Assembly: GCA_903825285.1 (NCBI GenBank)
Contig: CAIJZY010000031.1
Coordinates: 62,001-126,000 of the forward strand
DNA from: an uncultured Opitutia bacterium
Lineage (GTDB): Bacteria; Verrucomicrobiota; Verrucomicrobiia; Opitutales; Opitutaceae
DNA length: 64,000 bases
Direction of reading: 5' to 3'
Shown in pieces: positions 1 through 64,000 of this stretch (position 1 is its first letter; each line of letters opens with the position of its first letter). The notes beneath the pieces are model-generated. The model did not search any database. It was not told the origin of the DNA and saw nothing but the letters and a program-made list of their open reading frames with translations. Both the position numbers and the translations under genes were made by a program.

Positions 1-18
1 ACGAAGGCGCTGATGTAA
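1..18 (+). CDS. 3' end of an upstream gene, probably the MlaE-type permease (partial)
   Basis: The window opens in a reading frame that gives the last five residues TKALM and a TAA stop, nine bases before the ATG of the transporter ATPase. In Mla/Mce operons the gene before the ATPase normally encodes the MlaE-type membrane permease, so that identity is inferred from context. The visible residues are too few to recognise a family. Confidence 0.35.
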   Translation, partial: TKALM

Positions 19-27
19 TCCGCCGCC

Positions 28-834
28 ATGCCCGCCTGCTCCCCCACCCGCAATCCGTTCACCGCCCAGGAGACCCCGGCCGTCGGCGTGGCCATCGAGG
101 GCCTGAGCAAGAGCTTCGGCCCTCGCCTGGTGCTCGACAACATCACGCTCAGCGTCGAGCCGGGTGAGATCTTCGTGCTCATGGGCCCCAGCGGCTCCGG
201 CAAGAGCGTCCTGCTGCGGCACATCGTGGGCCTGGAGGCGCCCTCCGCGGGCCGGGTGACCATCAACCGCCAGGACGCCACGGCCGAGACCACGCGCGAG
301 CACGTGCGCATGGCCATCGTCTTCCAGGCCGGCGCGCTGTTCAATTCCCTCTCGGTCTACGACAATCTCGCCCTCTACCTGCGCGAGCACCGCGTGACCA
401 ACGAGGCCGGGATCCGCGAGAAGGTCATGCGCGCCCTGCAGATCCTCTCGCTCGAGGGCGCGGCGGAGAAATTCCCGTCCGAGCTCTCCGGCGGCATGAA
501 GAAACGCGTGGCGATCGCCCGGGCCCTCGTGATGGAGCCGCAGCTGATGCTCTACGACGAGCCGACCAGCGAGCTCGACCCTGTGATGTCCGCCACGATC
601 AGCGAGATCATTGCCTCGCTGAAGAACGAGTACCACGTCACCACGGTGGTCGTGTCCCACGACCGCGACCTCGCGCTCAACATCGCGGAGCGGGTGGGCA
701 TCCTGATGGACGGCCGCCTCATTTTCCTCGGGACGCCCGACCAGCTTCGCCAGCCGGAGGACCCGCAGGTGGCCAATTTCCTCTATCCGAAGATCGACCT
801 GAAGAATCCGCGCTACAAGCAACTGGAGACCTGA
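28..834 (+). CDS. mlaF: Mla-type phospholipid ABC transporter ATP-binding protein
   Basis: This 268-aa protein is a single ABC ATPase domain. The Walker A motif GPSGSGKS lies near residues 53-60, the signature LSGGMKKR near 155 and Walker B (LMLYDEP) near 175. The signature with GGMKKR and the TSELDP stretch after Walker B are typical of the MlaF/Mce ATPase group, which powers lipid movement between inner and outer membranes. The next gene, four bases downstream, encodes the Mce substrate-binding protein, which fixes the assignment. The first 20 or so residues are poorly conserved in type, so the true start could lie slightly downstream. Confidence 0.9.
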   Translation: MPACSPTRNPFTAQETPAVGVAIEGLSKSFGPRLVLDNITLSVEPGEIFVLMGPSGSGKSVLLRHIVGLEAPSAGRVTINRQDATAETTREHVRMAIVFQAGALFNSLSVYDNLALYLREHRVTNEAGIREKVMRALQILSLEGAAEKFPSELSGGMKKRVAIARALVMEPQLMLYDEPTSELDPVMSATISEIIASLKNEYHVTTVVVSHDRDLALNIAERVGILMDGRLIFLGTPDQLRQPEDPQVANFLYPKIDLKNPRYKQLET

Positions 835-838
835 AACC

Positions 839-1831
839 ATGCAAAACTCACAACAGACCGCCCGTGTCGGGCTCTTCTTCATCCTCGGCCTCGCCCTCAC
901 CTGGGTCACCTTCGAGACCCTCAGCGGCGGCCGCGTCTTCAAGAACAAGGGCTACACGCTCATCGCGGGCTTCGAGAGCCTGAAGGAGCTGAAGGAGGGC
1001 GACGACGTCCGCATGGCCGGCGTGAAGGTCGGAGTCGTCGAGAAGACCCGCCTCGCCGGCCGCCGGGCCGAGGCCATCCTCCGCATCGAGGGCGACACGA
1101 AGATCCCCAGCGACGCCACCGCCAGCATCGTCATGGCCGGGCTTATCGGGACCAACTACATCGGCGTCGACCTCGGCTCGGCCGGCGTGCCGCCCCTCGC
1201 CCCCGGCTCCGAGATCCGCACCAAGGTCACGCCCGACATCAACGCGATCATGACCGAGCTGGGCAACCTGGGCCAGAAGCTGGAGGGCGCGCTCGGCGCC
1301 TTCGGCAACAGCATGAACGGCGACGGCCGGAATCCCGGGCTGTTCCAGAAGCTCGACCGGCTCGTGACGGAGAACGGCGAGCGCGTGAACACCACGATGA
1401 CCAACCTCCAGGAGATCACCACCAAGCTCAACCGCGGCGAGGGCACGCTCGGCAAGCTGGTCAACGACCCCGCGCTGCACGACGAGCTCGTCGCCGCCGT
1501 GGGCGAGATCAAGACGACCGCCACGCAGGCCCGCGTCTTCGTCACCGACGCACAGGGCCTGCTCGCCCAGGTGAAGACCGGCAAGGGTCCGCTTGGCACC
1601 CTGGTCTATGACGAGGCCGCCGCCAACGACCTCAAGGCCACCGTCGCCAACCTCCGCCAGGTCTCGGACAAGCTGGCCAAGGGCGAGGGCACGCTCGGCA
1701 AGCTCATCAACGACGACTCCCTCTTCACCTCCGCCCAGAGCACGCTGCGCAAGGCGGACCGCGCCATCGACGGCCTCGACGACTCCGGCCCCATCACGGC
1801 CGTGGGCATCGTGGCCAAGTCGCTGTTCTAA
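839..1831 (+). CDS. mlaD: MCE-family lipid-binding protein (MlaD-like)
   Basis: The 330-aa protein has one N-terminal membrane helix (about residues 10-26), then an MCE domain from about 35 to 120 (GDDVRMAGVKVGVVE, ending IGTNYIGVDLG). Proteins of this family form hexameric rings that carry phospholipids across the periplasm. The C-terminal half is predicted helical. It contains three related segments of the form GxGxLGxLVxD, at about residues 200-212, 246-259 and 281-293, which could build a stacked helical needle. A GGAG-like ribosome site lies in the end of the upstream gene. It is translated with that ATPase (four-base gap). No MlaB or MlaC homologue is seen here. Confidence 0.88.
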   Translation: MQNSQQTARVGLFFILGLALTWVTFETLSGGRVFKNKGYTLIAGFESLKELKEGDDVRMAGVKVGVVEKTRLAGRRAEAILRIEGDTKIPSDATASIVMAGLIGTNYIGVDLGSAGVPPLAPGSEIRTKVTPDINAIMTELGNLGQKLEGALGAFGNSMNGDGRNPGLFQKLDRLVTENGERVNTTMTNLQEITTKLNRGEGTLGKLVNDPALHDELVAAVGEIKTTATQARVFVTDAQGLLAQVKTGKGPLGTLVYDEAAANDLKATVANLRQVSDKLAKGEGTLGKLINDDSLFTSAQSTLRKADRAIDGLDDSGPITAVGIVAKSLF

Positions 1832-1847
1832 GCCCGGTCGGCTGGAC

Positions 1848-1877
1848 AAAAAAGGGCGCGCCGGTCGGGCGCGCCCT
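1848..1877 (-). terminator. Intrinsic terminator of the arginine operon
   Basis: A perfect 10-bp stem (1853-1862 with 1868-1877, five-base loop) is followed on the minus strand by a run of T (AAAAAA at 1848-1853 on the plus strand). It lies about 20 bases after the argG stop codon, so it ends the minus-strand operon. The mce gene on the plus strand ends just before it, so the stem could also limit read-through there, but no T-run exists in that direction. Confidence 0.85.
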
Positions 1878-1898
1878 GGGTGAGGGATGGGAAGCGGC

Positions 1899-3128
1899 TC
1901 AGCCGAGCTTCGGTCCGCGCTGCGCCAGCGTGCGCGCGCGGAGCCGCAGGCCGTTGAGGCGGATGAAGCCCGTGGCGTCGGTCTGGTTGTACCAGCTCTT
2001 CACGCCCTCCATGGACGCGATGTTCATGTCGTAGAGCGAGTACTTCGACTTGCGGCCGCAGGTGATGATGTTGCCCTTGTAGAGCTTGAGCCGGACCGTG
2101 CCGGTGACGAATTTCTGGCTCTCGTCGACCAGCGCCTGCAGCGCCTCGCGCTCCGGGGCGAACCAGAACCCGTAGTAGACCAGCTCGGCGTACTTCGGGA
2201 TGAGCGAGTCGCGGAGGTGCATGACCTCGCGGTCCAGGGTGAGCGACTCCACCTGGCGGTGGGCCTGCATGAGGATGGTGCCGCCCGGGGTCTCATAGAC
2301 GCCGCGGCTCTTCATGCCGACGAAGCGGTTCTCGACGAGGTCCACGCGGCCGATGCCGTGCTTGCCGCCGAGCTTGTTCAGCGCCTTGAGGACGCCGGCC
2401 GGGGTGAGCTTCTGGCCGTTCACGGCGACACAGTTGCCCTGCACGAAGTCCAGCTCGACGTACTCCGCCTTGTCGGGGGCGTCCTCGGGCGAGACGGAGA
2501 GCTTGAACATGCCCTTGTTGGCCTTGGTCGTCGGGTCGAACCACGGGTCCTCGAGGATGCCCGCCTCATACGAGATGTGCAGGAGGTTGCGGTCCATCGA
2601 ATACGGCTTCTTGAGCGAGGCCGCGACCGGGATCCGGTGCTCGTTGCAGTAGGCGATCATCTCGGCCCGGCCCGGGAACTTGGCGCGGAAGGTGTCGAGC
2701 TTCCACGGCGCGAGGATCTGCAGCCGGGGATTGAGCGCCATGTAGGTGAGCTCGAAGCGGCACTGGTCGTTGCCCTTGCCGGTGGCGCCGTGCGAGACGG
2801 TGTCAGCCTTCTCCCGGCGGGCGATCTCGACCTGGGCCTTCGCGATGAGCGGGCGCGCGATCGAGGTGCCGAGGTAGTACTGCCCCTCGTAGACGGCGTT
2901 GGCCCGGATCATCGGGTAGATGAAGTCGCGGGCGAACTCCTCGACGAGATCCAGCGTGTAGTGCTTGGACGCGCCGGTGCGGCGGGCCTTCTGGGGAAGG
3001 CCTTTCAGCTCCTCCTCCTGGCCGATGTCGGCGGCGAAAGTGACGATCTCCGCGTCGTAGGTTTCGCGGAGCCATTTGACGATGACGGTCGTGTCGAGGC
3101 CGCCTGAGTAGGCGAGGACAATTTTCAT
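1899..3128 (-). CDS. argG: Argininosuccinate synthase
   Basis: This enzyme joins citrulline and aspartate using ATP to form argininosuccinate, the penultimate step of arginine synthesis. The N-terminus [14 protein letters not shown] holds the N-type ATP-pyrophosphatase loop at residues 7-14. Later family stretches include [11 protein letters not shown] and SPEDAPDK. The chosen ATG gives 409 aa, the usual family length; the frame stays open another 37 codons upstream, but that part is low-complexity and overlaps the repeat element before the gene. It is the last gene of argB-argD-argF-argG. The argininosuccinate lyase gene argH is not in the window. Confidence 0.96.
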
Positions 3129-3187
3129 GGCGAACGACAAGGTGAACGCCGCCGGCCACCGGGAGCAAATCCAATCCGTTGGCGACC

Positions 3188-3292
3188 AGACGAACGTCGA
3201 ACATCGGGCGCCCAACACCCAACATCGAAGTTCAGCCACGTCGCGCTAGAATCGCGTTCGGCGTTGGACGTTCGATGTTCGGCGTTCGTCTG
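3188..3292. repeat. Facing heptamer arrays between argF and argG
   Basis: Left arm 3188-3230 and right arm 3256-3292 are each built of imperfect 7-base units. The left arm carries words such as ACGAACG, CGAACAT and CCCAACA. The reverse complement of the right arm begins with the same eight bases and keeps the phase, with mismatches, over about 36 bases. About 25 bases of unrelated sequence separate them, so the arms could fold into a long imperfect hairpin. The right arm ends eight bases from the argF stop codon. Confidence 0.8.
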
Positions 3293-3299
3293 CGACTCC

Positions 3300-4247
3300 T
3301 CAGCGCGCGCGGCCCTTGGCGAGCATCGCCAGGATGGCCTTCTGCACGTGGAGGCGGTTCTCGGCCTGGTCGAAGACGACGGAGCGGGGATTGTCCAGGA
3401 CGGCCTGCTCGACCTCCTCGCCGGGGTGCGCCGGGAGGCAGTGCATGAAGAGCGCGTCGGGCTTGGCCGCGGCGAAGAGCTTCGACGTGGCCGCGTACGG
3501 CTGCATCTGCGCCATGCGCTCGTCGGTCTCCTCTTCCTGGCCCATGCTCGCCCAGACGTCGGTGTAGACGATGTCCGCGCCGCGGACCGCCTCGACCGGG
3601 TCGGTGGTGAAGTGAAACTCGGCCGCGCGGCCCTCCGCCTTGAGCTGGGCGCGGATTTCAGGGCCGGGCTCGTAGACCTTCGGGCCCGCCAGCGCGACCT
3701 TCATGCCGAAGAGGCTGGCGCCGAGGATCCAGGAGTTGGCCATGTTGAAGCAGGTGTCGCCCAGGTAGGCGATCTTGCGGCCCCGGAGCGACCCCACGAG
3801 GTCGCCGCCCGCGCCGGCCCAGCGCTCGGCGGCGGTGAAGGCGTCGGCGTAGATCTGGCAGGGATGCAGGAAGTCCGTCAGGGCGTTGACCACCGGCACG
3901 CTGGCCGAGGCGGCCAGCCGCACGACGTCGCTGTGGTCGTAGGTCCGCACGATCAGGCCGTGCACGAACCGCGAGAGCACGCGGGCGGTGTCCTCGACGG
4001 ACTCGCCCCGACCCAGCTGCAGGTCGTTGCGGTTGAGGAACAGCGGGTTCCCCCCGAGCTCGTGGATGCCGACCTCGAAGGAGACCCGGGTGCGCGTGCT
4101 GGACTTGGAAAAGAGCATCGCCCACGTCTGGCCGGCGAGCACCGCCGAGGCGGCGCGACCGCGCCGGGCCTTGAAATCACGCGCGAGGGCAAACACCTCG
4201 GCGAGCTCATGAGCCTGGAAGTCGGTCTCTTTGAGGAAGTCCTTCAT
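3300..4247 (-). CDS. argF: Ornithine carbamoyltransferase
   Basis: It transfers the carbamoyl group from carbamoyl phosphate to ornithine, giving citrulline. The 315-aa protein carries the carbamoyl-phosphate loop SSTRTR at residues 49-54, a HPCQ motif near 130, and the ornithine-side HCLP motif at 269-272. The start is the ATG giving MKDFLKETDF; the frame is open far upstream, but that stretch is antisense-like to argD. It lies between argD and argG on the minus strand, with repeat elements on both sides. The residue after HCLPAH is Pro where many relatives have Arg, a small oddity. Confidence 0.94.
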   Translation of the reverse strand: MKDFLKETDFQAHELAEVFALARDFKARRGRAASAVLAGQTWAMLFSKSSTRTRVSFEVGIHELGGNPLFLNRNDLQLGRGESVEDTARVLSRFVHGLIVRTYDHSDVVRLAASASVPVVNALTDFLHPCQIYADAFTAAERWAGAGGDLVGSLRGRKIAYLGDTCFNMANSWILGASLFGMKVALAGPKVYEPGPEIRAQLKAEGRAAEFHFTTDPVEAVRGADIVYTDVWASMGQEEETDERMAQMQPYAATSKLFAAAKPDALFMHCLPAHPGEEVEQAVLDNPRSVVFDQAENRLHVQKAILAMLAKGRAR

Positions 4248-4315
4248 GGGAAAGGAAGACGTTAAACGGGCCGCCCCGAGGGGGACGAGCGAAAACTCGC
4301 CGCCCGCGGGGCGAA

Positions 4316-4410
4316 AGTGACAAGTGTCAGGTGGCAAGTAACAAGGAACAGCGGCAGCGGCGCCGCGCACTTCGCTTGTCACTTGGGCCTTGGCCCTTGC
4401 TACTTGCCGC
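4316..4410. repeat. Facing heptamer arrays overlapping the argD stop codon
   Basis: Left arm 4316-4350 has five 7-base units close to AGTGACA. Right arm 4375-4409 has five units close to CTTGNCA, the complement. Between them lie about 24 bases of GC-rich sequence. The right arm contains the TAG of argD (4400-4402) and encodes its last residues. The word (reading TRRCAAG) is the same as that of the element at 8144-8239, 4 kb away. Confidence 0.85.
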
Positions 4411-5635
4411 CCGCGGCCGCGGCCTTCGCCGCCAGCACGGTCCGGAAGATCTCGACCGATTTGGCCAGCTCCTCCGCCGTGGCGACAAGCGGCGGCAGCA
4501 CGCGGATGACGTTGCCGCCGGAGCCGACGACGAGCAGGCCGTTCTCGCGGAGCGCCGTGATGTAGGGGGCCAGGTCGGACGCGAGCTGGATGCCCACGAG
4601 GAAACCCTTGCCGCGGACGGCGACGACCTGGGCGGGAAACTCCTGCACGAACCGGCCGAGCTCCGCGAGCCAAGGGCCGCTGCGGGTGCGCACGGCCTCG
4701 AGGACGTTGTCGCGCTCCAGCACGTCCAGCACCGCGAGGCCGGCCGCGCAGGCCAGGGGCGTCCCGCCGAACGTGGTGCCGTGGCTGCCCGGGGTGAAGA
4801 GGTCGGCGAACCGGTCGCGGATCCAGATGGCCCCGATGGGAAAGCCGCCGCCGAGGCCCTTGGCCATGGCGATGCCGTCCGGGAGCACGCCGGCGTGCTC
4901 GAAGGCGTAGAACTTCCCCGTCCGGCCGATGCCGCACTGCACCTCGTCGAGGAGGAGCAGCAGGTTGTGCTGGTCGCACAGCTGGCGCAGCCCGCGCAGG
5001 AACTCGGGCGTGCAGGGGTTGATGCCGGCCTCGCCCTGGATCGTCTCGACCAGGATGGCCGTGGTGTCGGCGTCGATGAGGTCGGCGAAGCTCTGGAGGT
5101 TGTTCAGCTCGGCGAACGCGAAGCCCGCCACCAGCGGGCGGAAGCCCTTCTGGATTTTTTCCTGCGGGGTGGCGCTCATGCCGCCGAACATGCGGCCGTG
5201 GAAGGCGTTCTTGGCGCAGATGACCTTGATGCACTTGCCCTCGGCGCCGCTCTTGGCGACGCCGTGCAGGCGGGACAGCTTGATCAGCGCCTCGTCGGCC
5301 TCGCCGCCGCTGTTGCAGAAGAACACGCGGCCCGGGCCGGCGCGCTGCACGATCCGCCGCGCCAGCTCGCCCTGGTTCGGGTGCCGGAAGAGGTTGCTGA
5401 CGTGGATGAGCTCGCCGGCCTGGCGCTGGATCGCGGCGACCCAGTACGGGTGGCAATGGCCGAGCGAGCTGACCGCGATGCCCGAGGTGAAGTCGAGATA
5501 CGTCTGGCCCGCGTCGTCCCAGACCTGCGCGCCGCGGCCGCGCACCAGCGTGAGGGCGGCGCGGGAGTAGTTCTTCAGCACGTTGGCGTCGTAGAGCTCG
5601 GCGGTGCTGGTGCGGACGATGGAGGGCGGATTCAT
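4400..5635 (-). CDS. argD: Acetylornithine aminotransferase
   Basis: A 411-aa class III aminotransferase using PLP. It converts N-acetylglutamate semialdehyde to N-acetylornithine with glutamate as donor. Visible marks are YLDFTSGIAV near residue 47, the glycine-rich phosphate site NSGGEADEALIKL near 110, the DEVQ motif, and the PLP lysine K259 within AMAKGLGGG. It sits between argB and argF in the minus-strand operon. The C-terminus (AAAAGGK) is encoded by one arm of a heptamer repeat, so the exact end of the protein may vary between strains. Confidence 0.94.
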   Translation of the reverse strand: MNPPSIVRTSTAELYDANVLKNYSRAALTLVRGRGAQVWDDAGQTYLDFTSGIAVSSLGHCHPYWVAAIQRQAGELIHVSNLFRHPNQGELARRIVQRAGPGRVFFCNSGGEADEALIKLSRLHGVAKSGAEGKCIKVICAKNAFHGRMFGGMSATPQEKIQKGFRPLVAGFAFAELNNLQSFADLIDADTTAILVETIQGEAGINPCTPEFLRGLRQLCDQHNLLLLLDEVQCGIGRTGKFYAFEHAGVLPDGIAMAKGLGGGFPIGAIWIRDRFADLFTPGSHGTTFGGTPLACAAGLAVLDVLERDNVLEAVRTRSGPWLAELGRFVQEFPAQVVAVRGKGFLVGIQLASDLAPYITALRENGLLVVGSGGNVIRVLPPLVATAEELAKSVEIFRTVLAAKAAAAGGK

Positions 5636-5637
5636 GG

Positions 5638-5724
5638 GTTTTCGGGTCTGGGGTTGCGGAGTTTCGATTTCGACGGCGGCCAGGAAGGGCCGGGACGAAA
5701 AGGAAAATCCAAAACCGGGGAATT
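5638..5724. repeat. Weak facing heptamer arrays between argB and argD
   Basis: The stretch 5638-5680 shows T-rich units spaced seven bases apart (words like GGTTTTC, GGAGTTT, CGATTTC). The stretch 5700-5724 shows the complementary A-rich words (GGAAAAT, CCAAAAC). The right part ends four bases from the argB stop codon. The match is weaker than at the other loci; I include it because the position fits the same rule. Confidence 0.4.
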
Positions 5725-5727
5725 GCC

Positions 5728-6609
5728 TCAGCCCTGGACGATTTCCGTGCCGATGCCTCGGTCCGTGAAGATCTCGAGGAGCAGGCTGTGCGGCAGGCGG
5801 CCGTCAATGAAATGCACGCGCTGCACGCCCTCCTGGAGCGCGCGCATGGCGCTGAGCACCTTCGGGCGCATGCCCTTGTCGATGACGCCCTTCTTCTTGA
5901 GGTCGTCGATCTGGCTGATCTTGAGCGTGGAGATGAGCGACTCCTGGTCGGCCGGGTTCGAGAGCAGGCCGGGGACGTCGCTCATGTAGACCAGGCGCCG
6001 CGCGCGCAGCGCGCTGGCGACGCGGCCGGCCACGAGGTCGGCGTTCACGTTGTACGGCTTGCCGTCGAGGCCCTCGGCCACGGGCGAGATGACCGGGATG
6101 AAGCCCTCGGCGATCTCCTTCTTGATGAGTTTCACCTTCACCTCGGTGACGTCGCCGACGTAGCCGAGGTCGACCGGGTTGCCGTCGTCGTCGATCGTGA
6201 GCTTCTGGCAGACGAGCACGGTGTCGCCCGGCAGGCCCTTCGGCCGGCCCTTGGCGGTGAGGATGGCGTCGCAGACGTCCTTGTTGACGATCTCGTCGAG
6301 CGTCTTCTTCACGACGGCAATGGTGCCCTCGTCAGTGACGCGCATGCCGTTCACGAACTTGGCCTTCAGGCCGGAGGACTCCATGGCGCGCGTGATGGCC
6401 TTGCCGCCGCCGTGGACGACCACGACGTTGATCCCGGCGGCCGCGAGGAAGGCGAGGTCGTAGGCGACGCGCGTGCGCGCGACCGGGTCGGGGTCATCCA
6501 TGAAGCTCCCGCCGTACTTCACGACGAACGTGGAGCCCCGGAAATCCTGGATGTAGGGCAAGGCCTCGATGAGGACCTTCGCCTTGGCCGTGACTTCAGC
6601 GACATTCAT
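5728..6609 (-). CDS. argB: Acetylglutamate kinase
   Basis: It phosphorylates N-acetylglutamate, the second step of arginine synthesis and in many bacteria the arginine-feedback point. The 293-aa protein has the amino-acid kinase marks: VKYGGSFM near residue 30, VVHGGGKAI near 65 and NVNADLVAG near 185. The N-terminal helix before the first motif ([20 protein letters not shown]) is characteristic of arginine-sensitive hexameric enzymes, so feedback inhibition is likely, by inference. It is the first gene of the minus-strand operon and diverges from argJ across a 198-base gap. Confidence 0.95.
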
Positions 6610-6807
6610 CGCGATTAAAGCGCGCGGCCCGGGGCCGCGGACGGAAGGGAGAGGCAGAAGTCGGCGTTCACAGGAATTTCAGCGAGATGAGAAATTGAAT
6701 AAGGCACACCCGCCGCGCATTTCCACAAAAATTTTCGCCCGCAGCGCGCCGCCGCCCGTTCGTCACAATAAAATCTACTTCACTCCGGCGCGCAGTGCGC
6801 CCACTTC
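6610..6807. promoter_or_regulatory. Divergent argB / argJ control region
   Basis: This 198-base gap separates the divergently transcribed argB and argJ and must hold the promoters of both. It is AT-rich at about 6680-6780, unlike the coding DNA on either side. I could not find a clear TTGACA/TATAAT pair or a symmetrical ARG-box, so no operator is claimed. Neither gene has an obvious purine-rich ribosome site. Confidence 0.45.
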
Positions 6808-8130
6808 TTGCGCGTGCCCAGCACCCAACTCACCTTCGCCTCCCGCGAGGCGCACCACGCCTGGCTCACGGCGCAGGCGAAACTCCCGGCCGGTTTCCGC
6901 GTCGGCACCACGCGGTTCGACTTCACGCCGCGCGAGGCGCCCAAGCCGGCGAGGATGACGCTCACGCTGATCGCGCTCGACCGGCCGACGCCCGACTTCG
7001 CCGCCCTCTTCACGCGCAACGCACTGCCCGGCGCCCCGGTGGTGATCGGCCGCCGCCGGCTCGACGCGCCGGCGCTCGGCGCGGTCATCGTGAACAACAA
7101 GGTGTCCAACGTCTGCGCGCCCGGCGGCGTCGAGGCCTCCGAGCGGATCTGCGCCGAGACCGCGCGCCAGCTCGGCCTGGCCGCCGGCGAGATCCTGCCC
7201 AGCTCGACCGGCGTCATCGGCTGGGGCCTGCCGGTGGACGCGATGGTGGCCGCGCTGCCGGCCGCCGCGGCCGCGCTGGCCCGCGACTCGATCCTGCCGG
7301 CGGCGGAGGGGATCGTGACCACCGACCTTTACCCGAAGATCCGCTGCGCCGAGCTCGGCGGCGGCCGCATCGTGGGCATCGCGAAGGGCGCGGGCATGAT
7401 CGAGCCCAACCTCGCCACCATGCTGGTCTACCTGCTCACGGACCTCGCGGTGCCGCGCGCGGCGCTGCGCGCCATGCTCGCGCGGGCGGTGGACGCCAGC
7501 TTCAACACCATCAGCGTGGACAGCGACACCAGCACGTCCGACACGGTGGCGCTGCTGGCGTCGGGCCGCGTCCCCGGCGTGGACCACGCCGCCTTCGAGG
7601 CGGCGCTCACCACGGTGTGCCGCGACCTGGCGGAGGACGTCGTGCGCAACGGCGAGGGCGTGCGGCACGTGATGCGCGTGGCGGTGACGCGGGCGCCGAA
7701 CACGGCGCTGGCCCGGGCGCTGGGCAAGGCGATCGTCAATGCCCCGCTCTTCAAGTGCGCGGTGGCCGGCAACGACCCGAATGTCGGCCGGCTGGTCCAG
7801 GCCATCGGCAAGCACGTCGGCGCCCACGCCCCGGACACCGACCTGTCGCAGCTGCGGCTCACCCTCGGCGGCATCGAGATCTTCGCGCAGGGCGTGTTCC
7901 AGCTGAACCCGGCGAAGGAGACCGCGCTCGTGGCACACCTGCGCTCGGCCGAGCTGTACGCCAGCGCCGCGCCCAAGGACGGTGTCTTCACCGCGCCGAT
8001 CACCTTCCCGCCGCACGAGCGGTGCGTCGAGATCGGCGTGGACCTCGGCCGCGGCCCGGCGGCCGCCACCGTGATCGGCGGCGATCTCACGCACGAGTAC
8101 GTGAGCGAAAACGCGGACTATCGCAGCTGA
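6808..8130 (+). CDS. argJ: Bifunctional glutamate N-acetyltransferase / ornithine acetyltransferase
   Basis: ArgJ moves the acetyl group from N-acetylornithine back to glutamate, making the pathway cyclic. The family cleaves itself before a catalytic threonine inside a KGxGMIxPNxATML motif. Here that motif is KGAGMIEPNLATML, with the threonine at residue 204. Other family marks are NNKVSN near 98 and SSTGVIG near 132. The start is a TTG giving 440 aa, about 30 longer than usual; a GTG two codons on is possible and no ribosome site decides. It is transcribed away from argB. Confidence 0.93.
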   Translation: MRVPSTQLTFASREAHHAWLTAQAKLPAGFRVGTTRFDFTPREAPKPARMTLTLIALDRPTPDFAALFTRNALPGAPVVIGRRRLDAPALGAVIVNNKVSNVCAPGGVEASERICAETARQLGLAAGEILPSSTGVIGWGLPVDAMVAALPAAAAALARDSILPAAEGIVTTDLYPKIRCAELGGGRIVGIAKGAGMIEPNLATMLVYLLTDLAVPRAALRAMLARAVDASFNTISVDSDTSTSDTVALLASGRVPGVDHAAFEAALTTVCRDLAEDVVRNGEGVRHVMRVAVTRAPNTALARALGKAIVNAPLFKCAVAGNDPNVGRLVQAIGKHVGAHAPDTDLSQLRLTLGGIEIFAQGVFQLNPAKETALVAHLRSAELYASAAPKDGVFTAPITFPPHERCVEIGVDLGRGPAAATVIGGDLTHEYVSENADYRS

Positions 8131-8143
8131 GGCGCGACGCCTC

Positions 8144-8239
8144 AGCAAGTGACAGGGGGCAAGGAGCAAGTGCCAAGGTCGTGTGAAGCTAAGCGCCGCC
8201 GTCTCCTTGTCACTTGATCCCTGTTACTTGGCACTTGCC
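8144..8239. repeat. Facing heptamer arrays between argJ and the Ogl-like gene
   Basis: Left arm 8144-8178 holds five units near AGCAAGT/GACAAGG. Right arm 8205-8239 holds five units near ACTTGNC. The two arms align without gaps as complements at roughly 26 of 35 positions. The spacer is 26 bases. The two flanking genes converge here, and the right arm contains the stop codon (8224-8226) of the minus-strand gene and codes for its last five residues. It shares its word with the 4316-4410 element. Confidence 0.85.
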
Positions 8240-9618
8240 GCCGAATAGGTCCGCTTGAGCCAGTCCTCCGGGACGGGGATCACGCAGAGGTTCATCGAGC
8301 GGTTGTTGGCGGAGAGCATCGCGGACTGGATCTCGATCCGGGTGCTGTCGGGGCTGAAGGTCGGGTGCGGATGGTCGGCCGCCGTGGGCTTGTGCCCGGT
8401 GGAGAGCAGCCGCATCTCGTCGTTGTGGCGGTCGATCAGCCAGAGGTTGCGGTCAAAGTCATCCCCCACCGCCCAGCGGCCGTCGGGTGAGCCGTTCACG
8501 TGCCAGAAGCCGCTGCCGTGCTTCGTCTGCCCCGCGATGCGCATCTCGCGGGTGCGGAGGTTCACGATCGCCAGGCCAGTCGGGTGCTCCCGCGTGCCGG
8601 CCGCGCCCCACTCGTCCCGATGGCCCACGGGCTGGTGGCCCATGATGGCGAACGCGACCTCGTCGCGCGTGATCACCGCCTCGTGCGTGACCCACTCATA
8701 TGGCGCCTCCGGGTAGAGCGGACGCAGGCCGGAGCCGTCGGCGTTCACGATCCAGGTCCGCTGCGGCGACTTCCCGCCCGTCTCCCAGCAGAAGACGATC
8801 TCGCCCGGCACCCACGGATTGGTCTGCACGTGGCCGATCTGGAAGGGCACCGCGACGATGAATGTCACCGCGCCGGTGTGGAGATTCATCTTGGCCAGGC
8901 CCGTCGGCCCGGCGCCCATGTGGCGCGGGCCGTAGTTTTCCTCTGCCTTCGTGCCCGGCGCGAGATGCCGCGCGGCGTACTCCTTGCTGCCGACCCGGAA
9001 GTAGACGAAGTCCTCGGTCGGATCGAGCGCGACGTCGCCCACCGCGCCCATCTCGGCGGGAATGGTGCCGCACACGTGCTCATACTCGGCCGCGGCCCCG
9101 ACGCGGCCGGCGGCGCTGTCGGCGAACAACTTTGCGAGGTCAACGCGGACGATCTCGGCCGTCTCGCTCGGCGCGCCGCCATGCGTGCCCGGGGCGCCGG
9201 GATACGCGGTGGCCGCACCGACATCGGCCGGCGCGTTGGTCGTGGCGAACCGCGCGAAGTAGAGGCTCATCGTGTGGTCCGCGAGGCAGAGCATGCCGGT
9301 GTAGCCGCCCTGGGTGACCTGCACGATGTCGCCCGTGCGCTCATTGACCGCCATGGCCTGCCCTTTCACGCGGTTGGAGCGGAAGACGAGCCACTGGCCG
9401 TCGCAGGTCCACTGGTGGTGCGTCTGGTAGATCTTCGAGTCGCCGACCGGCTGGCTGGTGAGGAACGTGAGCGGGAGGCCCGTCACGGGATCCGGCACGA
9501 TTTTCTTCTCGGACGGAAAGCGGGTGCCGATCTGGGCGGAGGCATTCATGGCGAGGAGGAAGGCGCTGAGGCCGACGACCGCGGATGGGACGAGGCGGAA
9601 CGGGGAAAACAGGCGCAT
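8224..9618 (-). CDS. Oligogalacturonate-lyase-like secreted beta-propeller protein
   Basis: The 464-aa protein has a signal peptide (cleavage after about residue 28, NASA-Q) and then repeated propeller blades. Stretches such as SKIYQTHHQWTCDG, GHVQTNPW with FCWE, WIVNADGSG and HPHPTFSPD follow the order seen in oligogalacturonate lyases, which split unsaturated pectin oligomers. The pattern could equally mark a TolB-like sugar-binding propeller. Export fits a role in the periplasm. No pectin lyase, porin or uronate genes are adjacent, so the substrate is uncertain. Its C-terminus is encoded by a heptamer repeat arm. Confidence 0.72.
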   Translation of the reverse strand: MRLFSPFRLVPSAVVGLSAFLLAMNASAQIGTRFPSEKKIVPDPVTGLPLTFLTSQPVGDSKIYQTHHQWTCDGQWLVFRSNRVKGQAMAVNERTGDIVQVTQGGYTGMLCLADHTMSLYFARFATTNAPADVGAATAYPGAPGTHGGAPSETAEIVRVDLAKLFADSAAGRVGAAAEYEHVCGTIPAEMGAVGDVALDPTEDFVYFRVGSKEYAARHLAPGTKAEENYGPRHMGAGPTGLAKMNLHTGAVTFIVAVPFQIGHVQTNPWVPGEIVFCWETGGKSPQRTWIVNADGSGLRPLYPEAPYEWVTHEAVITRDEVAFAIMGHQPVGHRDEWGAAGTREHPTGLAIVNLRTREMRIAGQTKHGSGFWHVNGSPDGRWAVGDDFDRNLWLIDRHNDEMRLLSTGHKPTAADHPHPTFSPDSTRIEIQSAMLSANNRSMNLCVIPVPEDWLKRTYSAASAK

Positions 9619-9726
9619 GGGGTAAGCCGGGCCGCGCCGGGGATTCGCCGCGGGGACAAACCCAAGCCTAGGCGAACGCGCCCAGGGCCGCGAAGGCGAA
9701 ACCCGTCGGAGCGTCAGAACCCGCCG

Positions 9727-10866
9727 CTACTGGTTCACATGCACCACCTTCGCCGGCGGGAAGCCGTTGAAGTAGGTGGCGGAGGCGTGGCTGTAGGCGC
9801 CGATGTTGACGCTGTAGACGAGGTCGCCGCGCTCGAGCTCGGGCAGGTTCTCGGCCATCGAGACCACGTCGAGGGCGTCGCAGGTCGGGCCAAACACGCA
9901 GCAAAGCGAGGTCGGGCCCTTCTTGAAGGCCTTCACCGGGTACTTGCAGTGGTCGAAGATGACGCCGGAGTACGTGTGGTAGACGCCGTCGTTGATGTAG
10001 TACGACGTCTTGCCGTCGCGCACGGCCTTGCCGATGACGGCGGCCACGGAGGTGCCGCAGACGGCGGCGAGGAACCGGCCGGGCTCGGCGAGGATCTGGA
10101 TGTCCTTCGGGAACAGCCGCTCGAGCTCGGTGTTGATGACCTTGGCGAGCACGGGGAACGGCTTCACCGAGTCGTCGTACGGCGCCGGGAAACCGCCGCC
10201 GATGTCGAGCAGGTTCATCTTCGTGTAGCCGCGGTCGCGGGCCTCCTTGAAGATGTTCGCGGAGAGGCTGAGGGCCTGGACGTAATTCTCGAAGTTCGTG
10301 GTCTGGCTGCCGACGTGGAAGCTGATGCCCTCGACGGTGAGGCCGAGGCGGTCGGCGGCGAGGATCAGGTCCACGGCCTCGCCCGGGGGCGCGCCGAACT
10401 TGGAGGACAGCTCGACCATCGCGCCGGTGTTGGGCACCTTGAGGCGCAGCACGAGGCCCGCGTTGGGCGCGTGGCGCTTGATCTTGTGGATCTCCTCGAG
10501 GTTGTCGAAGGTGACGAGCGGCTTGTAGCGGTTGAGCTCCTCCAGCGTGTCCGTCGGCTTCGTCGGGTTCGCGTAGATGATCTTGTCCCAGATCCAGTCC
10601 TGGCGCCGCTTGGCCGGCAGGTGCCGGATGTTCTGGTAGACGATCTTGAACTCCGGCATCGAGGCGACGTCGAAGCTGGCGCCCTCCTTGAACAGGGTGC
10701 GGACGATCTCCGGGTCGGGGTTGGCCTTGACCGCGTAGTAGGCCTGGACGCGCGGCAGGTGCTTCCGGAACAGGCGGTAGGCCTGGCGCAGCGCGTCGTG
10801 GTCGATCACGAACAGCGGCGTGCCGTGTTGCTTGGCGAGTTTCTGCAGCCGCGTCAGGGAAATCAT
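9727..10866 (-). CDS. Ornithine decarboxylase-type PLP enzyme (fold type III)
   Basis: This 379-aa enzyme most likely decarboxylates ornithine to putrescine. It has the PLP lysine K47 in YYAVKANPD, the HVGSQ segment near 205, LDIGGGFP near 240, an EPGRF motif, and the second-subunit cysteine C329 in GPTCDALD, which is the ornithine/lysine decarboxylase form. Carboxynorspermidine decarboxylases lack that form. The ATG giving MISLTRLQ is chosen; the frame opens 16 codons earlier, but those codons are a heptamer repeat. The gene follows homospermidine synthase on the same strand, which needs putrescine. Confidence 0.87.
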   Translation of the reverse strand: MISLTRLQKLAKQHGTPLFVIDHDALRQAYRLFRKHLPRVQAYYAVKANPDPEIVRTLFKEGASFDVASMPEFKIVYQNIRHLPAKRRQDWIWDKIIYANPTKPTDTLEELNRYKPLVTFDNLEEIHKIKRHAPNAGLVLRLKVPNTGAMVELSSKFGAPPGEAVDLILAADRLGLTVEGISFHVGSQTTNFENYVQALSLSANIFKEARDRGYTKMNLLDIGGGFPAPYDDSVKPFPVLAKVINTELERLFPKDIQILAEPGRFLAAVCGTSVAAVIGKAVRDGKTSYYINDGVYHTYSGVIFDHCKYPVKAFKKGPTSLCCVFGPTCDALDVVSMAENLPELERGDLVYSVNIGAYSHASATYFNGFPPAKVVHVNQ

Positions 10867-10870
10867 CGGA

Positions 10871-11004
10871 GGATTACGATTTGCGAGGTACGAGTTACGA
10901 TTGGTTCGAACCAACCCGGCGGGTGTCGGAAAGATTTCATCCGATACCCGCGCGGGGCTGGAGCGACATTGGTCTTCGATCTCCCATCTCCGGACTCCGA
11001 GCTT
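10871..11004. repeat. Heptamer arrays and nested palindromes between homospermidine synthase and ornithine decarboxylase
   Basis: Positions 10871-10912 hold six 7-base units with the words GATTACG/AGTTACG. Positions 10974-11004 hold units near CTCCGAT/CTCCGGA. Unlike other loci, these two arrays do not look complementary, so they may be two separate elements. Between them are a perfect 14-base palindrome (10901-10914) and a near-perfect 10-bp stem (about 10918-10950). The second array ends about 20 bases from the homospermidine synthase stop codon. Confidence 0.5.
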
Positions 11005-11023
11005 CGGCGCGCGGCGCGCGTCC

Positions 11024-12475
11024 TCAACCGGCGTCGGTGACGAGGAAATTCTTGAACTGCCAGGGGTCCTTCCGGTCGAGGTCGGGCGGGTTGTACTTGT
11101 TGAAGGTCGTGTCGCGGCCCTTGAGCGGGGTCCAGTCCGAGGCCTTGGAGATCCAGCGGCCGAGGTAGGGCTTGGCGATCTTCAGGATGTAGTCGTGCGG
11201 GAGCTCGTCGGGCACGCGGACGCTCTCGAGCGGGTTCTGGATCATCCACATCGAGGCGGCGACCACCGAGATGGCGACCTGCATGGTGGTCGCGTTCTGG
11301 TGCGGCACGAGGCGGCGGGATTCCTCGATGGAGAGGTCGCTGCCGACCCACCACGAGTTGTAGCCGTGGCCCATGATGAGCGCGCCGAGGATGTCGGCGC
11401 CGCCGGTGATCTCATCGTTCATGATGCGCTGGTTGGCGTTCAGCTGGTAGTTGTAGCCGCGCATCTCGTTGAGCGAGGAGATGGCCTCGTCGCACGGGCA
11501 GTAGGCGTAGTGCATCGTCGGGCGGTACACGGCCTTCTTGCCGTTCCACACCGTGAGCTTGTCGGAGATGGTGAACGCCTCGCCGTGGCGGACGACCATG
11601 CCGAGGATGTTGTAGTTGGGCACCCAGGAGCGGACCCAGGTGTTGATGCCCATCTGGGCGAGGCAGATCTGGTTCTTCGGGCCGCTGGCGTGCTGGAACG
11701 CGTGCTTCGGCAGGGTCTTCTCGTGCGTGCCCCAGCCCATCTCGGCGGTGGTCGTGCCTTCCTCGCGGAAGCCCTCGATGCTCCAGGTGTTGACGAACTC
11801 GTCGACCTGCTTGGGCCGGTCCGTGATCTGCGTGTCGCGCTCGGAGCAGTGGATCACCTTCACGCCAAGGGCGCGGGAGAGGTGGTTGAACTGCCGGGTG
11901 TTGATGAATTCCTGGATCTGCTCGGCGGCGCGGCCCCTGGCCTTCTTGTCGGCGAGCGTCCGGCGGCCGATGTCGATCAGGCCCTGCTTCACGAAATGGG
12001 AGATGAGGCCGGGGTTCGCGCCGTGCTCGATGACGGCCGTGGCGCCCTTGCCCTGCCACTTCGCCGTCATGCGGCGGAGGTTCATGTGGCGCCAGTAGAG
12101 GGTCTTTTCCGTCGGGTGCGAACCGGTGGTGTACGGGTCCCAGAGCTCGGTGGACGTGTTGATGTACATCACGCCGTGGTCGCGGCACCACTGCAGGATC
12201 TCGAGCGCGTCGATGTTCCAGGCCAGGTCGATCAGAAGGTCGCCGGCGCCGACGTGCTTGGCGAGCAGGCGGCCCATGTTCTCCTCGGTGACGCGGTCGC
12301 GCACGAACCGGACGCCCTTGGCGGTCCACGGCTTGAGCTTGGCGGCGCGGTTCTCGAAATCCATCACCGTGACGTTTTTCGCCGGCACCTTCAGGTGCTT
12401 GAAGAGAATCGGCAGCGTGCACTCGGCCACGGCGCCATAGCCGACGAAGAGGACTTTGTTTTTGAATTCGATCAT
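11024..12475 (-). CDS. hss: Homospermidine synthase
   Basis: It joins two putrescines, or putrescine and spermidine, into homospermidine with NAD as internal cofactor. The 483-aa protein has an N-terminal Rossmann motif (VLFVGYGAV near residues 9-17). It then carries a run of motifs typical of bacterial homospermidine synthase: ERDTQ, FVNTWSIEGF, MGWGTHE, HYAYCPCDEA, LSIEESRR with QNAT, SDWTPL and DPWQFKNFL at the end. The ATG giving MIEFKNK is preferred over one 13 codons upstream. With the decarboxylase just downstream it makes a two-gene polyamine operon. Saccharopine dehydrogenases share the fold, but these motifs separate it. Confidence 0.9.
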   Translation of the reverse strand: MIEFKNKVLFVGYGAVAECTLPILFKHLKVPAKNVTVMDFENRAAKLKPWTAKGVRFVRDRVTEENMGRLLAKHVGAGDLLIDLAWNIDALEILQWCRDHGVMYINTSTELWDPYTTGSHPTEKTLYWRHMNLRRMTAKWQGKGATAVIEHGANPGLISHFVKQGLIDIGRRTLADKKARGRAAEQIQEFINTRQFNHLSRALGVKVIHCSERDTQITDRPKQVDEFVNTWSIEGFREEGTTTAEMGWGTHEKTLPKHAFQHASGPKNQICLAQMGINTWVRSWVPNYNILGMVVRHGEAFTISDKLTVWNGKKAVYRPTMHYAYCPCDEAISSLNEMRGYNYQLNANQRIMNDEITGGADILGALIMGHGYNSWWVGSDLSIEESRRLVPHQNATTMQVAISVVAASMWMIQNPLESVRVPDELPHDYILKIAKPYLGRWISKASDWTPLKGRDTTFNKYNPPDLDRKDPWQFKNFLVTDAG

Positions 12476-12627
12476 GATGTCAGGACTGGCGTCCCGCGGA
12501 ACGGGCAGGGGCAACGGCCCGAGTTATTTTCCCGCAGCGCGCGACGCCGGAAGGACACACTTTGCGCGACGCGCGCGCGCAGTGACAAGAGTTTTTCATG
12601 GCGCCGCCGCCGCCGGCGCGGGTGCAC

Positions 12628-13653
12628 TCAGACCAGCCCGGCGGTCTCGGGGAAGCCGCACCACAGGTTCATGCTCTGCACGGCCTGGCCGCCGGCGCCC
12701 TTCATCAGGTTGTCCTCGGCGGACGTGAGGATGAAATTGCCGGTGCGCGGGTCGTGCACGGCGGAGAAATCGATGCGGTTGGTGCCGGTGACGTGCGCCG
12801 TGTCGGGCGTCTCGCCGCTCGTGAGAAGCTGCACGAACGGGGCGCCGGCGTAGGCCTCGCGCCAGGCGGCGTAGACCCGCTCCACCGTCGCGCCCTTGGC
12901 GGCCGGCACGGTGATGGTGGTCGCGATGCCCCGGCGCATCGGCGCCAGGTGGGGGTTGAACTGGATGACCGTCGGCGCACCGGTAAGCAGCGCCAGCTGC
13001 TCCTCGATTTCGCCGAGGTGCTGGTGCTTCATGAGCTTGTAGGCCTTGCTGCTCTCGGCGCGCTCCACGTACAGGTAGGCCTCGTCGACCTTGCGGCCGG
13101 CGCCGCTGACGCCGCTGTAGGAGTTGACGACGATATGCTCCCGCGTGATCAGGCCGGCGCGCAGCAGCGGCACGAGCGGCGGGAGGATGCTGGTCGGGTA
13201 GCAGCCCGGCGAGGCGACGAGCTTGGCCTCCTGCTTCCACGCGGGCGGCGTGAGCTCGGGCAGGACGTAGCGGGCGTCCTTGAGCAACTCGGGCGCGTGG
13301 TGCTCGCCGTAATACTTCTGGTAGGTGGCGAGGTCGGTGATCCGGAAGTCGGCGCTGAGGTCGATCACGCGCTTGCCGGCGGCGACCAGCGCCTTCGCGT
13401 AGGCCGCGGCGGTGCCATGGGGCAGCGCGAGGAAGAACAGCGGGATGTCGGTGGCGGCCAGCGCCGCGAGGTCGGAGTCGACAAACTTCAGCCCGCGGTC
13501 AATCCCGCGCATGGCGGGCATCACCGTCGCGAGCGGCTTGCCCACGAGCGAGCGCGAGGTGACCGCCGCGAGGGTGACCTGCGGATGGCCGAGGAGGAGT
13601 TTGACGAGGACCTCGCCCGAGTAACCGGACGCGCCGACGATGCCGACTTTCAT
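12628..13653 (-). CDS. argC: N-acetyl-gamma-glutamyl-phosphate reductase
   Basis: ArgC reduces N-acetylglutamyl phosphate, the ArgB product, to the semialdehyde used by ArgD. The 341-aa protein begins with the NADP loop GASGYSG (residues 7-13) and has the catalytic cysteine C151 in SPGCYPT. Its length and ordered motifs are normal for the family. It lies 4.5 kb from the other arg genes, beyond the polyamine pair, and faces the same way as argB-argG. No operon partner is adjacent; the upstream neighbour is a porin-like gene with its own terminator. Confidence 0.94.
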   Translation of the reverse strand: MKVGIVGASGYSGEVLVKLLLGHPQVTLAAVTSRSLVGKPLATVMPAMRGIDRGLKFVDSDLAALAATDIPLFFLALPHGTAAAYAKALVAAGKRVIDLSADFRITDLATYQKYYGEHHAPELLKDARYVLPELTPPAWKQEAKLVASPGCYPTSILPPLVPLLRAGLITREHIVVNSYSGVSGAGRKVDEAYLYVERAESSKAYKLMKHQHLGEIEEQLALLTGAPTVIQFNPHLAPMRRGIATTITVPAAKGATVERVYAAWREAYAGAPFVQLLTSGETPDTAHVTGTNRIDFSAVHDPRTGNFILTSAEDNLMKGAGGQAVQSMNLWCGFPETAGLV

Positions 13654-13744
13654 GCCGCGACAATTGGGGGACGGGGGCGCGGGAATCGAGGATGATTTTC
13701 AGCCGGCCCCACCCTGCCGCCGCCAAGGTTAGACCCCGGGCCAT

Positions 13745-13775
13745 AAAAAAGGCCCGCGCCGGGAAGGCGCGGGCC
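13745..13775 (-). terminator. Intrinsic terminator of the outer-membrane barrel gene
   Basis: A perfect 10-bp GC stem (13751-13760 with 13766-13775, five-base loop) is followed by six T on the minus strand (A-run 13745-13750 on the plus strand). It lies 25 bases after the stop codon of the barrel gene and upstream of argC. Confidence 0.87.
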
Positions 13776-13800
13776 AGGAGGCAAAGCGGACCGGAGAGGC

Positions 13801-14613
13801 CTAGAAGGTGATCGCGTAGCTCACCGTCAACACGCCGCGGCCGACGGCGGCGGTGTTCTCAAACTTCGGGGAGCCCGTCTGCTTGATGAAGTTGTTGGAG
13901 CCCTTCGTGTAGGCGAGGCCGACCGTGAGCTTGCCGCTCTTGGTGACCTGGAACGGGGCCGCCACGCCGACGAGCCAGTAGTCGCCGTAGTTCTTGTAGG
14001 AGGGCGTGGAGTTCTCAAACGCATCCGTCCACTTGAACGTGCCGACCGTCGCGGTGAAATCCAGCTCGGTGCCGGCGTCTTTCAGGGGCACCGCGGTGCT
14101 CGCGGTGAACTCGTAGGTCGGGCCCTTGAGCACGAGGTCATAGTAGAACTTCGGCGTGAGCTTCACGGCGCCGACCGTGTAGTTGAGCGCAATGCTGGGC
14201 TCGAACGTCATCTTGTAGAACCCGGCCGTCTTGTCGGCGTTCGGGTAGTTGTACCAGGTGAAGCCCGGGACGATCGAGGTGGCGTCGTTCACGGTGGCCG
14301 TATACGAGCCGTAGATGTCGTACTCGGGGTCCGACTGGCCGACGACCTTGTCCTTCATCGGGTAATTGGCCCAGACGCCGACCGCGAAATTGCCCGAATC
14401 CAGCTCGAGGGAGGGCTCGAAGGAGGGCCCGCCGAGCCGCGCGCCGCGGAACATGTACTGCGAGGCCACGGAGGGGGTGAAGACCCACGAATAGCTGGGG
14501 GTCGCCTCGGGGGCCGCGGCCGGCGCGGGGGCCGTGGCGGTCTGAGCGGAGGTGGACAACGCGCCCAGGCAAAGCGCGGCACAGAGGAGAGCGGAGGTAG
14601 TTTTCTGGTTCAT
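13801..14613 (-). CDS. Small outer-membrane beta-barrel protein
   Basis: The 270-aa protein has a signal peptide (cleavage near residue 23, STSAQ) and a short Ala/Pro linker. A series of alternating beta strands follows, ending in the terminal ITF, a typical outer-membrane insertion signal. The opening strand motif SQYMFRGARLGGPSFEPSLEL resembles the TorF-like putative porin family, often annotated as hypothetical. A channel or structural role is inferred; no substrate can be named. It is a single-gene unit with its own terminator. Confidence 0.75.
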   Translation of the reverse strand: MNQKTTSALLCAALCLGALSTSAQTATAPAPAAAPEATPSYSWVFTPSVASQYMFRGARLGGPSFEPSLELDSGNFAVGVWANYPMKDKVVGQSDPEYDIYGSYTATVNDATSIVPGFTWYNYPNADKTAGFYKMTFEPSIALNYTVGAVKLTPKFYYDLVLKGPTYEFTASTAVPLKDAGTELDFTATVGTFKWTDAFENSTPSYKNYGDYWLVGVAAPFQVTKSGKLTVGLAYTKGSNNFIKQTGSPKFENTAAVGRGVLTVSYAITF

Positions 14614-14747
14614 AGGTTGTTATTGGTGCGCAGCCGCTCCCAACGGAGTGGGCCGCGGAGTCCCATTAAGCAGGCCTTGGGCCAACCAAGGGCTATGACA
14701 AAAGAAATCCGGGCCAGCGGGGCCGCCCGACCCCGCCGGCCGGCCAC

Positions 14748-14781
14748 AAAAAAGCCGCCGTCGCACGGGGCGAGGGCGGCT
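14748..14781 (-). terminator. Intrinsic terminator after rpsI
   Basis: The stem AGCCGCC (14753-14759) pairs with GGCGGCT (14775-14781), extended by an inner four-base pair set after one mismatch. Six T follow on the minus strand (14748-14753 on the plus strand as A). It lies about 20 bases after the rpsI stop codon. Confidence 0.83.
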
Positions 14782-14801
14782 GGAAGGGAGGGTCGGGCGG
14801 A

Positions 14802-15200
14802 TCAGCGCTTCGAGAACTGGAAGCGCTTGCGGGCGCCCGGCTGGCCGGGCTTCTTGCGCTCTTTCTCGCGGGGATCGCGGGTGATGTGGCCGGCCTTCTT
14901 GAGGGCGGCGCGCAGCTCCGGATTCAGCTTCTGGAGGGCCCGGGCGATGCCGTGCGCGACCGCGCCGGCCTGGCCGGCGACGCCGCCGCCGGCGACGTTC
15001 GCGGACACGTCGATCTTCTCGCGGAGGTCGACGGTGAGCAGCGGGGCGTAGGCCTGCTTGGAGAAATTCTCGTGCGAGAAGTAGCTGTCAAAATCGCGGC
15101 CGTTGACGACCAGCTTGCCCGAGCCCTCGGAGAGGCGGATGCGGGCGGTGGAGGTCTTGCGGCGGCCGGTGCCGAGGAAAACGGTGGTGGCGGTGCTCAT
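14802..15200 (-). CDS. rpsI: 30S ribosomal protein S9 (uS9)
   Basis: The 132-aa protein has the N-terminal [14 protein letters not shown] block and ends in the family's basic tail [11 protein letters not shown], whose arginine contacts P-site tRNA. It follows rplM by nine bases, the standard rplM-rpsI pair, and is followed by an intrinsic terminator. Confidence 0.97.
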
Positions 15201-15209
15201 GGACGGAAA

Positions 15210-15638
15210 TTAGACGGTCGTCTTGACGGGGTTCTGCGCCTCGTGCGTGTGCTTCGGGCCGGCGAAGACGTGGAGCTTGGTGAGCATCTTGGCCGCGATG
15301 CGGTTCTTCGGGAGCATGCCCTTGACCGCGTGCTCGATGATGAACTCGGGGTGACGCTCGCGCATCAGGGACAGCTTGCGGTAGCTCTCGCCGCCGACGA
15401 AGCCGGAGAAGAACATGTACTCGTTCTTCTCTTCCTTCTTGCCGGTGAGGACGACCTTCTCCGCGTTGATGACCACGACATGGTCGCCGGTGTCGATGGA
15501 CGGGGTGTAGGACGCCTTGTGACGGCCGCGGATCAGGTTGGCGGATTTCACCGCGAGACGGCCGAGCACGACGCCCTCGGCATCAATCAGATGCCACTTG
15601 GACTGCACCGTCTCCTTTTTGGCGAGGAAGGTTTTCAT
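15210..15638 (-). CDS. rplM: 50S ribosomal protein L13 (uL13)
   Basis: This start gives 142 aa, the usual length. Marks are KWHLIDAEGVVLGRLA at residues 14-29, the central HVVVIN with AEKVVLTGKK, and GMLPKNR near 103. The frame allows a start five codons earlier, but that start would lie almost on top of the likely promoter, so the ATG giving MKTFLAKKE is preferred. It is the first gene of the rplM-rpsI operon. Confidence 0.97.
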   Translation of the reverse strand: MKTFLAKKETVQSKWHLIDAEGVVLGRLAVKSANLIRGRHKASYTPSIDTGDHVVVINAEKVVLTGKKEEKNEYMFFSGFVGGESYRKLSLMRERHPEFIIEHAVKGMLPKNRIAAKMLTKLHVFAGPKHTHEAQNPVKTTV

Positions 15639-15653
15639 GGGAAAAGAGGCCAA

Positions 15654-15681
15654 GAGCTAGGGTTTAACGGAAGGGTGTCAA
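15654..15681 (-). promoter_or_regulatory. Probable sigma-70 promoter of rplM-rpsI
   Basis: On the minus strand a perfect TTGACA (15676-15681 read in reverse) is followed, after 16 bases, by TAGCTC (15654-15659) as a poor -10. Transcription would begin about nine bases before the rplM ATG, giving a very short leader. The strong -35 and the position before a ribosomal operon support it. Confidence 0.5.
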
Positions 15682-15782
15682 CCTTCGTTTTCGGGCGTAT
15701 TTCCCCCCGCCGGGCCAAGGAGATACGCCGCCGCCGGGACCGGGCCCGGCGGAGCCGAAAGCGGAACCCCTCCCCGGCCCGT

Positions 15783-15817
15783 GCTTTCAACTTTCAACCC
15801 ATCCCATTCAACGGCAT
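15783..15817. repeat. Single heptamer array upstream of the DUF423 gene
   Basis: Five 7-base units of the word CTTTCAA/CATTCAA end about 15 bases before the DUF423 start codon. Its reverse complement matches the array at 16213-16241 almost fully at both ends (seven of seven and five of five outer bases) and about half in the middle, so the two arrays bracket the gene in inverted orientation. Confidence 0.7.
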
Positions 15818-15831
15818 AGGAGCAGTCTGCC

Positions 15832-16233
15832 ATGAACCACCGCACCACCCTTCTGGCCGCCGGGCTGATCGGCGCCACCGGCGTCGCCCTGGGGGCGTTT
15901 GGCGCCCATGCCCTCCACGCCGGGCTGGTCGAGCGCGGCATGACCGTTCCCTGGGAAACGGCCGCCCGCTACCAACTGCTGCATGCGGCAGCCCTGCTGG
16001 GCCTCGCCGCCTGGCAGCGCCAGGCCACGGGGGCGGCGTTGCGCCGCGCCGGCTGGGCGGCCACCTGCTGGTGCGCCGGCACCCTGCTGTTCTGCGGCTC
16101 GCTCTACGGTCTGGCGGCCGGCGGCCCGCGCTGGCTGGGGCCCGTCACGCCCTTCGGCGGAGCCGCCCTGATCGCCGGCTGGATCTGCCTCATGGGCGCC
16201 GCCATGGCGGCGCCGTTGAAAGCTGATAGCTGA
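15832..16233 (+). CDS. DUF423 family membrane protein
   Basis: A 133-aa hydrophobic protein with four likely membrane helices. The first (residues 5-25) contains the family's GAFGAHAL motif, and PWETAARYQLLHA follows near 40. The function of the family is not established. A good ribosome site (AGGAG, about ten bases upstream) supports the start. The gene is bracketed by inverted heptamer arrays, and its last residues (LKADS) are encoded inside the downstream one. Confidence 0.85.
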   Translation: MNHRTTLLAAGLIGATGVALGAFGAHALHAGLVERGMTVPWETAARYQLLHAAALLGLAAWQRQATGAALRRAGWAATCWCAGTLLFCGSLYGLAAGGPRWLGPVTPFGGAALIAGWICLMGAAMAAPLKADS

Positions 16234-16303
16234 CAGTTGAAAGCCCGGCCGGCGGGCGACACCGATCGCCCTATCAACATTCAACCCTCAACTTTCAACT
16301 CCC
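16213..16303. repeat. Facing heptamer arrays between the DUF423 and CCA-like genes
   Basis: The left arm 16213-16241 has units near TTGAAAG and overlaps the DUF423 stop codon (16231-16233). The right arm 16272-16303 has units near TTTCAAC, the complement, and ends just before the ATG at 16306. About 30 bases lie between them. The right arm is also a direct-orientation relative of the array at 15783-15817, so three arms of one word occur within 520 bases. Confidence 0.8.
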
Positions 16304-16305
16304 TC

Positions 16306-17700
16306 ATGCCGCCCCTTCCCGCCGACCTGCGCGCCCTCCTCGATGCGGTGCGCCGCGTGGGCCGGCCGCGCCTGGTCGGCGGCGGCGTGCGGGACTGGCT
16401 GCTGGGCCTCGAGAGCAAGGATTTCGACATCGAGGTGGCGGGGGTCGACTTCGACCAGCTCCACCACGTCCTCGGCCCCTTCGGCGCCACCGACGTCGTC
16501 GGCCGCAGCTTCGGGGTCATCAAGGTCCGCAGCCACGGCGGGGCCGAGTACGACTTCAGCCTGCCGCGGCGCGAGTCCAAGACCGGCGCGGGCCACCGCG
16601 GCTTCGCGGTCACGCCCGACGCGGCGCTCAGCGACGCGGACGCCGCGGCGCGGCGCGACTTCACGGTGAACGCCATCGCCTGCGACCCGTTCACCGGCGA
16701 ACTCATCGACCCGCACGGCGGGCAGGCCGACCTGAAGGCCCGCGTGCTGCGCCACACCAGCGCCGCGTTCGCCGAAGACCCGCTGCGGGTGCTGCGCGCC
16801 TTCCAGCTGGCGGCGCGGTTCGACTTCACGCTGGCCCCCGCGACCGCGGCGCTGTGCCGGAGCATGGCTGACGCCTATGCGGAGCTGCCCGTCGAGCGCG
16901 TCTGGGGCGAGTGGGACAAGTGGGCGGTGAAATCCGTGCGGCCGTCGCGCGGCCTCGCCGTGCTCGAGGAGACGGGCTGGCTGCGGCATTTTCCCGAGCT
17001 CGCCGCGCTCCGCGGCACGCCGCAGGAGCCGGAGTGGCATCCGGAGGGCGACGTGTTCACGCACACCCAGCTGTGCCTCGACGCGCTCGTGGCGCTGGCC
17101 GGCTGGCAGGCCGCCCCGCCCGCGACGCGGCGCGGGCTGATGCTCGCGGTGCTCGCGCACGACTTCGGCAAGCCCGGCACGACGGTGCAGGCGGAGAAGC
17201 GCGGGAAGCTGCGCTGGGTCAGCCCCGGCCACGAGGCCGCCGGCGGGCCCCTCGCCGAGACTTTCCTTCGCCGCATCGGCGCGCCGCCCGACACGCACCC
17301 GCCGATCGTGGCGCTGGTGGTGAACCACCTCGCGCACCACCACGGGCAGGCGGAGTTCACGGACACCGCGGTGCGGCGATTGGCGCGGCGCTTGGCCCCG
17401 GCGACGATCGAGGAGCTTGCACTCGTGATGCTCGCCGACGACGGCGGCCGTCCGCCCCTCACCTCGCCCGAGACCTGGACGCGGATCGCGCAGCTGCAGG
17501 CCAAGGCCCAGGCGCTGGCTCTTGAGCATACCGCGCCGCGCCCGCTCGTGATGGGCCGGCATCTCGTCGCGCTCGGCCACCCACCGGGCCCGGCGTTCAA
17601 GCCCGTCCTGGACGAGGCGTTCGAGGCGCAGCTCGACGGCGCGTTTGCCGACGAGGCGGGCGGCGTGGCGTGGCTACGGCACCGGCTCGGCCAGGACTAG
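16306..17700 (+). CDS. CCA tRNA nucleotidyltransferase / poly(A) polymerase family protein with HD domain
   Basis: The 464-aa protein begins with the class II nucleotidyltransferase head: LVGGGVRDWLLG at residues 23-34 and the metal-binding DFD at 39-41. A tRNA-binding helical part follows, then an HD phosphohydrolase domain (H285-D286 in AHDFGKPGTT). This order matches bacterial CCA-adding or A-adding enzymes that mature and repair tRNA 3' ends. Sequence alone does not tell CCA-adding from A-adding. The ATG giving MPPLPADL is chosen; the open frame 23 codons upstream is repeat sequence. Its 3' end overlaps the convergent MOSC gene by 27 bases. Confidence 0.88.
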   Translation: MPPLPADLRALLDAVRRVGRPRLVGGGVRDWLLGLESKDFDIEVAGVDFDQLHHVLGPFGATDVVGRSFGVIKVRSHGGAEYDFSLPRRESKTGAGHRGFAVTPDAALSDADAAARRDFTVNAIACDPFTGELIDPHGGQADLKARVLRHTSAAFAEDPLRVLRAFQLAARFDFTLAPATAALCRSMADAYAELPVERVWGEWDKWAVKSVRPSRGLAVLEETGWLRHFPELAALRGTPQEPEWHPEGDVFTHTQLCLDALVALAGWQAAPPATRRGLMLAVLAHDFGKPGTTVQAEKRGKLRWVSPGHEAAGGPLAETFLRRIGAPPDTHPPIVALVVNHLAHHHGQAEFTDTAVRRLARRLAPATIEELALVMLADDGGRPPLTSPETWTRIAQLQAKAQALALEHTAPRPLVMGRHLVALGHPPGPAFKPVLDEAFEAQLDGAFADEAGGVAWLRHRLGQD

Positions 17701-18168
17701 CTCGGCCGGTCCGACCGCGAGCGGGCCGTCGCGGAGGATTTTCGCGCGCAGCCCGCCGTTGCCGCGCAGCCACTCCTCGGCGCCGGGTCCCACGGCCTGG
17801 TCCATCCAGTAGCACGGCTTCGACTCGACCGTGCCCTCGAACTCGACGCCGCCGAGGGAAAACCGCCGGCCGATGAGCGAGTTCACGTCCACCCCCTCGA
17901 TCACGACGTTGCGCCGGAACGCGCCGGGCGAGAGCGCGGGCACGTTGAACCGCCCGCGGGCCGCCACGTAGATGTCCCAGGCAAAAAACGTGATCTGTCC
18001 CTTGTAGTCCTCCTTGTAGTCGAAGAACCGGTCGCCCTCCACGCCATGGCCGGCGCGGCACATGATCGTGGGCACCTCGACTGTCGGGTTCTCCGCGGCG
18101 CCCTGCCCGTGCCGCCCGAAGAAATTGTGGCCGGGCGAAATGTAGAGGTGACGCACGTGTACATTCAT
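17674..18168 (-). CDS. MOSC-domain protein
   Basis: The 164-aa protein is nearly all one MOSC beta-barrel domain. It has AGHGVEGDRFFDY near residues 38-50, FRRNVVIEGVDVNSL near 83-97, and a cysteine in SKPCYWMD near 115. Related domains bind sulfur for molybdenum-cofactor sulfuration or act in molybdoenzyme-type amidoxime reduction, but stand-alone bacterial members mostly lack a proven role. It converges on and overlaps the CCA-like gene. Confidence 0.85.
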   Translation of the reverse strand: MNVHVRHLYISPGHNFFGRHGQGAAENPTVEVPTIMCRAGHGVEGDRFFDYKEDYKGQITFFAWDIYVAARGRFNVPALSPGAFRRNVVIEGVDVNSLIGRRFSLGGVEFEGTVESKPCYWMDQAVGPGAEEWLRGNGGLRAKILRDGPLAVGPAELVLAEPVP

Positions 18169-18224
18169 CGCGGCGAGGATACGCCGGGCTTTACGGCCGA
18201 CTCAAGACGCGGATAAATCGCGCC

Positions 18225-20093
18225 ATGCCCGCCCCCTTTGCCCCGCTCCGCTCCTTTCAATGGGACCCGGCCCGCCAGGTGGAACGACTCGACTGGCTGC
18301 TGGCCCAACTCCCCCGCTACGCCGACTGGGGCTACCAGCAGCTGCACCTGCACCTGGAGGACGCGGTGGAGTTCCCCAGCCTACCCGGGGTCGCGCGCCG
18401 CGACGCCTACAGCTACCGGCAGTTCACGCGCCTGGTGGACGAGGCGACGCGCGTCGGCATCCAGGTCGTGCCGATCGTGAACCTGCTCGGGCACACCCAG
18501 TACCTGGTCAAGGTGCCGGAGCTGCGCGACCTCAACGAGCTCCGGGCCGACGACGGCTCGCCGTTCCCCGGCGGGCAGATCTGCCCGCTGCACCCGCGCA
18601 CGATGGAGATCGCCGAGAAGCTCCTGCGCGACATGGCGCCGTTCTGCACGGCCGGCCGCGTGCACGTCGGCCTCGACGAGTCGTTCCAGCTGGGCCGGCA
18701 CCCCATGAGCCGGGCGGAAATCGCGCGCGTCGGGCTCGCCGGGCATTTCGCCGCGCACGTCCGCCGCCTCCACGCCCTCACGCGCTCGCTCGGCCTGCGC
18801 ATGGGCATGTGGGCGGACATGCTGTATTTCCTGCCCGACGCGATCCCGCAGCTGCCGACGGACATCATCGCCTACGAGTGGTACTACTACGGCTTCCCGC
18901 GGCGGCCGCGGGTGGAGCTGTTCAATTTCGCGGAGAGCGACCTCGGCGACCGCCTGCGGGCACGCGGGATGACCGTGTGGGGCTGTCCGATGAACGGTTC
19001 CGCGCGCTACGAGCCGCTGCCGCATTTCACGGACCGCCTGGAGAACATCCTCTCGTGGTGGCGGCACGGGGCGCGCCTGGGCGTCGAGGGCCTGCTCGTG
19101 ACCTCGTGGGAACCTTTCCGACTGGCGATGGAGATGACCACGGTGGTGGACGCCGCGGCGGCCACGCTGTGGCTGAACCCCGGCGTGACGGATCCCAAGG
19201 AGATGCTCACGCGGGGCTTCGCGCGGGTCTTTGGGTCGCGCTCCGCCGCCAAGTCCGCCCGTCTCGCCCTCGCGGGCGACCGGTACCCCTTCGGCGGATA
19301 CCCGCGCTGGGAGATCAACGACCGTTGGGACACCGTCTCGCGCCGCGAGCCGCTGGGCCCGTTCCTCGCGGAGGAAAAATTCTGCACCCGCGCCGCGGCT
19401 CGCGGGCAGCCGGCGCTGCCGGCGCCGCTGCAGGCGAGCCTGGAGTTCCGCCGGTACCTGGCCCAGCGCGACGTGTTCGTGCGCCGCGCGGCGCGCGGGC
19501 TGGCCACAGCCGCGGAGGGCCGGCGCTTTGCCCGGGCGATCACCGCGGGCCTGCGGGCGGCGCGCGCGATGTGGCGCTTCACCCGCGACCGCCGCCGGCA
19601 CGGCACGAACGAGCAGATCCTGGTCCGCGACGCGGCGCGGCTCCGGGCCTGGCAGGCGGGCAAGCCGGTGTTCGGCGGGACCTGGCAGCTCTGCTATGTC
19701 GTGCACAACGCGTTCCCGGCGCTGCAGTCGGTCCGCGTGGAGCAGCAGCAGCCCGACGGCACCTGGGTGAGCCAGCAGGAGTGCCTCACGATTGAGTTTC
19801 AAACCGCCAGCGCCCAGCCACGGGGCCAGATGCGACGCGAGCATGCGGCGCCGGTGGCCTGGGACGGCGACCGGGCGAAGCTGCCGCGCCTGCGCCTGGC
19901 CCTGATCGGCGTCGGCGAGGTGAGAATCGAGCGGCCGGTGCTGACCGACGGCATAACCACCCTGCCCGCCCGACTGGCGCGCGCGAACCTCGGGCGCCGG
20001 GCGCCGCGCCGCGGACTGCCCGAGTTGGACTGGTCCAAGCGCCAGGACATCCTCCCGCTGGCGTGGCCGTCCACTCGTCGGCCAGGCCGCTGA
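18225..20093 (+). CDS. GH20-like beta-N-acetylhexosaminidase catalytic-domain protein
   Basis: This 622-aa protein has a TIM-barrel catalytic domain in its first 330 residues. It carries the GH20-style Asp-Glu pair D151-E152 in HVGLDES, an early DWGYQQLHLHLED strand, and VVPIVNLLGHTQY near 86. GH20 enzymes remove terminal N-acetylhexosamines using the substrate acetamido group. The chain starts directly at the barrel: there is no signal peptide and no usual GH20b domain, so it looks cytoplasmic. The C-terminal 290 residues are unassigned. No chitin or mucin genes are adjacent. Confidence 0.72.
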   Translation: MPAPFAPLRSFQWDPARQVERLDWLLAQLPRYADWGYQQLHLHLEDAVEFPSLPGVARRDAYSYRQFTRLVDEATRVGIQVVPIVNLLGHTQYLVKVPELRDLNELRADDGSPFPGGQICPLHPRTMEIAEKLLRDMAPFCTAGRVHVGLDESFQLGRHPMSRAEIARVGLAGHFAAHVRRLHALTRSLGLRMGMWADMLYFLPDAIPQLPTDIIAYEWYYYGFPRRPRVELFNFAESDLGDRLRARGMTVWGCPMNGSARYEPLPHFTDRLENILSWWRHGARLGVEGLLVTSWEPFRLAMEMTTVVDAAAATLWLNPGVTDPKEMLTRGFARVFGSRSAAKSARLALAGDRYPFGGYPRWEINDRWDTVSRREPLGPFLAEEKFCTRAAARGQPALPAPLQASLEFRRYLAQRDVFVRRAARGLATAAEGRRFARAITAGLRAARAMWRFTRDRRRHGTNEQILVRDAARLRAWQAGKPVFGGTWQLCYVVHNAFPALQSVRVEQQQPDGTWVSQQECLTIEFQTASAQPRGQMRREHAAPVAWDGDRAKLPRLRLALIGVGEVRIERPVLTDGITTLPARLARANLGRRAPRRGLPELDWSKRQDILPLAWPSTRRPGR

Positions 20094-20144
20094 TCCGAGC
20101 CCGCAGCCGGCGCGCGGGCGACCGTGCTGTGGGAAAATGGGCAC

Positions 20145-20176
20145 AAAAAAAGCGGCCGGCTTGCGCCGACCGCTTT
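20145..20176 (-). terminator. Intrinsic terminator of the lower-GC TonB receptor gene
   Basis: The stem AAAGCGG (20149-20155) pairs with CCGCTTT (20170-20176), and an inner CGGC/GCCG pair flanks a four-base loop. Seven T follow on the minus strand (A-run 20145-20151). It lies 24 bases after the receptor stop codon. In the plus direction it could weakly terminate the GH20-like gene. Confidence 0.87.
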
Positions 20177-20199
20177 GAAGAGTGCTCTGGCTGGTTAGC

Positions 20200-23166
20200 T
20201 CAGAACTTGTAGGCCGCGCTCAGACGCACGTAGATCGGCGTCTGATAAACGGTCGGGGTGCCGAAGAACGGATTCGGCGTGCCCGAACCACCGTTCTCAG
20301 CGTACTGGTAGTACTCCGTCACCGTCTTGAAGTTGAAGACGTTGAAGATATCCGCACCGAAGGAGATCTTCTGACGGCCCCAGGCCGGCGTGTACTTGAA
20401 GCTCACATCCAGCTGCTTCGTCACCGGCGTGTTGCCGAGCGAGCCGCGGGGGACGAGCTTGCCGTTGTTGTAGAAGTAAGCCGCGCCGTAAGCCTGCAGG
20501 TTGGCGTCGTTGCCCGGATAGTAGCCGATCGCCAGCTTCGGCGTACCGGACTGCACCAGGGCATTGAAGCCCATCTGCCACTCGCTGTTCAGCTTAACCG
20601 CGCCGAAGAGCTTGATCTTGTGGCGGCGGTCGTTGGCGAGGTTACCCCAGCGGCCATCCATGAGCTGCGGATAGTCGTAGAGCTCGGTCAGGCCGGCATC
20701 GGTCTGGGCAATGTCGGAGAGGACGTAGCCTTCGTCGTTACCCCAGCTGTGGGAGAGGGTGTAGGAACCCTGCAGCCACCACTTGCCGTTGTTGCTCTTC
20801 TCGAAGAAGAACTCCGCGGCGATGTACTTGCGGACGGCCGGGGGCGCGATCTGGCCACCGTAGCCCTGCTGGTTGGCCGGGACGATGAACTGGCGCAGGC
20901 CCTTGCCGTCGCCGAGGTCAGCCCAGATGTTGAGCGTGTGGCCAGGGTTGGTCAGCACGTCAACGTAGGAGCTGTCATCACCGGGGACGACATCGGCGCC
21001 GATGTCCTCGATGAAGTGGGTCATCTCGCGATAGGTGCCGCGCACGCCGGCGGTCCAGTCCTTGTTCACCGCGGTCTGATAACCAACGATGACTTCGTCC
21101 TGGTACATCGGCTTGAGGTCCTGATTGACGATCGTCTTCGGGTCCTTCAACGCGCCGTCTTCACCGGGGAGGACGTAGTGGGCACCGAGCTGGGCGCCAA
21201 CCGTCGGCAGGTGGGTCGTCGCGTCGACGCTGTTCAGCACGTAGTAGTCCTGGGTGTAGATTTCACCACCCGAGAACCGGATGTTCGTGTTGTTCGCGAT
21301 CGGCATCGTGTAACGGCCGTAGGTCGCGAACAGCTTGGAGCGGTCGTCCTTGTTGATGTCGAACGTCGCGCCGAGGCGGGGAGCCCACTGGTTCTTCAGG
21401 TCGACGAAGCTCTGGCCGATCTTGTTCATGTTATTGAACTCGTCGTTGCGCAGACCGAGGCTGAGCAGCAGGCGCTCGTCCATCAGCTTCCAGTTGTCCT
21501 CGATGTAGTAGGCCTTGGAGATCGTGGAGAAGTGACCGTTGTTGCCGTAGATCTGCTCACGGACGTACTGGGTCGCGCCGACAGGAACCGTGACACCGTT
21601 GACCTTGGTCACGCCGCCGGTCGCCGGGTAATAGCGGTAGTAGATGCCGCCACCGGGATAGGACGTGACCGTGTCGGATGACGTGTCTTCACGATCATAA
21701 CCGATGCGGAGCGTATGCGCGCCCATGAGGCTGAAACGGTACGTGAGGTCCACGCGGTAGGATTTGCGCTTATCCTCGAGCGAGGAGAGGAACGTCGAGC
21801 TGCCCGAGATGACCTTCGAGGGGGGAACCCGGCTATCCACGACGTAAGGCACGCCGTTGTAGTCCGAGGCCGCCGCCGTGCCTTGGCCGTAGAGGGCGGT
21901 GACCGTGAAGTCCGGCGTGAACTGGCCCGAGTAGTTGGCGATGAAGTCATGGCCACCACGATCGGAGTACGTCAGACCGTGCGAGGCGCCGATCTGGCCG
22001 GTCGCGTCGTTATAGTCCGAGGTGTTCGTGTCGATCCGGCGCTTGTCCGAGATGCCGGTGATGGCCAGCGTCTGCGTGTCGGTGATGTTCCAGTCGAGCT
22101 TGCCACCCCAGAACGGATCCTTCGAGTTGGAGGTGTAGTACGTGCTGATGGATCCCGCGTCCTCGTGCTTCGTGTCACGGGCATTGTACAGGCCGTAGTA
22201 GAACAGCTTGTTCTGGATGATCGCGCCGCTGACATACACGTTGGCGTTGTAGCTCTGGTTGTAGTCGCGCGACGTATCGATGAAGAGCGCGCCGTTCGAA
22301 CCGATCGAGCTGGGAGCCCGGGCCGCGAGAGCGGACGGCTCGAAGTAGACATTGGCGCCGGCGTGGAAGGTGTTGGAACCGCTCTTCGTCGTGGCGTCGA
22401 TGACACCACCCGTGGAGCGACCGAACTCAGCCGAGTAACCGCCGGTCTTGACGACGAACTGGTCGTAGAACTCGAACGGAACCGACCCGCCGCCCAGGCC
22501 ATTGCGGAAGTTCGTCAGGTTGAAACCGTTCACGTAGTAGGCGTTCTCAGCGACGGACGAACCGCCGAAGGAGGCCAGCGTACCGAAGGCCGCGATGCCT
22601 TGGCTGGTGCCAGGGGCAAGGAGGGCCACCGCGGTGGTGTTGCGCTCCACGGGGATCTGCTCGACCTGCTGCATCTGGAGGATGGTGACCGACTCAACGC
22701 TCGAGACGTCGATCGGCGAGATCGCCGAACCCGACACCACGTATTTTTCCAGCTTGAGGGTCTGGTCCGCCGTCTGCGCGAAGTTGACCGCGGTGCCCGT
22801 GCCGGCCTTGACGCCAACACTGCCCTGGGTCTGCTCAGCAAGGCCAGGGGCCTTCAGCGTGACCGTGTACGTGCCAGTCGGCAGGCCCGGAATGATATAA
22901 GAACCAGACGAATCCGGAGTTGTACTACGCTTCAGGCCGGTGCCCGTGTTTTCAACCGTGATCGTGCTGCCAGAGGCCGCGCCAGCGATGGTACCAAAGA
23001 TGTTACCTTGGACGTTGCTCTGCGCGTACACGGACGTGACTCCCGCGGTGAACGCGGTGATCGTAACTGCAGCCATCAGAACCGAACCGGAGGTCAGCAT
23101 CGACACTCCAATACGGTGAACCTTAAACAGTATCGCTACTGCCCTACTAAGGGAACGCTTGTTCAT
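20200..23166 (-). CDS. TonB-dependent receptor with N-terminal carboxypeptidase-like domain (Oar-type)
   Basis: The start gives 988 aa. A long signal region precedes AQSNVQGNIFG. A carboxypeptidase-regulatory-like fold (about residues 50-130, GSYIIPGLPTGTYTVTL), a plug domain to about 290 (GYSAEFGRSTGGVIDATTKSG) and a beta-barrel ending in YKF follow. Such receptors import large substrates across the outer membrane using TonB energy. The gene is visibly lower in GC, with more even codon use than its neighbours, as is often seen in highly expressed surface proteins. It has its own terminator and a long AT-rich leader. The substrate cannot be told. Confidence 0.88.
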   Translation of the reverse strand: MNKRSLSRAVAILFKVHRIGVSMLTSGSVLMAAVTITAFTAGVTSVYAQSNVQGNIFGTIAGAASGSTITVENTGTGLKRSTTPDSSGSYIIPGLPTGTYTVTLKAPGLAEQTQGSVGVKAGTGTAVNFAQTADQTLKLEKYVVSGSAISPIDVSSVESVTILQMQQVEQIPVERNTTAVALLAPGTSQGIAAFGTLASFGGSSVAENAYYVNGFNLTNFRNGLGGGSVPFEFYDQFVVKTGGYSAEFGRSTGGVIDATTKSGSNTFHAGANVYFEPSALAARAPSSIGSNGALFIDTSRDYNQSYNANVYVSGAIIQNKLFYYGLYNARDTKHEDAGSISTYYTSNSKDPFWGGKLDWNITDTQTLAITGISDKRRIDTNTSDYNDATGQIGASHGLTYSDRGGHDFIANYSGQFTPDFTVTALYGQGTAAASDYNGVPYVVDSRVPPSKVISGSSTFLSSLEDKRKSYRVDLTYRFSLMGAHTLRIGYDREDTSSDTVTSYPGGGIYYRYYPATGGVTKVNGVTVPVGATQYVREQIYGNNGHFSTISKAYYIEDNWKLMDERLLLSLGLRNDEFNNMNKIGQSFVDLKNQWAPRLGATFDINKDDRSKLFATYGRYTMPIANNTNIRFSGGEIYTQDYYVLNSVDATTHLPTVGAQLGAHYVLPGEDGALKDPKTIVNQDLKPMYQDEVIVGYQTAVNKDWTAGVRGTYREMTHFIEDIGADVVPGDDSSYVDVLTNPGHTLNIWADLGDGKGLRQFIVPANQQGYGGQIAPPAVRKYIAAEFFFEKSNNGKWWLQGSYTLSHSWGNDEGYVLSDIAQTDAGLTELYDYPQLMDGRWGNLANDRRHKIKLFGAVKLNSEWQMGFNALVQSGTPKLAIGYYPGNDANLQAYGAAYFYNNGKLVPRGSLGNTPVTKQLDVSFKYTPAWGRQKISFGADIFNVFNFKTVTEYYQYAENGGSGTPNPFFGTPTVYQTPIYVRLSAAYKF

Positions 23167-23500
23167 AGTTGTGTGGTGTTTGTGTGGTGTTCGGAACATG
23201 GGAAGTGACCCATGCCGCTTCTATTCGTCGGAAAACGGAGCAGGCAGCCTGCCTTCTGGCAACAATTTTGTTAGATTATGGTTAAGTTGCGGTGAACAGC
23301 CGTTTTTCCACGTCTAATTGTGATTCGTCGGTCTTCCATCCCTGGCGTATCGGCTACATCGATTCAAATTGGCTACCCGTTAATCCAAGTTTCTTCTGAA
23401 TGATCTTCCATAGAGTAACTTAGCCACCCAGAGTCCGGAACCAACCAGAGCAGGCTGCGTGTCGCTTCCCAACCCCATCCCACCTAATTTCTTCCCCGGC
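23167..23500. promoter_or_regulatory. AT-rich 334-base control region between the TonB receptor and fumarylacetoacetase
   Basis: This is the longest gene-free stretch, near 50 percent GC against about two-thirds around it. It holds the divergent promoters of both genes. On the receptor side, the last 33 bases before the ATG contain two copies of ACACCACACAA and no ribosome site. A six-bp hairpin (23197-23202 with 23209-23214) lies 31 bases upstream and swallows an alternative ATG. A CATAAT hexamer near 23275 on the minus strand is a possible -10, without a matching -35. Confidence 0.5.
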
Positions 23501-24823
23501 ATGGCGACCTTGCTGAATTCCACGCACGACCCCAACCGCCTTAGCTGGGTGGAAAGCGCCAACGATTCGGAAGGTGATTTTCCGCTGCAGAACCTGCCCT
23601 TTGGCGTTTACCAGACATCAGGGACTGAGACGGCGCGCATCGGCGTGGCGATCGGCGATCAGGTGTTTGATCTGGCTGGCGCATCCTCCGACGGATTGAT
23701 CCCGGATGAGGTGCGCCGGGCCTGTTGTCAGCCGAGCCTCAATGCCCTGATGGCGCTCGGACCGACGAATTGGACTGCCCTGCGGGCTCGATTGAGCGAA
23801 TTGCTGGGGGCCGACACGTGTCCTCCGGGCCCGCTGCGCGATGCCGTGTGGCGGCGGCTGTCGACGCAGACCGCGGTTCGAATGCTCGTTCCCGCCAGAG
23901 TGGAGAACTTCACCGACTTTTACGCGTCATCCTTCCATGCGGCCACGGTTGGCTCGATGTTTCGGCCGGACAGCCCCCTGTTGCCGAACTACAAATGGGT
24001 GCCGATCGGATACCACGGCCGCGCCTCCTCCATTATAATGAGTGGCACCCCGGTTCGGCGTCCACTCGGTCAACTCAAGCTCCCCGATCAGCCGGCGCCG
24101 GTGTTCTGCCCCACCCGGAGCCTGGACTACGAACTGGAATTGGCCGCCTACATCGGCCCCGGCAACCCCCTCGGTTCACCGATCCCGGTCGCCCGAGCCC
24201 GTGAGCATCTCTTCGGCGTCAGCCTGCTCAACGACTGGTCCGCCCGTGACATTCAGTCGTGGGAATACCAGCCGCTCGGCCCGTTTCTCGCCAAGAACTT
24301 TGCCACCTCCGTCTCCCCGTGGGTCGTGACCCTCGCCGCCCTGGAACCGTTTCGCGCGCCAGCCCTGTCCCGCCCGGCCGGAGATCCGGCCCCTTTGCCG
24401 CACCTTGCGGACCCCGGCGATCAGGCGGACGGAGGGCTGGACGTGGTTCTCGAGACCTTGCTCCTGACCTCCCGGATGCGCGCCGCCGGGGAGTCGGCGC
24501 ACCGGCTGTCACAGGGCAATTTCTCCGCGATGTACTGGACCCTGGCCCAGATGGTCGCGCACCACACCAGCAATGGCTGCAATCTCCGCCCCGGCGATGT
24601 GCTCGGCAGCGGCACGGTCTCCGGCCCCGAGCCGGCTTCCAGTGGTTGCCTCCTGGAGTTGACCCGCGGCGGCACCCGGCCGCTGACGCTGCCCAACGGC
24701 GAGACCCGGGCGTTTCTGCAGGATGGCGACGAGGTCATCCTGCGCGGCTTCGCGCAAAAACCGGGATTCCGCCGCATCGGACTCGGGGAATGCCGGGGAC
24801 TGATCCAACCGGCCGGAGCCTAG
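23501..24823 (+). CDS. Fumarylacetoacetase
   Basis: It splits 4-fumarylacetoacetate to fumarate and acetoacetate, the last step of tyrosine breakdown. The 440-aa chain follows the eukaryote-like enzyme throughout: SDFPLQNLPFGVY-type opening near residue 25, the catalytic histidine H146 in SSFHAATVG, GYHGRASSI, the metal ligands in YELELAAYIG, and LLNDWSARDIQSWEY. The ATG giving MATLLNST is chosen over a GTG 14 codons earlier because it gives the usual length. Other tyrosine-degradation genes (hmgA, hppD) are not in the window. Confidence 0.9.
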   Translation: MATLLNSTHDPNRLSWVESANDSEGDFPLQNLPFGVYQTSGTETARIGVAIGDQVFDLAGASSDGLIPDEVRRACCQPSLNALMALGPTNWTALRARLSELLGADTCPPGPLRDAVWRRLSTQTAVRMLVPARVENFTDFYASSFHAATVGSMFRPDSPLLPNYKWVPIGYHGRASSIIMSGTPVRRPLGQLKLPDQPAPVFCPTRSLDYELELAAYIGPGNPLGSPIPVARAREHLFGVSLLNDWSARDIQSWEYQPLGPFLAKNFATSVSPWVVTLAALEPFRAPALSRPAGDPAPLPHLADPGDQADGGLDVVLETLLLTSRMRAAGESAHRLSQGNFSAMYWTLAQMVAHHTSNGCNLRPGDVLGSGTVSGPEPASSGCLLELTRGGTRPLTLPNGETRAFLQDGDEVILRGFAQKPGFRRIGLGECRGLIQPAGA

Positions 24824-24890
24824 TCGGCCCCCACGGCGGGCGCCGGGAAAGGATCGTCACCCGTCCCGGGATCTTCCAGCCTGCGTTTCC

Positions 24891-25391
24891 ATGAAACCCC
24901 GTGCTTTGCTTTCACTCGCCCTGATTGGACTAGGCTTCGGCTCCACGCTGCTCGGCGCCGTGCCCGACAAGGAAAAACTGAAGCAGGAACTCGCAAAGAT
25001 GGAGGACGCGTTCTGCGGCATGGCCCGGGAAAAGGGAATTCGGGCGGCCTTCGAGCACTTTGCCGCGCCCGATGTGGCCTTCATCGACACCGACCCGCGC
25101 AAATACCGGGGCCTTGCCGCCGTGCGCGCCCGCATCGGTCCGGACCGGCCGGGATCAACCCTGACATGGTCGGCCACCTTCACCGACGTGTCCGACGACG
25201 GCACGCTCGGCTACAACTACGGCCGGTACGAGTCCCGCCGCACGCTGCCGAACGGACAAACCAGCGTCCACACTGGGTGGTTTCTGACGATTTGGAAGCG
25301 TCAGCCCGACGGCACCTGGCGGTACGTCATGGATAATGGCGCGCCGGACGAGCCGCCGGCGCTGACCTCCGCCACGCCCAAGCAGGAGTAG
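24891..25391 (+). CDS. Secreted NTF2-like (DUF4440) protein
   Basis: A 166-aa protein with a signal peptide (residues 1-23) and a single NTF2-like fold. The stretch MEDAFCGMAREKGIRAAFEHFAAPDVAFIDTDP is typical of the DUF4440/SnoaL-like group, with TGWFLTIWKRQPDGTWRYVMDNG near the end. Members are small-molecule-binding or isomerase-like proteins; no catalytic role can be given. It follows fumarylacetoacetase by 67 bases on the same strand and may be co-transcribed. Confidence 0.78.
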   Translation: MKPRALLSLALIGLGFGSTLLGAVPDKEKLKQELAKMEDAFCGMAREKGIRAAFEHFAAPDVAFIDTDPRKYRGLAAVRARIGPDRPGSTLTWSATFTDVSDDGTLGYNYGRYESRRTLPNGQTSVHTGWFLTIWKRQPDGTWRYVMDNGAPDEPPALTSATPKQE

Positions 25392-25414
25392 CCGATCTCG
25401 GCTTTCCGCCCCGG

Positions 25415-25900
25415 TCAGGGCAGCTTGGACTCGGCCACCTTCTTGGTCTGCGCCGCGCGGTAGCCGTCGAGTGCGGTCTTGATCGCCCCGTTTTCGAGGG
25501 CGAGCACCGCGCCGGCAAAGAGGGCCGCGTTCACCGCGCCGGCCTTGCCGATGGCAAACGTCGCGACGGGGATGCCGCCGGGCATCTGGACCATTGAAAG
25601 CAGGGAATCGAGTCCCTTCAGCGAGGCCGATTCCATTGGCACGCCCAGCACCGGCAGCGGAGTGAGGGCCGCGGCCACGCCCGCGAGGTGGGCTGCGCCG
25701 CCGGCCGCCGCGATGATCACCTTCAATCCCCGGCCCTGCGCGCCGGAGCACCATTCAAAGGCCAGCTGCGGCGTCCGGTGCGCGCTGATGACCCGTTTTT
25801 CGTACGCGACCCCGAGCTGATCGAGCGTCTGCGTGCAATGCTGCATCGTCTCCCAGTCCGACGTGCTGCCCATGATGATACCGACAAGAGGAGTAGCCAT
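25415..25900 (-). CDS. purE: 5-(carboxyamino)imidazole ribonucleotide mutase
   Basis: PurE moves the carboxyl group from N5-CAIR to C4, making CAIR in purine synthesis. The 161-aa protein has GSTSDW at residues 11-16, SAHRTP near 44 and [11 protein letters not shown] near 65. GSxSDW and SAHR are the signature of class I (N5-CAIR mutase) enzymes. Length is normal. The partner purK is not next to it in this window. Confidence 0.94.
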
Positions 25901-25982
25901 GGGCCCAAGCTAACCAGTGCCCACTTCCCGCTGTCAGCCCAGAAATTTATTTTCGGGCTGACCGCAGGGGCGGTGGGCGCTC

Positions 25983-27779
25983 CTAGACCAGGGAGACGCC
26001 CTTGGGCACGCGGACCACGGTGGTTCCCGCGATCTTGTCGTGCCACGACTGCTTCCCGTCGTCGAAGGCCACCCAGATGAAGCCGAGGCAGAGCACCGCG
26101 AGCGAGAGGAAGCAGCCCAGGGCCCGCACGATGGCGGTGGACCAGTCCAGCTCCCGGTCATCCAGGCGCACCACCTTCAGGCCGCAGACGATGCCGCCGA
26201 TGGTCGTGCCGCGCAGCCGCCACATGCAGGCGCCGTAGGCGGCCATGATGAGCAGGAGCGACTTGCCCGGTGACGGCACCACGGTGAGGACGAGGCCAAC
26301 CAGGATCAGGTCGATCAGCAGGGCTGCGATCCGGATCCAGAAGCCCGCGCGCGGCAGGGTTGAGGCCGACAGGACCGGCGGCGTCGACACCGTCGCGGGG
26401 ACCATCCCGGCCAGTGTCGGAGCCGAGCCATCAGCCGGCGCACCCGGCACGGGCGGCACCACCACCGGGGCCGCGGGCTTGTCGCGCTTCATGCCGAGGA
26501 GGAGCGTGTAGACCACCACGCCAAGGCCGATCCAGCTGAAGAGCTTGTAGAGGATGACACCGAGGAACGGCACCGTGTAGAGGAACAGCACGATCACGCC
26601 GCCCACGAGCACCGTGAGCGCCGGATGCTTTACTCCGAACAACCCGGTGATCCGGCGGCCCAGCCAGGACAGCATGACGGCCTTGCCGAACAGCCCGGTG
26701 AAGAACAGCCCCGCCAGCAGGAAGGGCAAAACCGCGATGCCGATGCCGGTCAGGATGAGCAGGAGGCACGCGATCGGGGCCAGCAGCACGGTCAGCAGCG
26801 CCGCCAGGATGGAATACCCCGGGCGCTGCTCGAGGGTCTCGACGCACTTGTCCATGCCCCGGCCGAACAGCAGCGCGAGGATCACGTAGAAGGCCAGGAA
26901 GCCGAGGGCGATCCACCAGGCCCACATCAGGTGCGGGGCGAAGGCGAGCGGCCGGGCGTACAGGACGCAGTTCACAAACCAGCTGTGCAGCCATTCCAGG
27001 TTGGCGAACACGCCGCCGAGCGCGACGTTCGTGACATGGCCGTGCACCACGGCCTTCGGGTCGCGCGTCACGCTGCCGCCGATCGTGACCACATCGCCCT
27101 TCACCTCGGCCTCGGGCCCGAGGTCCGCGCTGCCGAGCACGACCACGACGGAGTCACCGACCTTGCCGTTGACGTAGGTGTTGCCCAGGACCGAGACGGT
27201 GGCGTTGCCCACCGGGCCGGTCGCGCGGGTGTTGCCGAAAACCGAGACCACGGAGTCGGCGACCTCGCCCTCGCTCGTGGCATTCCCCATGACGGACACC
27301 ACGACCTCGGCCTTCTGGCCCTTGCCGAGGTAGGAGTCGTGCCCGACGTTGACGATCTCATTGTCCCGGTCGGCATCGCTCTTGAGCCGGATCCGCCGTT
27401 GATGATGCGACGGCGCCTCGCCCGAGGTGGGCTCGTCGAGACGGCGGAGCTTGGGCTCCTCCGTCGACGGCGCGGCGGTCGCCGCGGAAACCGGGGCGGA
27501 AGCAGGCGCGGCCACAGTGACCGGCGCCGCGGCCGGAGCGGGGGCTGGCTCGGCGGGGGCCGTCGCCGCCGGTGTGACAGTGGTCGCGGGCGTCGGAGCG
27601 GGAACGGCGGGAGCGGCGGGAGCGGCCACAGCGGCCGGGGCCACCTTCTCCGACCCGGAGGCGGGTGTGGTGGCCGGCGTGGCGGGCATCGGCGACTGCT
27701 GGGCGAAGGAGACCAGCGCCAGGCTGATGCCCAGGGTCAGGGCGGCGCTAAGGAAAAGTTGGCGGGGAGACGTGTTCAT
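25983..27779 (-). CDS. Membrane protein with polymer-forming beta-helix repeats and C-terminal RDD domain
   Basis: The 598-aa protein has an N-terminal signal or anchor helix (10-26) and an Ala/Pro-rich linker to about 110. Short beta-repeats with VSVxGN periodicity (about 140-230) follow, of the bactofilin-like polymer-forming type. Four to five membrane helices lie at about 245-420, and an RDD domain at about 475-598 (RAGFWIRIAALLID, LRGTTIGGIVCGLKVV). RDD domains occur in transport-related membrane proteins of unknown mechanism. The gene follows the sigma factor and the small membrane protein and probably belongs to the same unit. The combination is unusual. Confidence 0.75.
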   Translation of the reverse strand: MNTSPRQLFLSAALTLGISLALVSFAQQSPMPATPATTPASGSEKVAPAAVAAPAAPAVPAPTPATTVTPAATAPAEPAPAPAAAPVTVAAPASAPVSAATAAPSTEEPKLRRLDEPTSGEAPSHHQRRIRLKSDADRDNEIVNVGHDSYLGKGQKAEVVVSVMGNATSEGEVADSVVSVFGNTRATGPVGNATVSVLGNTYVNGKVGDSVVVVLGSADLGPEAEVKGDVVTIGGSVTRDPKAVVHGHVTNVALGGVFANLEWLHSWFVNCVLYARPLAFAPHLMWAWWIALGFLAFYVILALLFGRGMDKCVETLEQRPGYSILAALLTVLLAPIACLLLILTGIGIAVLPFLLAGLFFTGLFGKAVMLSWLGRRITGLFGVKHPALTVLVGGVIVLFLYTVPFLGVILYKLFSWIGLGVVVYTLLLGMKRDKPAAPVVVPPVPGAPADGSAPTLAGMVPATVSTPPVLSASTLPRAGFWIRIAALLIDLILVGLVLTVVPSPGKSLLLIMAAYGACMWRLRGTTIGGIVCGLKVVRLDDRELDWSTAIVRALGCFLSLAVLCLGFIWVAFDDGKQSWHDKIAGTTVVRVPKGVSLV

Positions 27780-27794
27780 GGGAAATGCGGGGGG

Positions 27795-28265
27795 TTAACG
27801 GTTGGCGTAGAGGGTCCGGTAGGCGGTGGCGCCCAATCCGAACAGGGCGGCGTACATCGCGCCGACAAAGGCCAGGCCGCCGTAGAGCCAGAGCGGGGGG
27901 ATGCTGCGGTAAAGGGTGCCGGCGCAGGCGCTGATGCCCTGCACGATGGAGGCGCCGGTTCCGATCCAGGCCTGCGGGGCGCTGAAGGCGCTGGCGAATT
28001 GGGCGGAGTCGAAGCCCGCCATCACCCAGACCGTGGCCATGAGTACCAGCTTGGCCACGGCCGCGGAGCTGATCAGGAAGGCCACGCGGGCCGGCATCGG
28101 CCACTGGGCGAACGACTGCCGCCACCAGGGGCGGGCGGCGCGCGCCTCGATGGCGGCGAGCACCCGGCCCTCGAGCGTGCGCGGGGCGCGGTGGAGCGGG
28201 ACCGAACGCAGGGTCCGATGGATGGTCTGGGCGAGTTCCTCAGGAGAAGGTTTCATGGCGCTCAC
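27795..28265 (-). CDS. Small membrane protein coupled to an ECF sigma factor (possible anti-sigma)
   Basis: The 156-aa protein has a charged, soluble N-terminus (about 50 residues) and two membrane segments (about 63-83 and 122-148). It has the general plan of an anti-sigma factor, but I see no zinc-binding HxxxCxxC motif. Its GTG start overlaps the TGA of the sigma gene (GTGA), which implies translational coupling; an ATG three codons later is the alternative. Its role as the sigma regulator is inferred from position only. Confidence 0.65.
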   Translation of the reverse strand: MSAMKPSPEELAQTIHRTLRSVPLHRAPRTLEGRVLAAIEARAARPWWRQSFAQWPMPARVAFLISSAAVAKLVLMATVWVMAGFDSAQFASAFSAPQAWIGTGASIVQGISACAGTLYRSIPPLWLYGGLAFVGAMYAALFGLGATAYRTLYANR

Positions 28266-28861
28266 GAGTTGAAATGTTCGGCCCGGGCGCCGCTGCGCGC
28301 CAGGATCTGGGCCAGGGCCGCGCGGGCGCGGAGAATGTCGGTCTTCACTTTGGCGAGGGACACGCGCAGCTTCCGCGCGATCTCCTCATAAGGCATGTCC
28401 TCGAAATGGAACAGCACCAGCGGCACCCGCTGGTGTTCGGGCAGCTTCGCCAGCGCCTCCTCCACCAGCTGCCGGCGGTCCTCGGCGTCCACGTCCGCAA
28501 AGAACGTGTCCGGCGCCGCAAACTCGACCTCCGGTTGGTCCGTCTCGCTCCCGCCATCCTCGCGCCGGAACTCCGAGAAGAACCGCCACCGGTTGCGGTA
28601 GCGGGAAAGGTGGTTGAGCGAGAGGTTGGTCGCGACCGTCTTCAGCCAGCCGCCGGCCGTCGGGCTCGAGGCCAGGTTGTCGAAATGCTCATGCGCCTTC
28701 AGGAAGACTTCCTGGGAGATGTCTTCCGCCTGCGCCTCGTTTTTCACGAGCCGCACCGCAGTGGAGTAGACCATGTCCTGGTAGGCTCGCATGAACGTGG
28801 TAAAGTCGGCCGGAGGGATCAGCCCCGAGGGTGGTGTTTGCACTGGAGGTTCATCGTTCAT
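28262..28861 (-). CDS. ECF-type RNA polymerase sigma factor
   Basis: The 199-aa protein has sigma region 2 at about residues 20-85 (YQDMVYSTAVRLVKNEAQAEDISQEVFLKAH holds the DISQEVF core) and region 4 at about 128-180 (LPEHQRVPLVLFHFEDMPYEEIARKL, then the recognition helix). The linker is acidic. The start giving MNDEPPVQ is chosen; upstream codons are open but unlike the family. It leads a minus-strand unit with a coupled membrane protein and the beta-helix/RDD protein, which may be both regulator and target. Confidence 0.9.
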   Translation of the reverse strand: MNDEPPVQTPPSGLIPPADFTTFMRAYQDMVYSTAVRLVKNEAQAEDISQEVFLKAHEHFDNLASSPTAGGWLKTVATNLSLNHLSRYRNRWRFFSEFRREDGGSETDQPEVEFAAPDTFFADVDAEDRRQLVEEALAKLPEHQRVPLVLFHFEDMPYEEIARKLRVSLAKVKTDILRARAALAQILARSGARAEHFNS

Positions 28862-29082
28862 GCCCAGAACACGGCCCCGGCCGGAAAGTCGCACATTCTT
28901 CCTACTCCCCAAATCCCACAGGGCGAGCGCATAAGCCCTCCGGACTATCCCGCCCGGCCCCGCCCACCCCGGTTGGCGGGCAGGCTAACGGCGGCAATTA
29001 GCCGCCGTATTGCTCCATTTGGAGTAACCTGCCGCCCTTGCCAATTCCGACCCCCGGGGGAAACTGCCGAAAACGTTCCCCC

Positions 29083-32082
29083 ATGGCTACCTTCCTCACC
29101 CCGGACCCCAAGATTGAATCCGCCGTTCGCGCCAAGGGCGAACAGCTCTTCGCGCTCATGGACCAGCAGCCGCCCCCGGCGCTGTTCTCCAAAAAGGGCG
29201 CCTATGCCCGGCTGATGGAGTGGTCGATGAAGGACCCGGTATTCAAGACCCAGCTCTTCCGGTTCGTCGACGTCCTCCCCTCCCTCAACACCTCCGCCGA
29301 GATCGTCCGCCACCTCCAGGAGTACCTCGGCGACAAGGCCGTCGCGCTCAACCCGGCCCTCAAGGCCGGCCTCGCCGCGTCCTCGTTCGCCCCCGCCCTG
29401 GTCGCCGCGCCGGTGAAGGCGCAGATCGTGGACATGGCCGGCCAGTTCGTGGCGGGCCAGACTGGTGACGACCTGATCAAGCAGATCCGCCGGAACGCCA
29501 AGCTCGGCCTCGCCACCACGATCGACCTGCTCGGCGAGACCGTGGTCAACGACGCCGAGGCCGACGTCTTCCTGCGGCGCAACCTCGAGGTGCTCGACTC
29601 GGTCTCGAAGTTCTTCGCCGCGGAGCCCTCGCCGGCGTTCAGCGATGTCGGGCCGAAGGGTCCGATCCCGCGCCTGAACCTCTCCGTCAAGATCTCGGCC
29701 CTCACCCCCGACGTCCATCCCGCCGACCCGGAGAACTCCATCGCCGCGCTGAAGGAGCGGCTCCGCCCGATCCTGCGCCGAGCCACGGAGGTCGGGGCGC
29801 TGATCAACTTCGACATGGAGAGCTACAAGCTGAAGGACCTCACGCTCGCCCTCTTCAAGTCCATCTTCGAGGAGCCGGAGTTCCGCCAGCAGCCCGCCAT
29901 CGGCATCGCCCTGCAGGCCTACCTGCGCGACTGCGAGGCCGACCTCCGCGACCTCGTCGCCTGGGCCCGGCGGCACCAGCGCCCGCTGAACGTCCGCCTC
30001 GTGAAGGGCGCGTACTGGGACTACGAGACCATCATCGCCCAGCAGCGCGGCTGGCCCATCCCGGTCTGGCAGCGGAAGCCCGAGTCCGACGCGAACTATG
30101 AGAAGCTCACGGTGTTCCTGCTCGAGAACATCGACCTCATCACGCCCAACTTCGCCTCCCACAACGTCCGCTCCGTCGCCCACGCCATCGCCCAGGCCGA
30201 GCGCCTCGGCGTCGACCCGCGGGCCTACGAGTTCCAGGCCCTCTTCGGCATGGCCGACGAGCTGAAGGTCTCGCTGCTGAAGATGGGCCATCGCGTCCGT
30301 GAGTACTGCGCCATCGGCGAGCTCCTGCCCGGCATGGCCTACCTCGTCCGGCGCCTGCTGGAGAACACCTCCAACGAGGGCTTCCTCCGCATCAAGAACA
30401 TGGGCGAGGCGACCAAGGAGCAGCTCCTCGGCAACCCCGCCGCCGCGATCGCCGCCGCCCCCGAGCCGCTCGCCCGCCGCCCCCTCCCGGCCGGCGCCTT
30501 CGTCAACGCCGCCAACACCGACTTCTCCCTCGCCGCCAACCGCGAGAAGCAGCGCGTCGCGCTGCAGCACTACGAGTCCGCCCAGCTGGGCAAGAAGTGG
30601 CCGCTCGTCATCAACGGCCGCAAGATCTCCGACCGGCCCTTCCTGCCGTCCGTCAATCCGGCGCGGCCGTCCCAGGTCGTGGGCTACTGGGCCAAGGGCA
30701 CGGTGCAGGACGCCGATGACGCCGTCGCCGCCGCCGTCGCCTACTTTCCGAAATGGCGCAGCACGCCCGTCGCCGAGCGCGCCGCCATCCTCCTGCGCGC
30801 GGCCGACCTCATGGAGTCGCGCCGCCTGGAGATCAACGCGCTCCTCATCCTCGAGGCCGGCAAGCCGTGGGTCGAGGCCGACGGCGACGTCTCCGAGGCG
30901 ATCGACTTCCTGCGGTTCTACGCCATCGAGATGCAGCGGATGGCCCGGCCGGTCGTCACGCAGGCCGTGCCCGGCGAGCGCTGCGTCCAGACCTGGACGC
31001 CCCGCGGCGTCGGCGTCGCCGTCGCCCCGTGGAACTTCCCGCTCGCCATCCTCACCGGCCTGACCGTCGCCCCGCTCGTCGCGGGCAACTGCGTCATCAT
31101 CAAGCCCGCCCGCCAGACCTCGGTCATCGGCGCGCTCCTGATGGAGGTCATGCAGGCGGCCGGCGTGCCCGCGGGCGCGCTGCACTACCTGCCCTGCTCC
31201 GGCGCCGACGCCGGCGCGCACCTCGTCGCCCACCCCCAGGTCGACTTCATCGCCTTCACCGGCTCGCGCGCGGTGGGCTGCGGGATCTGGGAGGAGGCCG
31301 GCCAGACGCGGCCGGGCCAGCTCAACCTCAAGAAGGTCGTCTGCGAGATGGGCGGCAAGAACGCCATGGTCATCGACAACGACGCCGACCTCGACGAGGC
31401 CATCCCCGCCGCGCTCTACAGCGCGTTCGGCTACGCCGGGCAGAAATGCTCGGCGCTCTCCCGCCTGATCGTCCTCGAGGGCGTGTACGACAAGTTCGTC
31501 GACCGCTTCCTCGCCGCGTGCCCCAGCTTCCCGGTGGGCGATCCCGCCCACCCCGGCACGATCGTCAACCCGGTCATCGACGAGGCCGCGCAGAAATCCA
31601 TCCTCGGCTACATCGAGGCCGGCAAGCGCGAGTGCACGCTGGCCTGGCAGGCCAAGCTCGCCCCGGAGGTCGCCGCGTCTGGCGGATACTACGTGCCGCC
31701 GACCGTCTTCACGGGCTGCAAGGTCGAGCACACCATCGTGCGCGAGGAGATCTTCGGGCCCGTGCTTGCCATCCTCAAGGCCAAGGACCTCGACGAGGCG
31801 TTCGCCATGGTGAACGCGAGCGACTACGCCCTCACCGCGGGCTTCTTCTCGCGCAGTCCCCGCGCCCTCGAGCGCGCGCAGCAGGAGATGATCGTCGGCA
31901 ACCTCTACCTCAACCGCGGCTGCACCGGCGCGGTCGTCGAGCGCCATCCGTTCGGCGGCTTCAAGATGTCCGGCGGCGGCACCAAGGCCGGCGGCCGGGA
32001 ATACCTCGAGAACTTCCTGTTCCCGCGGCTGGTCGCCGAGAACGTCATCCGCCGCGGCTTCACCCCGCCGGAGGAGGCGTGA
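29083..32082 (+). CDS. putA: Bifunctional proline dehydrogenase / glutamate-semialdehyde dehydrogenase
   Basis: A 999-aa fusion that oxidises proline to glutamate. Residues about 110-460 form the FAD proline dehydrogenase barrel (VRLVKGAYWDYE, YEFQALFGM, YLVRRLLENTSNEGFL). Residues about 510-990 form the NAD aldehyde dehydrogenase, with E755 in CEMGGKN and the catalytic cysteine C789 in GQKCSAL. There is no N-terminal ribbon-helix-helix DNA-binding domain, so it is not a self-regulating trifunctional PutA. It is a single-gene unit with a 221-base leader shared with the divergent sigma factor. Confidence 0.95.
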   Translation: MATFLTPDPKIESAVRAKGEQLFALMDQQPPPALFSKKGAYARLMEWSMKDPVFKTQLFRFVDVLPSLNTSAEIVRHLQEYLGDKAVALNPALKAGLAASSFAPALVAAPVKAQIVDMAGQFVAGQTGDDLIKQIRRNAKLGLATTIDLLGETVVNDAEADVFLRRNLEVLDSVSKFFAAEPSPAFSDVGPKGPIPRLNLSVKISALTPDVHPADPENSIAALKERLRPILRRATEVGALINFDMESYKLKDLTLALFKSIFEEPEFRQQPAIGIALQAYLRDCEADLRDLVAWARRHQRPLNVRLVKGAYWDYETIIAQQRGWPIPVWQRKPESDANYEKLTVFLLENIDLITPNFASHNVRSVAHAIAQAERLGVDPRAYEFQALFGMADELKVSLLKMGHRVREYCAIGELLPGMAYLVRRLLENTSNEGFLRIKNMGEATKEQLLGNPAAAIAAAPEPLARRPLPAGAFVNAANTDFSLAANREKQRVALQHYESAQLGKKWPLVINGRKISDRPFLPSVNPARPSQVVGYWAKGTVQDADDAVAAAVAYFPKWRSTPVAERAAILLRAADLMESRRLEINALLILEAGKPWVEADGDVSEAIDFLRFYAIEMQRMARPVVTQAVPGERCVQTWTPRGVGVAVAPWNFPLAILTGLTVAPLVAGNCVIIKPARQTSVIGALLMEVMQAAGVPAGALHYLPCSGADAGAHLVAHPQVDFIAFTGSRAVGCGIWEEAGQTRPGQLNLKKVVCEMGGKNAMVIDNDADLDEAIPAALYSAFGYAGQKCSALSRLIVLEGVYDKFVDRFLAACPSFPVGDPAHPGTIVNPVIDEAAQKSILGYIEAGKRECTLAWQAKLAPEVAASGGYYVPPTVFTGCKVEHTIVREEIFGPVLAILKAKDLDEAFAMVNASDYALTAGFFSRSPRALERAQQEMIVGNLYLNRGCTGAVVERHPFGGFKMSGGGTKAGGREYLENFLFPRLVAENVIRRGFTPPEEA

Positions 32083-32101
32083 GCCCGGCCCGCGTCCGAC
32101 C

Positions 32102-32908
32102 CTAGAAATTCAGCGCCTTCATCGGCCCGATCTTCACGCCGAAGCGCTCGCTGTACGGCTTCACCCGCTTGAAGTCGGAGCGCTTCGCGTCGAAGCTGGC
32201 CTCCAGCTTCATGAAGAGCAGGGTCGCGCTGAAATCGCCGCTCATGCGGACGACCGCCGTGGCGTGGGTCGCGTCCACCGCGGCGAAGTCCACGCCGCCG
32301 GACGCACCGGTGATCTTGAACACCAGCTTCAGCCGGATGGACTCGCGCTGGCGCAGGTCCACGCGCTCGAACGTGCGGCCTTGCCGGTTCACGCGGACCA
32401 GGAGCTGCACCTTCTCGATCGGAAACGTCGCGCGGCCGTCGTTGCGCATCGGCACCTCGTACGTGACGCTGGCGGCGTCCTCCGCCACGACCATGGCATG
32501 CGCGAGGTCGACCGAGGCCTTGCCGCCGTCGATGCTGAAGTGCTGCAGCCGCGAGCTGGCGGTCCGTCCCTCCTCCTCGTCCTTCATCAGCCTGTCCCCG
32601 CGCTTCTCGCCCCGGCGGCGGTAGCTCTCCAGCTGGCGCTTCGTCGGCGGTTTCCCGTCGATCAGCATCGGCTGGTACTGCTCGCCATAGGGCCTGGAGG
32701 GGTCGAACCGCACCTGCGTGACGGACTGCGGCACCCCGTGCTCATCGGTCGTGGTCCGGGTCTCGGTGTAGGCCCAGTGGTCAAAGTCGGCCGCATATTT
32801 CGTCAGCGCGTCGAGGAGCAGCGGCGGCACGCCCTCCGTCTCCTCGGCGCGGGCCGGCAGGAGGGAGAGCAAGGCAAGCAGCAGCAGAACGAATGGGGGG
32901 CGGCGCAT
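32102..32908 (-). CDS. Secreted protein of unknown function
   Basis: A 268-aa protein with a clear signal peptide (RRPPFVLLLLALLSLLPARA). The mature part is rich in charged residues and likely beta strands: a WAYTETRTTTDEHG segment near residue 47, a basic SYRRRGEKRGDRLMKDEEEG helix near 100, and later strands ending in NF. I do not recognise the family. It is the second gene of a possible unit with PEP carboxykinase, from which a heptamer array separates it, and it converges on putA. Confidence 0.6.
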   Translation of the reverse strand: MRRPPFVLLLLALLSLLPARAEETEGVPPLLLDALTKYAADFDHWAYTETRTTTDEHGVPQSVTQVRFDPSRPYGEQYQPMLIDGKPPTKRQLESYRRRGEKRGDRLMKDEEEGRTASSRLQHFSIDGGKASVDLAHAMVVAEDAASVTYEVPMRNDGRATFPIEKVQLLVRVNRQGRTFERVDLRQRESIRLKLVFKITGASGGVDFAAVDATHATAVVRMSGDFSATLLFMKLEASFDAKRSDFKRVKPYSERFGVKIGPMKALNF

Positions 32909-32976
32909 TAGCCGTTTGAACCGAGCACCGCCCGCCTCGTTCCACAAGAATTTTTCCCGGACGCTTGTCCCTGGGC

Positions 32977-33016
32977 TTTCCCTCGAATTTCGAATTTTCG
33001 CCTTCGAGTTTTCCCA
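32977..33016. repeat. Heptamer array after the PEP carboxykinase stop codon
   Basis: Six 7-base units of the word TCGAATT/TTCGCCT fill the space up to the pckG stop codon (33018-33020). No complementary partner arm is visible. The same word in the same orientation abuts two other minus-strand stop codons, at 48094-48130 and 49967-50004. Confidence 0.7.
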
Positions 33017-33017
33017 G

Positions 33018-34844
33018 CTACATCCGGCAGATCAGCAGCTCGCGCTCGAACAGCAGCTCCTTCGGCAGGTGGGCGTGCAGGTCGATGAACAGCTCCTCGT
33101 GCCCGAGCACCTCGGCGCGCCAGGCGGCGCGGTCGAACGCCTGCAGCTCGTCGAATTTCTCGCGGGGGAAGTCCATGCCCTCCCACTCGAGGTCCTCGTA
33201 GCGCGGCATCCAGCCGATCGGCGTCTCCTTCGCGCGGCCGCCGCCGCGGGCGCGGTCGACGACCCACTTGAGCACGCGCATGTTGTCCGAGAAGCCGGGC
33301 CACATGAACTTCCCGTCCTTGTCCTTCCGGAACCAGTTCACGTGGAAGATGCGCGGGGTTTCCGAAAGGCTGCGCTGCATGTTGATCCAGTGGCGGAAAT
33401 AGTCGCCCATGTGGTAGCCGCAGAACGGCAGCATGGCGAACGGGTCGCGGCGGACCTTGCCGACCGCGCCCGCGGCGGCCGCGGTCATCTCGGAGCCCAT
33501 CGTGGCGCCGACGTAGACGCCGCTCGACCAGTTGAACGCCTGGTAGATCAGGGGCATGGTCGTGGCGCGCCGCCCGCCGAAGATGAAGGCGCTGATCGGC
33601 ACGCCCTCGGGATTCTCCCAGTCGGGGTCGATGGTCGGGCACTGCGACGCCGGCGCGGTGAAGCGCGAGTTCGGGTGCGCGGCCTTGGCGCCGGTCTGCA
33701 GCGCCATCTCGGGCGTCCAGCGCTTGCCCTGCCAGTCGAGGCACTCGGCCGGCGCGTCGCCGGTCATGCCCTCCCACCACACGCCGCCGTCGGGCGTGAG
33801 CGCCACGTTGGTGAAGATCGTGTTCCGCGACAGCGCCGCCATGGCGTTCGGGTTCGTGGAGTGGCTGGTGCCGGGCGCGACGCCGAAGAAACCCGCCTCG
33901 GGGTTGATCGCGCGCAGCCGGCCGTCGGGGCCGGGCTTGATCCACGCGATGTCGTCGCCGACCGTCCAGACCTTCCAGCCCTTCCGCGCGAAGGCCTTCG
34001 GCGGGATGAGCATGGCGAAGTTGGTCTTGCCGCAGGCGCTCGGGAAGGCCGCGGCCACGTAGGTCTTCTCGCCGTGGGGGTTCTCGACGCCGAGGATGAG
34101 CATGTGCTCGGCCATCCAGCCCTCGTCGCGCGCCATCGCGCTCGCGATGCGCAGCGCGAAGCACTTCTTGCCCAGCAGCGCGTTGCCGCCGTAGCCGGAG
34201 CCAAAGCTCCAGATCTCGCGCGTCTCCGGGAAGTGCACGATGTACTTCTCCTTGTTGCACGGCCAGGACACGTCCTTCTGCCCGGGCGCCAGGGGCAGGC
34301 CCACGGAATGCATGCAGGGCACCACCCGGCGGAAATCCTCGTCAATCAGGTCGAAGACCTTCTGGCCGATGCGGGCCATGATGCGCATGTTGACGACCAC
34401 GTAGGGCGAGTCGGTCAGCTCGACGCCGATCTGGGACATGGGGGATCCGATCGGCCCCATGCTGAACGCGAGCACGTACATCGTCCGCCCCTGCATGCAG
34501 CCGCTGAAGAGCCCGCGGAGGGTCTTCTTCATCTCGTAGGGATTGACCCAGTTGTTGGTCGGACCGGCGGAGTCCTTGGACTGGCTGCAGATGAAGGTGC
34601 GGTCCTCGACCCGGGCCACGTCGCTGGCGTCCGAGCGCGCATAATAGCAGCCGGGCCACTTGTGCTGGTTGAGTTTGACGAAGGTGCCGCTGGCGACCAA
34701 CTGCCCGCAGAGGTGGTCATACTCCTCCTGCGAGCCGTCCACCCAGTGCAGGGCGGCCGGCTGGCAGAGGGCGACCATCTTCTCGACCCAGCGCAGGAGG
34801 TGGGGATTCCGGCTCAGGGGCTTGGTGGAAGCGTGTTTTTCCAT
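33018..34844 (-). CDS. pckG: Phosphoenolpyruvate carboxykinase (GTP)
   Basis: It turns oxaloacetate and GTP into PEP, starting gluconeogenesis. The 608-aa protein has the GTP-type P-loop with the hyper-reactive cysteine C271 ([10 protein letters not shown]), the metal site GDDIAW, the [15 protein letters not shown] block and FGGRRATT. Length matches the GTP family and not the ATP family. The start giving MEKHASTK is preferred to one 15 codons upstream. It diverges from the YCII gene. Placed after proline catabolism (PutA), it fits growth on amino acids, an inference from proximity. Confidence 0.95.
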
Positions 34845-34974
34845 GCGCGGAAGCTGCCCGCGACCGTGCGGTGAGTAAACGGGAATCAAGGTCAGCGACC
34901 TGCCAATGAAGCCGGTCTGTCCCCCTCATAAGATGCGACTCGCCCGCCCGCCCGCCGCGCGCCAGTGTGCCCGC

Positions 34975-35412
34975 ATGATGCCCCGCCCGCTGCTTACCCT
35001 CCTGCTGGCCCTCGGCCTCGGCGCCCCGGCGGCGCTCGCCGCGGAACCCAAGGCTCCCGCCACCCCGGCCGCCGCCCCGTCCTCGGATCTCACGACCTAC
35101 TATTTCGGCCTCATCGTGAAGGGACCCAACTACGCCGCCTACGGCAAGGAGGACCGCGCCAAGCTCCAGGCGCTGCACCTCGCAAACATCGAGCGCCTCG
35201 CAAAGCTGGGCAAGCTGCTCGTCGCGGGTCCGTTCGAGGACAATGGCGAGTGGCGCGGCCTCTTCATCTTCAAGTGCGGCTCGCTCGCCGAGGCGCAGGC
35301 GCTCGCCGCCAGCGACCCGGAGGTGCAGACCGGACGGCTGCGGGTCGAGCTTCACCCTTGGATGACCACCAAGGGCTCGATTCACGACCCGGACTTCACG
35401 CCGGCGAAATAA
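34975..35412 (+). CDS. Secreted YCII-related protein
   Basis: From the first of two adjacent ATG codons the protein is 145 aa. A signal peptide (residues 1-23, ALAAE) is followed by a ferredoxin-like YCII domain: YYFGLIVKGPNY near 40, then HLANIERLAKLGKLLVAGPF and SDPEVQTGRLRVELHPW. Soluble YCII proteins are suspected small-molecule binders or lyases; secreted members lack an assigned role. The longer open frame upstream has no signal-like start. A 55-aa membrane gene follows eight bases later. Confidence 0.78.
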   Translation: MMPRPLLTLLLALGLGAPAALAAEPKAPATPAAAPSSDLTTYYFGLIVKGPNYAAYGKEDRAKLQALHLANIERLAKLGKLLVAGPFEDNGEWRGLFIFKCGSLAEAQALAASDPEVQTGRLRVELHPWMTTKGSIHDPDFTPAK

Positions 35413-35420
35413 CCCGTCCC

Positions 35421-35588
35421 ATGGAAAAGCTCTGCATCCTCGTCGGCACCACGCTGGGCGGCTACGCCGGCTGGGCGCTGCCCGAACTCTGCGGGCTGGG
35501 CTTCGGCTGGTGCTTCGCCATCAGCAGCGTCGGCAGCATCGTCGGCGTCTGGGCCGGCTGGAAGCTCGCGCGCAAGCTCGCCGAGTAA
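35421..35588 (+). CDS. Small membrane protein, 55 aa
   Basis: An ATG eight bases after the YCII gene opens a 55-codon frame rich in Gly, Leu and Trp. It has two likely membrane segments (about residues 5-20 and 26-47) joined by a short PELCG turn, and a basic tail (ARKLAE). Coding is supported by third-position GC bias and by close spacing to the upstream gene. The function is unknown. Confidence 0.6.
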   Translation: MEKLCILVGTTLGGYAGWALPELCGLGFGWCFAISSVGSIVGVWAGWKLARKLAE

Positions 35589-35603
35589 GCGGGGCGCCGG
35601 GTC

Positions 35604-38600
35604 TCAGTACTTGCGGGTCAGCTCCACCGACCACGACCGGCCGCGCGCCAGGACATTGTAGACGCCGGGATCGTAGCCGCGCGCGTCGCTCGACAGCGGC
35701 GGCTGCAGGTTGAACACGTTGACCACGCCCAGCCGGATCGACGTGTCGCGGAGGTAGCGGTTGGCCGACGCGAGCCGGTACGTGAGGTAGGTGTTGTACG
35801 TCAGGGTGTCGTGCACCACGTAGCGGTAGGTCCACGCCCCGCCGGTGTAGACCGCGGAAATGTAGCGGGGCGAACCGAGCGACTGATAAATGCTCTGCGT
35901 GGTGCTCGTGTTCCCATCCTGGTAGCTGCCGATGTAGTACGCCGCCAGACCGGCGCACCAGCGCTCGCGCTGCCAGCTGAGCGTGGTGGTGCCGCGCCAG
36001 ATCGCGGCGCCGCCCGCCGTGAAGCTGTTCTGGTTCCGGAGCACGGTCTTCGGCTTGCCGGGCGCGTCGTACGAGTAGAAGTCGATGAGGTAGGTCCACG
36101 CGGAATCGAACGAGAACCGGCCCAGCGTCCCGGGCGCGAAGCGCCAGTTCAGGTCGAGGTCCACGCCGTTCACGAACTGCTGCGCCTTGTTGAAGTACGT
36201 GAGCCGGATGTAGTCGATCGCGCCCACCACCGCGCGCTGCTGGTCCAGCGGCTTGCCGGCGTTGTAGGCGGCAAAATAATCGCGGTCCGCCTGGGTCACC
36301 GGCAGCCGCACGACCGCCGGGTCGCCGTGGTAGCCCGCCGTGCCCGAGCCGAGGTCCACCTGCGCGACCGGCACGCCGGCCGCCAGCTGCGCCTGCGTCG
36401 CGGCCACCAGCGCATCGCGGTCGCTGTTCGACGCGTCCGAAGCGGTCGGCCCGCTGATGACGTTCTTCTGGCGGATTTCCCAGTAATCCACCGACAGCGA
36501 CAGGCCGTGAACCTTCGGCACGTCCACCACCACGCCGGCGGTGAATCCAGCCGAGGACTCGGGCTTCAGGGTGAGATTGCCGGAGCTGAGGCTGCGACGG
36601 TTCGTCGAGCCGTCCGTGGGCAGGCCGGTCACGATGCTGCGGTACGCATCCGTGGTGTTGGTCGCCGTGCGGACGAGCGAGCCGGTGAAAAGCTCGGCCA
36701 GGTTCGGGGCGTGATAGCCCTGGTTGTACGAGGTCCGCACCATCACGCCCGGCGCCGGCCGCCAGTTGAGGCCGTACTTCGGCTTCGTCGTGCCGCCGAA
36801 GTCGCTGTAATGCTCGTGCCGCACCGCGGCCGTGAACTCGAGCGACTCCCGCAGCGGCCCGCGATTGCCGGGACCCACCAGCGGCAGCACGGTCTCGGCA
36901 TAGACCGCCGAGACGAAGCGGTTGGCGTGCGTGTCGGAGTTGGGCGAGAACCCGAGAAAGTCGTTGGTGGTCGGGTCGAGCCCGGAGCCGGCGGGATTCA
37001 ACCCGGCGTACGGCGGCCGGTAGTCGTCGTAGCCCTCGTAGCGGTACTCGCCGCCCACCGCGCCCGTGACCTGATTGCCGGCCCAGAGCGGGGCCACGTC
37101 ACCCGTGAGATGAAAATCACCGCTGCCGAGCTGGGTGATGCCGTTGCGCACAAAGGTCTGTCGGAATCCGGACGTCACGCTGTTCGGACTCGTCGCGGGG
37201 CCGGTGACCGCCAGCGTCCCGCCCTGCACCGCGAAGGCGTAGCCAAACGGGTTGTAGGCCTTGGCCGGGTCCGTCTGGTTGAGCGCCTGCTGCAGCAGGC
37301 TCTTCCGGTCGGTGCCGGCCTCCGCGTCGACCACCCGCGCCTTCGAGTAGAGCAGCGCCGCCTCCCAGTTCCACGAGCCCTCGAGCCGGCCGCGCAGTCC
37401 CGCCACGCCGCGGTAGACGTTGTCGGTGATGGTGGCAGTGCGCGCGGGCAGATCGGCGAGGCGCTTGTTGGTGATGACGATCGCCGAGGGCGTGCCGGTG
37501 AGCCGCGGCGTGCCGTCGGCGTTCGCTGTGCCGGTCGGGCTCCAGTAGCGCGAGCCGAACGGGTTGTAGGGATTGTCCACCGGCACGATGAGGTTGCCGT
37601 CGGTCGAGGCCGTGATGCCGTCGGGCTCGCGCGTCGTGATCGAGTGCGAACGGTACAGGGCGAGGTCGGTAAAGAAGGTGAGCCGGTTGTTGAGGTCGTA
37701 CTCGAGGCTGCTGTACCAGTTCACGCGCTTCGACTCGGGCTGGAGGACGCGGTAGGCGTTGTTGTTCCAGTAGTAGTCGCGCTCGACGCCGGTGCGGCTC
37801 GGGGTCGTGGTCTTGAAGCCCACGGGGCCGGCCGTGGTCGGCACCAGATAGAACAGCCCGGACGACGCCACCAGCGTCGCCGGCACGCCGGCGGACCGCG
37901 CCGCGGTGAATGTGCCGTCGGGGTTCACCACGCCGAGCGTGTAGCTGCCGTACGCGCTGGTGGAGGAGCGCGTGAAGAACGTCGTGCTCTTCGTCACGTC
38001 GCTCCACGGCGCCGGCGCCCGGCTGGTGAGGTCGCTGTCCGCGGAAAAGGCCCGGTCGCGGGCGTAGATCGCCTCGCGACTGTAGAGGTCGAGCGTCGTG
38101 AGAAACCGGCCGCGGCCGCCGGCCAGCGCCTGGCCGTGGGTCAGCGTCACCCGCGACTCCCCGCCGTCGCCCGCCTGCGTGCGGCCGTAGCGGAGCGCGA
38201 GCTCGGTGCCCCGGAAATCCGGCCGCGTCACGTAGTTCACCACGCCCGCCACGGCGTCGGCGCCATAGACCGGAGAGGCCCCGTCGCGCAGCACCTCGAC
38301 GCGGTCGAGGCCGCGGTTGGGCAGCTGGTTCACGTTGACGGAGAGCGACGGCACGCTGCCCTCGACCGTGCTGATCGGGTGCGGCGCGAGGCGGCGGCCG
38401 TTGAGCAGGATCAGGGTGTCGCCGGACGGCAGTCCGCGGAGCGAGATCGCCGCGTCGTCGCCGCGCGCCTGCGCCCCCAGCGTCGCCGTCTCGTTGAGCG
38501 GCAGGCCCGTCACCATCGGCAGCGCCGTCAGCAGGTCGGAGGGCTGGCCCGCGTCGCGGAGGTCCAGCTGGTCGCGACCAAGGATCGTGACCGGCAGCAC

Positions 38601-38744
38601 CTTTTCCTGATCCGTGCGCCGGAGGTTGGTGCCCGTGACCGTGACCGCCTCGAGCCGGACCACCGGGTCGGCCGGCGGCGTCTGCGCGCGGGCCGCGGTC
38701 AGCAGCGCGGCAAACACGGCAAAACGGCGGACGGGGCTTTTCAT
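35604..38744 (-). CDS. TonB-dependent receptor, large
   Basis: A 1046-aa outer-membrane receptor with a signal peptide (1-20), an immediate TonB-box-like segment (VTVTGTNLRR, about 33-43), a plug domain to about 190 (LSLRGLPSGDTLILLNGRR-type core, VEVLRDGASPVYGADAVAGVVNY) and a 22-strand barrel to the terminal RKY. It lacks the N-terminal carboxypeptidase-like domain of the receptor at 20.2 kb. The TGTN/GADAVAGV form is that of receptors for vitamins, siderophores or oligosaccharides; the ligand cannot be read. It is a lone gene facing a cation exporter. Confidence 0.88.
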   Translation of the reverse strand: MKSPVRRFAVFAALLTAARAQTPPADPVVRLEAVTVTGTNLRRTDQEKVLPVTILGRDQLDLRDAGQPSDLLTALPMVTGLPLNETATLGAQARGDDAAISLRGLPSGDTLILLNGRRLAPHPISTVEGSVPSLSVNVNQLPNRGLDRVEVLRDGASPVYGADAVAGVVNYVTRPDFRGTELALRYGRTQAGDGGESRVTLTHGQALAGGRGRFLTTLDLYSREAIYARDRAFSADSDLTSRAPAPWSDVTKSTTFFTRSSTSAYGSYTLGVVNPDGTFTAARSAGVPATLVASSGLFYLVPTTAGPVGFKTTTPSRTGVERDYYWNNNAYRVLQPESKRVNWYSSLEYDLNNRLTFFTDLALYRSHSITTREPDGITASTDGNLIVPVDNPYNPFGSRYWSPTGTANADGTPRLTGTPSAIVITNKRLADLPARTATITDNVYRGVAGLRGRLEGSWNWEAALLYSKARVVDAEAGTDRKSLLQQALNQTDPAKAYNPFGYAFAVQGGTLAVTGPATSPNSVTSGFRQTFVRNGITQLGSGDFHLTGDVAPLWAGNQVTGAVGGEYRYEGYDDYRPPYAGLNPAGSGLDPTTNDFLGFSPNSDTHANRFVSAVYAETVLPLVGPGNRGPLRESLEFTAAVRHEHYSDFGGTTKPKYGLNWRPAPGVMVRTSYNQGYHAPNLAELFTGSLVRTATNTTDAYRSIVTGLPTDGSTNRRSLSSGNLTLKPESSAGFTAGVVVDVPKVHGLSLSVDYWEIRQKNVISGPTASDASNSDRDALVAATQAQLAAGVPVAQVDLGSGTAGYHGDPAVVRLPVTQADRDYFAAYNAGKPLDQQRAVVGAIDYIRLTYFNKAQQFVNGVDLDLNWRFAPGTLGRFSFDSAWTYLIDFYSYDAPGKPKTVLRNQNSFTAGGAAIWRGTTTLSWQRERWCAGLAAYYIGSYQDGNTSTTQSIYQSLGSPRYISAVYTGGAWTYRYVVHDTLTYNTYLTYRLASANRYLRDTSIRLGVVNVFNLQPPLSSDARGYDPGVYNVLARGRSWSVELTRKY

Positions 38745-38802
38745 GGCAGCATTGGCGATGGCGGGGGGCCGGAGGCCGCGCCAGCCAAATCCCTGTCACA
38801 TG

Positions 38803-39711
38803 CTATTTCATCGGCTCGATGTGCACGGTGACGTCGCTGATCGCATGCACCGTGGAGCCGAGCAGCGCGTCCTTCACCGCGTGGGCGATGTCGTGTCCCG
38901 CCCGCACGGACAGGTTGCCGTCCACCCGCACCTGGATGTCCACGAGGTAGCTGAGCCCGCTTTTGCGCACCCGGACCTTGTCCAGGGCCTGCACGCCCGG
39001 CACCGCCAGCGCCAGGATGCGGACCTCGTGCTCGAAGTTGGCGGGCGCCGCCGCATCCATCACGTCGCCGATCGCGCGGCGGAACATGCTGAAGCCGTTG
39101 ACCGCGATGATCACGCACGCGAAGAGCGCCGCCCAGTCGTCGGCGGTTTCCCAGCCGGGCCCGCCCCAGAGCGCGATGCTGATCCCGACAAACGCCGCGC
39201 CGGAGGTCAGCGCATCCGACCAGTGGTGCAGCGCCTCGATGTTCAGCGCCGTGCTCCCGACCTCGGCGCCGGCCCGGCCCATCCGGCGGGAAAAGGCGAC
39301 CTTTACGACGATGACGGCGGCGAGCAGCACGAGCGTCCACCACTCCGGGCTCTGGTGCGGGGTCATGATCTCGCGCACGGCGTGCACCGCCAGCCAGCCG
39401 GCCATGAGGAAGACAAAGACCGCCACCGACAGGCCCGCGAGCGGCTCGGCCTTGCCGTGTCCGTAGGGGTGATCGGCGTCGGGCGGCCGCGCCGCCACCC
39501 GGAAGCCCGCCCACACCAGCGCGGAGGACAGGATGTCGAGGATCGACTCGGCCGCGTCCGCGATCAGGGCGTAGGTGTGGCCGAAGATCCCGCCGGCCAG
39601 CTTCACCACCGCCAGCAGCGTGTTCAGCCCGATGCCGCGCAGCACCAGCTGGGCGCTGTCGTTCGCGCGCCGCTGCGTGGCGGCATGTTGGCGGGCGAGC
39701 TCCGTGGGCAT
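38803..39711 (-). CDS. Cation diffusion facilitator (CDF) family metal exporter
   Basis: The 302-aa protein has six membrane helices and the two CDF metal sites: ADAAESILD in helix 2 (about residue 50) and HHWSDAL (H-x-x-x-D) in helix 5 (about 160). HPYGHGKAEPLAGL lies in the loop after helix 2. The C-terminal cytoplasmic domain (about 215-302, DIQVRVDGNLSVRAGHDIAHAVK) is the usual dimerising fold. It exports divalent cations such as zinc or manganese by proton exchange. The ATG giving MPTELARQ is chosen over a frame extension. Confidence 0.92.
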   Translation of the reverse strand: MPTELARQHAATQRRANDSAQLVLRGIGLNTLLAVVKLAGGIFGHTYALIADAAESILDILSSALVWAGFRVAARPPDADHPYGHGKAEPLAGLSVAVFVFLMAGWLAVHAVREIMTPHQSPEWWTLVLLAAVIVVKVAFSRRMGRAGAEVGSTALNIEALHHWSDALTSGAAFVGISIALWGGPGWETADDWAALFACVIIAVNGFSMFRRAIGDVMDAAAPANFEHEVRILALAVPGVQALDKVRVRKSGLSYLVDIQVRVDGNLSVRAGHDIAHAVKDALLGSTVHAISDVTVHIEPMK

Positions 39712-39797
39712 GGGGGACAACGCTACGGACGCGGCGCCGGGCGGCCAGCCTGCAATTGACCGCCCCCCGCCCGCCCGCCATGCTGCCACCGCAAGCC

Positions 39798-40253
39798 ATG
39801 GCTTCGTCCAAAACCACCCTCGCCACCGACCCCGTGCGCCAGTTCTCCGTGTTCGCGGAAAACCGGGTCGGCCGGCTCTACGACCTCACGACCCTGTTCA
39901 AGGACCACCAGGTCCACATCATGGCCATCACGGTGCTCGACACGACCGACAGCGCCGTCATCCGCCTGATCGTCGACGACCGCGAGAAGGCCCGCGAGCT
40001 CATGGTGAAAAACGATTTTCCCTTCACCGAGTGCGACGTGCTGGCCGTGGAGATGCTGGACGAGCGCCCGCTGCGCGATGTGCTGGCCGCGCTGCTCGAG
40101 GCGGAGATCAACGTCCACTACGTCTACAGCTTCATCAAGCGCCCCGAGGGCAAGTCCGCGCTCGCGCTCAACGTGGAGGACGCCGACGTCGCCGCCCAGG
40201 CGCTGAACGCCCGCGGCTTCAAGGTGCTCACGCAGCGGGACATTTCCCGCTGA
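39798..40253 (+). CDS. Tandem ACT-domain protein
   Basis: The 151-aa protein consists of two ACT folds, about residues 12-75 (FSVFAENRVGRLYDLTTLFKDHQV holds the first core) and 80-150. ACT domains bind amino acids or similar small ligands and usually control an enzyme, but none is fused here. The start could also be an ATG six codons upstream. It diverges from the CDF gene and ends nine bases from the convergent DUF3299 gene. A stand-alone sensor role is inferred. Confidence 0.82.
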   Translation: MASSKTTLATDPVRQFSVFAENRVGRLYDLTTLFKDHQVHIMAITVLDTTDSAVIRLIVDDREKARELMVKNDFPFTECDVLAVEMLDERPLRDVLAALLEAEINVHYVYSFIKRPEGKSALALNVEDADVAAQALNARGFKVLTQRDISR

Positions 40254-40262
40254 CGCGCGGGC

Positions 40263-40796
40263 CTATTTTACCTCACCCATCCGCTCGCCTTCGAGCAGGT
40301 AGATGCCGGTCATGTAGCCGTTCTCGAACATGGCGCCGACCTTCAGCCGGCCGTAGAAGGAAATAGGCACGTCCATCAGGGGGTGCACCCCGCCCTGCGT
40401 CATGTGGACGACGACCCACTCGTTCATGTTCGGGATCACGCCGTAGCAGCACATCATCGGGTCCTTCACCAAGAGAAACTCGGTCACGAGCCCGCCATCC
40501 ATCTTCACCGGCAGCATGAACCCGGTCACGATGGCCTTCTGGCCGCTCCAGGCCTTCACGCGGTCGGGGATCTGCTCCTCGCCGGTCGCCGGCGGAGCCT
40601 TCGGGTCGGCCGCGGGATCGTACGCGGGCGCCGCGAACTTGTACGACGCCAGCCGGTCGAAGCCGAGCCGCAGGTAGCCGTTCTCCACCTCCGGCGCGGG
40701 AACACCGTTGTCGGCCGCCGCCAGCGGCGCCGCCAGCAGGGCCAGCAGCCCGAGCGGCCGTAGCACCGCCCCCAGGAATCGCGGGAGAAATTTCAT
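40263..40796 (-). CDS. DUF3299 family secreted protein
   Basis: A 177-aa protein with a signal peptide (cleavage near residue 28). A conserved domain matches the DUF3299 pattern: QIPDRVKAWSGQKAIVTGFMLP near 75-96, then EFLLVKDPMMCCYG with paired cysteines near 110-123, and GRLKVGAMFENGYMTGIYLLEG at the end. The function of this periplasmic family is unknown; the CC pair suggests metal or redox use, by inference. It is transcribed away from the heparinase-like gene. Confidence 0.8.
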   Translation of the reverse strand: MKFLPRFLGAVLRPLGLLALLAAPLAAADNGVPAPEVENGYLRLGFDRLASYKFAAPAYDPAADPKAPPATGEEQIPDRVKAWSGQKAIVTGFMLPVKMDGGLVTEFLLVKDPMMCCYGVIPNMNEWVVVHMTQGGVHPLMDVPISFYGRLKVGAMFENGYMTGIYLLEGERMGEVK

Positions 40797-40876
40797 GTCG
40801 CGGCGCACCGTGGCACCAGGTGCCCGGCGCGTCAAAAGCTTTGCCGCCCGCGCCCCCGGCAACCACCGTGCCGCCC

Positions 40877-43800
40877 ATGCGCTCCACCCTGCCCCGCCTG
40901 CTCGCCGCCGCGCTCGCGCTGGGCGCCAGCCTGACGACCGCCGCCGCCCGCGACCCGTGGTTTCCCGACGGCCCCATCCAGCCGCAGATCCCGCACGACG
41001 TCCTCCTGCCGCAGAAGGTGCGCACGCCGCAGTTCCCGCTCAAGACCGCCCGCACGCTCCACACCGACGCCGAGATCGCCCAGGCCCGCGCCAATGTCGC
41101 GCGCTACCCCGCCGCCCGCGCCCTTGCCGACCAGATCCTCAAGGAGGCTAAGTACTGGACGGCGTGGAGCGACCAGGACCTGCACGACCTTGTGACCACC
41201 GCCGAGGTCCCGCGGGCCGTCGAGCTCTGCAACGCCGGCTGCCCCATCCACGGGCGGAAAATCTACGAGGGCATCAACGGCTCCTCCTACCCGTGGATCG
41301 TCGATCCCCGCCAGCCTTTCAAGGTCAAGTGCCCGATCGGCGGCGAGGTCTACCCCGACAACGACTACGGCGCGTATTACCGCAGCGGATTCAAGGACAA
41401 GAGCCTCCTGAAGGGGAAGATCGTGGACGATGGCTGGGGCTGGGTCGGCCCCGACGGCCAGCGCTACTGGTTCGTCGCGCATGCCAACCACATGGTCTGG
41501 CAGGGCCCGGGCCTCGACAGCCGCTGCCTCATCACCGGCACGCAGGTCCTGAGCCGCGCCTACCTGCTCACCGGCGATCCCCTCTACGCCCACAAGGCCG
41601 CCATCCTCCTCCACCGCATCGCCGAGGTCTACCCGACGATGAACCACGAGCAGCAGTCGCGCTTCGGCCAGCTCATGGCCGCCCAGGGCACCCGTTACCC
41701 GGGCAAGATCGTCAACCTCATCTGGGAGTCCTACCAGGTCGCGCCCTGCCTGTCCGAGGCCTACGACAACATCTGGGAGACCCTCGATGCCGACACCGTG
41801 CTGCAGCAGTTCTACCACCAGACCGGCGCACAGGTCCGCGCGTGCATCGAGGCCAACTACCTCGAGGACGCCATCGACGCCTACTTCGACGACAAGATGC
41901 GCGGCAACTACGGCACGCACCAGCGCGCCCTGCTCCAGCTCGCCGTCGTCCGCCAGCACGGCGACAACGCGCGCTATGTCGACGAGGTGCTCCACCGTCC
42001 CGAGGGCCACCTGCTGCGCATCGGCTTCGACTACGCGCTCTACAACCTCGTCTACCGCGATGGCGCCCCGCACGAGTCGCCCGACTACAACTTCGTCTGG
42101 ACCCGTATCCTTGCGGCGTCCGCCGAGCTGCTGAAGAAGCTCGGCTACGACCTCGCGACCATGCCGCGGCTGCGGCGGATGTTCGACACGCCGCTCGACT
42201 TCATCACGGTCGGCCAGCTCTCCCCGCCGCTCGGCGACAGCAGCACGCGCTACGCCCCGCTCATCGGGCGCGACTCCCTCACCTACCAGCGCGGCCTGCA
42301 GCTCTACGGCGACCCGCGCTACGCCGGGTTCCTGGCCGGCATCGGCGCCACCGGCGACCAGACCTTCGGCAGCTTCGAGGCGCTGTTTGCGCCGGCCCTC
42401 CCGGCCCAGACCCCGCCCGGCGCCGGCCGCGTCGTGCCGCCGCAACCGTCCCGCATCCTCAGCGGCTACGGCTACGCCCTGCTCAACAATCCCGCCGACA
42501 CGCGCTCGCTCGGGCTCTTCTACGGGCTGCATGTCGCCCACTACCACCACGACCGCCTGCAGTTCGACCTCTTCGCCCACGGCCAGGACCTGACGCCCGA
42601 CCTGGGCTATCCCGACGGCGCCAATGAGTTCAACGCCGGCATCTTCACCTGGTCCAAGACCACCATCTCGCACAACACCGTCACGGTCGACGCCCACCGC
42701 CAGCCCGCCAATCCCGCCGGCCACCTCCGGCTCTTTGCCGACGGGCCGTTCGCCCGCGCCCTCACCGCCGACGGCGCCGGCACCTACCCGCAGGCCACCA
42801 CCTATCGCCGCACGCTCGTGATGGTGGACGTGCCCGGCGCCGCCGACCGCGGCTACGTGGTGGACTTCTTCGACGTCGTGGGCGGCCGCCAGCACGACTA
42901 CAGCCTGCACGGCCCGACCGGAAAGTTCACCCTGCTCGGCGGCGCGTGGTCGCCGCCCGCACCCGGCACGCTGGCCGGGCCCGATGTCGCCGTCGGCGCG
43001 CTCTACGACGACCCCGAGCGGGGCGCGAAGGATTTCAAAGGGAGCTACCTCAACTACGCCGGCTCCGGCTTCCAGCACCTGGTGAACGTCCGCCGCCTGC
43101 AGTCCGGCGCGGATGACGTCGTCGCCGAGTACGTCCACGACAAGGATCCCAACGCCCGCATCCGGCTGCGCGTGCTGCCGCAGGCTGGCCAGGAGCTGAT
43201 CTCCACCGAGGCCCGCGTCTCGCCGATGAAGTACCCGGAGCTGGTGCACTTCCTCATCGCACGCCGGGTCGCCGCGCCGGGCGCCCCCGAGCTGGCCAGC
43301 GCGTTTGCCGCCGTGCTGGAGCCGTTTGCGACCGAGCCTTTCATCACCTCGGCCCACCGCCTCGCCCTCGCCAACGGCTCCGTGGTCGTCGTCGCCCGCG
43401 CCGGCGGGGAGCGCGACCTCGTGTTCCACCACCAGGGCAACGACGCCGCGCTGTTCGCCGGCGATGACACGCCCCCGGTCGTCACCGACGCCGAGGTGGC
43501 CGTGATCTCCCTCGATGCCCAGCACCGGCCCGTCCGCGCGTTCTTCGCCGGTGGCAGTTTCCTCCAAATCGGCGCCCGCCGGCTCACCGCCTCCGGGCTG
43601 GCCGGCTCCGTGACCGCCGTGGACGTCGCCGCGGGCAAACTCCATGTGCGCCTCGCCCCGGGCACGCCCGCGCCCAATCTCGCGCAGCTCCCCGGCCGCG
43701 TGCTGCAGCTCTCGAATCCCCTGCGCGACACGGTCCAGACGATCACGCGCGCCGAGCAAGCCGGCGACGAGCTGGTGCTCACCGTGAAGGACGACCTGCG

Positions 43801-44080
43801 GGTCGGCCTGGTCCACGTCTCCGCCGTGGAGGGCGCCACGCTCACGACCAAGACCGCGCTGCACCTTGCGCCGCTTTACCGCGGCGTCACGCTCTGCACA
43901 CGCGCCGATCAGCCGCTGGCCACCGTCATTGAGGCCAAGGCCGGCCAGCTCACGCTCGCAGCCCCTCCCACCGGCAAGATTGCCGCCGGCGAGGACGTCT
44001 GGCTCGTGGACGCCGCCGTCGGGGAAACCGTCCGCCTGCCCGCCATCCAGAGCTGGATCAACCCGGACCTTCAGCCCTAA
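40877..44080 (+). CDS. Heparinase II/III-like polysaccharide lyase
   Basis: A 1067-aa secreted protein with a signal peptide (1-24). An alpha/alpha-toroid (about 60-480) ends in the region with HVAHYHHDRLQFDLFAHG, and the heparinase II/III beta-sandwich follows (about 490-800, with ISHNTVTVDAHRQ). Such lyases cut acidic polysaccharides by beta-elimination using His, Tyr and Asn. The sheets after 800 form a further beta domain. No sulfatase is nearby, so alginate- or uronan-like substrates are as likely as glycosaminoglycans. Start MRSTLPRL is chosen over an upstream frame extension. Confidence 0.83.
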   Translation: MRSTLPRLLAAALALGASLTTAAARDPWFPDGPIQPQIPHDVLLPQKVRTPQFPLKTARTLHTDAEIAQARANVARYPAARALADQILKEAKYWTAWSDQDLHDLVTTAEVPRAVELCNAGCPIHGRKIYEGINGSSYPWIVDPRQPFKVKCPIGGEVYPDNDYGAYYRSGFKDKSLLKGKIVDDGWGWVGPDGQRYWFVAHANHMVWQGPGLDSRCLITGTQVLSRAYLLTGDPLYAHKAAILLHRIAEVYPTMNHEQQSRFGQLMAAQGTRYPGKIVNLIWESYQVAPCLSEAYDNIWETLDADTVLQQFYHQTGAQVRACIEANYLEDAIDAYFDDKMRGNYGTHQRALLQLAVVRQHGDNARYVDEVLHRPEGHLLRIGFDYALYNLVYRDGAPHESPDYNFVWTRILAASAELLKKLGYDLATMPRLRRMFDTPLDFITVGQLSPPLGDSSTRYAPLIGRDSLTYQRGLQLYGDPRYAGFLAGIGATGDQTFGSFEALFAPALPAQTPPGAGRVVPPQPSRILSGYGYALLNNPADTRSLGLFYGLHVAHYHHDRLQFDLFAHGQDLTPDLGYPDGANEFNAGIFTWSKTTISHNTVTVDAHRQPANPAGHLRLFADGPFARALTADGAGTYPQATTYRRTLVMVDVPGAADRGYVVDFFDVVGGRQHDYSLHGPTGKFTLLGGAWSPPAPGTLAGPDVAVGALYDDPERGAKDFKGSYLNYAGSGFQHLVNVRRLQSGADDVVAEYVHDKDPNARIRLRVLPQAGQELISTEARVSPMKYPELVHFLIARRVAAPGAPELASAFAAVLEPFATEPFITSAHRLALANGSVVVVARAGGERDLVFHHQGNDAALFAGDDTPPVVTDAEVAVISLDAQHRPVRAFFAGGSFLQIGARRLTASGLAGSVTAVDVAAGKLHVRLAPGTPAPNLAQLPGRVLQLSNPLRDTVQTITRAEQAGDELVLTVKDDLRVGLVHVSAVEGATLTTKTALHLAPLYRGVTLCTRADQPLATVIEAKAGQLTLAAPPTGKIAAGEDVWLVDAAVGETVRLPAIQSWINPDLQP

Positions 44081-44091
44081 TCCTACAGCCC

Positions 44092-44125
44092 GGTGTAGGG
44101 CGGGGTCGCCGACCCCGCCGAGCGC
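44092..44125. repeat. REP-like GC-rich palindrome
   Basis: A perfect 9-bp stem (44099-44107 with 44111-44119) with a three-base GCC loop is preceded by TGTAG and followed by GAGCG. It sits 18 bases after the heparinase-like stop codon. There is no T-run, so it looks like a short dispersed palindrome more than a terminator. It is the only copy I found in the window. Confidence 0.5.
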
Positions 44126-44199
44126 GTCGCATGACATCGGGTCGGGACAGTTGCGGTGCGGTTCTTTCGGGGTACGATCCGGGCGTCGGCCACCCCGCC

Positions 44200-44415
44200 A
44201 TGAAAACCATCGCCAGCTTCAGCCAGCCCGTGGAAGCGCACATGCTGCGCTCGCGGCTCGAGGTGGAGGGCATCACCGCCTACCTGCGCGACGAGAACAT
44301 GATCGCGCTCGACTGGCTCTATTCCAACGCGCTCGGGGGCGTGAAGGTGGACGTGGCCGACGAGGACTACGAGCGGGCCCTGGACGTTATGACGTCCCTG
44401 GGCACATCCCCATAG
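44200..44415 (+). CDS. DUF2007-domain protein
   Basis: A 71-aa protein matching the DUF2007 (putative signal-transducing) fold: KTIASFSQPVEAHMLRSRLE at the N-terminus, then GITAYLRDENM and GGVKVDVADEDYERALDV. Members are short, related to regulatory PII-like folds, and unassigned in function. The ATG giving MKTIASF is chosen over an upstream frame extension of 23 codons. It lies between the heparinase-like and six-hairpin genes on the same strand. Confidence 0.82.
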   Translation: MKTIASFSQPVEAHMLRSRLEVEGITAYLRDENMIALDWLYSNALGGVKVDVADEDYERALDVMTSLGTSP

Positions 44416-44479
44416 CCCAAATCCGACCCGCCCTCGTCATCGGATTGACGCGCCGCGTCCTCTTCGTCCCGCTAGCAGC

Positions 44480-47143
44480 ATGGCCCTGTCTCCCCGCGCG
44501 CTGCTGTGCTGGATCGGTTTCACGCTTGTCGGATTCGCCGGCCCGCTCCGGGCCGCGACCACCACCGTCGCCGTGGTCTGGGCCGCCGCGCCGTCGGGCG
44601 AAGTCCGCGTGGACCGCGGCCGACTGGTCGAACTGCGTGCCGGCCCCGGAGGCGAGGCGACCGGCCACACTTTCAAGTTTGCGCCGCAGACGCCGGGCCG
44701 GCTCGAACTCACGCTTGAGGCCAGCGCCGCTGGAAATGAGACCGGCACGCTCGTCACGTTCGCGGCCCCGGGGGCAACCTTCACTTTCCGGCCCGGCGAC
44801 GTGACCGCCACCTATCCCATCTACGTGCCCGCGCTCGGCGTCGCGGTCACCGCCGCCAGCGACGCCCGCGCCTACGCCGCGATCGCGGCGGACATCCGCC
44901 AGCGCGGCACGCGCACGAAGCTCCAGGCCATCGACGCCGCGCCCGAGGAGAACTTCGCCGCGGCCGCCGCGACCACGCGCGCCATGCGGCTCGAGACGTG
45001 GCTCGGCCTGAGCCGCGACGCCCGGATCTTCCGCGCGGACGACCGCCTGCAGTGGATCAAGCCCCGCTTCCACTGGAGCGAGTCGAAGCTGCCGGAAACC
45101 AACGGCAAGCCGATCGTCTATGAGTTCCAGTTCGGCCGCGGCTGGGGCGTGCGCGACGACGTCACACGCCGGCTCGAGGACGGCGTGCTGCCGATCCTCC
45201 ACGGCCATATCGGCGACGAGGACGTGCAGTACGAGGTCACAGCCTTCACCAGCCTCGAGCGCACCCCGCTCACCGCCGCCACGCTGCGCGGCACGCCGTA
45301 CCTGGTCGCCGACGCGTACGGCGCCGGCCACATGTTCACGGCGGCCCAGCAGGTCGAGGTCGGCAAGCAGCGCGAGGCCGAGGCCAACCGCGACGAGGAA
45401 ACCGTACTCTACGTCCGCGGCGTGGCCACGAACCACGGATCGGTGCCGCGCTTTGCGCTGTTCAAGACCATGACGCCCCAGCTCGTGAAGCGCGACGGTT
45501 GGCATGTCGACGGCGCGCACGGCTTCGGGGTCTTCCAGTCGGGCCGCGTGTTTGTCGTCACCAAGCTCAACGGCCAGCCCGCCGGCGAGGAGTGCTCCGT
45601 GCTGCTCCAGCCGGGGCAGAGCGCGGCCTTCGAGATGTTTGTGCCGCACAGCCCGGTCGCCGCCGGGCGCGCCGCGGCGCTGGCCGCGCAGTCGTTCGAC
45701 GCGCGGCTGGCGGAGGTGCGTTCGTTCTGGCAGCGGAAGCTCGACCGGGCCGCCCACTGGCGCCTGCCCGAGCCGCGGATCGACGAGATGGCGCGGGCCG
45801 GCCTGCTGCACCTCGACCTGATCACCTACGGCCTTGAGCCCGACGGCACGCTCATCCCCACCATCGGCGACTACACCGCGATCGGCTCCGAGAGCGCGCC
45901 GATCATCCAGTTCATGGACTCGATGGGCTGGCATGACGAGACGCGGCGCGCGATCGGGTTCTTCCTCGCGAAGCAGCATGACGACGGGTTCATGCAGAAC
46001 TTCAACGGCTACATGCTCGAGACCGGCGCCGTGCTGTGGACCATGGGCGAGCACTACCGCTACACGCGCGACGAGGCCTGGCTGCGCGAGGTGAAGCCCG
46101 CGCTGCTCAAGGCCTGCCGTTTCCTTCAGGCGTGGCGCGCGCGCAACCGGCGCGGGCCGGCCGACGACGGCTTCGGCCTGCTCGACGGCAAGACGGCGGA
46201 CCCCGATGATCCCTACCGCTCGTTCATGCTGAACGGCTACGCCTACCTCGGGCTCGCCCGCGCGGCGGAGATGCTTGCCGCCAGCGACCCGGCCGAGGCG
46301 CAGGTCTGGCGCGCCGAGGCCGAGGGCCTCAAGCACGACCTCCGCGCGGCGCTGATGCACGGCCTGGAGCAGTCCCCGGTCGTGCCCCTCGGCGACGGCA
46401 CCTGGGCGCCCGCCGCCGCGCCGTGGACCGGCTACCGCGGGCCCGTGATGCTCCACGCCGACGGCGGCGCGTGGTTCACGCACGGCACCATGACCGGCCG
46501 CGACTCGCTGCTCGGTCCACTCTACCTCGTCTTTCAGGAGGTGATTGATCCACAGGAGCCGCTCGCCGGCACGCTGCTCGCCACGCACAGCGAGCTGATG
46601 ACGCGGCAGAACGTCGCCTTCAGCCAGCCCTATTACAGCCGCCACCCCTGGCTGCACCTGCGCCGCGGCGAGGTGAAGCCTTTCCTCCAGGCCTGGTACG
46701 ACACCGTCGCGTCCATGGCCGACCGGGAGACATACACGTTCACCGAGCACTTCTTCGGCGCGAGCCCGCACAAGACGCACGAGGAGGCGTGGTTCCTGAT
46801 GGAGACGCGCTGGATGCTTTATCTCGAGGAGGGCCACACGCTCCGCCTGCTTGCGGGCGCGCCGCGCGCCTATCTCGCGGACGGAAAAACCGTGGCGGTG
46901 GAAAACGCCGCCAGCTACTTCGGCCCGCTGTCATTCCGCGTCGAGTCGCACGCCACCCAGGGCCTGATCCGCGCAACCGTCACCTGTGCCGGCGACCGCC
47001 ACCCCGACGTCGTCGAGTTCCGCGTGCCCCACCCTGACGGACTCCACGCAAAATCCGTCGAAGGCGGCGTCTACGATTCCACGACCGAAACAGTCCGGAT
47101 CGCCCCGTTCCGCGGCGCCGCCACGATCACGCTGAAGTACTGA
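44480..47143 (+). CDS. Secreted six-hairpin (alpha/alpha-6 barrel) glycosidase-like protein
   Basis: The 887-aa protein has a signal peptide (1-25). N-terminal beta domains reach about residue 420. A six-hairpin toroid spans about 430-790 (GDYTAIGSESAPIIQFMDSMGW, NFNGYMLETGAVLWTMGEHY, SFMLNGYAYLGLARAAEML) and a C-terminal beta domain follows. This plan is shared by GH78, GH95, GH63 and similar retaining or inverting hydrolases. I cannot assign a family; acidic residues in ETGAVLW and HTHEEAW-like stretches (near 770) are candidates. It could act on a deoxysugar such as rhamnose or fucose, given its neighbours. Confidence 0.65.
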   Translation: MALSPRALLCWIGFTLVGFAGPLRAATTTVAVVWAAAPSGEVRVDRGRLVELRAGPGGEATGHTFKFAPQTPGRLELTLEASAAGNETGTLVTFAAPGATFTFRPGDVTATYPIYVPALGVAVTAASDARAYAAIAADIRQRGTRTKLQAIDAAPEENFAAAAATTRAMRLETWLGLSRDARIFRADDRLQWIKPRFHWSESKLPETNGKPIVYEFQFGRGWGVRDDVTRRLEDGVLPILHGHIGDEDVQYEVTAFTSLERTPLTAATLRGTPYLVADAYGAGHMFTAAQQVEVGKQREAEANRDEETVLYVRGVATNHGSVPRFALFKTMTPQLVKRDGWHVDGAHGFGVFQSGRVFVVTKLNGQPAGEECSVLLQPGQSAAFEMFVPHSPVAAGRAAALAAQSFDARLAEVRSFWQRKLDRAAHWRLPEPRIDEMARAGLLHLDLITYGLEPDGTLIPTIGDYTAIGSESAPIIQFMDSMGWHDETRRAIGFFLAKQHDDGFMQNFNGYMLETGAVLWTMGEHYRYTRDEAWLREVKPALLKACRFLQAWRARNRRGPADDGFGLLDGKTADPDDPYRSFMLNGYAYLGLARAAEMLAASDPAEAQVWRAEAEGLKHDLRAALMHGLEQSPVVPLGDGTWAPAAAPWTGYRGPVMLHADGGAWFTHGTMTGRDSLLGPLYLVFQEVIDPQEPLAGTLLATHSELMTRQNVAFSQPYYSRHPWLHLRRGEVKPFLQAWYDTVASMADRETYTFTEHFFGASPHKTHEEAWFLMETRWMLYLEEGHTLRLLAGAPRAYLADGKTVAVENAASYFGPLSFRVESHATQGLIRATVTCAGDRHPDVVEFRVPHPDGLHAKSVEGGVYDSTTETVRIAPFRGAATITLKY

Positions 47144-47202
47144 CGCATCCGCGTTCCCCCGCGAAATCCGCGGAAACGGAACTCGGGTGAGCCGCCTGTG
47201 TT

Positions 47203-48054
47203 TCAGACCCGGTAGAACGACTCGGCGTTGCGCACGTAGAGCTGGTGCAGCTCGTCGGGCGACGCGCCCTTCAGCGCGGCGTCGAGCGTGTTCACCCAGC
47301 GCGGGTAGTCGGTCGCCTGCGTGGACACGGGCCAGTCGCCGCCGAAGATCACGCGACCGAAGCCGAAGCAGTCGACCACGTGGTCGATATACGGCTGCAG
47401 GTCGGCGGGCGTCCAATTCGCGCAGTCGGCCTCGGTGACAAGGCCCGACAGCTTGCACCAGACGTTCGGGAACTTCGCCAGCTCCCGCAGCTCCGCGCGC
47501 CACGGGTCGAGCAGCAAGGCCTTGATGTCGGGCTTGGCGATGTGGTCCATGATGAACTTCACGTTCGGGCACTGCTTCACGAGCTTCAGCGTGTTCGCGA
47601 GCTGCTTGTGGTTGATGCAGAGGTCAAAGCTCAGCCCGTGGCGCGGCAGCAGCTGCACGCCCCGCACAAAGCCGGGCTGCAGGCAGAACTCCTGGTCCGC
47701 CTCGAACTGGATGATGCGGCGGATGCCCTTGATCAGCGGGTTCGCCGCCAGCCGCGCGAGGTCCGCCTCGGCGGCGTCGCCCTTCTCCAGCGGCGCCCAC
47801 GGCACGATGCCGCGGATGCGCGGGTCGACGCGCGCCACCTCCGTCACCCAGTCCGCCTCCTCCTGGAACAGCGCGAAGTCCGCCTCGCACTGCAGGAACA
47901 CCATCTTCGCCACCTGCACGGGTCCGCAGGCCTGGCGGTATTCTTCAATCAGGTGGTCGCGGTTGAGCATCGGGACGTTCACGAGCCACGGGTAGCGCAG
48001 CCGCTTGAGGTCCCAGAGGTGGAGGTGGGTGTCGACGATGGGGAATGAGGGCAT
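47203..48054 (-). CDS. Amidohydrolase-family sugar lactonase (L-fucono/rhamnono-lactonase-like)
   Basis: The 283-aa TIM-barrel protein belongs to the amidohydrolase-2/COG3618 group. It has VDTHLHLWD at residues 7-15, IKGIRRIIQ near 118, MDHIAKPDI near 178 and FGGDWPVS near 245, the last carrying the catalytic aspartate. Members hydrolyse sugar lactones such as L-fuconolactone or L-rhamnonolactone. It ends a minus-strand series with two dehydrogenases and a hydroxyacid dehydrogenase, which supports an oxidative sugar pathway. The exact sugar is not readable. Confidence 0.78.
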   Translation of the reverse strand: MPSFPIVDTHLHLWDLKRLRYPWLVNVPMLNRDHLIEEYRQACGPVQVAKMVFLQCEADFALFQEEADWVTEVARVDPRIRGIVPWAPLEKGDAAEADLARLAANPLIKGIRRIIQFEADQEFCLQPGFVRGVQLLPRHGLSFDLCINHKQLANTLKLVKQCPNVKFIMDHIAKPDIKALLLDPWRAELRELAKFPNVWCKLSGLVTEADCANWTPADLQPYIDHVVDCFGFGRVIFGGDWPVSTQATDYPRWVNTLDAALKGASPDELHQLYVRNAESFYRV

Positions 48055-48093
48055 GGGGACGGGGGTTGGGGCTAGAGCACGAAGGCGGGAATT

Positions 48094-48130
48094 AGTCCTC
48101 GAATTTCGGATTTTTGCTCTTCGAATTCTA
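48094..48130. repeat. Heptamer array after the hydroxyacid dehydrogenase stop codon
   Basis: Five 7-base units of the TCGAATT/TTCGGAT type lie between the lactonase start and the stop codon at 48131-48133, directly touching the latter. Word and orientation match the arrays at 32977-33016 and 49967-50004. No facing arm is present. Confidence 0.7.
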
Positions 48131-49090
48131 CTAGCGGTTCACCTGGTTCTTGAGCGGTTCGCCGCGCAGGCCGCGGACGGTCTCCTCGGCGGCGAGCTGC
48201 TGCAGGCGGGGAATGCTGCTCTCGCTGTACCACGCGACGTGCGACGTGAGCAGCGCCGACGGGCAGGCGAACAGCGGGTGCTCCTTCTCGATGGGCTCCT
48301 TCTCGTAGACGTCGAGGCCGGCGCCGGCGATCGTGCCGGCCTGCAGCGCCGCGGCCAGCGCCACGGTGTCCACCAGCGGGCCGCGGGCCGTGTTCACAAT
48401 AATGGCATGCTTCTTCATCTGCGCCATGCGCGCGGCACTCACAAAGTGACGCGTCTCCGCCGACAGCGGCAGGTGCAGGGAAAGGATGTCCGCCCGGGTG
48501 AACAGCTGCTCGAGGTCCACCTTCTCCACCCCGACCGCCGCCATCGCCTCGGCGCCGACAAACGGGTCGTAGGTGATCCGCTGCCCGCCGAAGCCGCGCA
48601 TCATCTCGTGCGCCGCGCGGGCGATGCGGCCGAAACCCGCAGTGGCAAAGGTGGAGTCCCGCAGCGCGGGCATCGGCTGGTCGGGCGTGATCTTCCAGGT
48701 GCCCCCGCGCAGCCGGCGGTCGATCTGCGGCAGCTGGCGCCGCAGCGCGAGGGCCAGCGCCACCGCGTGCGAGGCCACCTCGTCCACACCGTAGTCCGGC
48801 ACGTTGCACACCGGGATGCCCCGGGCCTTGGCCGCCGCGAGGTCGACGTTGTCCACGCCGATGCCGTAGCGGATGATGACCTTGCAGCGCGTCAGCGCGG
48901 CGATCACCGCGGCGTTCACCGGCGCCCACTGGACCAGCAGCGCGTCCGCGTCACGAGTAGCGGCGATCACCGCCTCCGGCGTCTTGCACTGCGCGACCAC
49001 CAGCTCCGCGCCGGCGGCGGCCAGGACCGTCTCTTCGTGGCGAAGATTCGGGAAACCATGATCGGTGACAACTACGCGGTATGTGGACAT
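48131..49090 (-). CDS. D-isomer-specific 2-hydroxyacid dehydrogenase
   Basis: A 319-aa NAD-dependent dehydrogenase. The Rossmann motif is AGFGRIARA near residue 153 (the last glycine of GxGxxG replaced by alanine). The catalytic trio is visible: R in NTARGPLVD near 235, E in GLDVYEKEP near 264, and H in LLTSHVAW near 283. CtBP, phosphoglycerate and hydroxypyruvate reductases share this plan; the KVIIRYGIGVDNVD stretch is CtBP-like. It sits between the SDR and lactonase genes, so a sugar-acid substrate is likely. Confidence 0.85.
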   Translation of the reverse strand: MSTYRVVVTDHGFPNLRHEETVLAAAGAELVVAQCKTPEAVIAATRDADALLVQWAPVNAAVIAALTRCKVIIRYGIGVDNVDLAAAKARGIPVCNVPDYGVDEVASHAVALALALRRQLPQIDRRLRGGTWKITPDQPMPALRDSTFATAGFGRIARAAHEMMRGFGGQRITYDPFVGAEAMAAVGVEKVDLEQLFTRADILSLHLPLSAETRHFVSAARMAQMKKHAIIVNTARGPLVDTVALAAALQAGTIAGAGLDVYEKEPIEKEHPLFACPSALLTSHVAWYSESSIPRLQQLAAEETVRGLRGEPLKNQVNR

Positions 49091-49113
49091 GGGAAATTAG
49101 ACGTGAGTCCGGG

Positions 49114-49941
49114 TCACTTGGTGCCGGCGATCTTCGTGGTCTGGCCGAGGCCCTCGGGCCCGAGGCCGTTGTAGCCGCCGTCCACGGGCAGGTCCGTGCC
49201 GGTGATGAACGACGCGTCGTCGCTCAGGAGGAACAGCACCGGCCCGGCGATCTCCACCGGGTGGCCCATCCGCGCGAGCATGTGGTACTGGCCCCAGATC
49301 GGGTCGTACTTCGCGCGGTCGCCGCCGGCGGCCTTGTCCACCTCGCGGGTCCAGATCCAGCCGGGGCTGACGCTGTTGACGCGGATGCGGTGGGGCGCGA
49401 GGTCGAGCGCGGCGCAGCGCGTGAGCTGGGTCACGGCGCCCTTCGCGGTGTTGTAGGTCCACCGGTTCGGCTGCGCGACCCAGGCCGAGATGCTCGAGAC
49501 GTTCACGATCGCGCCGCCGCCCTGCCGCTTCATCCACTCCGCCACCAGCTGGGTCAGCTGCGCGAAGGCGAACGGCCCGACGTTGAACGACCGCTCGAAA
49601 TCCGCGCGCGTCGCGTCGAGCCCCTTGGCCAGGAAGGAAAAGGCGTTGTTCACCAGGTAATCGATCCGGCCGAGCTTGGTGCCCACCTCGGTCACGAGCG
49701 TCCGGCAGAAGGCCTCGTTCTCCAGGTCGCCCGCGACGATTAGCGGCGTGAAGCCCGCGGCGGCAAAATTCCGGCGGCCCTCCTCGGCGTCGGCCGGCAG
49801 GCCGCTCACGGCCACCGTCGCGCCCTCGCGCAGCAGCTCGAGCGCGATCGCGTGGCCGATGCCGTTGGTGCCGCCGGTCACGAGGGCGACCTTGCCCTTG
49901 AAGCGCTGCGGGATGGGGGTGCGGGTGGGTGAGGTGCTCAT
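49114..49941 (-). CDS. Short-chain dehydrogenase/reductase
   Basis: A 275-aa SDR with the cofactor loop TGGTNGIG near residues 22-29, NNAF near 105, the catalytic serine in NVSSISAW near 150 and the Y163/K167 pair in YNTAKG. The C-terminal PVDGGYNG is typical of classical SDRs acting on sugars or polyols, for instance L-fucose or 2-keto-3-deoxy-sugar-acid dehydrogenases. The open frame continues far upstream, but that part is out of phase with the dehydrogenase gene there. It is separated from the upstream Zn-dehydrogenase by a heptamer array. Confidence 0.88.
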   Translation of the reverse strand: MSTSPTRTPIPQRFKGKVALVTGGTNGIGHAIALELLREGATVAVSGLPADAEEGRRNFAAAGFTPLIVAGDLENEAFCRTLVTEVGTKLGRIDYLVNNAFSFLAKGLDATRADFERSFNVGPFAFAQLTQLVAEWMKRQGGGAIVNVSSISAWVAQPNRWTYNTAKGAVTQLTRCAALDLAPHRIRVNSVSPGWIWTREVDKAAGGDRAKYDPIWGQYHMLARMGHPVEIAGPVLFLLSDDASFITGTDLPVDGGYNGLGPEGLGQTTKIAGTK

Positions 49942-49966
49942 GGGGTGGTGAGTAGGCTCGCTGAAA

Positions 49967-50004
49967 CTATTTTCGAATTTCCGCCTTCGGGTTTTCTCCT
50001 CGGC
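49967..50004. repeat. Heptamer array after the Zn-dehydrogenase stop codon
   Basis: Units near TTTCGAA, CTTCGGG and TTTTCTC keep a 7-base phase up to the stop codon at 50007-50009. The word matches the arrays after pckG and after the hydroxyacid dehydrogenase, in the same orientation with respect to the gene. Confidence 0.65.
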
Positions 50005-50006
50005 GC

Positions 50007-51023
50007 CTAGGGACAAATGACAGCTTTGATGTCCGCTCCCTCGGCCGCGAGCATCCGCTTGAAGGCGGTGACGCCGTCGGCGAGCGGGAAGCGCTGGACC
50101 CAGGAGCGCGCGTCCACCTGGCCCGAGGCCATGAGCCCGAGCGCGTGCTGCAGCTCCTCGATCTTCGCGGCGTAGGTGCCGAGCACCTGTTTTTCCGGGA
50201 GCGTGAGGCCGTAGGAGTCGAAGGTGAGCGCGTTCTCGTGGAGGCCGATCCACACCGTGGCGCCGCCCGGGCGCAGCGCCGCGAGCGAGGTGCGCTTCGT
50301 GACGCCCGCGCCCACCGCGTCCACCACGAGGTCGGCGCCCTCGCCGCCGGTGGCGGCCTGCAGGATCTGGGCGGCATCCTGGGTGCGGGGGTTGATCACG
50401 TCCACCGCGCCGAGCCGCCGCGCCACCGCGAGGCGCTCCGCGCTCAGGTCGGCGACCCACACCTTCGAGCCGCGCAGCACCTGCAGCGCCTGCTGGCAGA
50501 ACAGGCCGATCGGACCCGCGCCAATCACCAGTGCCGTCGCGGCGGGGAGGTGGCGCGTGAGATTCACGACATGGATGCCGTTCGCCAGCGGCTCGGCGAG
50601 CGCGGCGGCCTCGGCGGGCAGATTCTCGGGCCAGTCCAGCAGGCAGCGCGCGGGCACGTTCACAAACTCCGCAAACGCCCCCGGCCGGTGCATGCCGAAG
50701 ATCTGGCGGTGCGCGCACAGGTGCGTGTCGCCGCGCTCGCACCGGACGCAGCGGCCGCAGGGCACGAGGGAGTTGCTGACGACGCGGGCGCCGACCTTCC
50801 AGCCGGACACCGCGGACCCGACCACGGCGATCGTGCCGCAGAACTCGTGGCCCATGACCAGCGGCGGCGCGCGGCGCGGGCTGCGGTTCTTGAACGTCTC
50901 GAGCTCGCTGCCGCACAGGCCGCAGGCCGCGACCTGGATGCGGACCTCGTCGGGCTGCGGCGGCGTCACGTCGAGGTCGCGGATTTCCAGCCGGTCAAAT
51001 TCGGGGTAGTGCAGCACGCGCAT
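50007..51023 (-). CDS. Zinc-dependent medium-chain alcohol/polyol dehydrogenase
   Basis: A 338-aa MDR enzyme. The catalytic zinc ligands are C-G-x-C-G-S-E (near residue 36) and GHEFCG (near 58). The structural zinc is held by the four-cysteine loop CGRCVRCERGDTHLC (near 87-101), and the cofactor loop is GAGPIG near 160. It resembles sorbitol/threonine-type dehydrogenases that oxidise sugars or polyols. Start MRVLHYPEF is preferred over 13 codons of extension. It follows the epimerase gene and precedes the SDR, consistent with the first oxidation of a sugar pathway. Confidence 0.88.
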   Translation of the reverse strand: MRVLHYPEFDRLEIRDLDVTPPQPDEVRIQVAACGLCGSELETFKNRSPRRAPPLVMGHEFCGTIAVVGSAVSGWKVGARVVSNSLVPCGRCVRCERGDTHLCAHRQIFGMHRPGAFAEFVNVPARCLLDWPENLPAEAAALAEPLANGIHVVNLTRHLPAATALVIGAGPIGLFCQQALQVLRGSKVWVADLSAERLAVARRLGAVDVINPRTQDAAQILQAATGGEGADLVVDAVGAGVTKRTSLAALRPGGATVWIGLHENALTFDSYGLTLPEKQVLGTYAAKIEELQHALGLMASGQVDARSWVQRFPLADGVTAFKRMLAAEGADIKAVICP

Positions 51024-51093
51024 GGCCGAAGCTGGGTTGGCCCCCAGCCCGCGCAATGGCAAGGCGAAGTGGCGTGAAAATTCGCCCGCGCCC

Positions 51094-52284
51094 TCAGCCC
51101 GCCGCCGCCAGCAGCTGCCAGCAGTACCACTGCATGCGCGGGAGGTGGAACGGGCCCTTCCAGGTGCCGCCCTTCAGCCGCGACGACACGCTGCCGTCCC
51201 GGTGCAGGTAGCCGTACCACTCGCCGTGCTCCGGGTCGGGAAAATGCGCGTAGGACCAGTCGTGCACCTGCCGGTGCCAGGCCTCGTACTTGGCGTCGCC
51301 CGTCAGCTCCCCGGCGAGCAGCGTGGCGATGATCGTCTCGTTGTGCGGCCACCAGAACTTCATGTCGTGCCAGTATTCCTGCAGCGGGCGGCCGAGGACG
51401 TCCACGTGGTAGAGGATGCCGCCGTGCTCCTGGTCCCAGCCGCGCGCCCACATCCAGTCGAGGATGGTGCAGCCGAGCCGGATCAGCCGCGGGTCGCGGC
51501 CGCGGTGCTTCGCCTCGTGCAGGATGAACCACGCCGCCTCGATCGCGTGGCCGGGGTTGAGCTGGCGGCCGTCGAAATGGTCCAGCAGCTCGCCGTGCGG
51601 CCCGGCGATCTCCAGCAGCGCCTGCAGGTCGGGCTTGAGAAAGGTGCCCTCGATCTCGCCGATGGCGCGGTCGATCCACTCCGTACAGCTCGCGCCGCCC
51701 TCGCGGACCTCGCCGAGGTGCGCGCGCAGCTCCTGCGCCGTGACAATCGTGATCATCCGCGGCGCGAGGCCCTGCATCGGGCGCGTCGCCGGGTCCGTCT
51801 TCGGCGCGATCGCGCCCGGCATGTACGCGTGGTGCAGGTACGTGGCCCAGGCCCGCTGCGCGTCCGCCGCCGAGCGCGCGTCGCCCGTCGCCCGCGCGTG
51901 GGCCGCGAACGCGATCGCCGCGAAGCACTCGCTGTAGGCGTACCGCCGCATCCGCAGCGGCCGGCCCTCGCGCGTGACCGTGAAGTACAGCTTGCCGCCC
52001 GGGCCGTAGCCGTGGCGGCGGATGAACTCGAGGCACGACTCCGCCAGCTCGAGCCACTCGAGCCGGCGCTCGACCGTGAGGTAGGCCGTCAGGTAGGTCC
52101 ACGCGGCGCGGCCCTGGAACCAGATCGCCTTGTCCGTCTCGATCACCGTGCCGTCGCGGTCCACGCCGGTGATGATCCCGCCGTGCTCGCGGTCCCAGCC
52201 ATGCCGCAGCCAGAACGGCAGCACGTCGCGCAGCAGGCCGTCGCGGTAGATACCGGTCAGTTCAGCGCGGCGGGACGGGGTCAT
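51094..52284 (-). CDS. N-acylglucosamine 2-epimerase family protein
   Basis: A 396-aa alpha/alpha-6 barrel of the AGE family. Marks are WDREHGGIITGVDRDG near 30, WFQGRAAWTYL near 55, LNPGHAIEAAWF near 240, and W-P-H-N-E near 310 with the paired histidines used in epimerisation. Members interconvert N-acetylglucosamine/N-acetylmannosamine or act on cellobiose, mannose and other sugars. It is the first gene of the minus-strand sugar series, 70 bases before the Zn-dehydrogenase. No sialic acid lyase or kinase is present, so a different sugar is possible. Confidence 0.85.
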   Translation of the reverse strand: MTPSRRAELTGIYRDGLLRDVLPFWLRHGWDREHGGIITGVDRDGTVIETDKAIWFQGRAAWTYLTAYLTVERRLEWLELAESCLEFIRRHGYGPGGKLYFTVTREGRPLRMRRYAYSECFAAIAFAAHARATGDARSAADAQRAWATYLHHAYMPGAIAPKTDPATRPMQGLAPRMITIVTAQELRAHLGEVREGGASCTEWIDRAIGEIEGTFLKPDLQALLEIAGPHGELLDHFDGRQLNPGHAIEAAWFILHEAKHRGRDPRLIRLGCTILDWMWARGWDQEHGGILYHVDVLGRPLQEYWHDMKFWWPHNETIIATLLAGELTGDAKYEAWHRQVHDWSYAHFPDPEHGEWYGYLHRDGSVSSRLKGGTWKGPFHLPRMQWYCWQLLAAAG

Positions 52285-52444
52285 GCGGGGGGAAGCCCGG
52301 AGGCTGGACCGGATCGCGCGCGGCGTCAGCTTTTTTCGCAGCCGGGGCCCGCGGCGCCCCGGCGGAGTAATTATTCATGCCGCCGCCCGCGGGTCGCGCT
52401 TGTGTTTTCGGGCGAAAACATCTTTCGCGTGAGGCCTCCATCTC

Positions 52445-54769
52445 ATGTCCTCCGACCCGCTTCCCGCCGCCGTGCTGCCCCTGCGCAGCGTCACCTATCC
52501 CGCCCAGGGCCATCCGGTCGAGTCGACCGCCGCGTCCGAGCTCGCGCGCCGCGCCGGCCTCGTCGCCATTGCCGCCGGCCGCCCGGGCCGCGGTGTCAAC
52601 GTCGCGCTCGCCGCGAATAAGTGGGCCCGCGTCCCCGGCGCGCCCGCCACGGGCGCGTGGATGTGGCTGCGCCTGACCGACGCCGGCACGGGCGAGATCG
52701 TCGCCAACGAGCCCGCGCTGCTCTTCGCCGCCGTGCGCCTGCTGGCGAACGGCCTGAGCGACGCGACGCGCGCCCGGCTCGACCGCGGCGTGCTGATCAA
52801 CGCCAGCTTCGGCTGGCACCGGCCGCACTGGGACAGCTGCTATACCCAGTACTGGCGCACCGCGCGCAAGTTCGACCCCGAGCACTACGTCGCCACGCTC
52901 GCGGAGAACGGCTTCACCCACGTCGAGGTCAACGGCCTCGAGGCCCACATGCCGTACGAGGACAGCGTGCAGTCGGAGTACTACCCGCAGTTCTACACCT
53001 ACTGCCCCGGCTTCAACCATTTCATCGACACGCCGCTGACCCGCGGGATCTGGCCCGCGCACTACCTCGAGGCGAACCTCACCCACCTGAAGAAGCTCGC
53101 CGCGCTCGGCCGCCGCTACGGCCTGCGCCCCGGCGTGTGCATGTTCGAGCCGCGCACGCTCCCCGAGCGCTTCTTCCAGCGCTACCCGACGCTCCGCGGC
53201 GCGCGGGTCGACCACCCGTTCCGCTCGCGCCTGCCGCGCTACACGCTGGCCCAGGACCATCCCGTCACCCTGCAGCACTATCGCGCAGCCATCCAGGCGC
53301 TGCAGCAGTCGGTGCCGGACCTCAGCTACCTCTCCGTCTGGACCAACGACAGCGGCGCGGGCTTCGAGCACACCGGCTCGCTCTACGTCGGCCGCAACGG
53401 CGGGCCGTACATGATCCGCGAGTGGCGCAGCCACGAGAAGGTCGCCCAGGCCGCCGGCGAAAGCATCGGCCGCTACCTGCGCAACCTCCAGACCGCCGCC
53501 GCGGAGATCAACCCCGACTTCGACGTCATCCTCCGCCTCGAGCCGTTCAAGCTCGAGCAGGACTACATCAAGGCCGCCATGGGCAACCATGTCAGCTGGG
53601 AGGCCCCGACGCTGCTCGTGCGCGGCTATCACCTGCCGTACACGCACCCGCGCTACCCCGAGATGGGCGGCGTCGCCGGCAGCGCGCACCAGCCCGAGGT
53701 GGACCCGAGCGAGCGCGCCGTGCTGCGCGAGTCCCGCACCCGCGGCGCCGACCCGGTCATGCAGTACTCCGCCGGCCCGGTGATGAACCACGAGCCGCTG
53801 CTCGGCCTGCCCTTCCCGCGCCTGCTGCACCGCAAGCTCACCTCCATGCGCCGGCTCGGGCTCAACCGCATCAGCGCCCTCGGCGGCCTCGCCAACACCG
53901 CCGTCACGCCCTACTGGCCCAACCCCGCCATCCTCCGCGCCGCGCAGTTCACGCCGCAGCGCTCCGTGGACGTGGTCCTGCGCGAGACCGCGGAGCGGTT
54001 CGTCGGCGCGGCCCACGCCCCGGCGCTGGTCGCCGCGTGGGACGGGTTCGAGGAGGCGCTCAGCTGGCAGCCGCCCGTGCCGCTCTTCACCGGCTTCGGC
54101 TTCTGCTGGCAGCGCACGTTCGACCGGCCCTACGTGCCCGACATCGAGGCGATCCCGGAAAAGGAGCGCGCCTATTACGAGCGCCACGGCTGCTTCCAGC
54201 ACAATAATCCCGGCATCAATGATCTCGGGAAGGACGTGCTCTTCGACCTCGTGCCCCAGGCCTACGGCGCCAAGGCCGCGGCCGCGTTCGACCGCAACGT
54301 GCTGCCCCGCCTGACCCGGCTGATCGCGCGGCTCACGCGGCTCCAGGCCCGCACCGCCCGCGACGCCGCCGCGCAGGCCGTGTTCACCGACCTCCTCGAC
54401 CGCACCCGCGCCTACCGCGTCTGGTGCACCTCGCTCCGGACGGTCTGCGCCTGGTGCGCCCACGTGCACGGCTACCTCGGCAGCAAGACCGCCGCGGCCC
54501 GGCGGCAGCACGAGCGTCTCCTCCAGGAGGCGATCGACCTCGAGCTGGCGAACACCGCGGACCTGATCGCCCTCCTCGAGGTCGCCAAGACCGAGGTCAT
54601 GGTGCTGTCCGCCACGGGCAACAACACGTTCTTCTACGGCGAGAACCTGCCCGACCTCCTCCGCGAGAAGATCCGGCTGATGAAAAAGTACCGCCACCGG
54701 AAGCCCCGCATCGACCGCGACATCCTCTGGCGGCCAATCCCGGGGGCGCAGTGGCCGAAATTCGACTGA
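52445..54769 (+). CDS. Putative glycoside hydrolase, TIM-barrel, family not recognised
   Basis: The 774-aa protein lacks a signal peptide. An N-terminal mixed domain (about 1-110) resembles the small domain before alpha-glucuronidase or hexosaminidase barrels. A TIM barrel follows (about 112-530), opening with LINASFGWHRPHWD and FTHVEVNGLEAHMPYE, with carboxylate-rich turns (SVWTNDSGAGFEHT, ILRLEPFKLEQDY, EVDPSE). The last 200 residues are helical. The plan is that of GH67/GH115-type enzymes but I see no known family signature. It diverges from the epimerase operon. Confidence 0.55.
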   Translation: MSSDPLPAAVLPLRSVTYPAQGHPVESTAASELARRAGLVAIAAGRPGRGVNVALAANKWARVPGAPATGAWMWLRLTDAGTGEIVANEPALLFAAVRLLANGLSDATRARLDRGVLINASFGWHRPHWDSCYTQYWRTARKFDPEHYVATLAENGFTHVEVNGLEAHMPYEDSVQSEYYPQFYTYCPGFNHFIDTPLTRGIWPAHYLEANLTHLKKLAALGRRYGLRPGVCMFEPRTLPERFFQRYPTLRGARVDHPFRSRLPRYTLAQDHPVTLQHYRAAIQALQQSVPDLSYLSVWTNDSGAGFEHTGSLYVGRNGGPYMIREWRSHEKVAQAAGESIGRYLRNLQTAAAEINPDFDVILRLEPFKLEQDYIKAAMGNHVSWEAPTLLVRGYHLPYTHPRYPEMGGVAGSAHQPEVDPSERAVLRESRTRGADPVMQYSAGPVMNHEPLLGLPFPRLLHRKLTSMRRLGLNRISALGGLANTAVTPYWPNPAILRAAQFTPQRSVDVVLRETAERFVGAAHAPALVAAWDGFEEALSWQPPVPLFTGFGFCWQRTFDRPYVPDIEAIPEKERAYYERHGCFQHNNPGINDLGKDVLFDLVPQAYGAKAAAAFDRNVLPRLTRLIARLTRLQARTARDAAAQAVFTDLLDRTRAYRVWCTSLRTVCAWCAHVHGYLGSKTAAARRQHERLLQEAIDLELANTADLIALLEVAKTEVMVLSATGNNTFFYGENLPDLLREKIRLMKKYRHRKPRIDRDILWRPIPGAQWPKFD

Positions 54770-54793
54770 CGCTTGGCGTCAGTCGAATTTCGG
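54755..54793 (+). terminator. Long perfect hairpin over the stop codon of the TIM-barrel gene
   Basis: A perfect 17-bp stem (54755-54771 with 54777-54793) and a five-base CTTGG loop include the last codons and TGA (54767-54769) of the gene. Only a short T-run (54788-54790) lies inside the right arm and none follows, so it is not a textbook terminator. It directly precedes a heptamer element. Confidence 0.6.
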
Positions 54794-54899
54794 AGAGGTC
54801 AGGAGTCAGAGATCAGAGGTCAGAGTGGTGAGCCTGTGCCCCGCTCACGGCCGAACGCGTGCGCCTGATCTCTGACCTCTGACATCTGGCTTCTGAGCG
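54794..54899. repeat. Facing heptamer arrays between convergent genes
   Basis: The left arm 54794-54828 has five units near AGGTCAG/AGATCAG. The right arm 54865-54899 has five units near CTGATCT/CTGACCT, the complement. The spacer (about 36 bases) has its own small GTGAG/CTCAC hairpin. The flanking TIM-barrel and AraC genes converge, with stop codons at 54769 and 54911. Confidence 0.85.
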
Positions 54900-54910
54900 C
54901 GCCCCGCGCG

Positions 54911-55762
54911 CTACCCGCCCCGGACCTTGCGGCGGAACTCCGACGGCGTGGAGCCGGTGATCTGCTTGAACACCTTTGAAAAGTGGAACACGTCGCAGAA
55001 CTGCAGCTCCTCCGCGAGCTGCTTGAGCGTGTGGTCGCCGTGGTAGATCGCCGACTGCGCCCGCTCGACGCGCTTCCGCTTCTGAAACTGCCCCGGTGAC
55101 ATCCCGGTGCGCGCCGTGAACTGCTTCCGGAAATTCTCGTAACTCAGCCCGACCATCCGCGCCACCTGCTGCGGCGTCTGCCAGCCCTTCGCGTCCAGCC
55201 CGCCCAGCAGCCGCTGGCTGTCCTCCAGCCAGACGCGATCATTGGGGTCGCGGACATCCGTGTCGCGCAGCGCCAGCAGCGCGCCCAGCACGTTGAGGAA
55301 CCGCCCGAGCGTGCGCAGCGCCGCCGCGCGGCCGTGACCCTTCTCCGGCCGCACCGATTCCTCCAGCTGCCGCGCCCAGAAGTCCACCGGCTCCGCGCGC
55401 CACACCGGCCGCACCGGGTCGAGCAGCCCGCACTTGCGCCACAGGTCGAACTGCGGGCCCGTGAACACGAAGTAGAGATGCCGCCACGACGTGCCCGGGT
55501 TCGGTCCGTACGCGTGCGCCAGCTCGGGGAAGATCAGCGCGACATCCCCGGTCACCAGGTCCCGGCGCACGCCGCGCGCATCCGCGTAATAGCCCTGCGC
55601 CGACACCATGTAGATGAGCGCATAACTTCCCAAAACACGCATGCCAACGGGATCGATGCCCGCATTGTCATGCAACGCGCCAGCCAGCTGCATGCCGCCC
55701 GCAGGTGTCGGAAGTGGGCTTTCCAGCCACGGTTGCGCGCGAAAAGTTTCGAGGTACGCCAT
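54911..55762 (-). CDS. AraC-family transcriptional regulator
   Basis: A 283-aa regulator with an N-terminal cupin-like sensing domain (about 20-110, with LVTGDVALIFPELAHAYGP) and a C-terminal double helix-turn-helix (about 185-280: RMVGLSYENFRKQF for the first HTH, LAEELQFCDVFHFSKVFK for the second, then the STPSEFRR end). It starts 75 bases from the divergent dioxygenase gene and probably controls it. A purine-rich GGGAGGAG sits just before its ATG, unusually strong for this window. Confidence 0.92.
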   Translation of the reverse strand: MAYLETFRAQPWLESPLPTPAGGMQLAGALHDNAGIDPVGMRVLGSYALIYMVSAQGYYADARGVRRDLVTGDVALIFPELAHAYGPNPGTSWRHLYFVFTGPQFDLWRKCGLLDPVRPVWRAEPVDFWARQLEESVRPEKGHGRAAALRTLGRFLNVLGALLALRDTDVRDPNDRVWLEDSQRLLGGLDAKGWQTPQQVARMVGLSYENFRKQFTARTGMSPGQFQKRKRVERAQSAIYHGDHTLKQLAEELQFCDVFHFSKVFKQITGSTPSEFRRKVRGG

Positions 55763-55837
55763 GCTCCTCCCATAAAGTACATGCCTTTTCCCACTTCAAC
55801 CATTTTGTGCCAAAGCCCGCGCGTGTATGTTCGCCCG
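55763..55837. promoter_or_regulatory. Divergent promoter region of the araC-like and dioxygenase genes
   Basis: This 75-base AT-richer gap must hold both promoters. On the minus strand TTGAAG followed after 17 bases by TTTATG is a weak candidate for the regulator. On the plus strand TTGTGC with TATGTT 15 bases later is a weak candidate for the dioxygenase. No repeated AraC half-site could be confirmed. Confidence 0.35.
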
Positions 55838-56758
55838 GTGAGCACCGCTACCCTGCCCCAGATCTATTCCTTTGGCCACGCCCTCGACATGGGCGAGGAC
55901 AAGTTCGGCCTCCTGCGCGACTCGTCCGACGCCGCGGAGGATTTCGTCGAGCTGCGCCGGCGCTTCGCCGCGGATGGCTACCTGTACATGAAGGGCTACC
56001 TCGACCGCGGGCAGGTGCTCGAGGCGCGCGCCGCGCTGACGGACCGCCTCGCGGCCGGCGGCGCGCTCGATCCGGCCCATCCCGCCATCGAGGGCATCGC
56101 GCGCCAGGACTCCGGCTACATCTTCAAGCCCGACCTGACCGCCGGCAACGAGCCGGTGCAGCGGCTGCTCTACTCCGGCCGCCTGACCGACTTCTACCGC
56201 CGGTTCTACGACGAGGACATCCGCCACTACGACTTCACGTGGCTGCGCGCCATCGGTCCCGGCAAGGGCACCAACCCGCACTGCGACCTGCCCTACATGG
56301 GCCGCGGCACGCACAACCACATGACGTGCTGGCTGCCGTACGGCGACGTGTCCTACGAGCTCGGCGGGCTCATGCTCCTCGAGGACTCCTTCCGCCGGAT
56401 GGATCTCCTGAAAAACTACGTCTATCGCGACGTCGACGCCTTTTGTGAGAACAAGCCGACCGAAGTCGCCAAGGTGAAGGACGGCCGCTGGACCTTCACC
56501 GGCACGCTCTCGCACAACCCGCCCGCGGTCCGCAACAAGTTCGGCGGCCGCTGGCTCACCACCGAGTACGAGGCGGGCGACTTCCTGACGTTCGGCATGT
56601 TCATGGTCCACGCCTCCCTCGACAACCGCACGCCCAACCGGCTGCGCATCTCGAGCGACACGCGCTACCAGCGCGCCTCCGAGCCGATCGACGAGCGCTG
56701 GATCGGCGTCAACCCGCCGGCCCACGGCCCGAACGGGAAGCGGAACCTGATCTGCTGA
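55838..56758 (+). CDS. Phytanoyl-CoA dioxygenase-like Fe(II)/2-oxoglutarate enzyme
   Basis: From the GTG start the protein is 306 aa. The iron-binding triad is intact: H148 and D150 in PHCD, and H258 in MFMVHASLDN. The arginine that would hold 2-oxoglutarate follows in RLRISSDTRYQ. PhyH-family members hydroxylate diverse small molecules, so the substrate is open. An ATG 19 codons upstream is in frame, but that stretch is the divergent promoter region. A tandem ferritin-like gene follows, and an AraC regulator diverges. Confidence 0.82.
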   Translation: MSTATLPQIYSFGHALDMGEDKFGLLRDSSDAAEDFVELRRRFAADGYLYMKGYLDRGQVLEARAALTDRLAAGGALDPAHPAIEGIARQDSGYIFKPDLTAGNEPVQRLLYSGRLTDFYRRFYDEDIRHYDFTWLRAIGPGKGTNPHCDLPYMGRGTHNHMTCWLPYGDVSYELGGLMLLEDSFRRMDLLKNYVYRDVDAFCENKPTEVAKVKDGRWTFTGTLSHNPPAVRNKFGGRWLTTEYEAGDFLTFGMFMVHASLDNRTPNRLRISSDTRYQRASEPIDERWIGVNPPAHGPNGKRNLIC

Positions 56759-56763
56759 CCGGC

Positions 56764-56877
56764 TTCGGAGCTCGCAGCTCGCCGTTCGAAGACCGCGTAT
56801 TTCCCTTCCCCGCGAGCCGCGACCTGAGCTTTTCCCTTTCCGCACTCCGATCTGCGAACCGCGAATTCCGATCCGCC
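56764..56877. repeat. Facing heptamer arrays between the dioxygenase and ferritin-like genes
   Basis: The left arm 56764-56798 has units near TTCGGAG/CTCGCAG, starting five bases after the dioxygenase stop codon. The right arm 56844-56877 has units near ACTCCGA/ATTCCGA and runs directly into the ATG of the next gene. In reverse complement the right arm keeps the TCGSAGN phase of the left. The 45-base middle is pyrimidine-rich. Confidence 0.7.
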
Positions 56878-58194
56878 ATGCCCACCGCCCCTTCCCGCCC
56901 CGCCCCGAGCGCCTCCAGCCGCATGGCGGCGGTCAACGAGATGACGCGCCTGCTGCGCCTCCTCTTCGAGGTGGAGCGCGACCTGGTCCGCACGCTGCCC
57001 ACGCTCGTCTACCGCGTGGGTGAGCCGGAGCTGAAGTACCTCCTGTGCCAGCACGTCTGGGAATCCGCCGGCCACGCGCGCTTCCTGCGCGAGCGGGGTC
57101 GCGAACTCACCACTTTCGGCACCACCGACGCGGTGCGCGAGCCGATCCGCCGGCTGTTCACCGAGGCCGTCGGCGCCGCCACGGCCGACCCGCTCGTGAT
57201 CGCCGCCGGCTTCTACGAGGTGCTCAAGCCCGCGCTGCTCGCCGCCTACCGCCACTACCTCGAGGTCACCGACCCGCTCGCCGACTGGCCCTCGAAAAAG
57301 CTCGTTGAGGATTTCGTCGCCGACGAGGAGCGCCACCTGCGCGAGATCGCCCCGCACCTCGCGGGCGTGGACGCCCGCGAGTGGAAGCTCCACCTCACCC
57401 AGGCCCTCGACGATCTCGGCGGCTGGCTCGGCCAGGAAACCCGCCTGCCGCTCGCCGCCGGCTACGTCTGGCAGCAGGACCTGACCCCGTACACGCATCC
57501 CGCCACCTGCAACCGCGCCCCGTACCCCGTCTGCTCGAGCGTGTTCGGCCTCGACCCGCGCGAGGATCCCATTGTCCGCCCGTGGCTCACCGACCCCCAG
57601 ACCGACGCCCGCGTGATCCGGCTCATGGTCTATGTGTGGCTCATGATGGAGATGGACGCGATCGACTACCTCGCGACGGTGTTCTACGACACGCCCGCGG
57701 CGCCGTTCGACCTGCACCACGACCTGGCGCGCCACCTCTGGGACGAGTCGCGCCACAGCCAGTTCGGCTTCCGCCAGCTGCCCAAGCTCGGCGTGGACCT
57801 CAAGACGGTCGAGCACTCGCTGGACCTCTACCACATCCTCGTCCAGATGCCGCCGCACGAGCGGTACGCGATGATGACGATGGAATTTGAGGCCAACAGC
57901 TTCCCCACGAAGGCCACCGTGATGGACCGCGTGCGCGAGCTGAACGACTTCGAGGCCGACACGCTCCTGGCGTTCGACCGCAACGACGAGCAGAACCACG
58001 TCCGCTACGGCCACCGCTGGCTGCCGGAGATGATGGCGATGTTCGGCGAGGAGCGTCCGACCGAGGAGTTCGTCGCCGCCACGCGCGAGAAGTTCAACCG
58101 CCTCGCCGGCCTGTACGGCGGCCGCACGCCGCACTCCCTGCCCCGCGAGCAGCGCCTCACGGGCGACAAGCTCCGCCGGATCGCCGGGATCTGA
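56878..58194 (+). CDS. Tandem ferritin-like di-iron protein
   Basis: The 438-aa helical protein looks like two ferritin-like four-helix bundles. Candidate iron ligands in the first half are E33, E62, H66 (an ESAGH spacing) and the DEERH motif near 148. In the second half they are WDESRH near 293 and NDEQNH near 372, both with the usual E-x-x-H. Length and layout recall DUF455/MiaE-like hydroxylases or oxidases, but I cannot name a family. The gene pairs with the Fe/2-oxoglutarate enzyme upstream, so two non-haem iron enzymes may act on one substrate. Confidence 0.65.
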   Translation: MPTAPSRPAPSASSRMAAVNEMTRLLRLLFEVERDLVRTLPTLVYRVGEPELKYLLCQHVWESAGHARFLRERGRELTTFGTTDAVREPIRRLFTEAVGAATADPLVIAAGFYEVLKPALLAAYRHYLEVTDPLADWPSKKLVEDFVADEERHLREIAPHLAGVDAREWKLHLTQALDDLGGWLGQETRLPLAAGYVWQQDLTPYTHPATCNRAPYPVCSSVFGLDPREDPIVRPWLTDPQTDARVIRLMVYVWLMMEMDAIDYLATVFYDTPAAPFDLHHDLARHLWDESRHSQFGFRQLPKLGVDLKTVEHSLDLYHILVQMPPHERYAMMTMEFEANSFPTKATVMDRVRELNDFEADTLLAFDRNDEQNHVRYGHRWLPEMMAMFGEERPTEEFVAATREKFNRLAGLYGGRTPHSLPREQRLTGDKLRRIAGI

Positions 58195-58318
58195 TCCGCG
58201 CACGCCGCGCGAAAGGCGAATTCCGCCCAGCAGCGGCCCGGGCGACCGCCCGGCAGGCCTGAATGTTCGGTTGGTCACCGCTTGAAAGCGCCGGGGGGGT
58301 GCCCTTTCCTGCAAGCGG

Positions 58319-60451
58319 ATGTTTGCCCCCTTTCTGCGTCCGCTCGCGCTGGTCTGCTGTGTGACCGCCGCCGCCCGCGCCAACAGCCTCGTCTCGCTCA
58401 CCGTCAGCCCGCTCACCGCGGCGGCGGCGACCGCGGTCGTGGCTGAGGTCAAGCCGGGGACCTTCCTGCTGCGGGGCACGCGGGTGCCCCTCGGCGTCGA
58501 CCTGCACGGGCAGGTGCTGCCGGGCCTCGACCCCGCCCTGCGCCCGGTCACCGCGGCCGTGCAGGAGGGCATGCTCCATGTGCTGGCGCGCGACGCCACC
58601 GGGGCGCTCGTGCTGCTCCGTCACGCCGGGGCCGCCGGCTGGCAGCGCCGCGCCGCGCCGACCGATGCACTCCTGCCCACCGCGCAGCCGGCCGGCCCGT
58701 CCCATCTCCTGTTCGTGGCCCCCGGGCCGGGCGCCGGCCGGCTCCAGCTCGTCGCCTACCACACCATCACTGACACCTGGGCCGCCTTTGGCGACTGGGA
58801 CGGCGCCGGGACCTTCACGGCGGTGGTCCCCGCGGGCCATGGATTCGTCGTCACGACCCGCGACGCCGCCGGCGGCCTTCACTTCACGCGCGCCGAGCTC
58901 GTCTCGTCCAAGCGCGGACTGAAGGTAATCGATTACGCCGTCATCGCGGCCTACCTCTGCGTGGTGGCCGGCATCGGCCTCTATTGCTACCTCACGGGCA
59001 AGCAGGACACGGCCACGTTCTTCCTCGCCGGCCGCCGGATCCCGTGGTGGGCGGCCGGGCTCTCGCTCTACGCCACCGGCACGAGTGCCATCAGCTATCT
59101 CGCCATCCCCGCCAAGTCGTACGCGACCAACTGGCTCTACCTCGGGCAGAACGTCCTCACGTTCGTCGGCTCGATCTACGTGGCGTTCGTCATCGTGCCG
59201 CTGGTGCGCCGGCTCAACCTGACGTCGGTCTACCAGTACCTCGAGCTGCGCTTCCACCCGGTGGTGCGGCTGATGGCCTCGTTCATCTGCATCGTGCAGC
59301 ACCTGGCCGGCCGGATGGCCATCGTCCTGCTCCTGCCCGCGCTCGCCCTTTCCGCCGTCACCGGCATCACGGTCACCACCAGCATCCTCCTCATGGGGGT
59401 CATCACCACGATCTACACCTTCCTCGGCGGGATGAAGGCCGTGATCTGGACCGACGTGCTGCAGGTGTTCGTGATGGTCGGCGGCGCGCTGTTCGCGATC
59501 ACGTGGATGGTGATCGGCACGGGCGGGGTCGGCGCGGTGGCGCGGCTCGCGCTGGCCGACGGCAAGACCCACCTCTTCGACTGGCGCTTCGACTTCACGA
59601 TCCCCAGCGCCTGGATCTTCGTGCTGATGCTGCTGGTCACGATCCTGACCTGGCCGCAGGACCAGACCCTGACGCAGCGCGTGCTCTCGACCAAGGACGA
59701 CAAGGCGGCGCGCAACTCGGTGCTGATGCTCACGGCGATCGTGCTGCCGGGCAGCCTGATGTTCTTCAGCCTCGGGACGCTGCTCTACACCTACTACAAG
59801 GTGCATCCCACGCGGCTCAACCCGCTGCTGGCGACCGACCAGATCTTCCCGCAGTTCATCGCCAGCGACCTGCCCGCCGGCGTGACCGGCCTGATCATCG
59901 CGGGCATCTTCGCCGCGTCGATGGCCACCCTGAGCTCCAACATCAACTCGATCGCCACGCTCGTCTCGGTGGACTTCTACGAGCGCTACGCCCGGCGGCC
60001 CACGGCGGCGGCCAGCATGCGTCTCGCTGAGTGGGTCACCCTGATCACCGGCGCGGCCGGCACCGGCCTCGCCCTCTACCTGTCCACCCTCGATATCCAG
60101 TCGCTCTGGGACAAGTTCATCGAGCTCATGGCCCTGCTCGGCGGCGGCTTCGCGGGCATCTACGCGCTGGGCATGTTCACGCGGCGCGCCAACTGGCAGG
60201 GCTGTGCGATCGGCATCGTCGCGAGCATCGTGTGCACCACGCTGGTCAAGCTCTGCACGCCCGTCCACGTGCTGGCCTACGGCGTGGTGTCGATCGGCGC
60301 CTGCATCATCTTCGGCTACCTCGGCAGCTTGGCATTCGCCCCGCCGGCCCACTCGCTGCGGGGCCTGACCATCTTCGACCAGCTCTCCGCCGCTTTGCCG
60401 ACGGACGCCCCCGCGTCCGCGGCCGCCGGCCCCGTCCCCGACCCCCCATGA
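58319..60451 (+). CDS. Sodium:solute symporter with an extra N-terminal beta domain
   Basis: The 710-aa protein begins with a signal-like helix (1-21) and a 180-residue beta-rich segment. The symporter core follows from about residue 203 (VIDYAVIAAYLCVVAGIGLY). Thirteen or so membrane helices include the SSS marks FFLAGRRIPWW, YATGTSAISYLAIP and WPQDQTLTQR. Such transporters take up sugars, sialic acids or other solutes with sodium. The N-terminal part resembles blades of sialate-mutarotase-like propellers only loosely. It overlaps the Gfo/Idh gene by ATGA, so both are co-translated. Confidence 0.85.
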   Translation: MFAPFLRPLALVCCVTAAARANSLVSLTVSPLTAAAATAVVAEVKPGTFLLRGTRVPLGVDLHGQVLPGLDPALRPVTAAVQEGMLHVLARDATGALVLLRHAGAAGWQRRAAPTDALLPTAQPAGPSHLLFVAPGPGAGRLQLVAYHTITDTWAAFGDWDGAGTFTAVVPAGHGFVVTTRDAAGGLHFTRAELVSSKRGLKVIDYAVIAAYLCVVAGIGLYCYLTGKQDTATFFLAGRRIPWWAAGLSLYATGTSAISYLAIPAKSYATNWLYLGQNVLTFVGSIYVAFVIVPLVRRLNLTSVYQYLELRFHPVVRLMASFICIVQHLAGRMAIVLLLPALALSAVTGITVTTSILLMGVITTIYTFLGGMKAVIWTDVLQVFVMVGGALFAITWMVIGTGGVGAVARLALADGKTHLFDWRFDFTIPSAWIFVLMLLVTILTWPQDQTLTQRVLSTKDDKAARNSVLMLTAIVLPGSLMFFSLGTLLYTYYKVHPTRLNPLLATDQIFPQFIASDLPAGVTGLIIAGIFAASMATLSSNINSIATLVSVDFYERYARRPTAAASMRLAEWVTLITGAAGTGLALYLSTLDIQSLWDKFIELMALLGGGFAGIYALGMFTRRANWQGCAIGIVASIVCTTLVKLCTPVHVLAYGVVSIGACIIFGYLGSLAFAPPAHSLRGLTIFDQLSAALPTDAPASAAAGPVPDPP

Positions 60452-61551
60452 ACCGCATGAAAACCTACCGCGCCGTCCTTGTTGGCACCGGCGGCATCAG
60501 CGACGCGCACGTCAACGCCGTCGCCGCCACCGCCGGCCGCGTCAGTCTCGTCGCCGCCTGCGACATCGACGCCGCCCGCGCCAAGGCCTTCTGCGACCGC
60601 CACCACATCCCGGCGGCGCACACCGACTATGCCGCGATGCTGCGCGCGGAGCGGCCCGACTTCGTGCTGATCGCCGCGCCGCCGGGGCTGCACGCCGACA
60701 TGAGCATCGCCGCCATGGAGGCCGGCGCGTGGGTGCTGTGCGAGAAGCCCCTCTGCGCCTCGCTGGCGGAGTTCGACCGCATCACCGCCGCGGAGCAGCG
60801 CACCGGCCAGCGCACCGCGTGCGTGTTCCAGATGCGCTACGCCTCCTCCAACACCCACGTGCGGGGGTTGCTCGCCTCCGGCCGCCTTGGGCGCCCGCTG
60901 GTCGCGATCTGCCACACCCTCTGGTACCGCGACACCGCGTACTACGCCGTGCCGTGGCGCGGCCGCTGGGCCACCGAGCTCGGCGGGCCCACCATGAGCC
61001 AGGGCATCCACGCGATGGACCACCTGCTCAGCCTCCTCGGCGACTGGACCGAGGTGCGTGCCATCGCCGACACGCTGTTCCACCGGATCGAGGTCGAGGA
61101 CGTCTCCATGGCGCTCGTCACCTTCGCCAACGGCGCCCGCGCCTCCCTCGTCAACAGCGTGCTGTCGCCGCGCCAGGAAACCTACATCCGGCTCGACTGC
61201 GAGCACGCCACCGTGGAGCTCACGCACCTCTATGCCTACAAGGGCGAGAACTGGCGGTTCACGCCGGCCGAACCCACAAAGAGTGCCGACCTGGTGGCGG
61301 CCTGGAACGCCTTCCCGCCCGACGTGGGCTCCACCCACGGCGCCCAGCTCAACGCGCTGATCGCGGACCGGGAGGCGAACACCGTGCCGCTGACCAGCGG
61401 GGCCGAGGCGCGCCGCACGCTCGAGTTCCTCACCGCCCTGTACAAGTCCGCCTACACCGGCCAGGCCGTCACCCGAGGCTCGATCCGGCCGGGCGACCCG
61501 TTTTACACCCAGCTGAACGGCGGCCTGGCGCCCAAGCGCCAGAAGGGCTGA
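60448..61551 (+). CDS. Gfo/Idh/MocA-family oxidoreductase
   Basis: A 367-aa NAD(P)-dependent sugar or inositol dehydrogenase. It has the N-terminal Rossmann loop VGTGGISDAH near 11-20, the catalytic lysine in CEKPLC near 102, and a QGIHAMDHLLSLLGD histidine segment near 188-200 in the C-terminal domain. It is coupled to the symporter by a four-base ATGA overlap. The pair likely imports and oxidises one substrate, probably a sugar. Confidence 0.9.
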   Translation: MNRMKTYRAVLVGTGGISDAHVNAVAATAGRVSLVAACDIDAARAKAFCDRHHIPAAHTDYAAMLRAERPDFVLIAAPPGLHADMSIAAMEAGAWVLCEKPLCASLAEFDRITAAEQRTGQRTACVFQMRYASSNTHVRGLLASGRLGRPLVAICHTLWYRDTAYYAVPWRGRWATELGGPTMSQGIHAMDHLLSLLGDWTEVRAIADTLFHRIEVEDVSMALVTFANGARASLVNSVLSPRQETYIRLDCEHATVELTHLYAYKGENWRFTPAEPTKSADLVAAWNAFPPDVGSTHGAQLNALIADREANTVPLTSGAEARRTLEFLTALYKSAYTGQAVTRGSIRPGDPFYTQLNGGLAPKRQKG

Positions 61552-61669
61552 CCACCGGACCAGTGGGCGCAGGGGGTGGCGGCCAGCCCGCGCGGGCCAT
61601 GCCGCGCACGGCTCTTGCGCTCGCGTCCCTTCCTTCCAACCTGTAGCCATCAACCTTCCCGCGGCCGCC

Positions 61670-63433
<1,764 letters not shown>

Positions 63434-63501
63434 TTTTGACGCCGCGGCCGTCATCCGGCACGCTGCCCGCAGTTTCCCTCCCCCCGCCTCCTGATCTCCC
63501 C

Positions 63502-64000
63502 ATGAAAACGCTGATCACCCTGTTCCTCCTCACGGCCGCCGTCGCCCTGGCGGACACCCCGCCGGCCACGTTTCCGGGCGTCAAGGCCGTGATGTCCCCC
63601 GAGGATTTCGCCCGCGCCGGCCTGGCCGGCCTCACCGAGGACCAGCTCGGCCTGATCGACGCCGCCGTCATCCGCCACTACACCCGCACCGTGGTGACCG
63701 CCGCCAATCAGCAGGCCGCGCAGATCGTGCAGCAGACCGCCCAGAAGAACGCCGCGCAGGAGTCGGAGCGGAAGCGCTCGATCTTCGAGCACTTCGGCCT
63801 GCCGAGCTTCAGCCAGGAATGGCGCGACATCGCCCCGCTCAAGGGCAAGTGCGTCGGCTGGACCGGCGGCAACAGCTTCAAGCTCGACAACGGCCAGGAG
63901 TGGGAAGGCCTCGAGGCCATCACCGTCGAGCTGGCGGGCCGCGACATCGAGATCCAGGCCCGCCCCGGCGAACAGTACTGCCTGTACGTCGACGGCGGGA
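63502..64000 (+). CDS. Secreted protein of unknown function (3' end cut by window)
   Basis: An ATG at 63502 opens a frame that runs off the window end after 166 codons. It starts with a signal peptide (about residues 1-18, LADT). A short helical region follows, with a TANQQAAQIVQQTAQKN coiled-coil-like stretch near 67-83, and then a beta-rich part with GKCVGWTGGNSFKLDNGQEWEG. I do not recognise the family. It follows the MsbA-like gene closely and could be co-transcribed. Confidence 0.65.
   Translation, partial: MKTLITLFLLTAAVALADTPPATFPGVKAVMSPEDFARAGLAGLTEDQLGLIDAAVIRHYTRTVVTAANQQAAQIVQQTAQKNAAQESERKRSIFEHFGLPSFSQEWRDIAPLKGKCVGWTGGNSFKLDNGQEWEGLEAITVELAGRDIEIQARPGEQYCLYVDGG

Follow-up and report, generated by a model that had tools for sequence, protein, structure and literature searches.

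Tandem heptamer arrays between genes of Opitutaceae as probable arms of dispersed, copied elements

REP/BIME, ERIC and similar enterobacterial repeats are small dispersed palindromic elements found in transcribed intergenic gaps. Closer to the arrays described here are several systems of short tandem repeats. In Xanthomonas, GGGAATC heptamer arrays, mostly of four units, are described as forming 70 and 75 convergent pairs in two genomes; about 90% of the arrays are intergenic, few lie between divergent genes, and they sit nearer the upstream gene, at 28 nt on average (PMC4692102, available sections). Geobacter metallireducens carries sites of 3–5 tandem repeats of 7–9 nt (classes 1–3), of which classes 1 and 2 form opposite-strand pairs at variable distance (PMC2700814, available sections). 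In marine Beggiatoaceae, TAACTGA heptamer arrays lie between genes, beside starts, and a translational role has been considered possible (PMC4679880, available sections). A literature search for such elements in Verrucomicrobia or Opitutaceae found nothing among the results listed. The stretch analysed here, called the window, comprises 64,000 nucleotides of an uncultured Opitutia bacterium of the Opitutaceae (GCA_903825285.1, contig CAIJZY010000031.1).

Arrays of the CGAAATT family beside three stop codons

A first-pass annotation of the window had noted that arrays of a TCGAATT-type word adjoin the stop codons of three unrelated genes, in one orientation, at one distance and with no facing arm. 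The arrays and the sequence around them are as follows, with gene identities taken from Pfam.

32979..33011, minus strand: array A, after the stop codon (33018) of the PEPCK gene pckG; on the plus strand, TCGAATT TCGAATT TTCGCCT TCGAGTT
48075..48088, plus strand: probable facing-arm remnant of array B, GAGCACGAAGGCGG on the plus strand, read by eye against the composite arm
48095..48128, minus strand: array B, after the stop codon (48131) of a 2-hydroxyacid dehydrogenase gene
49962..49991, minus strand: array C, after the stop codon (50007) of a zinc dehydrogenase gene

The three stop-codon addresses and the common orientation were confirmed, a 30-nt composite motif matching A at 32979–33008, B at 48095–48124 and C at 49962–49991, all on the minus strand, with scores of 49.8 bits for A (by construction, since A was a seed row of the motif), 20.0 bits for B and 28.0 bits for C. 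The supposed equal spacing did not hold, as the outer end of the CACGAAG heptad lies 9, 6 and 15 nt from the stop codon in A, B and C, respectively. The absence of a facing arm held for array C, where none was seen; array B has the probable remnant listed above, and array A lies within an insert of about 60 nt that pairs with itself as a hairpin (CTGGG..CTCGAA..TTCGAG..CCCAG) and folds with a z of −3.2 against mononucleotide shuffles. The other two of these three arrays fold no better than such shuffles (z −0.8 and 0.3). A search of the window with Rfam 15 gave 0 matches above the gathering score, and a scan of 19 kb for a stem followed by a T run, as in an intrinsic terminator, found none on the minus strand at arrays A–C; the scanned 19 kb held 6 terminator-like sites, with 7.9 expected. 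On this reading, each of arrays A–C would be one arm of a CGAAATT-family element, left in a partly decayed state.

The composite arm of arrays A–C reads CACGAAG GGCAAAA TTCGAAA TTCGAGG. Across the 3.74 Mb genome the word TCGAATTTCGAATT was counted 14 times and its reversed control 0 times, which is beyond chance. The distribution of the arm was followed in an 873 kb sample of the same genome, consisting of the window, a further 60 kb of its contig, and contigs or pieces selected for carrying TCGAATTTCGAATT; counts of TCGAATTTCGAATT in this sample are enriched because of that choice, in which other words played no part. Genes were called with our own script. At 12 bits or more the composite arm gave 37 matches (three places being counted on both strands), compared with 0 in a Markov control and 4 in a reversed control, and 3 of the 37 lie inside genes. 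A stop codon is found no more than 25 nt from the CACGAAG end in 19 of the 37, and a start codon in 4, so that the preference of the word for stop codons is real. The nearest gene end on the CACGAAG side is a stop in 22 matches and a start in 12; a single orientation relative to the gene, true of the three window arrays, is therefore not general, and occurrence in both orientations, which the annotation had named as evidence against its reading, is found in part, in these 12 start-side matches of the 37.

The same four unlike heptads recur in the same order at unrelated junctions in 11 non-seed matches that score 26 bits or more, of which one falls within a called gene. For the CGAAATT word this supports the annotation's proposal that whole arrays are copied. 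Of the fixed address that it had also proposed, the stop-side preference remains, but this describes half of the pattern; distances vary, and in two-armed elements a second, facing array stands before the next start or convergent stop. What adjoins the stop codon is one arm of a larger element, not a mark of the codon itself.

Two-armed elements, their words and their junctions

Elsewhere in the window, further arrays and two-armed elements are found.

3191..3289, minus strand: AACGCCG-family element lying between two minus-strand genes, its two arms at 3254–3289 and 3191–3230
4315..4399, minus strand: CAAGTGA two-armed element, beginning at a stop codon
10874..11020, minus strand: two arrays in one junction that differ in word, TTACGAT type at 10874–10900 and CTCCGAT type at 10973–11020
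16217..16300, plus strand: TTGAAAG two-armed element, the upstream gene ending within the first arm
54798..54895, no strand: CAGAGGT two-armed element between convergent genes, arms 54798–54825 and 54865–54895
56765..56865, plus strand: degenerate two-armed element of TCGGAGC / CTCCGAT type

Heptad arrays are usually facing pairs, with 32 paired-arm rows in the sample from this genome (one junction giving two), and several word families coexist in the one genome, at least seven by our own grouping. None of the consensus units of seven families has three G in a row, unlike a single G-rich word able to form a quadruplex. Arrays repeating at lag 7, of several words, were found at 57 of the 288 junctions between co-directional genes, at 12 of the 68 between convergent genes and at 6 of the 95 between divergent genes, compared with 0.3–0.5 in shuffled junctions; this count took gaps of up to 600 nt (later junction runs, on GTAG spacing and on reuse, took up to 400 nt), and GC-rich gaps give some false calls, for example in the relative G001. 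Four full two-armed elements folded with z of −4.5, −6.5, −6.4 and −4.8 against mononucleotide shuffles. In the AACGCCG family the facing pairs have a homologous core, and 5 of 20 readable copies lie at divergent junctions, a copy wrongly cut at a contig end (L191) being excluded. Unrelated loci thus share ordered arrays or whole elements in two cases, the CGAAATT composite and the AACGCCG element with its core. Among the spacers within the GTAG family, and likewise within the TTGAAAG family, BLAST at the threshold applied gave no match, and whole-element copying is therefore not extended to these two families.

The order of units within arms is much looser. Arms as exact in-register copies of each other are ruled out, an arm and its facing arm agreeing no better than after unit shuffling (17.6 versus 17.2, n=35). 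A unit order common to loci was likewise rejected, the scores in this genome being hardly above the shuffled ones (GTAG 20.3 versus 20.0, TTGAAAG 18.0 versus 17.4, AACGCCG 17.5 versus 16.6); in other genomes the values were 0.76 versus 0.67. With unit order unmatched between arms and hardly matched between loci in three families, it is not the fine pairing of the hairpin that is conserved.

As the first-pass annotation had proposed, orthologous junctions were compared. Array A is absent from the pckG loci of 24 relatives (25 of 30 loci were read, including that of the genome itself), and among 75 readable named pckG loci, many of them from other phyla, the only lag-7 segment was one unrelated GC-rich stretch. 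Orthologous junctions without an array exist for other elements too. In G001 the gap corresponding to 3191..3289 lacks the arms and has a GC-rich stretch that passes the lag-7 threshold, only the rest of the gap is kept at 4315..4399, and the gap at 10874..11020 is 11 nt; no array is present at the counterparts of 16217..16300 in G001 and G004, and the gap at 54798..54895 is 19 nt in G011. In some such junctions the remaining gap can be aligned behind the insert; in the alignments made, elements whose junctions are empty in close relatives adjoin the stop codon. Several sampled Opitutaceae genomes have few or no arrays. Other species use the same junctions, with 87 co-occurrences among congeners compared with 41.9 ± 6.9 after shuffling (maximum 72 among 2000 shuffles), and they mostly spell them with a different word.

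The GTAGYGV family is present in 65 of 120 Opitutaceae genomes; its word recurs at loci unrelated to one another and is found in 32 of 49 genera. Outside Opitutaceae, 26 matches in 7 of 263 genomes compare with 89 matches in 9 genomes for the reversed control, and among the matches listed (6 of the 7 genomes) they are homogeneous, as slippage would give. GTAG junctions are co-directional in 37 of 38 cases, and the spacing run used the 37 of 20–400 nt, all co-directional, leaving out a convergent lone array (L225). All 26 of the 26 two-armed GTAG elements have arms pointing inward, and the median gap is 5 nt on the stop side and 9 nt on the side of the next start. Twenty loci of other genomes were picked from a match list, mostly where two matches were close, so that this choice contributes to the pairing seen in them, though not to their co-direction or gaps. 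Orthologous gaps without the element are 10–25 nt in some relatives and longer in others.

Origin and possible function of the elements

We suggest that the heptad arrays are probably the arms of dispersed, copied elements that would act as intercistronic hairpins in Opitutaceae gaps. Such elements would be short (about 60–150 bp) and non-coding, normally with two facing arrays of 3–5 heptads each round a spacer, and would spread to new junctions by copying. Since few are found at divergent junctions, selection may remove insertions that break promoters, and a retained element would form a long imperfect hairpin in the transcript between two cistrons. The most likely effect, a putative one, is that the GTAG hairpin keeps the second gene's start region masked; this region would be freed once a ribosome completing the first gene unfolds the near arm. 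A stronger version, tentative at best, takes the facing arrays from stop to start as a rewritable device of Opitutaceae that couples translation of the second gene to that of the first, with only period, polarity and address selected and the spelling therefore exchangeable between species from a family-wide vocabulary. As part of that version, 7 being prime to 3, words like GTAG may supply all frames with a stop codon over a stretch of three units; as a general reason for the period this fails, because the consensus words CGAAATT, AACGCCG and ATCGAAA are free of stop codons on both strands by inspection.

Heptamers could instead arise independently wherever a polymerase slips by seven, with inverted copies made by template switching. 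Many bacteria have an excess of heptamer simple repeats, for which an explanation by polymerase footprint has been proposed (PMC4692102, available sections, citing an earlier study); here, 7 is the best period in 51 co-directional junctions, with 9 a smaller class of 17, and CAAGTGA leans to identical neighbours (2 of 27, with 0.7 expected), the only family in this genome above expectation. The others gave 8 of 52 versus 8.7 for GTAG, 8 of 51 versus 11.8 for TTGAAAG, 2 of 86 versus 5.9 for AACGCCG and 0 of 24 versus 1.5 for CAGAGGT. In GTAG arrays of other genomes, however, neighbouring units are rarely identical (12 of 148, with 20.9 ± 2.8 expected), which speaks against plain slippage, as do the recurrence of the word at unrelated loci across genera and the scarcity of GTAG outside Opitutaceae, where the matches listed do look like slippage. 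In other genomes, slippage as sole source is rejected for the GTAG family, and to that family the annotation's argument against local slippage applies; as a general account we consider it unlikely. If the heptad were instead a DNA- or RNA-protein site, with facing arms looping DNA and different families serving different proteins, the constant arm polarity and the unit's uneven columns would be expected (in GTAGCGA, columns 5 and 7 vary and the others reach at least 0.91), and IHF/HU has been proposed for the Geobacter paired sites (PMC2700814, available sections). One period is common to many unlike words, however, and reused junctions mostly change word, so that the protein would have to change site by site; this account, too, seems improbable to us.

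Unusual transcription terminators at gene ends would fit the rarity of arrays between divergent genes, their frequency behind stops and the strong hairpins of the four folded elements, but arrays are no more frequent between convergent than between co-directional genes, GTAG elements lie between co-directional genes, in gaps that measure just 10–25 nt in some relatives lacking the element, though more in others, and the minus strand at arrays A–C has no terminator-like site, which makes terminators decidedly unlikely. Least probable, and very improbable, are REP-type repeats moved by a Y1 (RAYT) transposase. The elements are small, dispersed, palindromic and intergenic, and the genome has three Y1 genes, but none of these has a heptad array within 1.5 kb on either side; a RAYT mover is thus not supported, and no mover gene was found. 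One of the Y1 genes is flanked by a different, GC-rich palindrome.

Relation to known heptamer systems

The dispersed elements of Opitutaceae share with Xanthomonas tandem heptamers that stand as inverted pairs in one gap. As described in the available sections, the Xanthomonas system has one G-rich word with a quadruplex reading, whereas here one genome has a multiplicity of words, these are exchanged at reused junctions, and GTAG is anchored to both stop and start. G. metallireducens likewise has paired tandem sites and several word classes in one genome; its sites are called putative IHF/HU sites, and no stop or start rule or comparison of orthologous junctions was found in the available sections (PMC2700814). 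The Beggiatoaceae system differs in having one word, mostly just upstream of starts, with 169 direct sets and one indirect (PMC4679880, available sections). Unlike REP/BIME and ERIC, the Opitutaceae arms are tandem heptads of many words, with no mover found. What had been isolated notes, on one Xanthomonas heptamer and a few Geobacter classes, becomes a comparative system in one bacterial family, in which orthologous gaps have the same period and plan with words often exchanged, so that what is kept (period, polarity, place) can be separated from what is not (sequence). Such a system lets one ask why heptamers dominate long bacterial repeats and whether facing pairs couple neighbouring genes. 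The closest known relatives are the facing arrays of Xanthomonas together with the paired sites of G. metallireducens, and we read the Opitutaceae elements as a new, multi-word variant of these.

The three window arrays and their composite arm

The genome carrying the window (G000) spans 3.74 Mb in 62 contigs. Among named organisms, its PEPCK is closest to those of Lacunisphaera and other Opitutaceae, which is the basis for the family name used here. The first-pass annotation had noticed one TCGAATT-type heptamer word behind three minus-strand genes, and each of their stops does have one array behind it, with the composite arm described below at the following distances:

Array A, minus strand: 9 nt from the stop of the PEPCK gene (pckG)
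Array B, minus strand: 6 nt from the stop of the 2-hydroxyacid dehydrogenase
Array C, minus strand: 15 nt from the stop of the zinc dehydrogenase

All three fit a single composite arm, CACGAAG GGCAAAA TTCGAAA TTCGAGG, with 37 matches of at least 12 bits in an 873-kb sample of G000, against 0 in a Markov control and 4 in a reversed control, the seed rows matching by construction and three places being counted on both strands. Beyond the CACGAAG side of the arm, 22 matches have a stop as the closest gene end and 12 have a start, with 3 matches lying within genes; within 25 nt of that side, stops number 19 vs 4 starts. Six more junctions in the window carry arrays, of other words. A compact hairpin at 54751-54795 (word CGAAATTCGACTGACG / CGTCAGTCGAATTTCG) includes the stop codon of the gene at 52445-54769 and adjoins a CAGAGGT element.

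Heptad arrays by junction, genome and family

Gene calling gave 727 genes in the 873 kb. At junctions of 30-600 nt, tandem arrays of 7-nt units (lag 7, score at least 10) occupy 57/288 co-directional, 12/68 convergent and 6/95 divergent junctions, where shuffled sequence predicts 0.5, 0.3 and 0.4. Lag 9 comes next (21, 9 and 7, in the same order) and the remaining lags give 0 to 9; when each junction is scored by its best period, 7 wins at 51 co-directional junctions and 9 at 17. Paired-arm rows number 32. Grouping, with a loose assignment (62% of letters), yielded the families GTTGAAA, GTAGCGA, CGAACGC, CAGAGGT, CAAGTGA, CGAAATT and TCCGATC, and 9 arrays fit none.

Junctions with arrays in relatives of G000
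Congeners (co-directional): G010 5/43; G005 5/34; G004 6/45; G011 2/12; G007 1/8; G001 0/4; G003 0/3
Other genera of the family (co-directional plus convergent): G015 5/24; G016 3/21; G013 3/21; G017 2/21; G014 2/41; G018 0/30; G024 0/25; G012 0/5; G023 0/2

In other families of the order, 2/9 genomes have one array each. Facing arrays of period 9-10, a second class (CACGGAAAC and CGCGAATCA words), occupy some junctions also used by heptad elements, and were seen at the C31a 8021 junction of G000 (L031) and at junctions of G010, G004 and G006.

Three tandem GTAGYGV units occur in 65/120 genomes of the family and 32/49 genera (reversed control, 24 matches in 13 genomes), and four GTTGARN units in 38/120 (18 matches in 6 genomes for the reversed control). 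Across 288 genomes sampled from the phylum, GTAGYGV matches were found in 15/25 family members and in 7/263 genomes outside the family (26 matches; reversed control, 89 in 9), with homogeneous repeats among the matches listed, from 6 of these 7. Genes are co-directional at 37/38 GTAG-family junctions, comprising every one of the 37 of 20-400 nt (13 from G000, 24 from 15 other genomes); the exception (L225), a solitary array between convergent genes in a longer gap, falls outside that set. All 26 two-armed GTAG elements point inward, with a median gap of 5 nt to the stop (-4 to 24) and 9 nt to the start (3 to 16), and in some the called stop of the upstream gene is a TAG within the first units. 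Identical neighbouring units are depleted in this family (12/148 vs 20.9 ± 2.8 expected; 44 arrays from 16 genomes other than G000). Within G000, GTAG arrays are without depletion (8/52 vs 8.7), TTGAAAG (8/51 vs 11.8) and AACGCCG (2/86 vs 5.9) are depleted, CAGAGGT is weakly so (0/24 vs 1.5), and CAAGTGA leans the opposite way (2/27 vs 0.7).

The AACGCCG element is dispersed in G000, with 63 matches, many of which are one place on both strands. Of 21 aligned copies one was wrongly cut; the 20 readable ones share a core near GGATCGTCCCGCGGC..GCCGCGCGCTGGAATCCAC and lie at 10 co-directional, 5 convergent and 5 divergent junctions. BLAST found no match between spacers within the GTAG or the TTGAAAG family, and the 1.5 kb on either side of each of the three Y1 transposase genes of G000 is free of heptad arrays. 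At L146 (contig C28), GGCGGGGTCGGCGACCCCGCC-type palindromes of a separate REP-like family flank a Y1 transposase gene.

Orthologous junctions in relatives

Among 25 genomes read (30 loci fetched), only G000 has an array behind pckG; several relatives retain the gap, and a TGGAACGA stretch is conserved in it. Of 80 named pckG loci fetched, many from other phyla, 75 were readable and one has a lag-7 segment, GC-rich and unrelated. G000 has a further PEPCK-like copy at C7:48945-50567; it is 83% identical, and the match contains one TGA. At window 4315-4399 an element starts at the stop codon, and the remaining gap aligns by eye with the shorter gap of the congener G001.

The gene at C14:120886 we take, from a frameshift-like stretch, to be prfB-like. 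Behind it, 6/11 genomes have arrays above threshold and 5 have none, the words being of the CAGAGGT (two species), GAGTGAC, GAACGTC, GAAATTC and AATGACT kinds; in G005 a second element seemingly sits inside one like that of G009. Just upstream of the frameshift-like stretch, at the C14:119550 junction, G000 and G003 have a TCCGGTA-type array that is absent in G001.

Across 80 junctions found in at least three species (365 cells), there are 87 co-occurrences of arrays. Plain shuffling gives 30.1 ± 5.8, and shuffling restricted to gap-length classes gives 41.9 ± 6.9, with 72 as the highest value in 2000 shuffles. Lags 6, 8 and 9 gave no such excess, with only 7, 7 and 11 arrays available. In 55 of the 87 pairs the unit words share at most 4/7 letters and in 20 they share 6 or 7, vs 75% and 5% for different junctions of different species; therefore most words at reused junctions differ and some are inherited.

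Folding, possible role and known relatives

Four full elements fold into long imperfect stems, with z from -4.5 to -6.5 vs mononucleotide shuffles, the strand having been taken without regard to gene direction. Array A gives z -3.2 against such shuffles, and arrays B and C fold no better than shuffles. Unit order does not match between the two arms of an element, and therefore exact pairing is not the property that is conserved. That GTAG elements are anchored at the stop as well as the start, and are nearly absent from convergent gaps, leads us to prefer a function at the transcript level, between two cistrons, where an element may couple translation of the two. Readings of the elements as terminators or as products of slippage fit worse, and binding by a protein remains an alternative to the favoured intercistronic role. 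On the gene strand, pyrimidines make up 63-64% of the 10 nt preceding called starts in the G000 sample, equally at co-directional and divergent junctions.

Among the results listed by the literature search, none describes such elements in Opitutaceae. The GGGAATC arrays of Xanthomonas (PMC4692102) resemble them in forming facing pairs, in lying near the upstream gene and in being rare at divergent gaps. The discussion of that paper also describes most repeats as enclosed by the same gene pairs in two species, although their length and sequence vary, which makes this placement a forerunner of the junction reuse seen here. Geobacter metallireducens likewise carries paired hepta/octamer sites (PMC2700814). 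We therefore read the Opitutaceae arrays as a new variant of a general kind already known from Xanthomonas and Geobacter.
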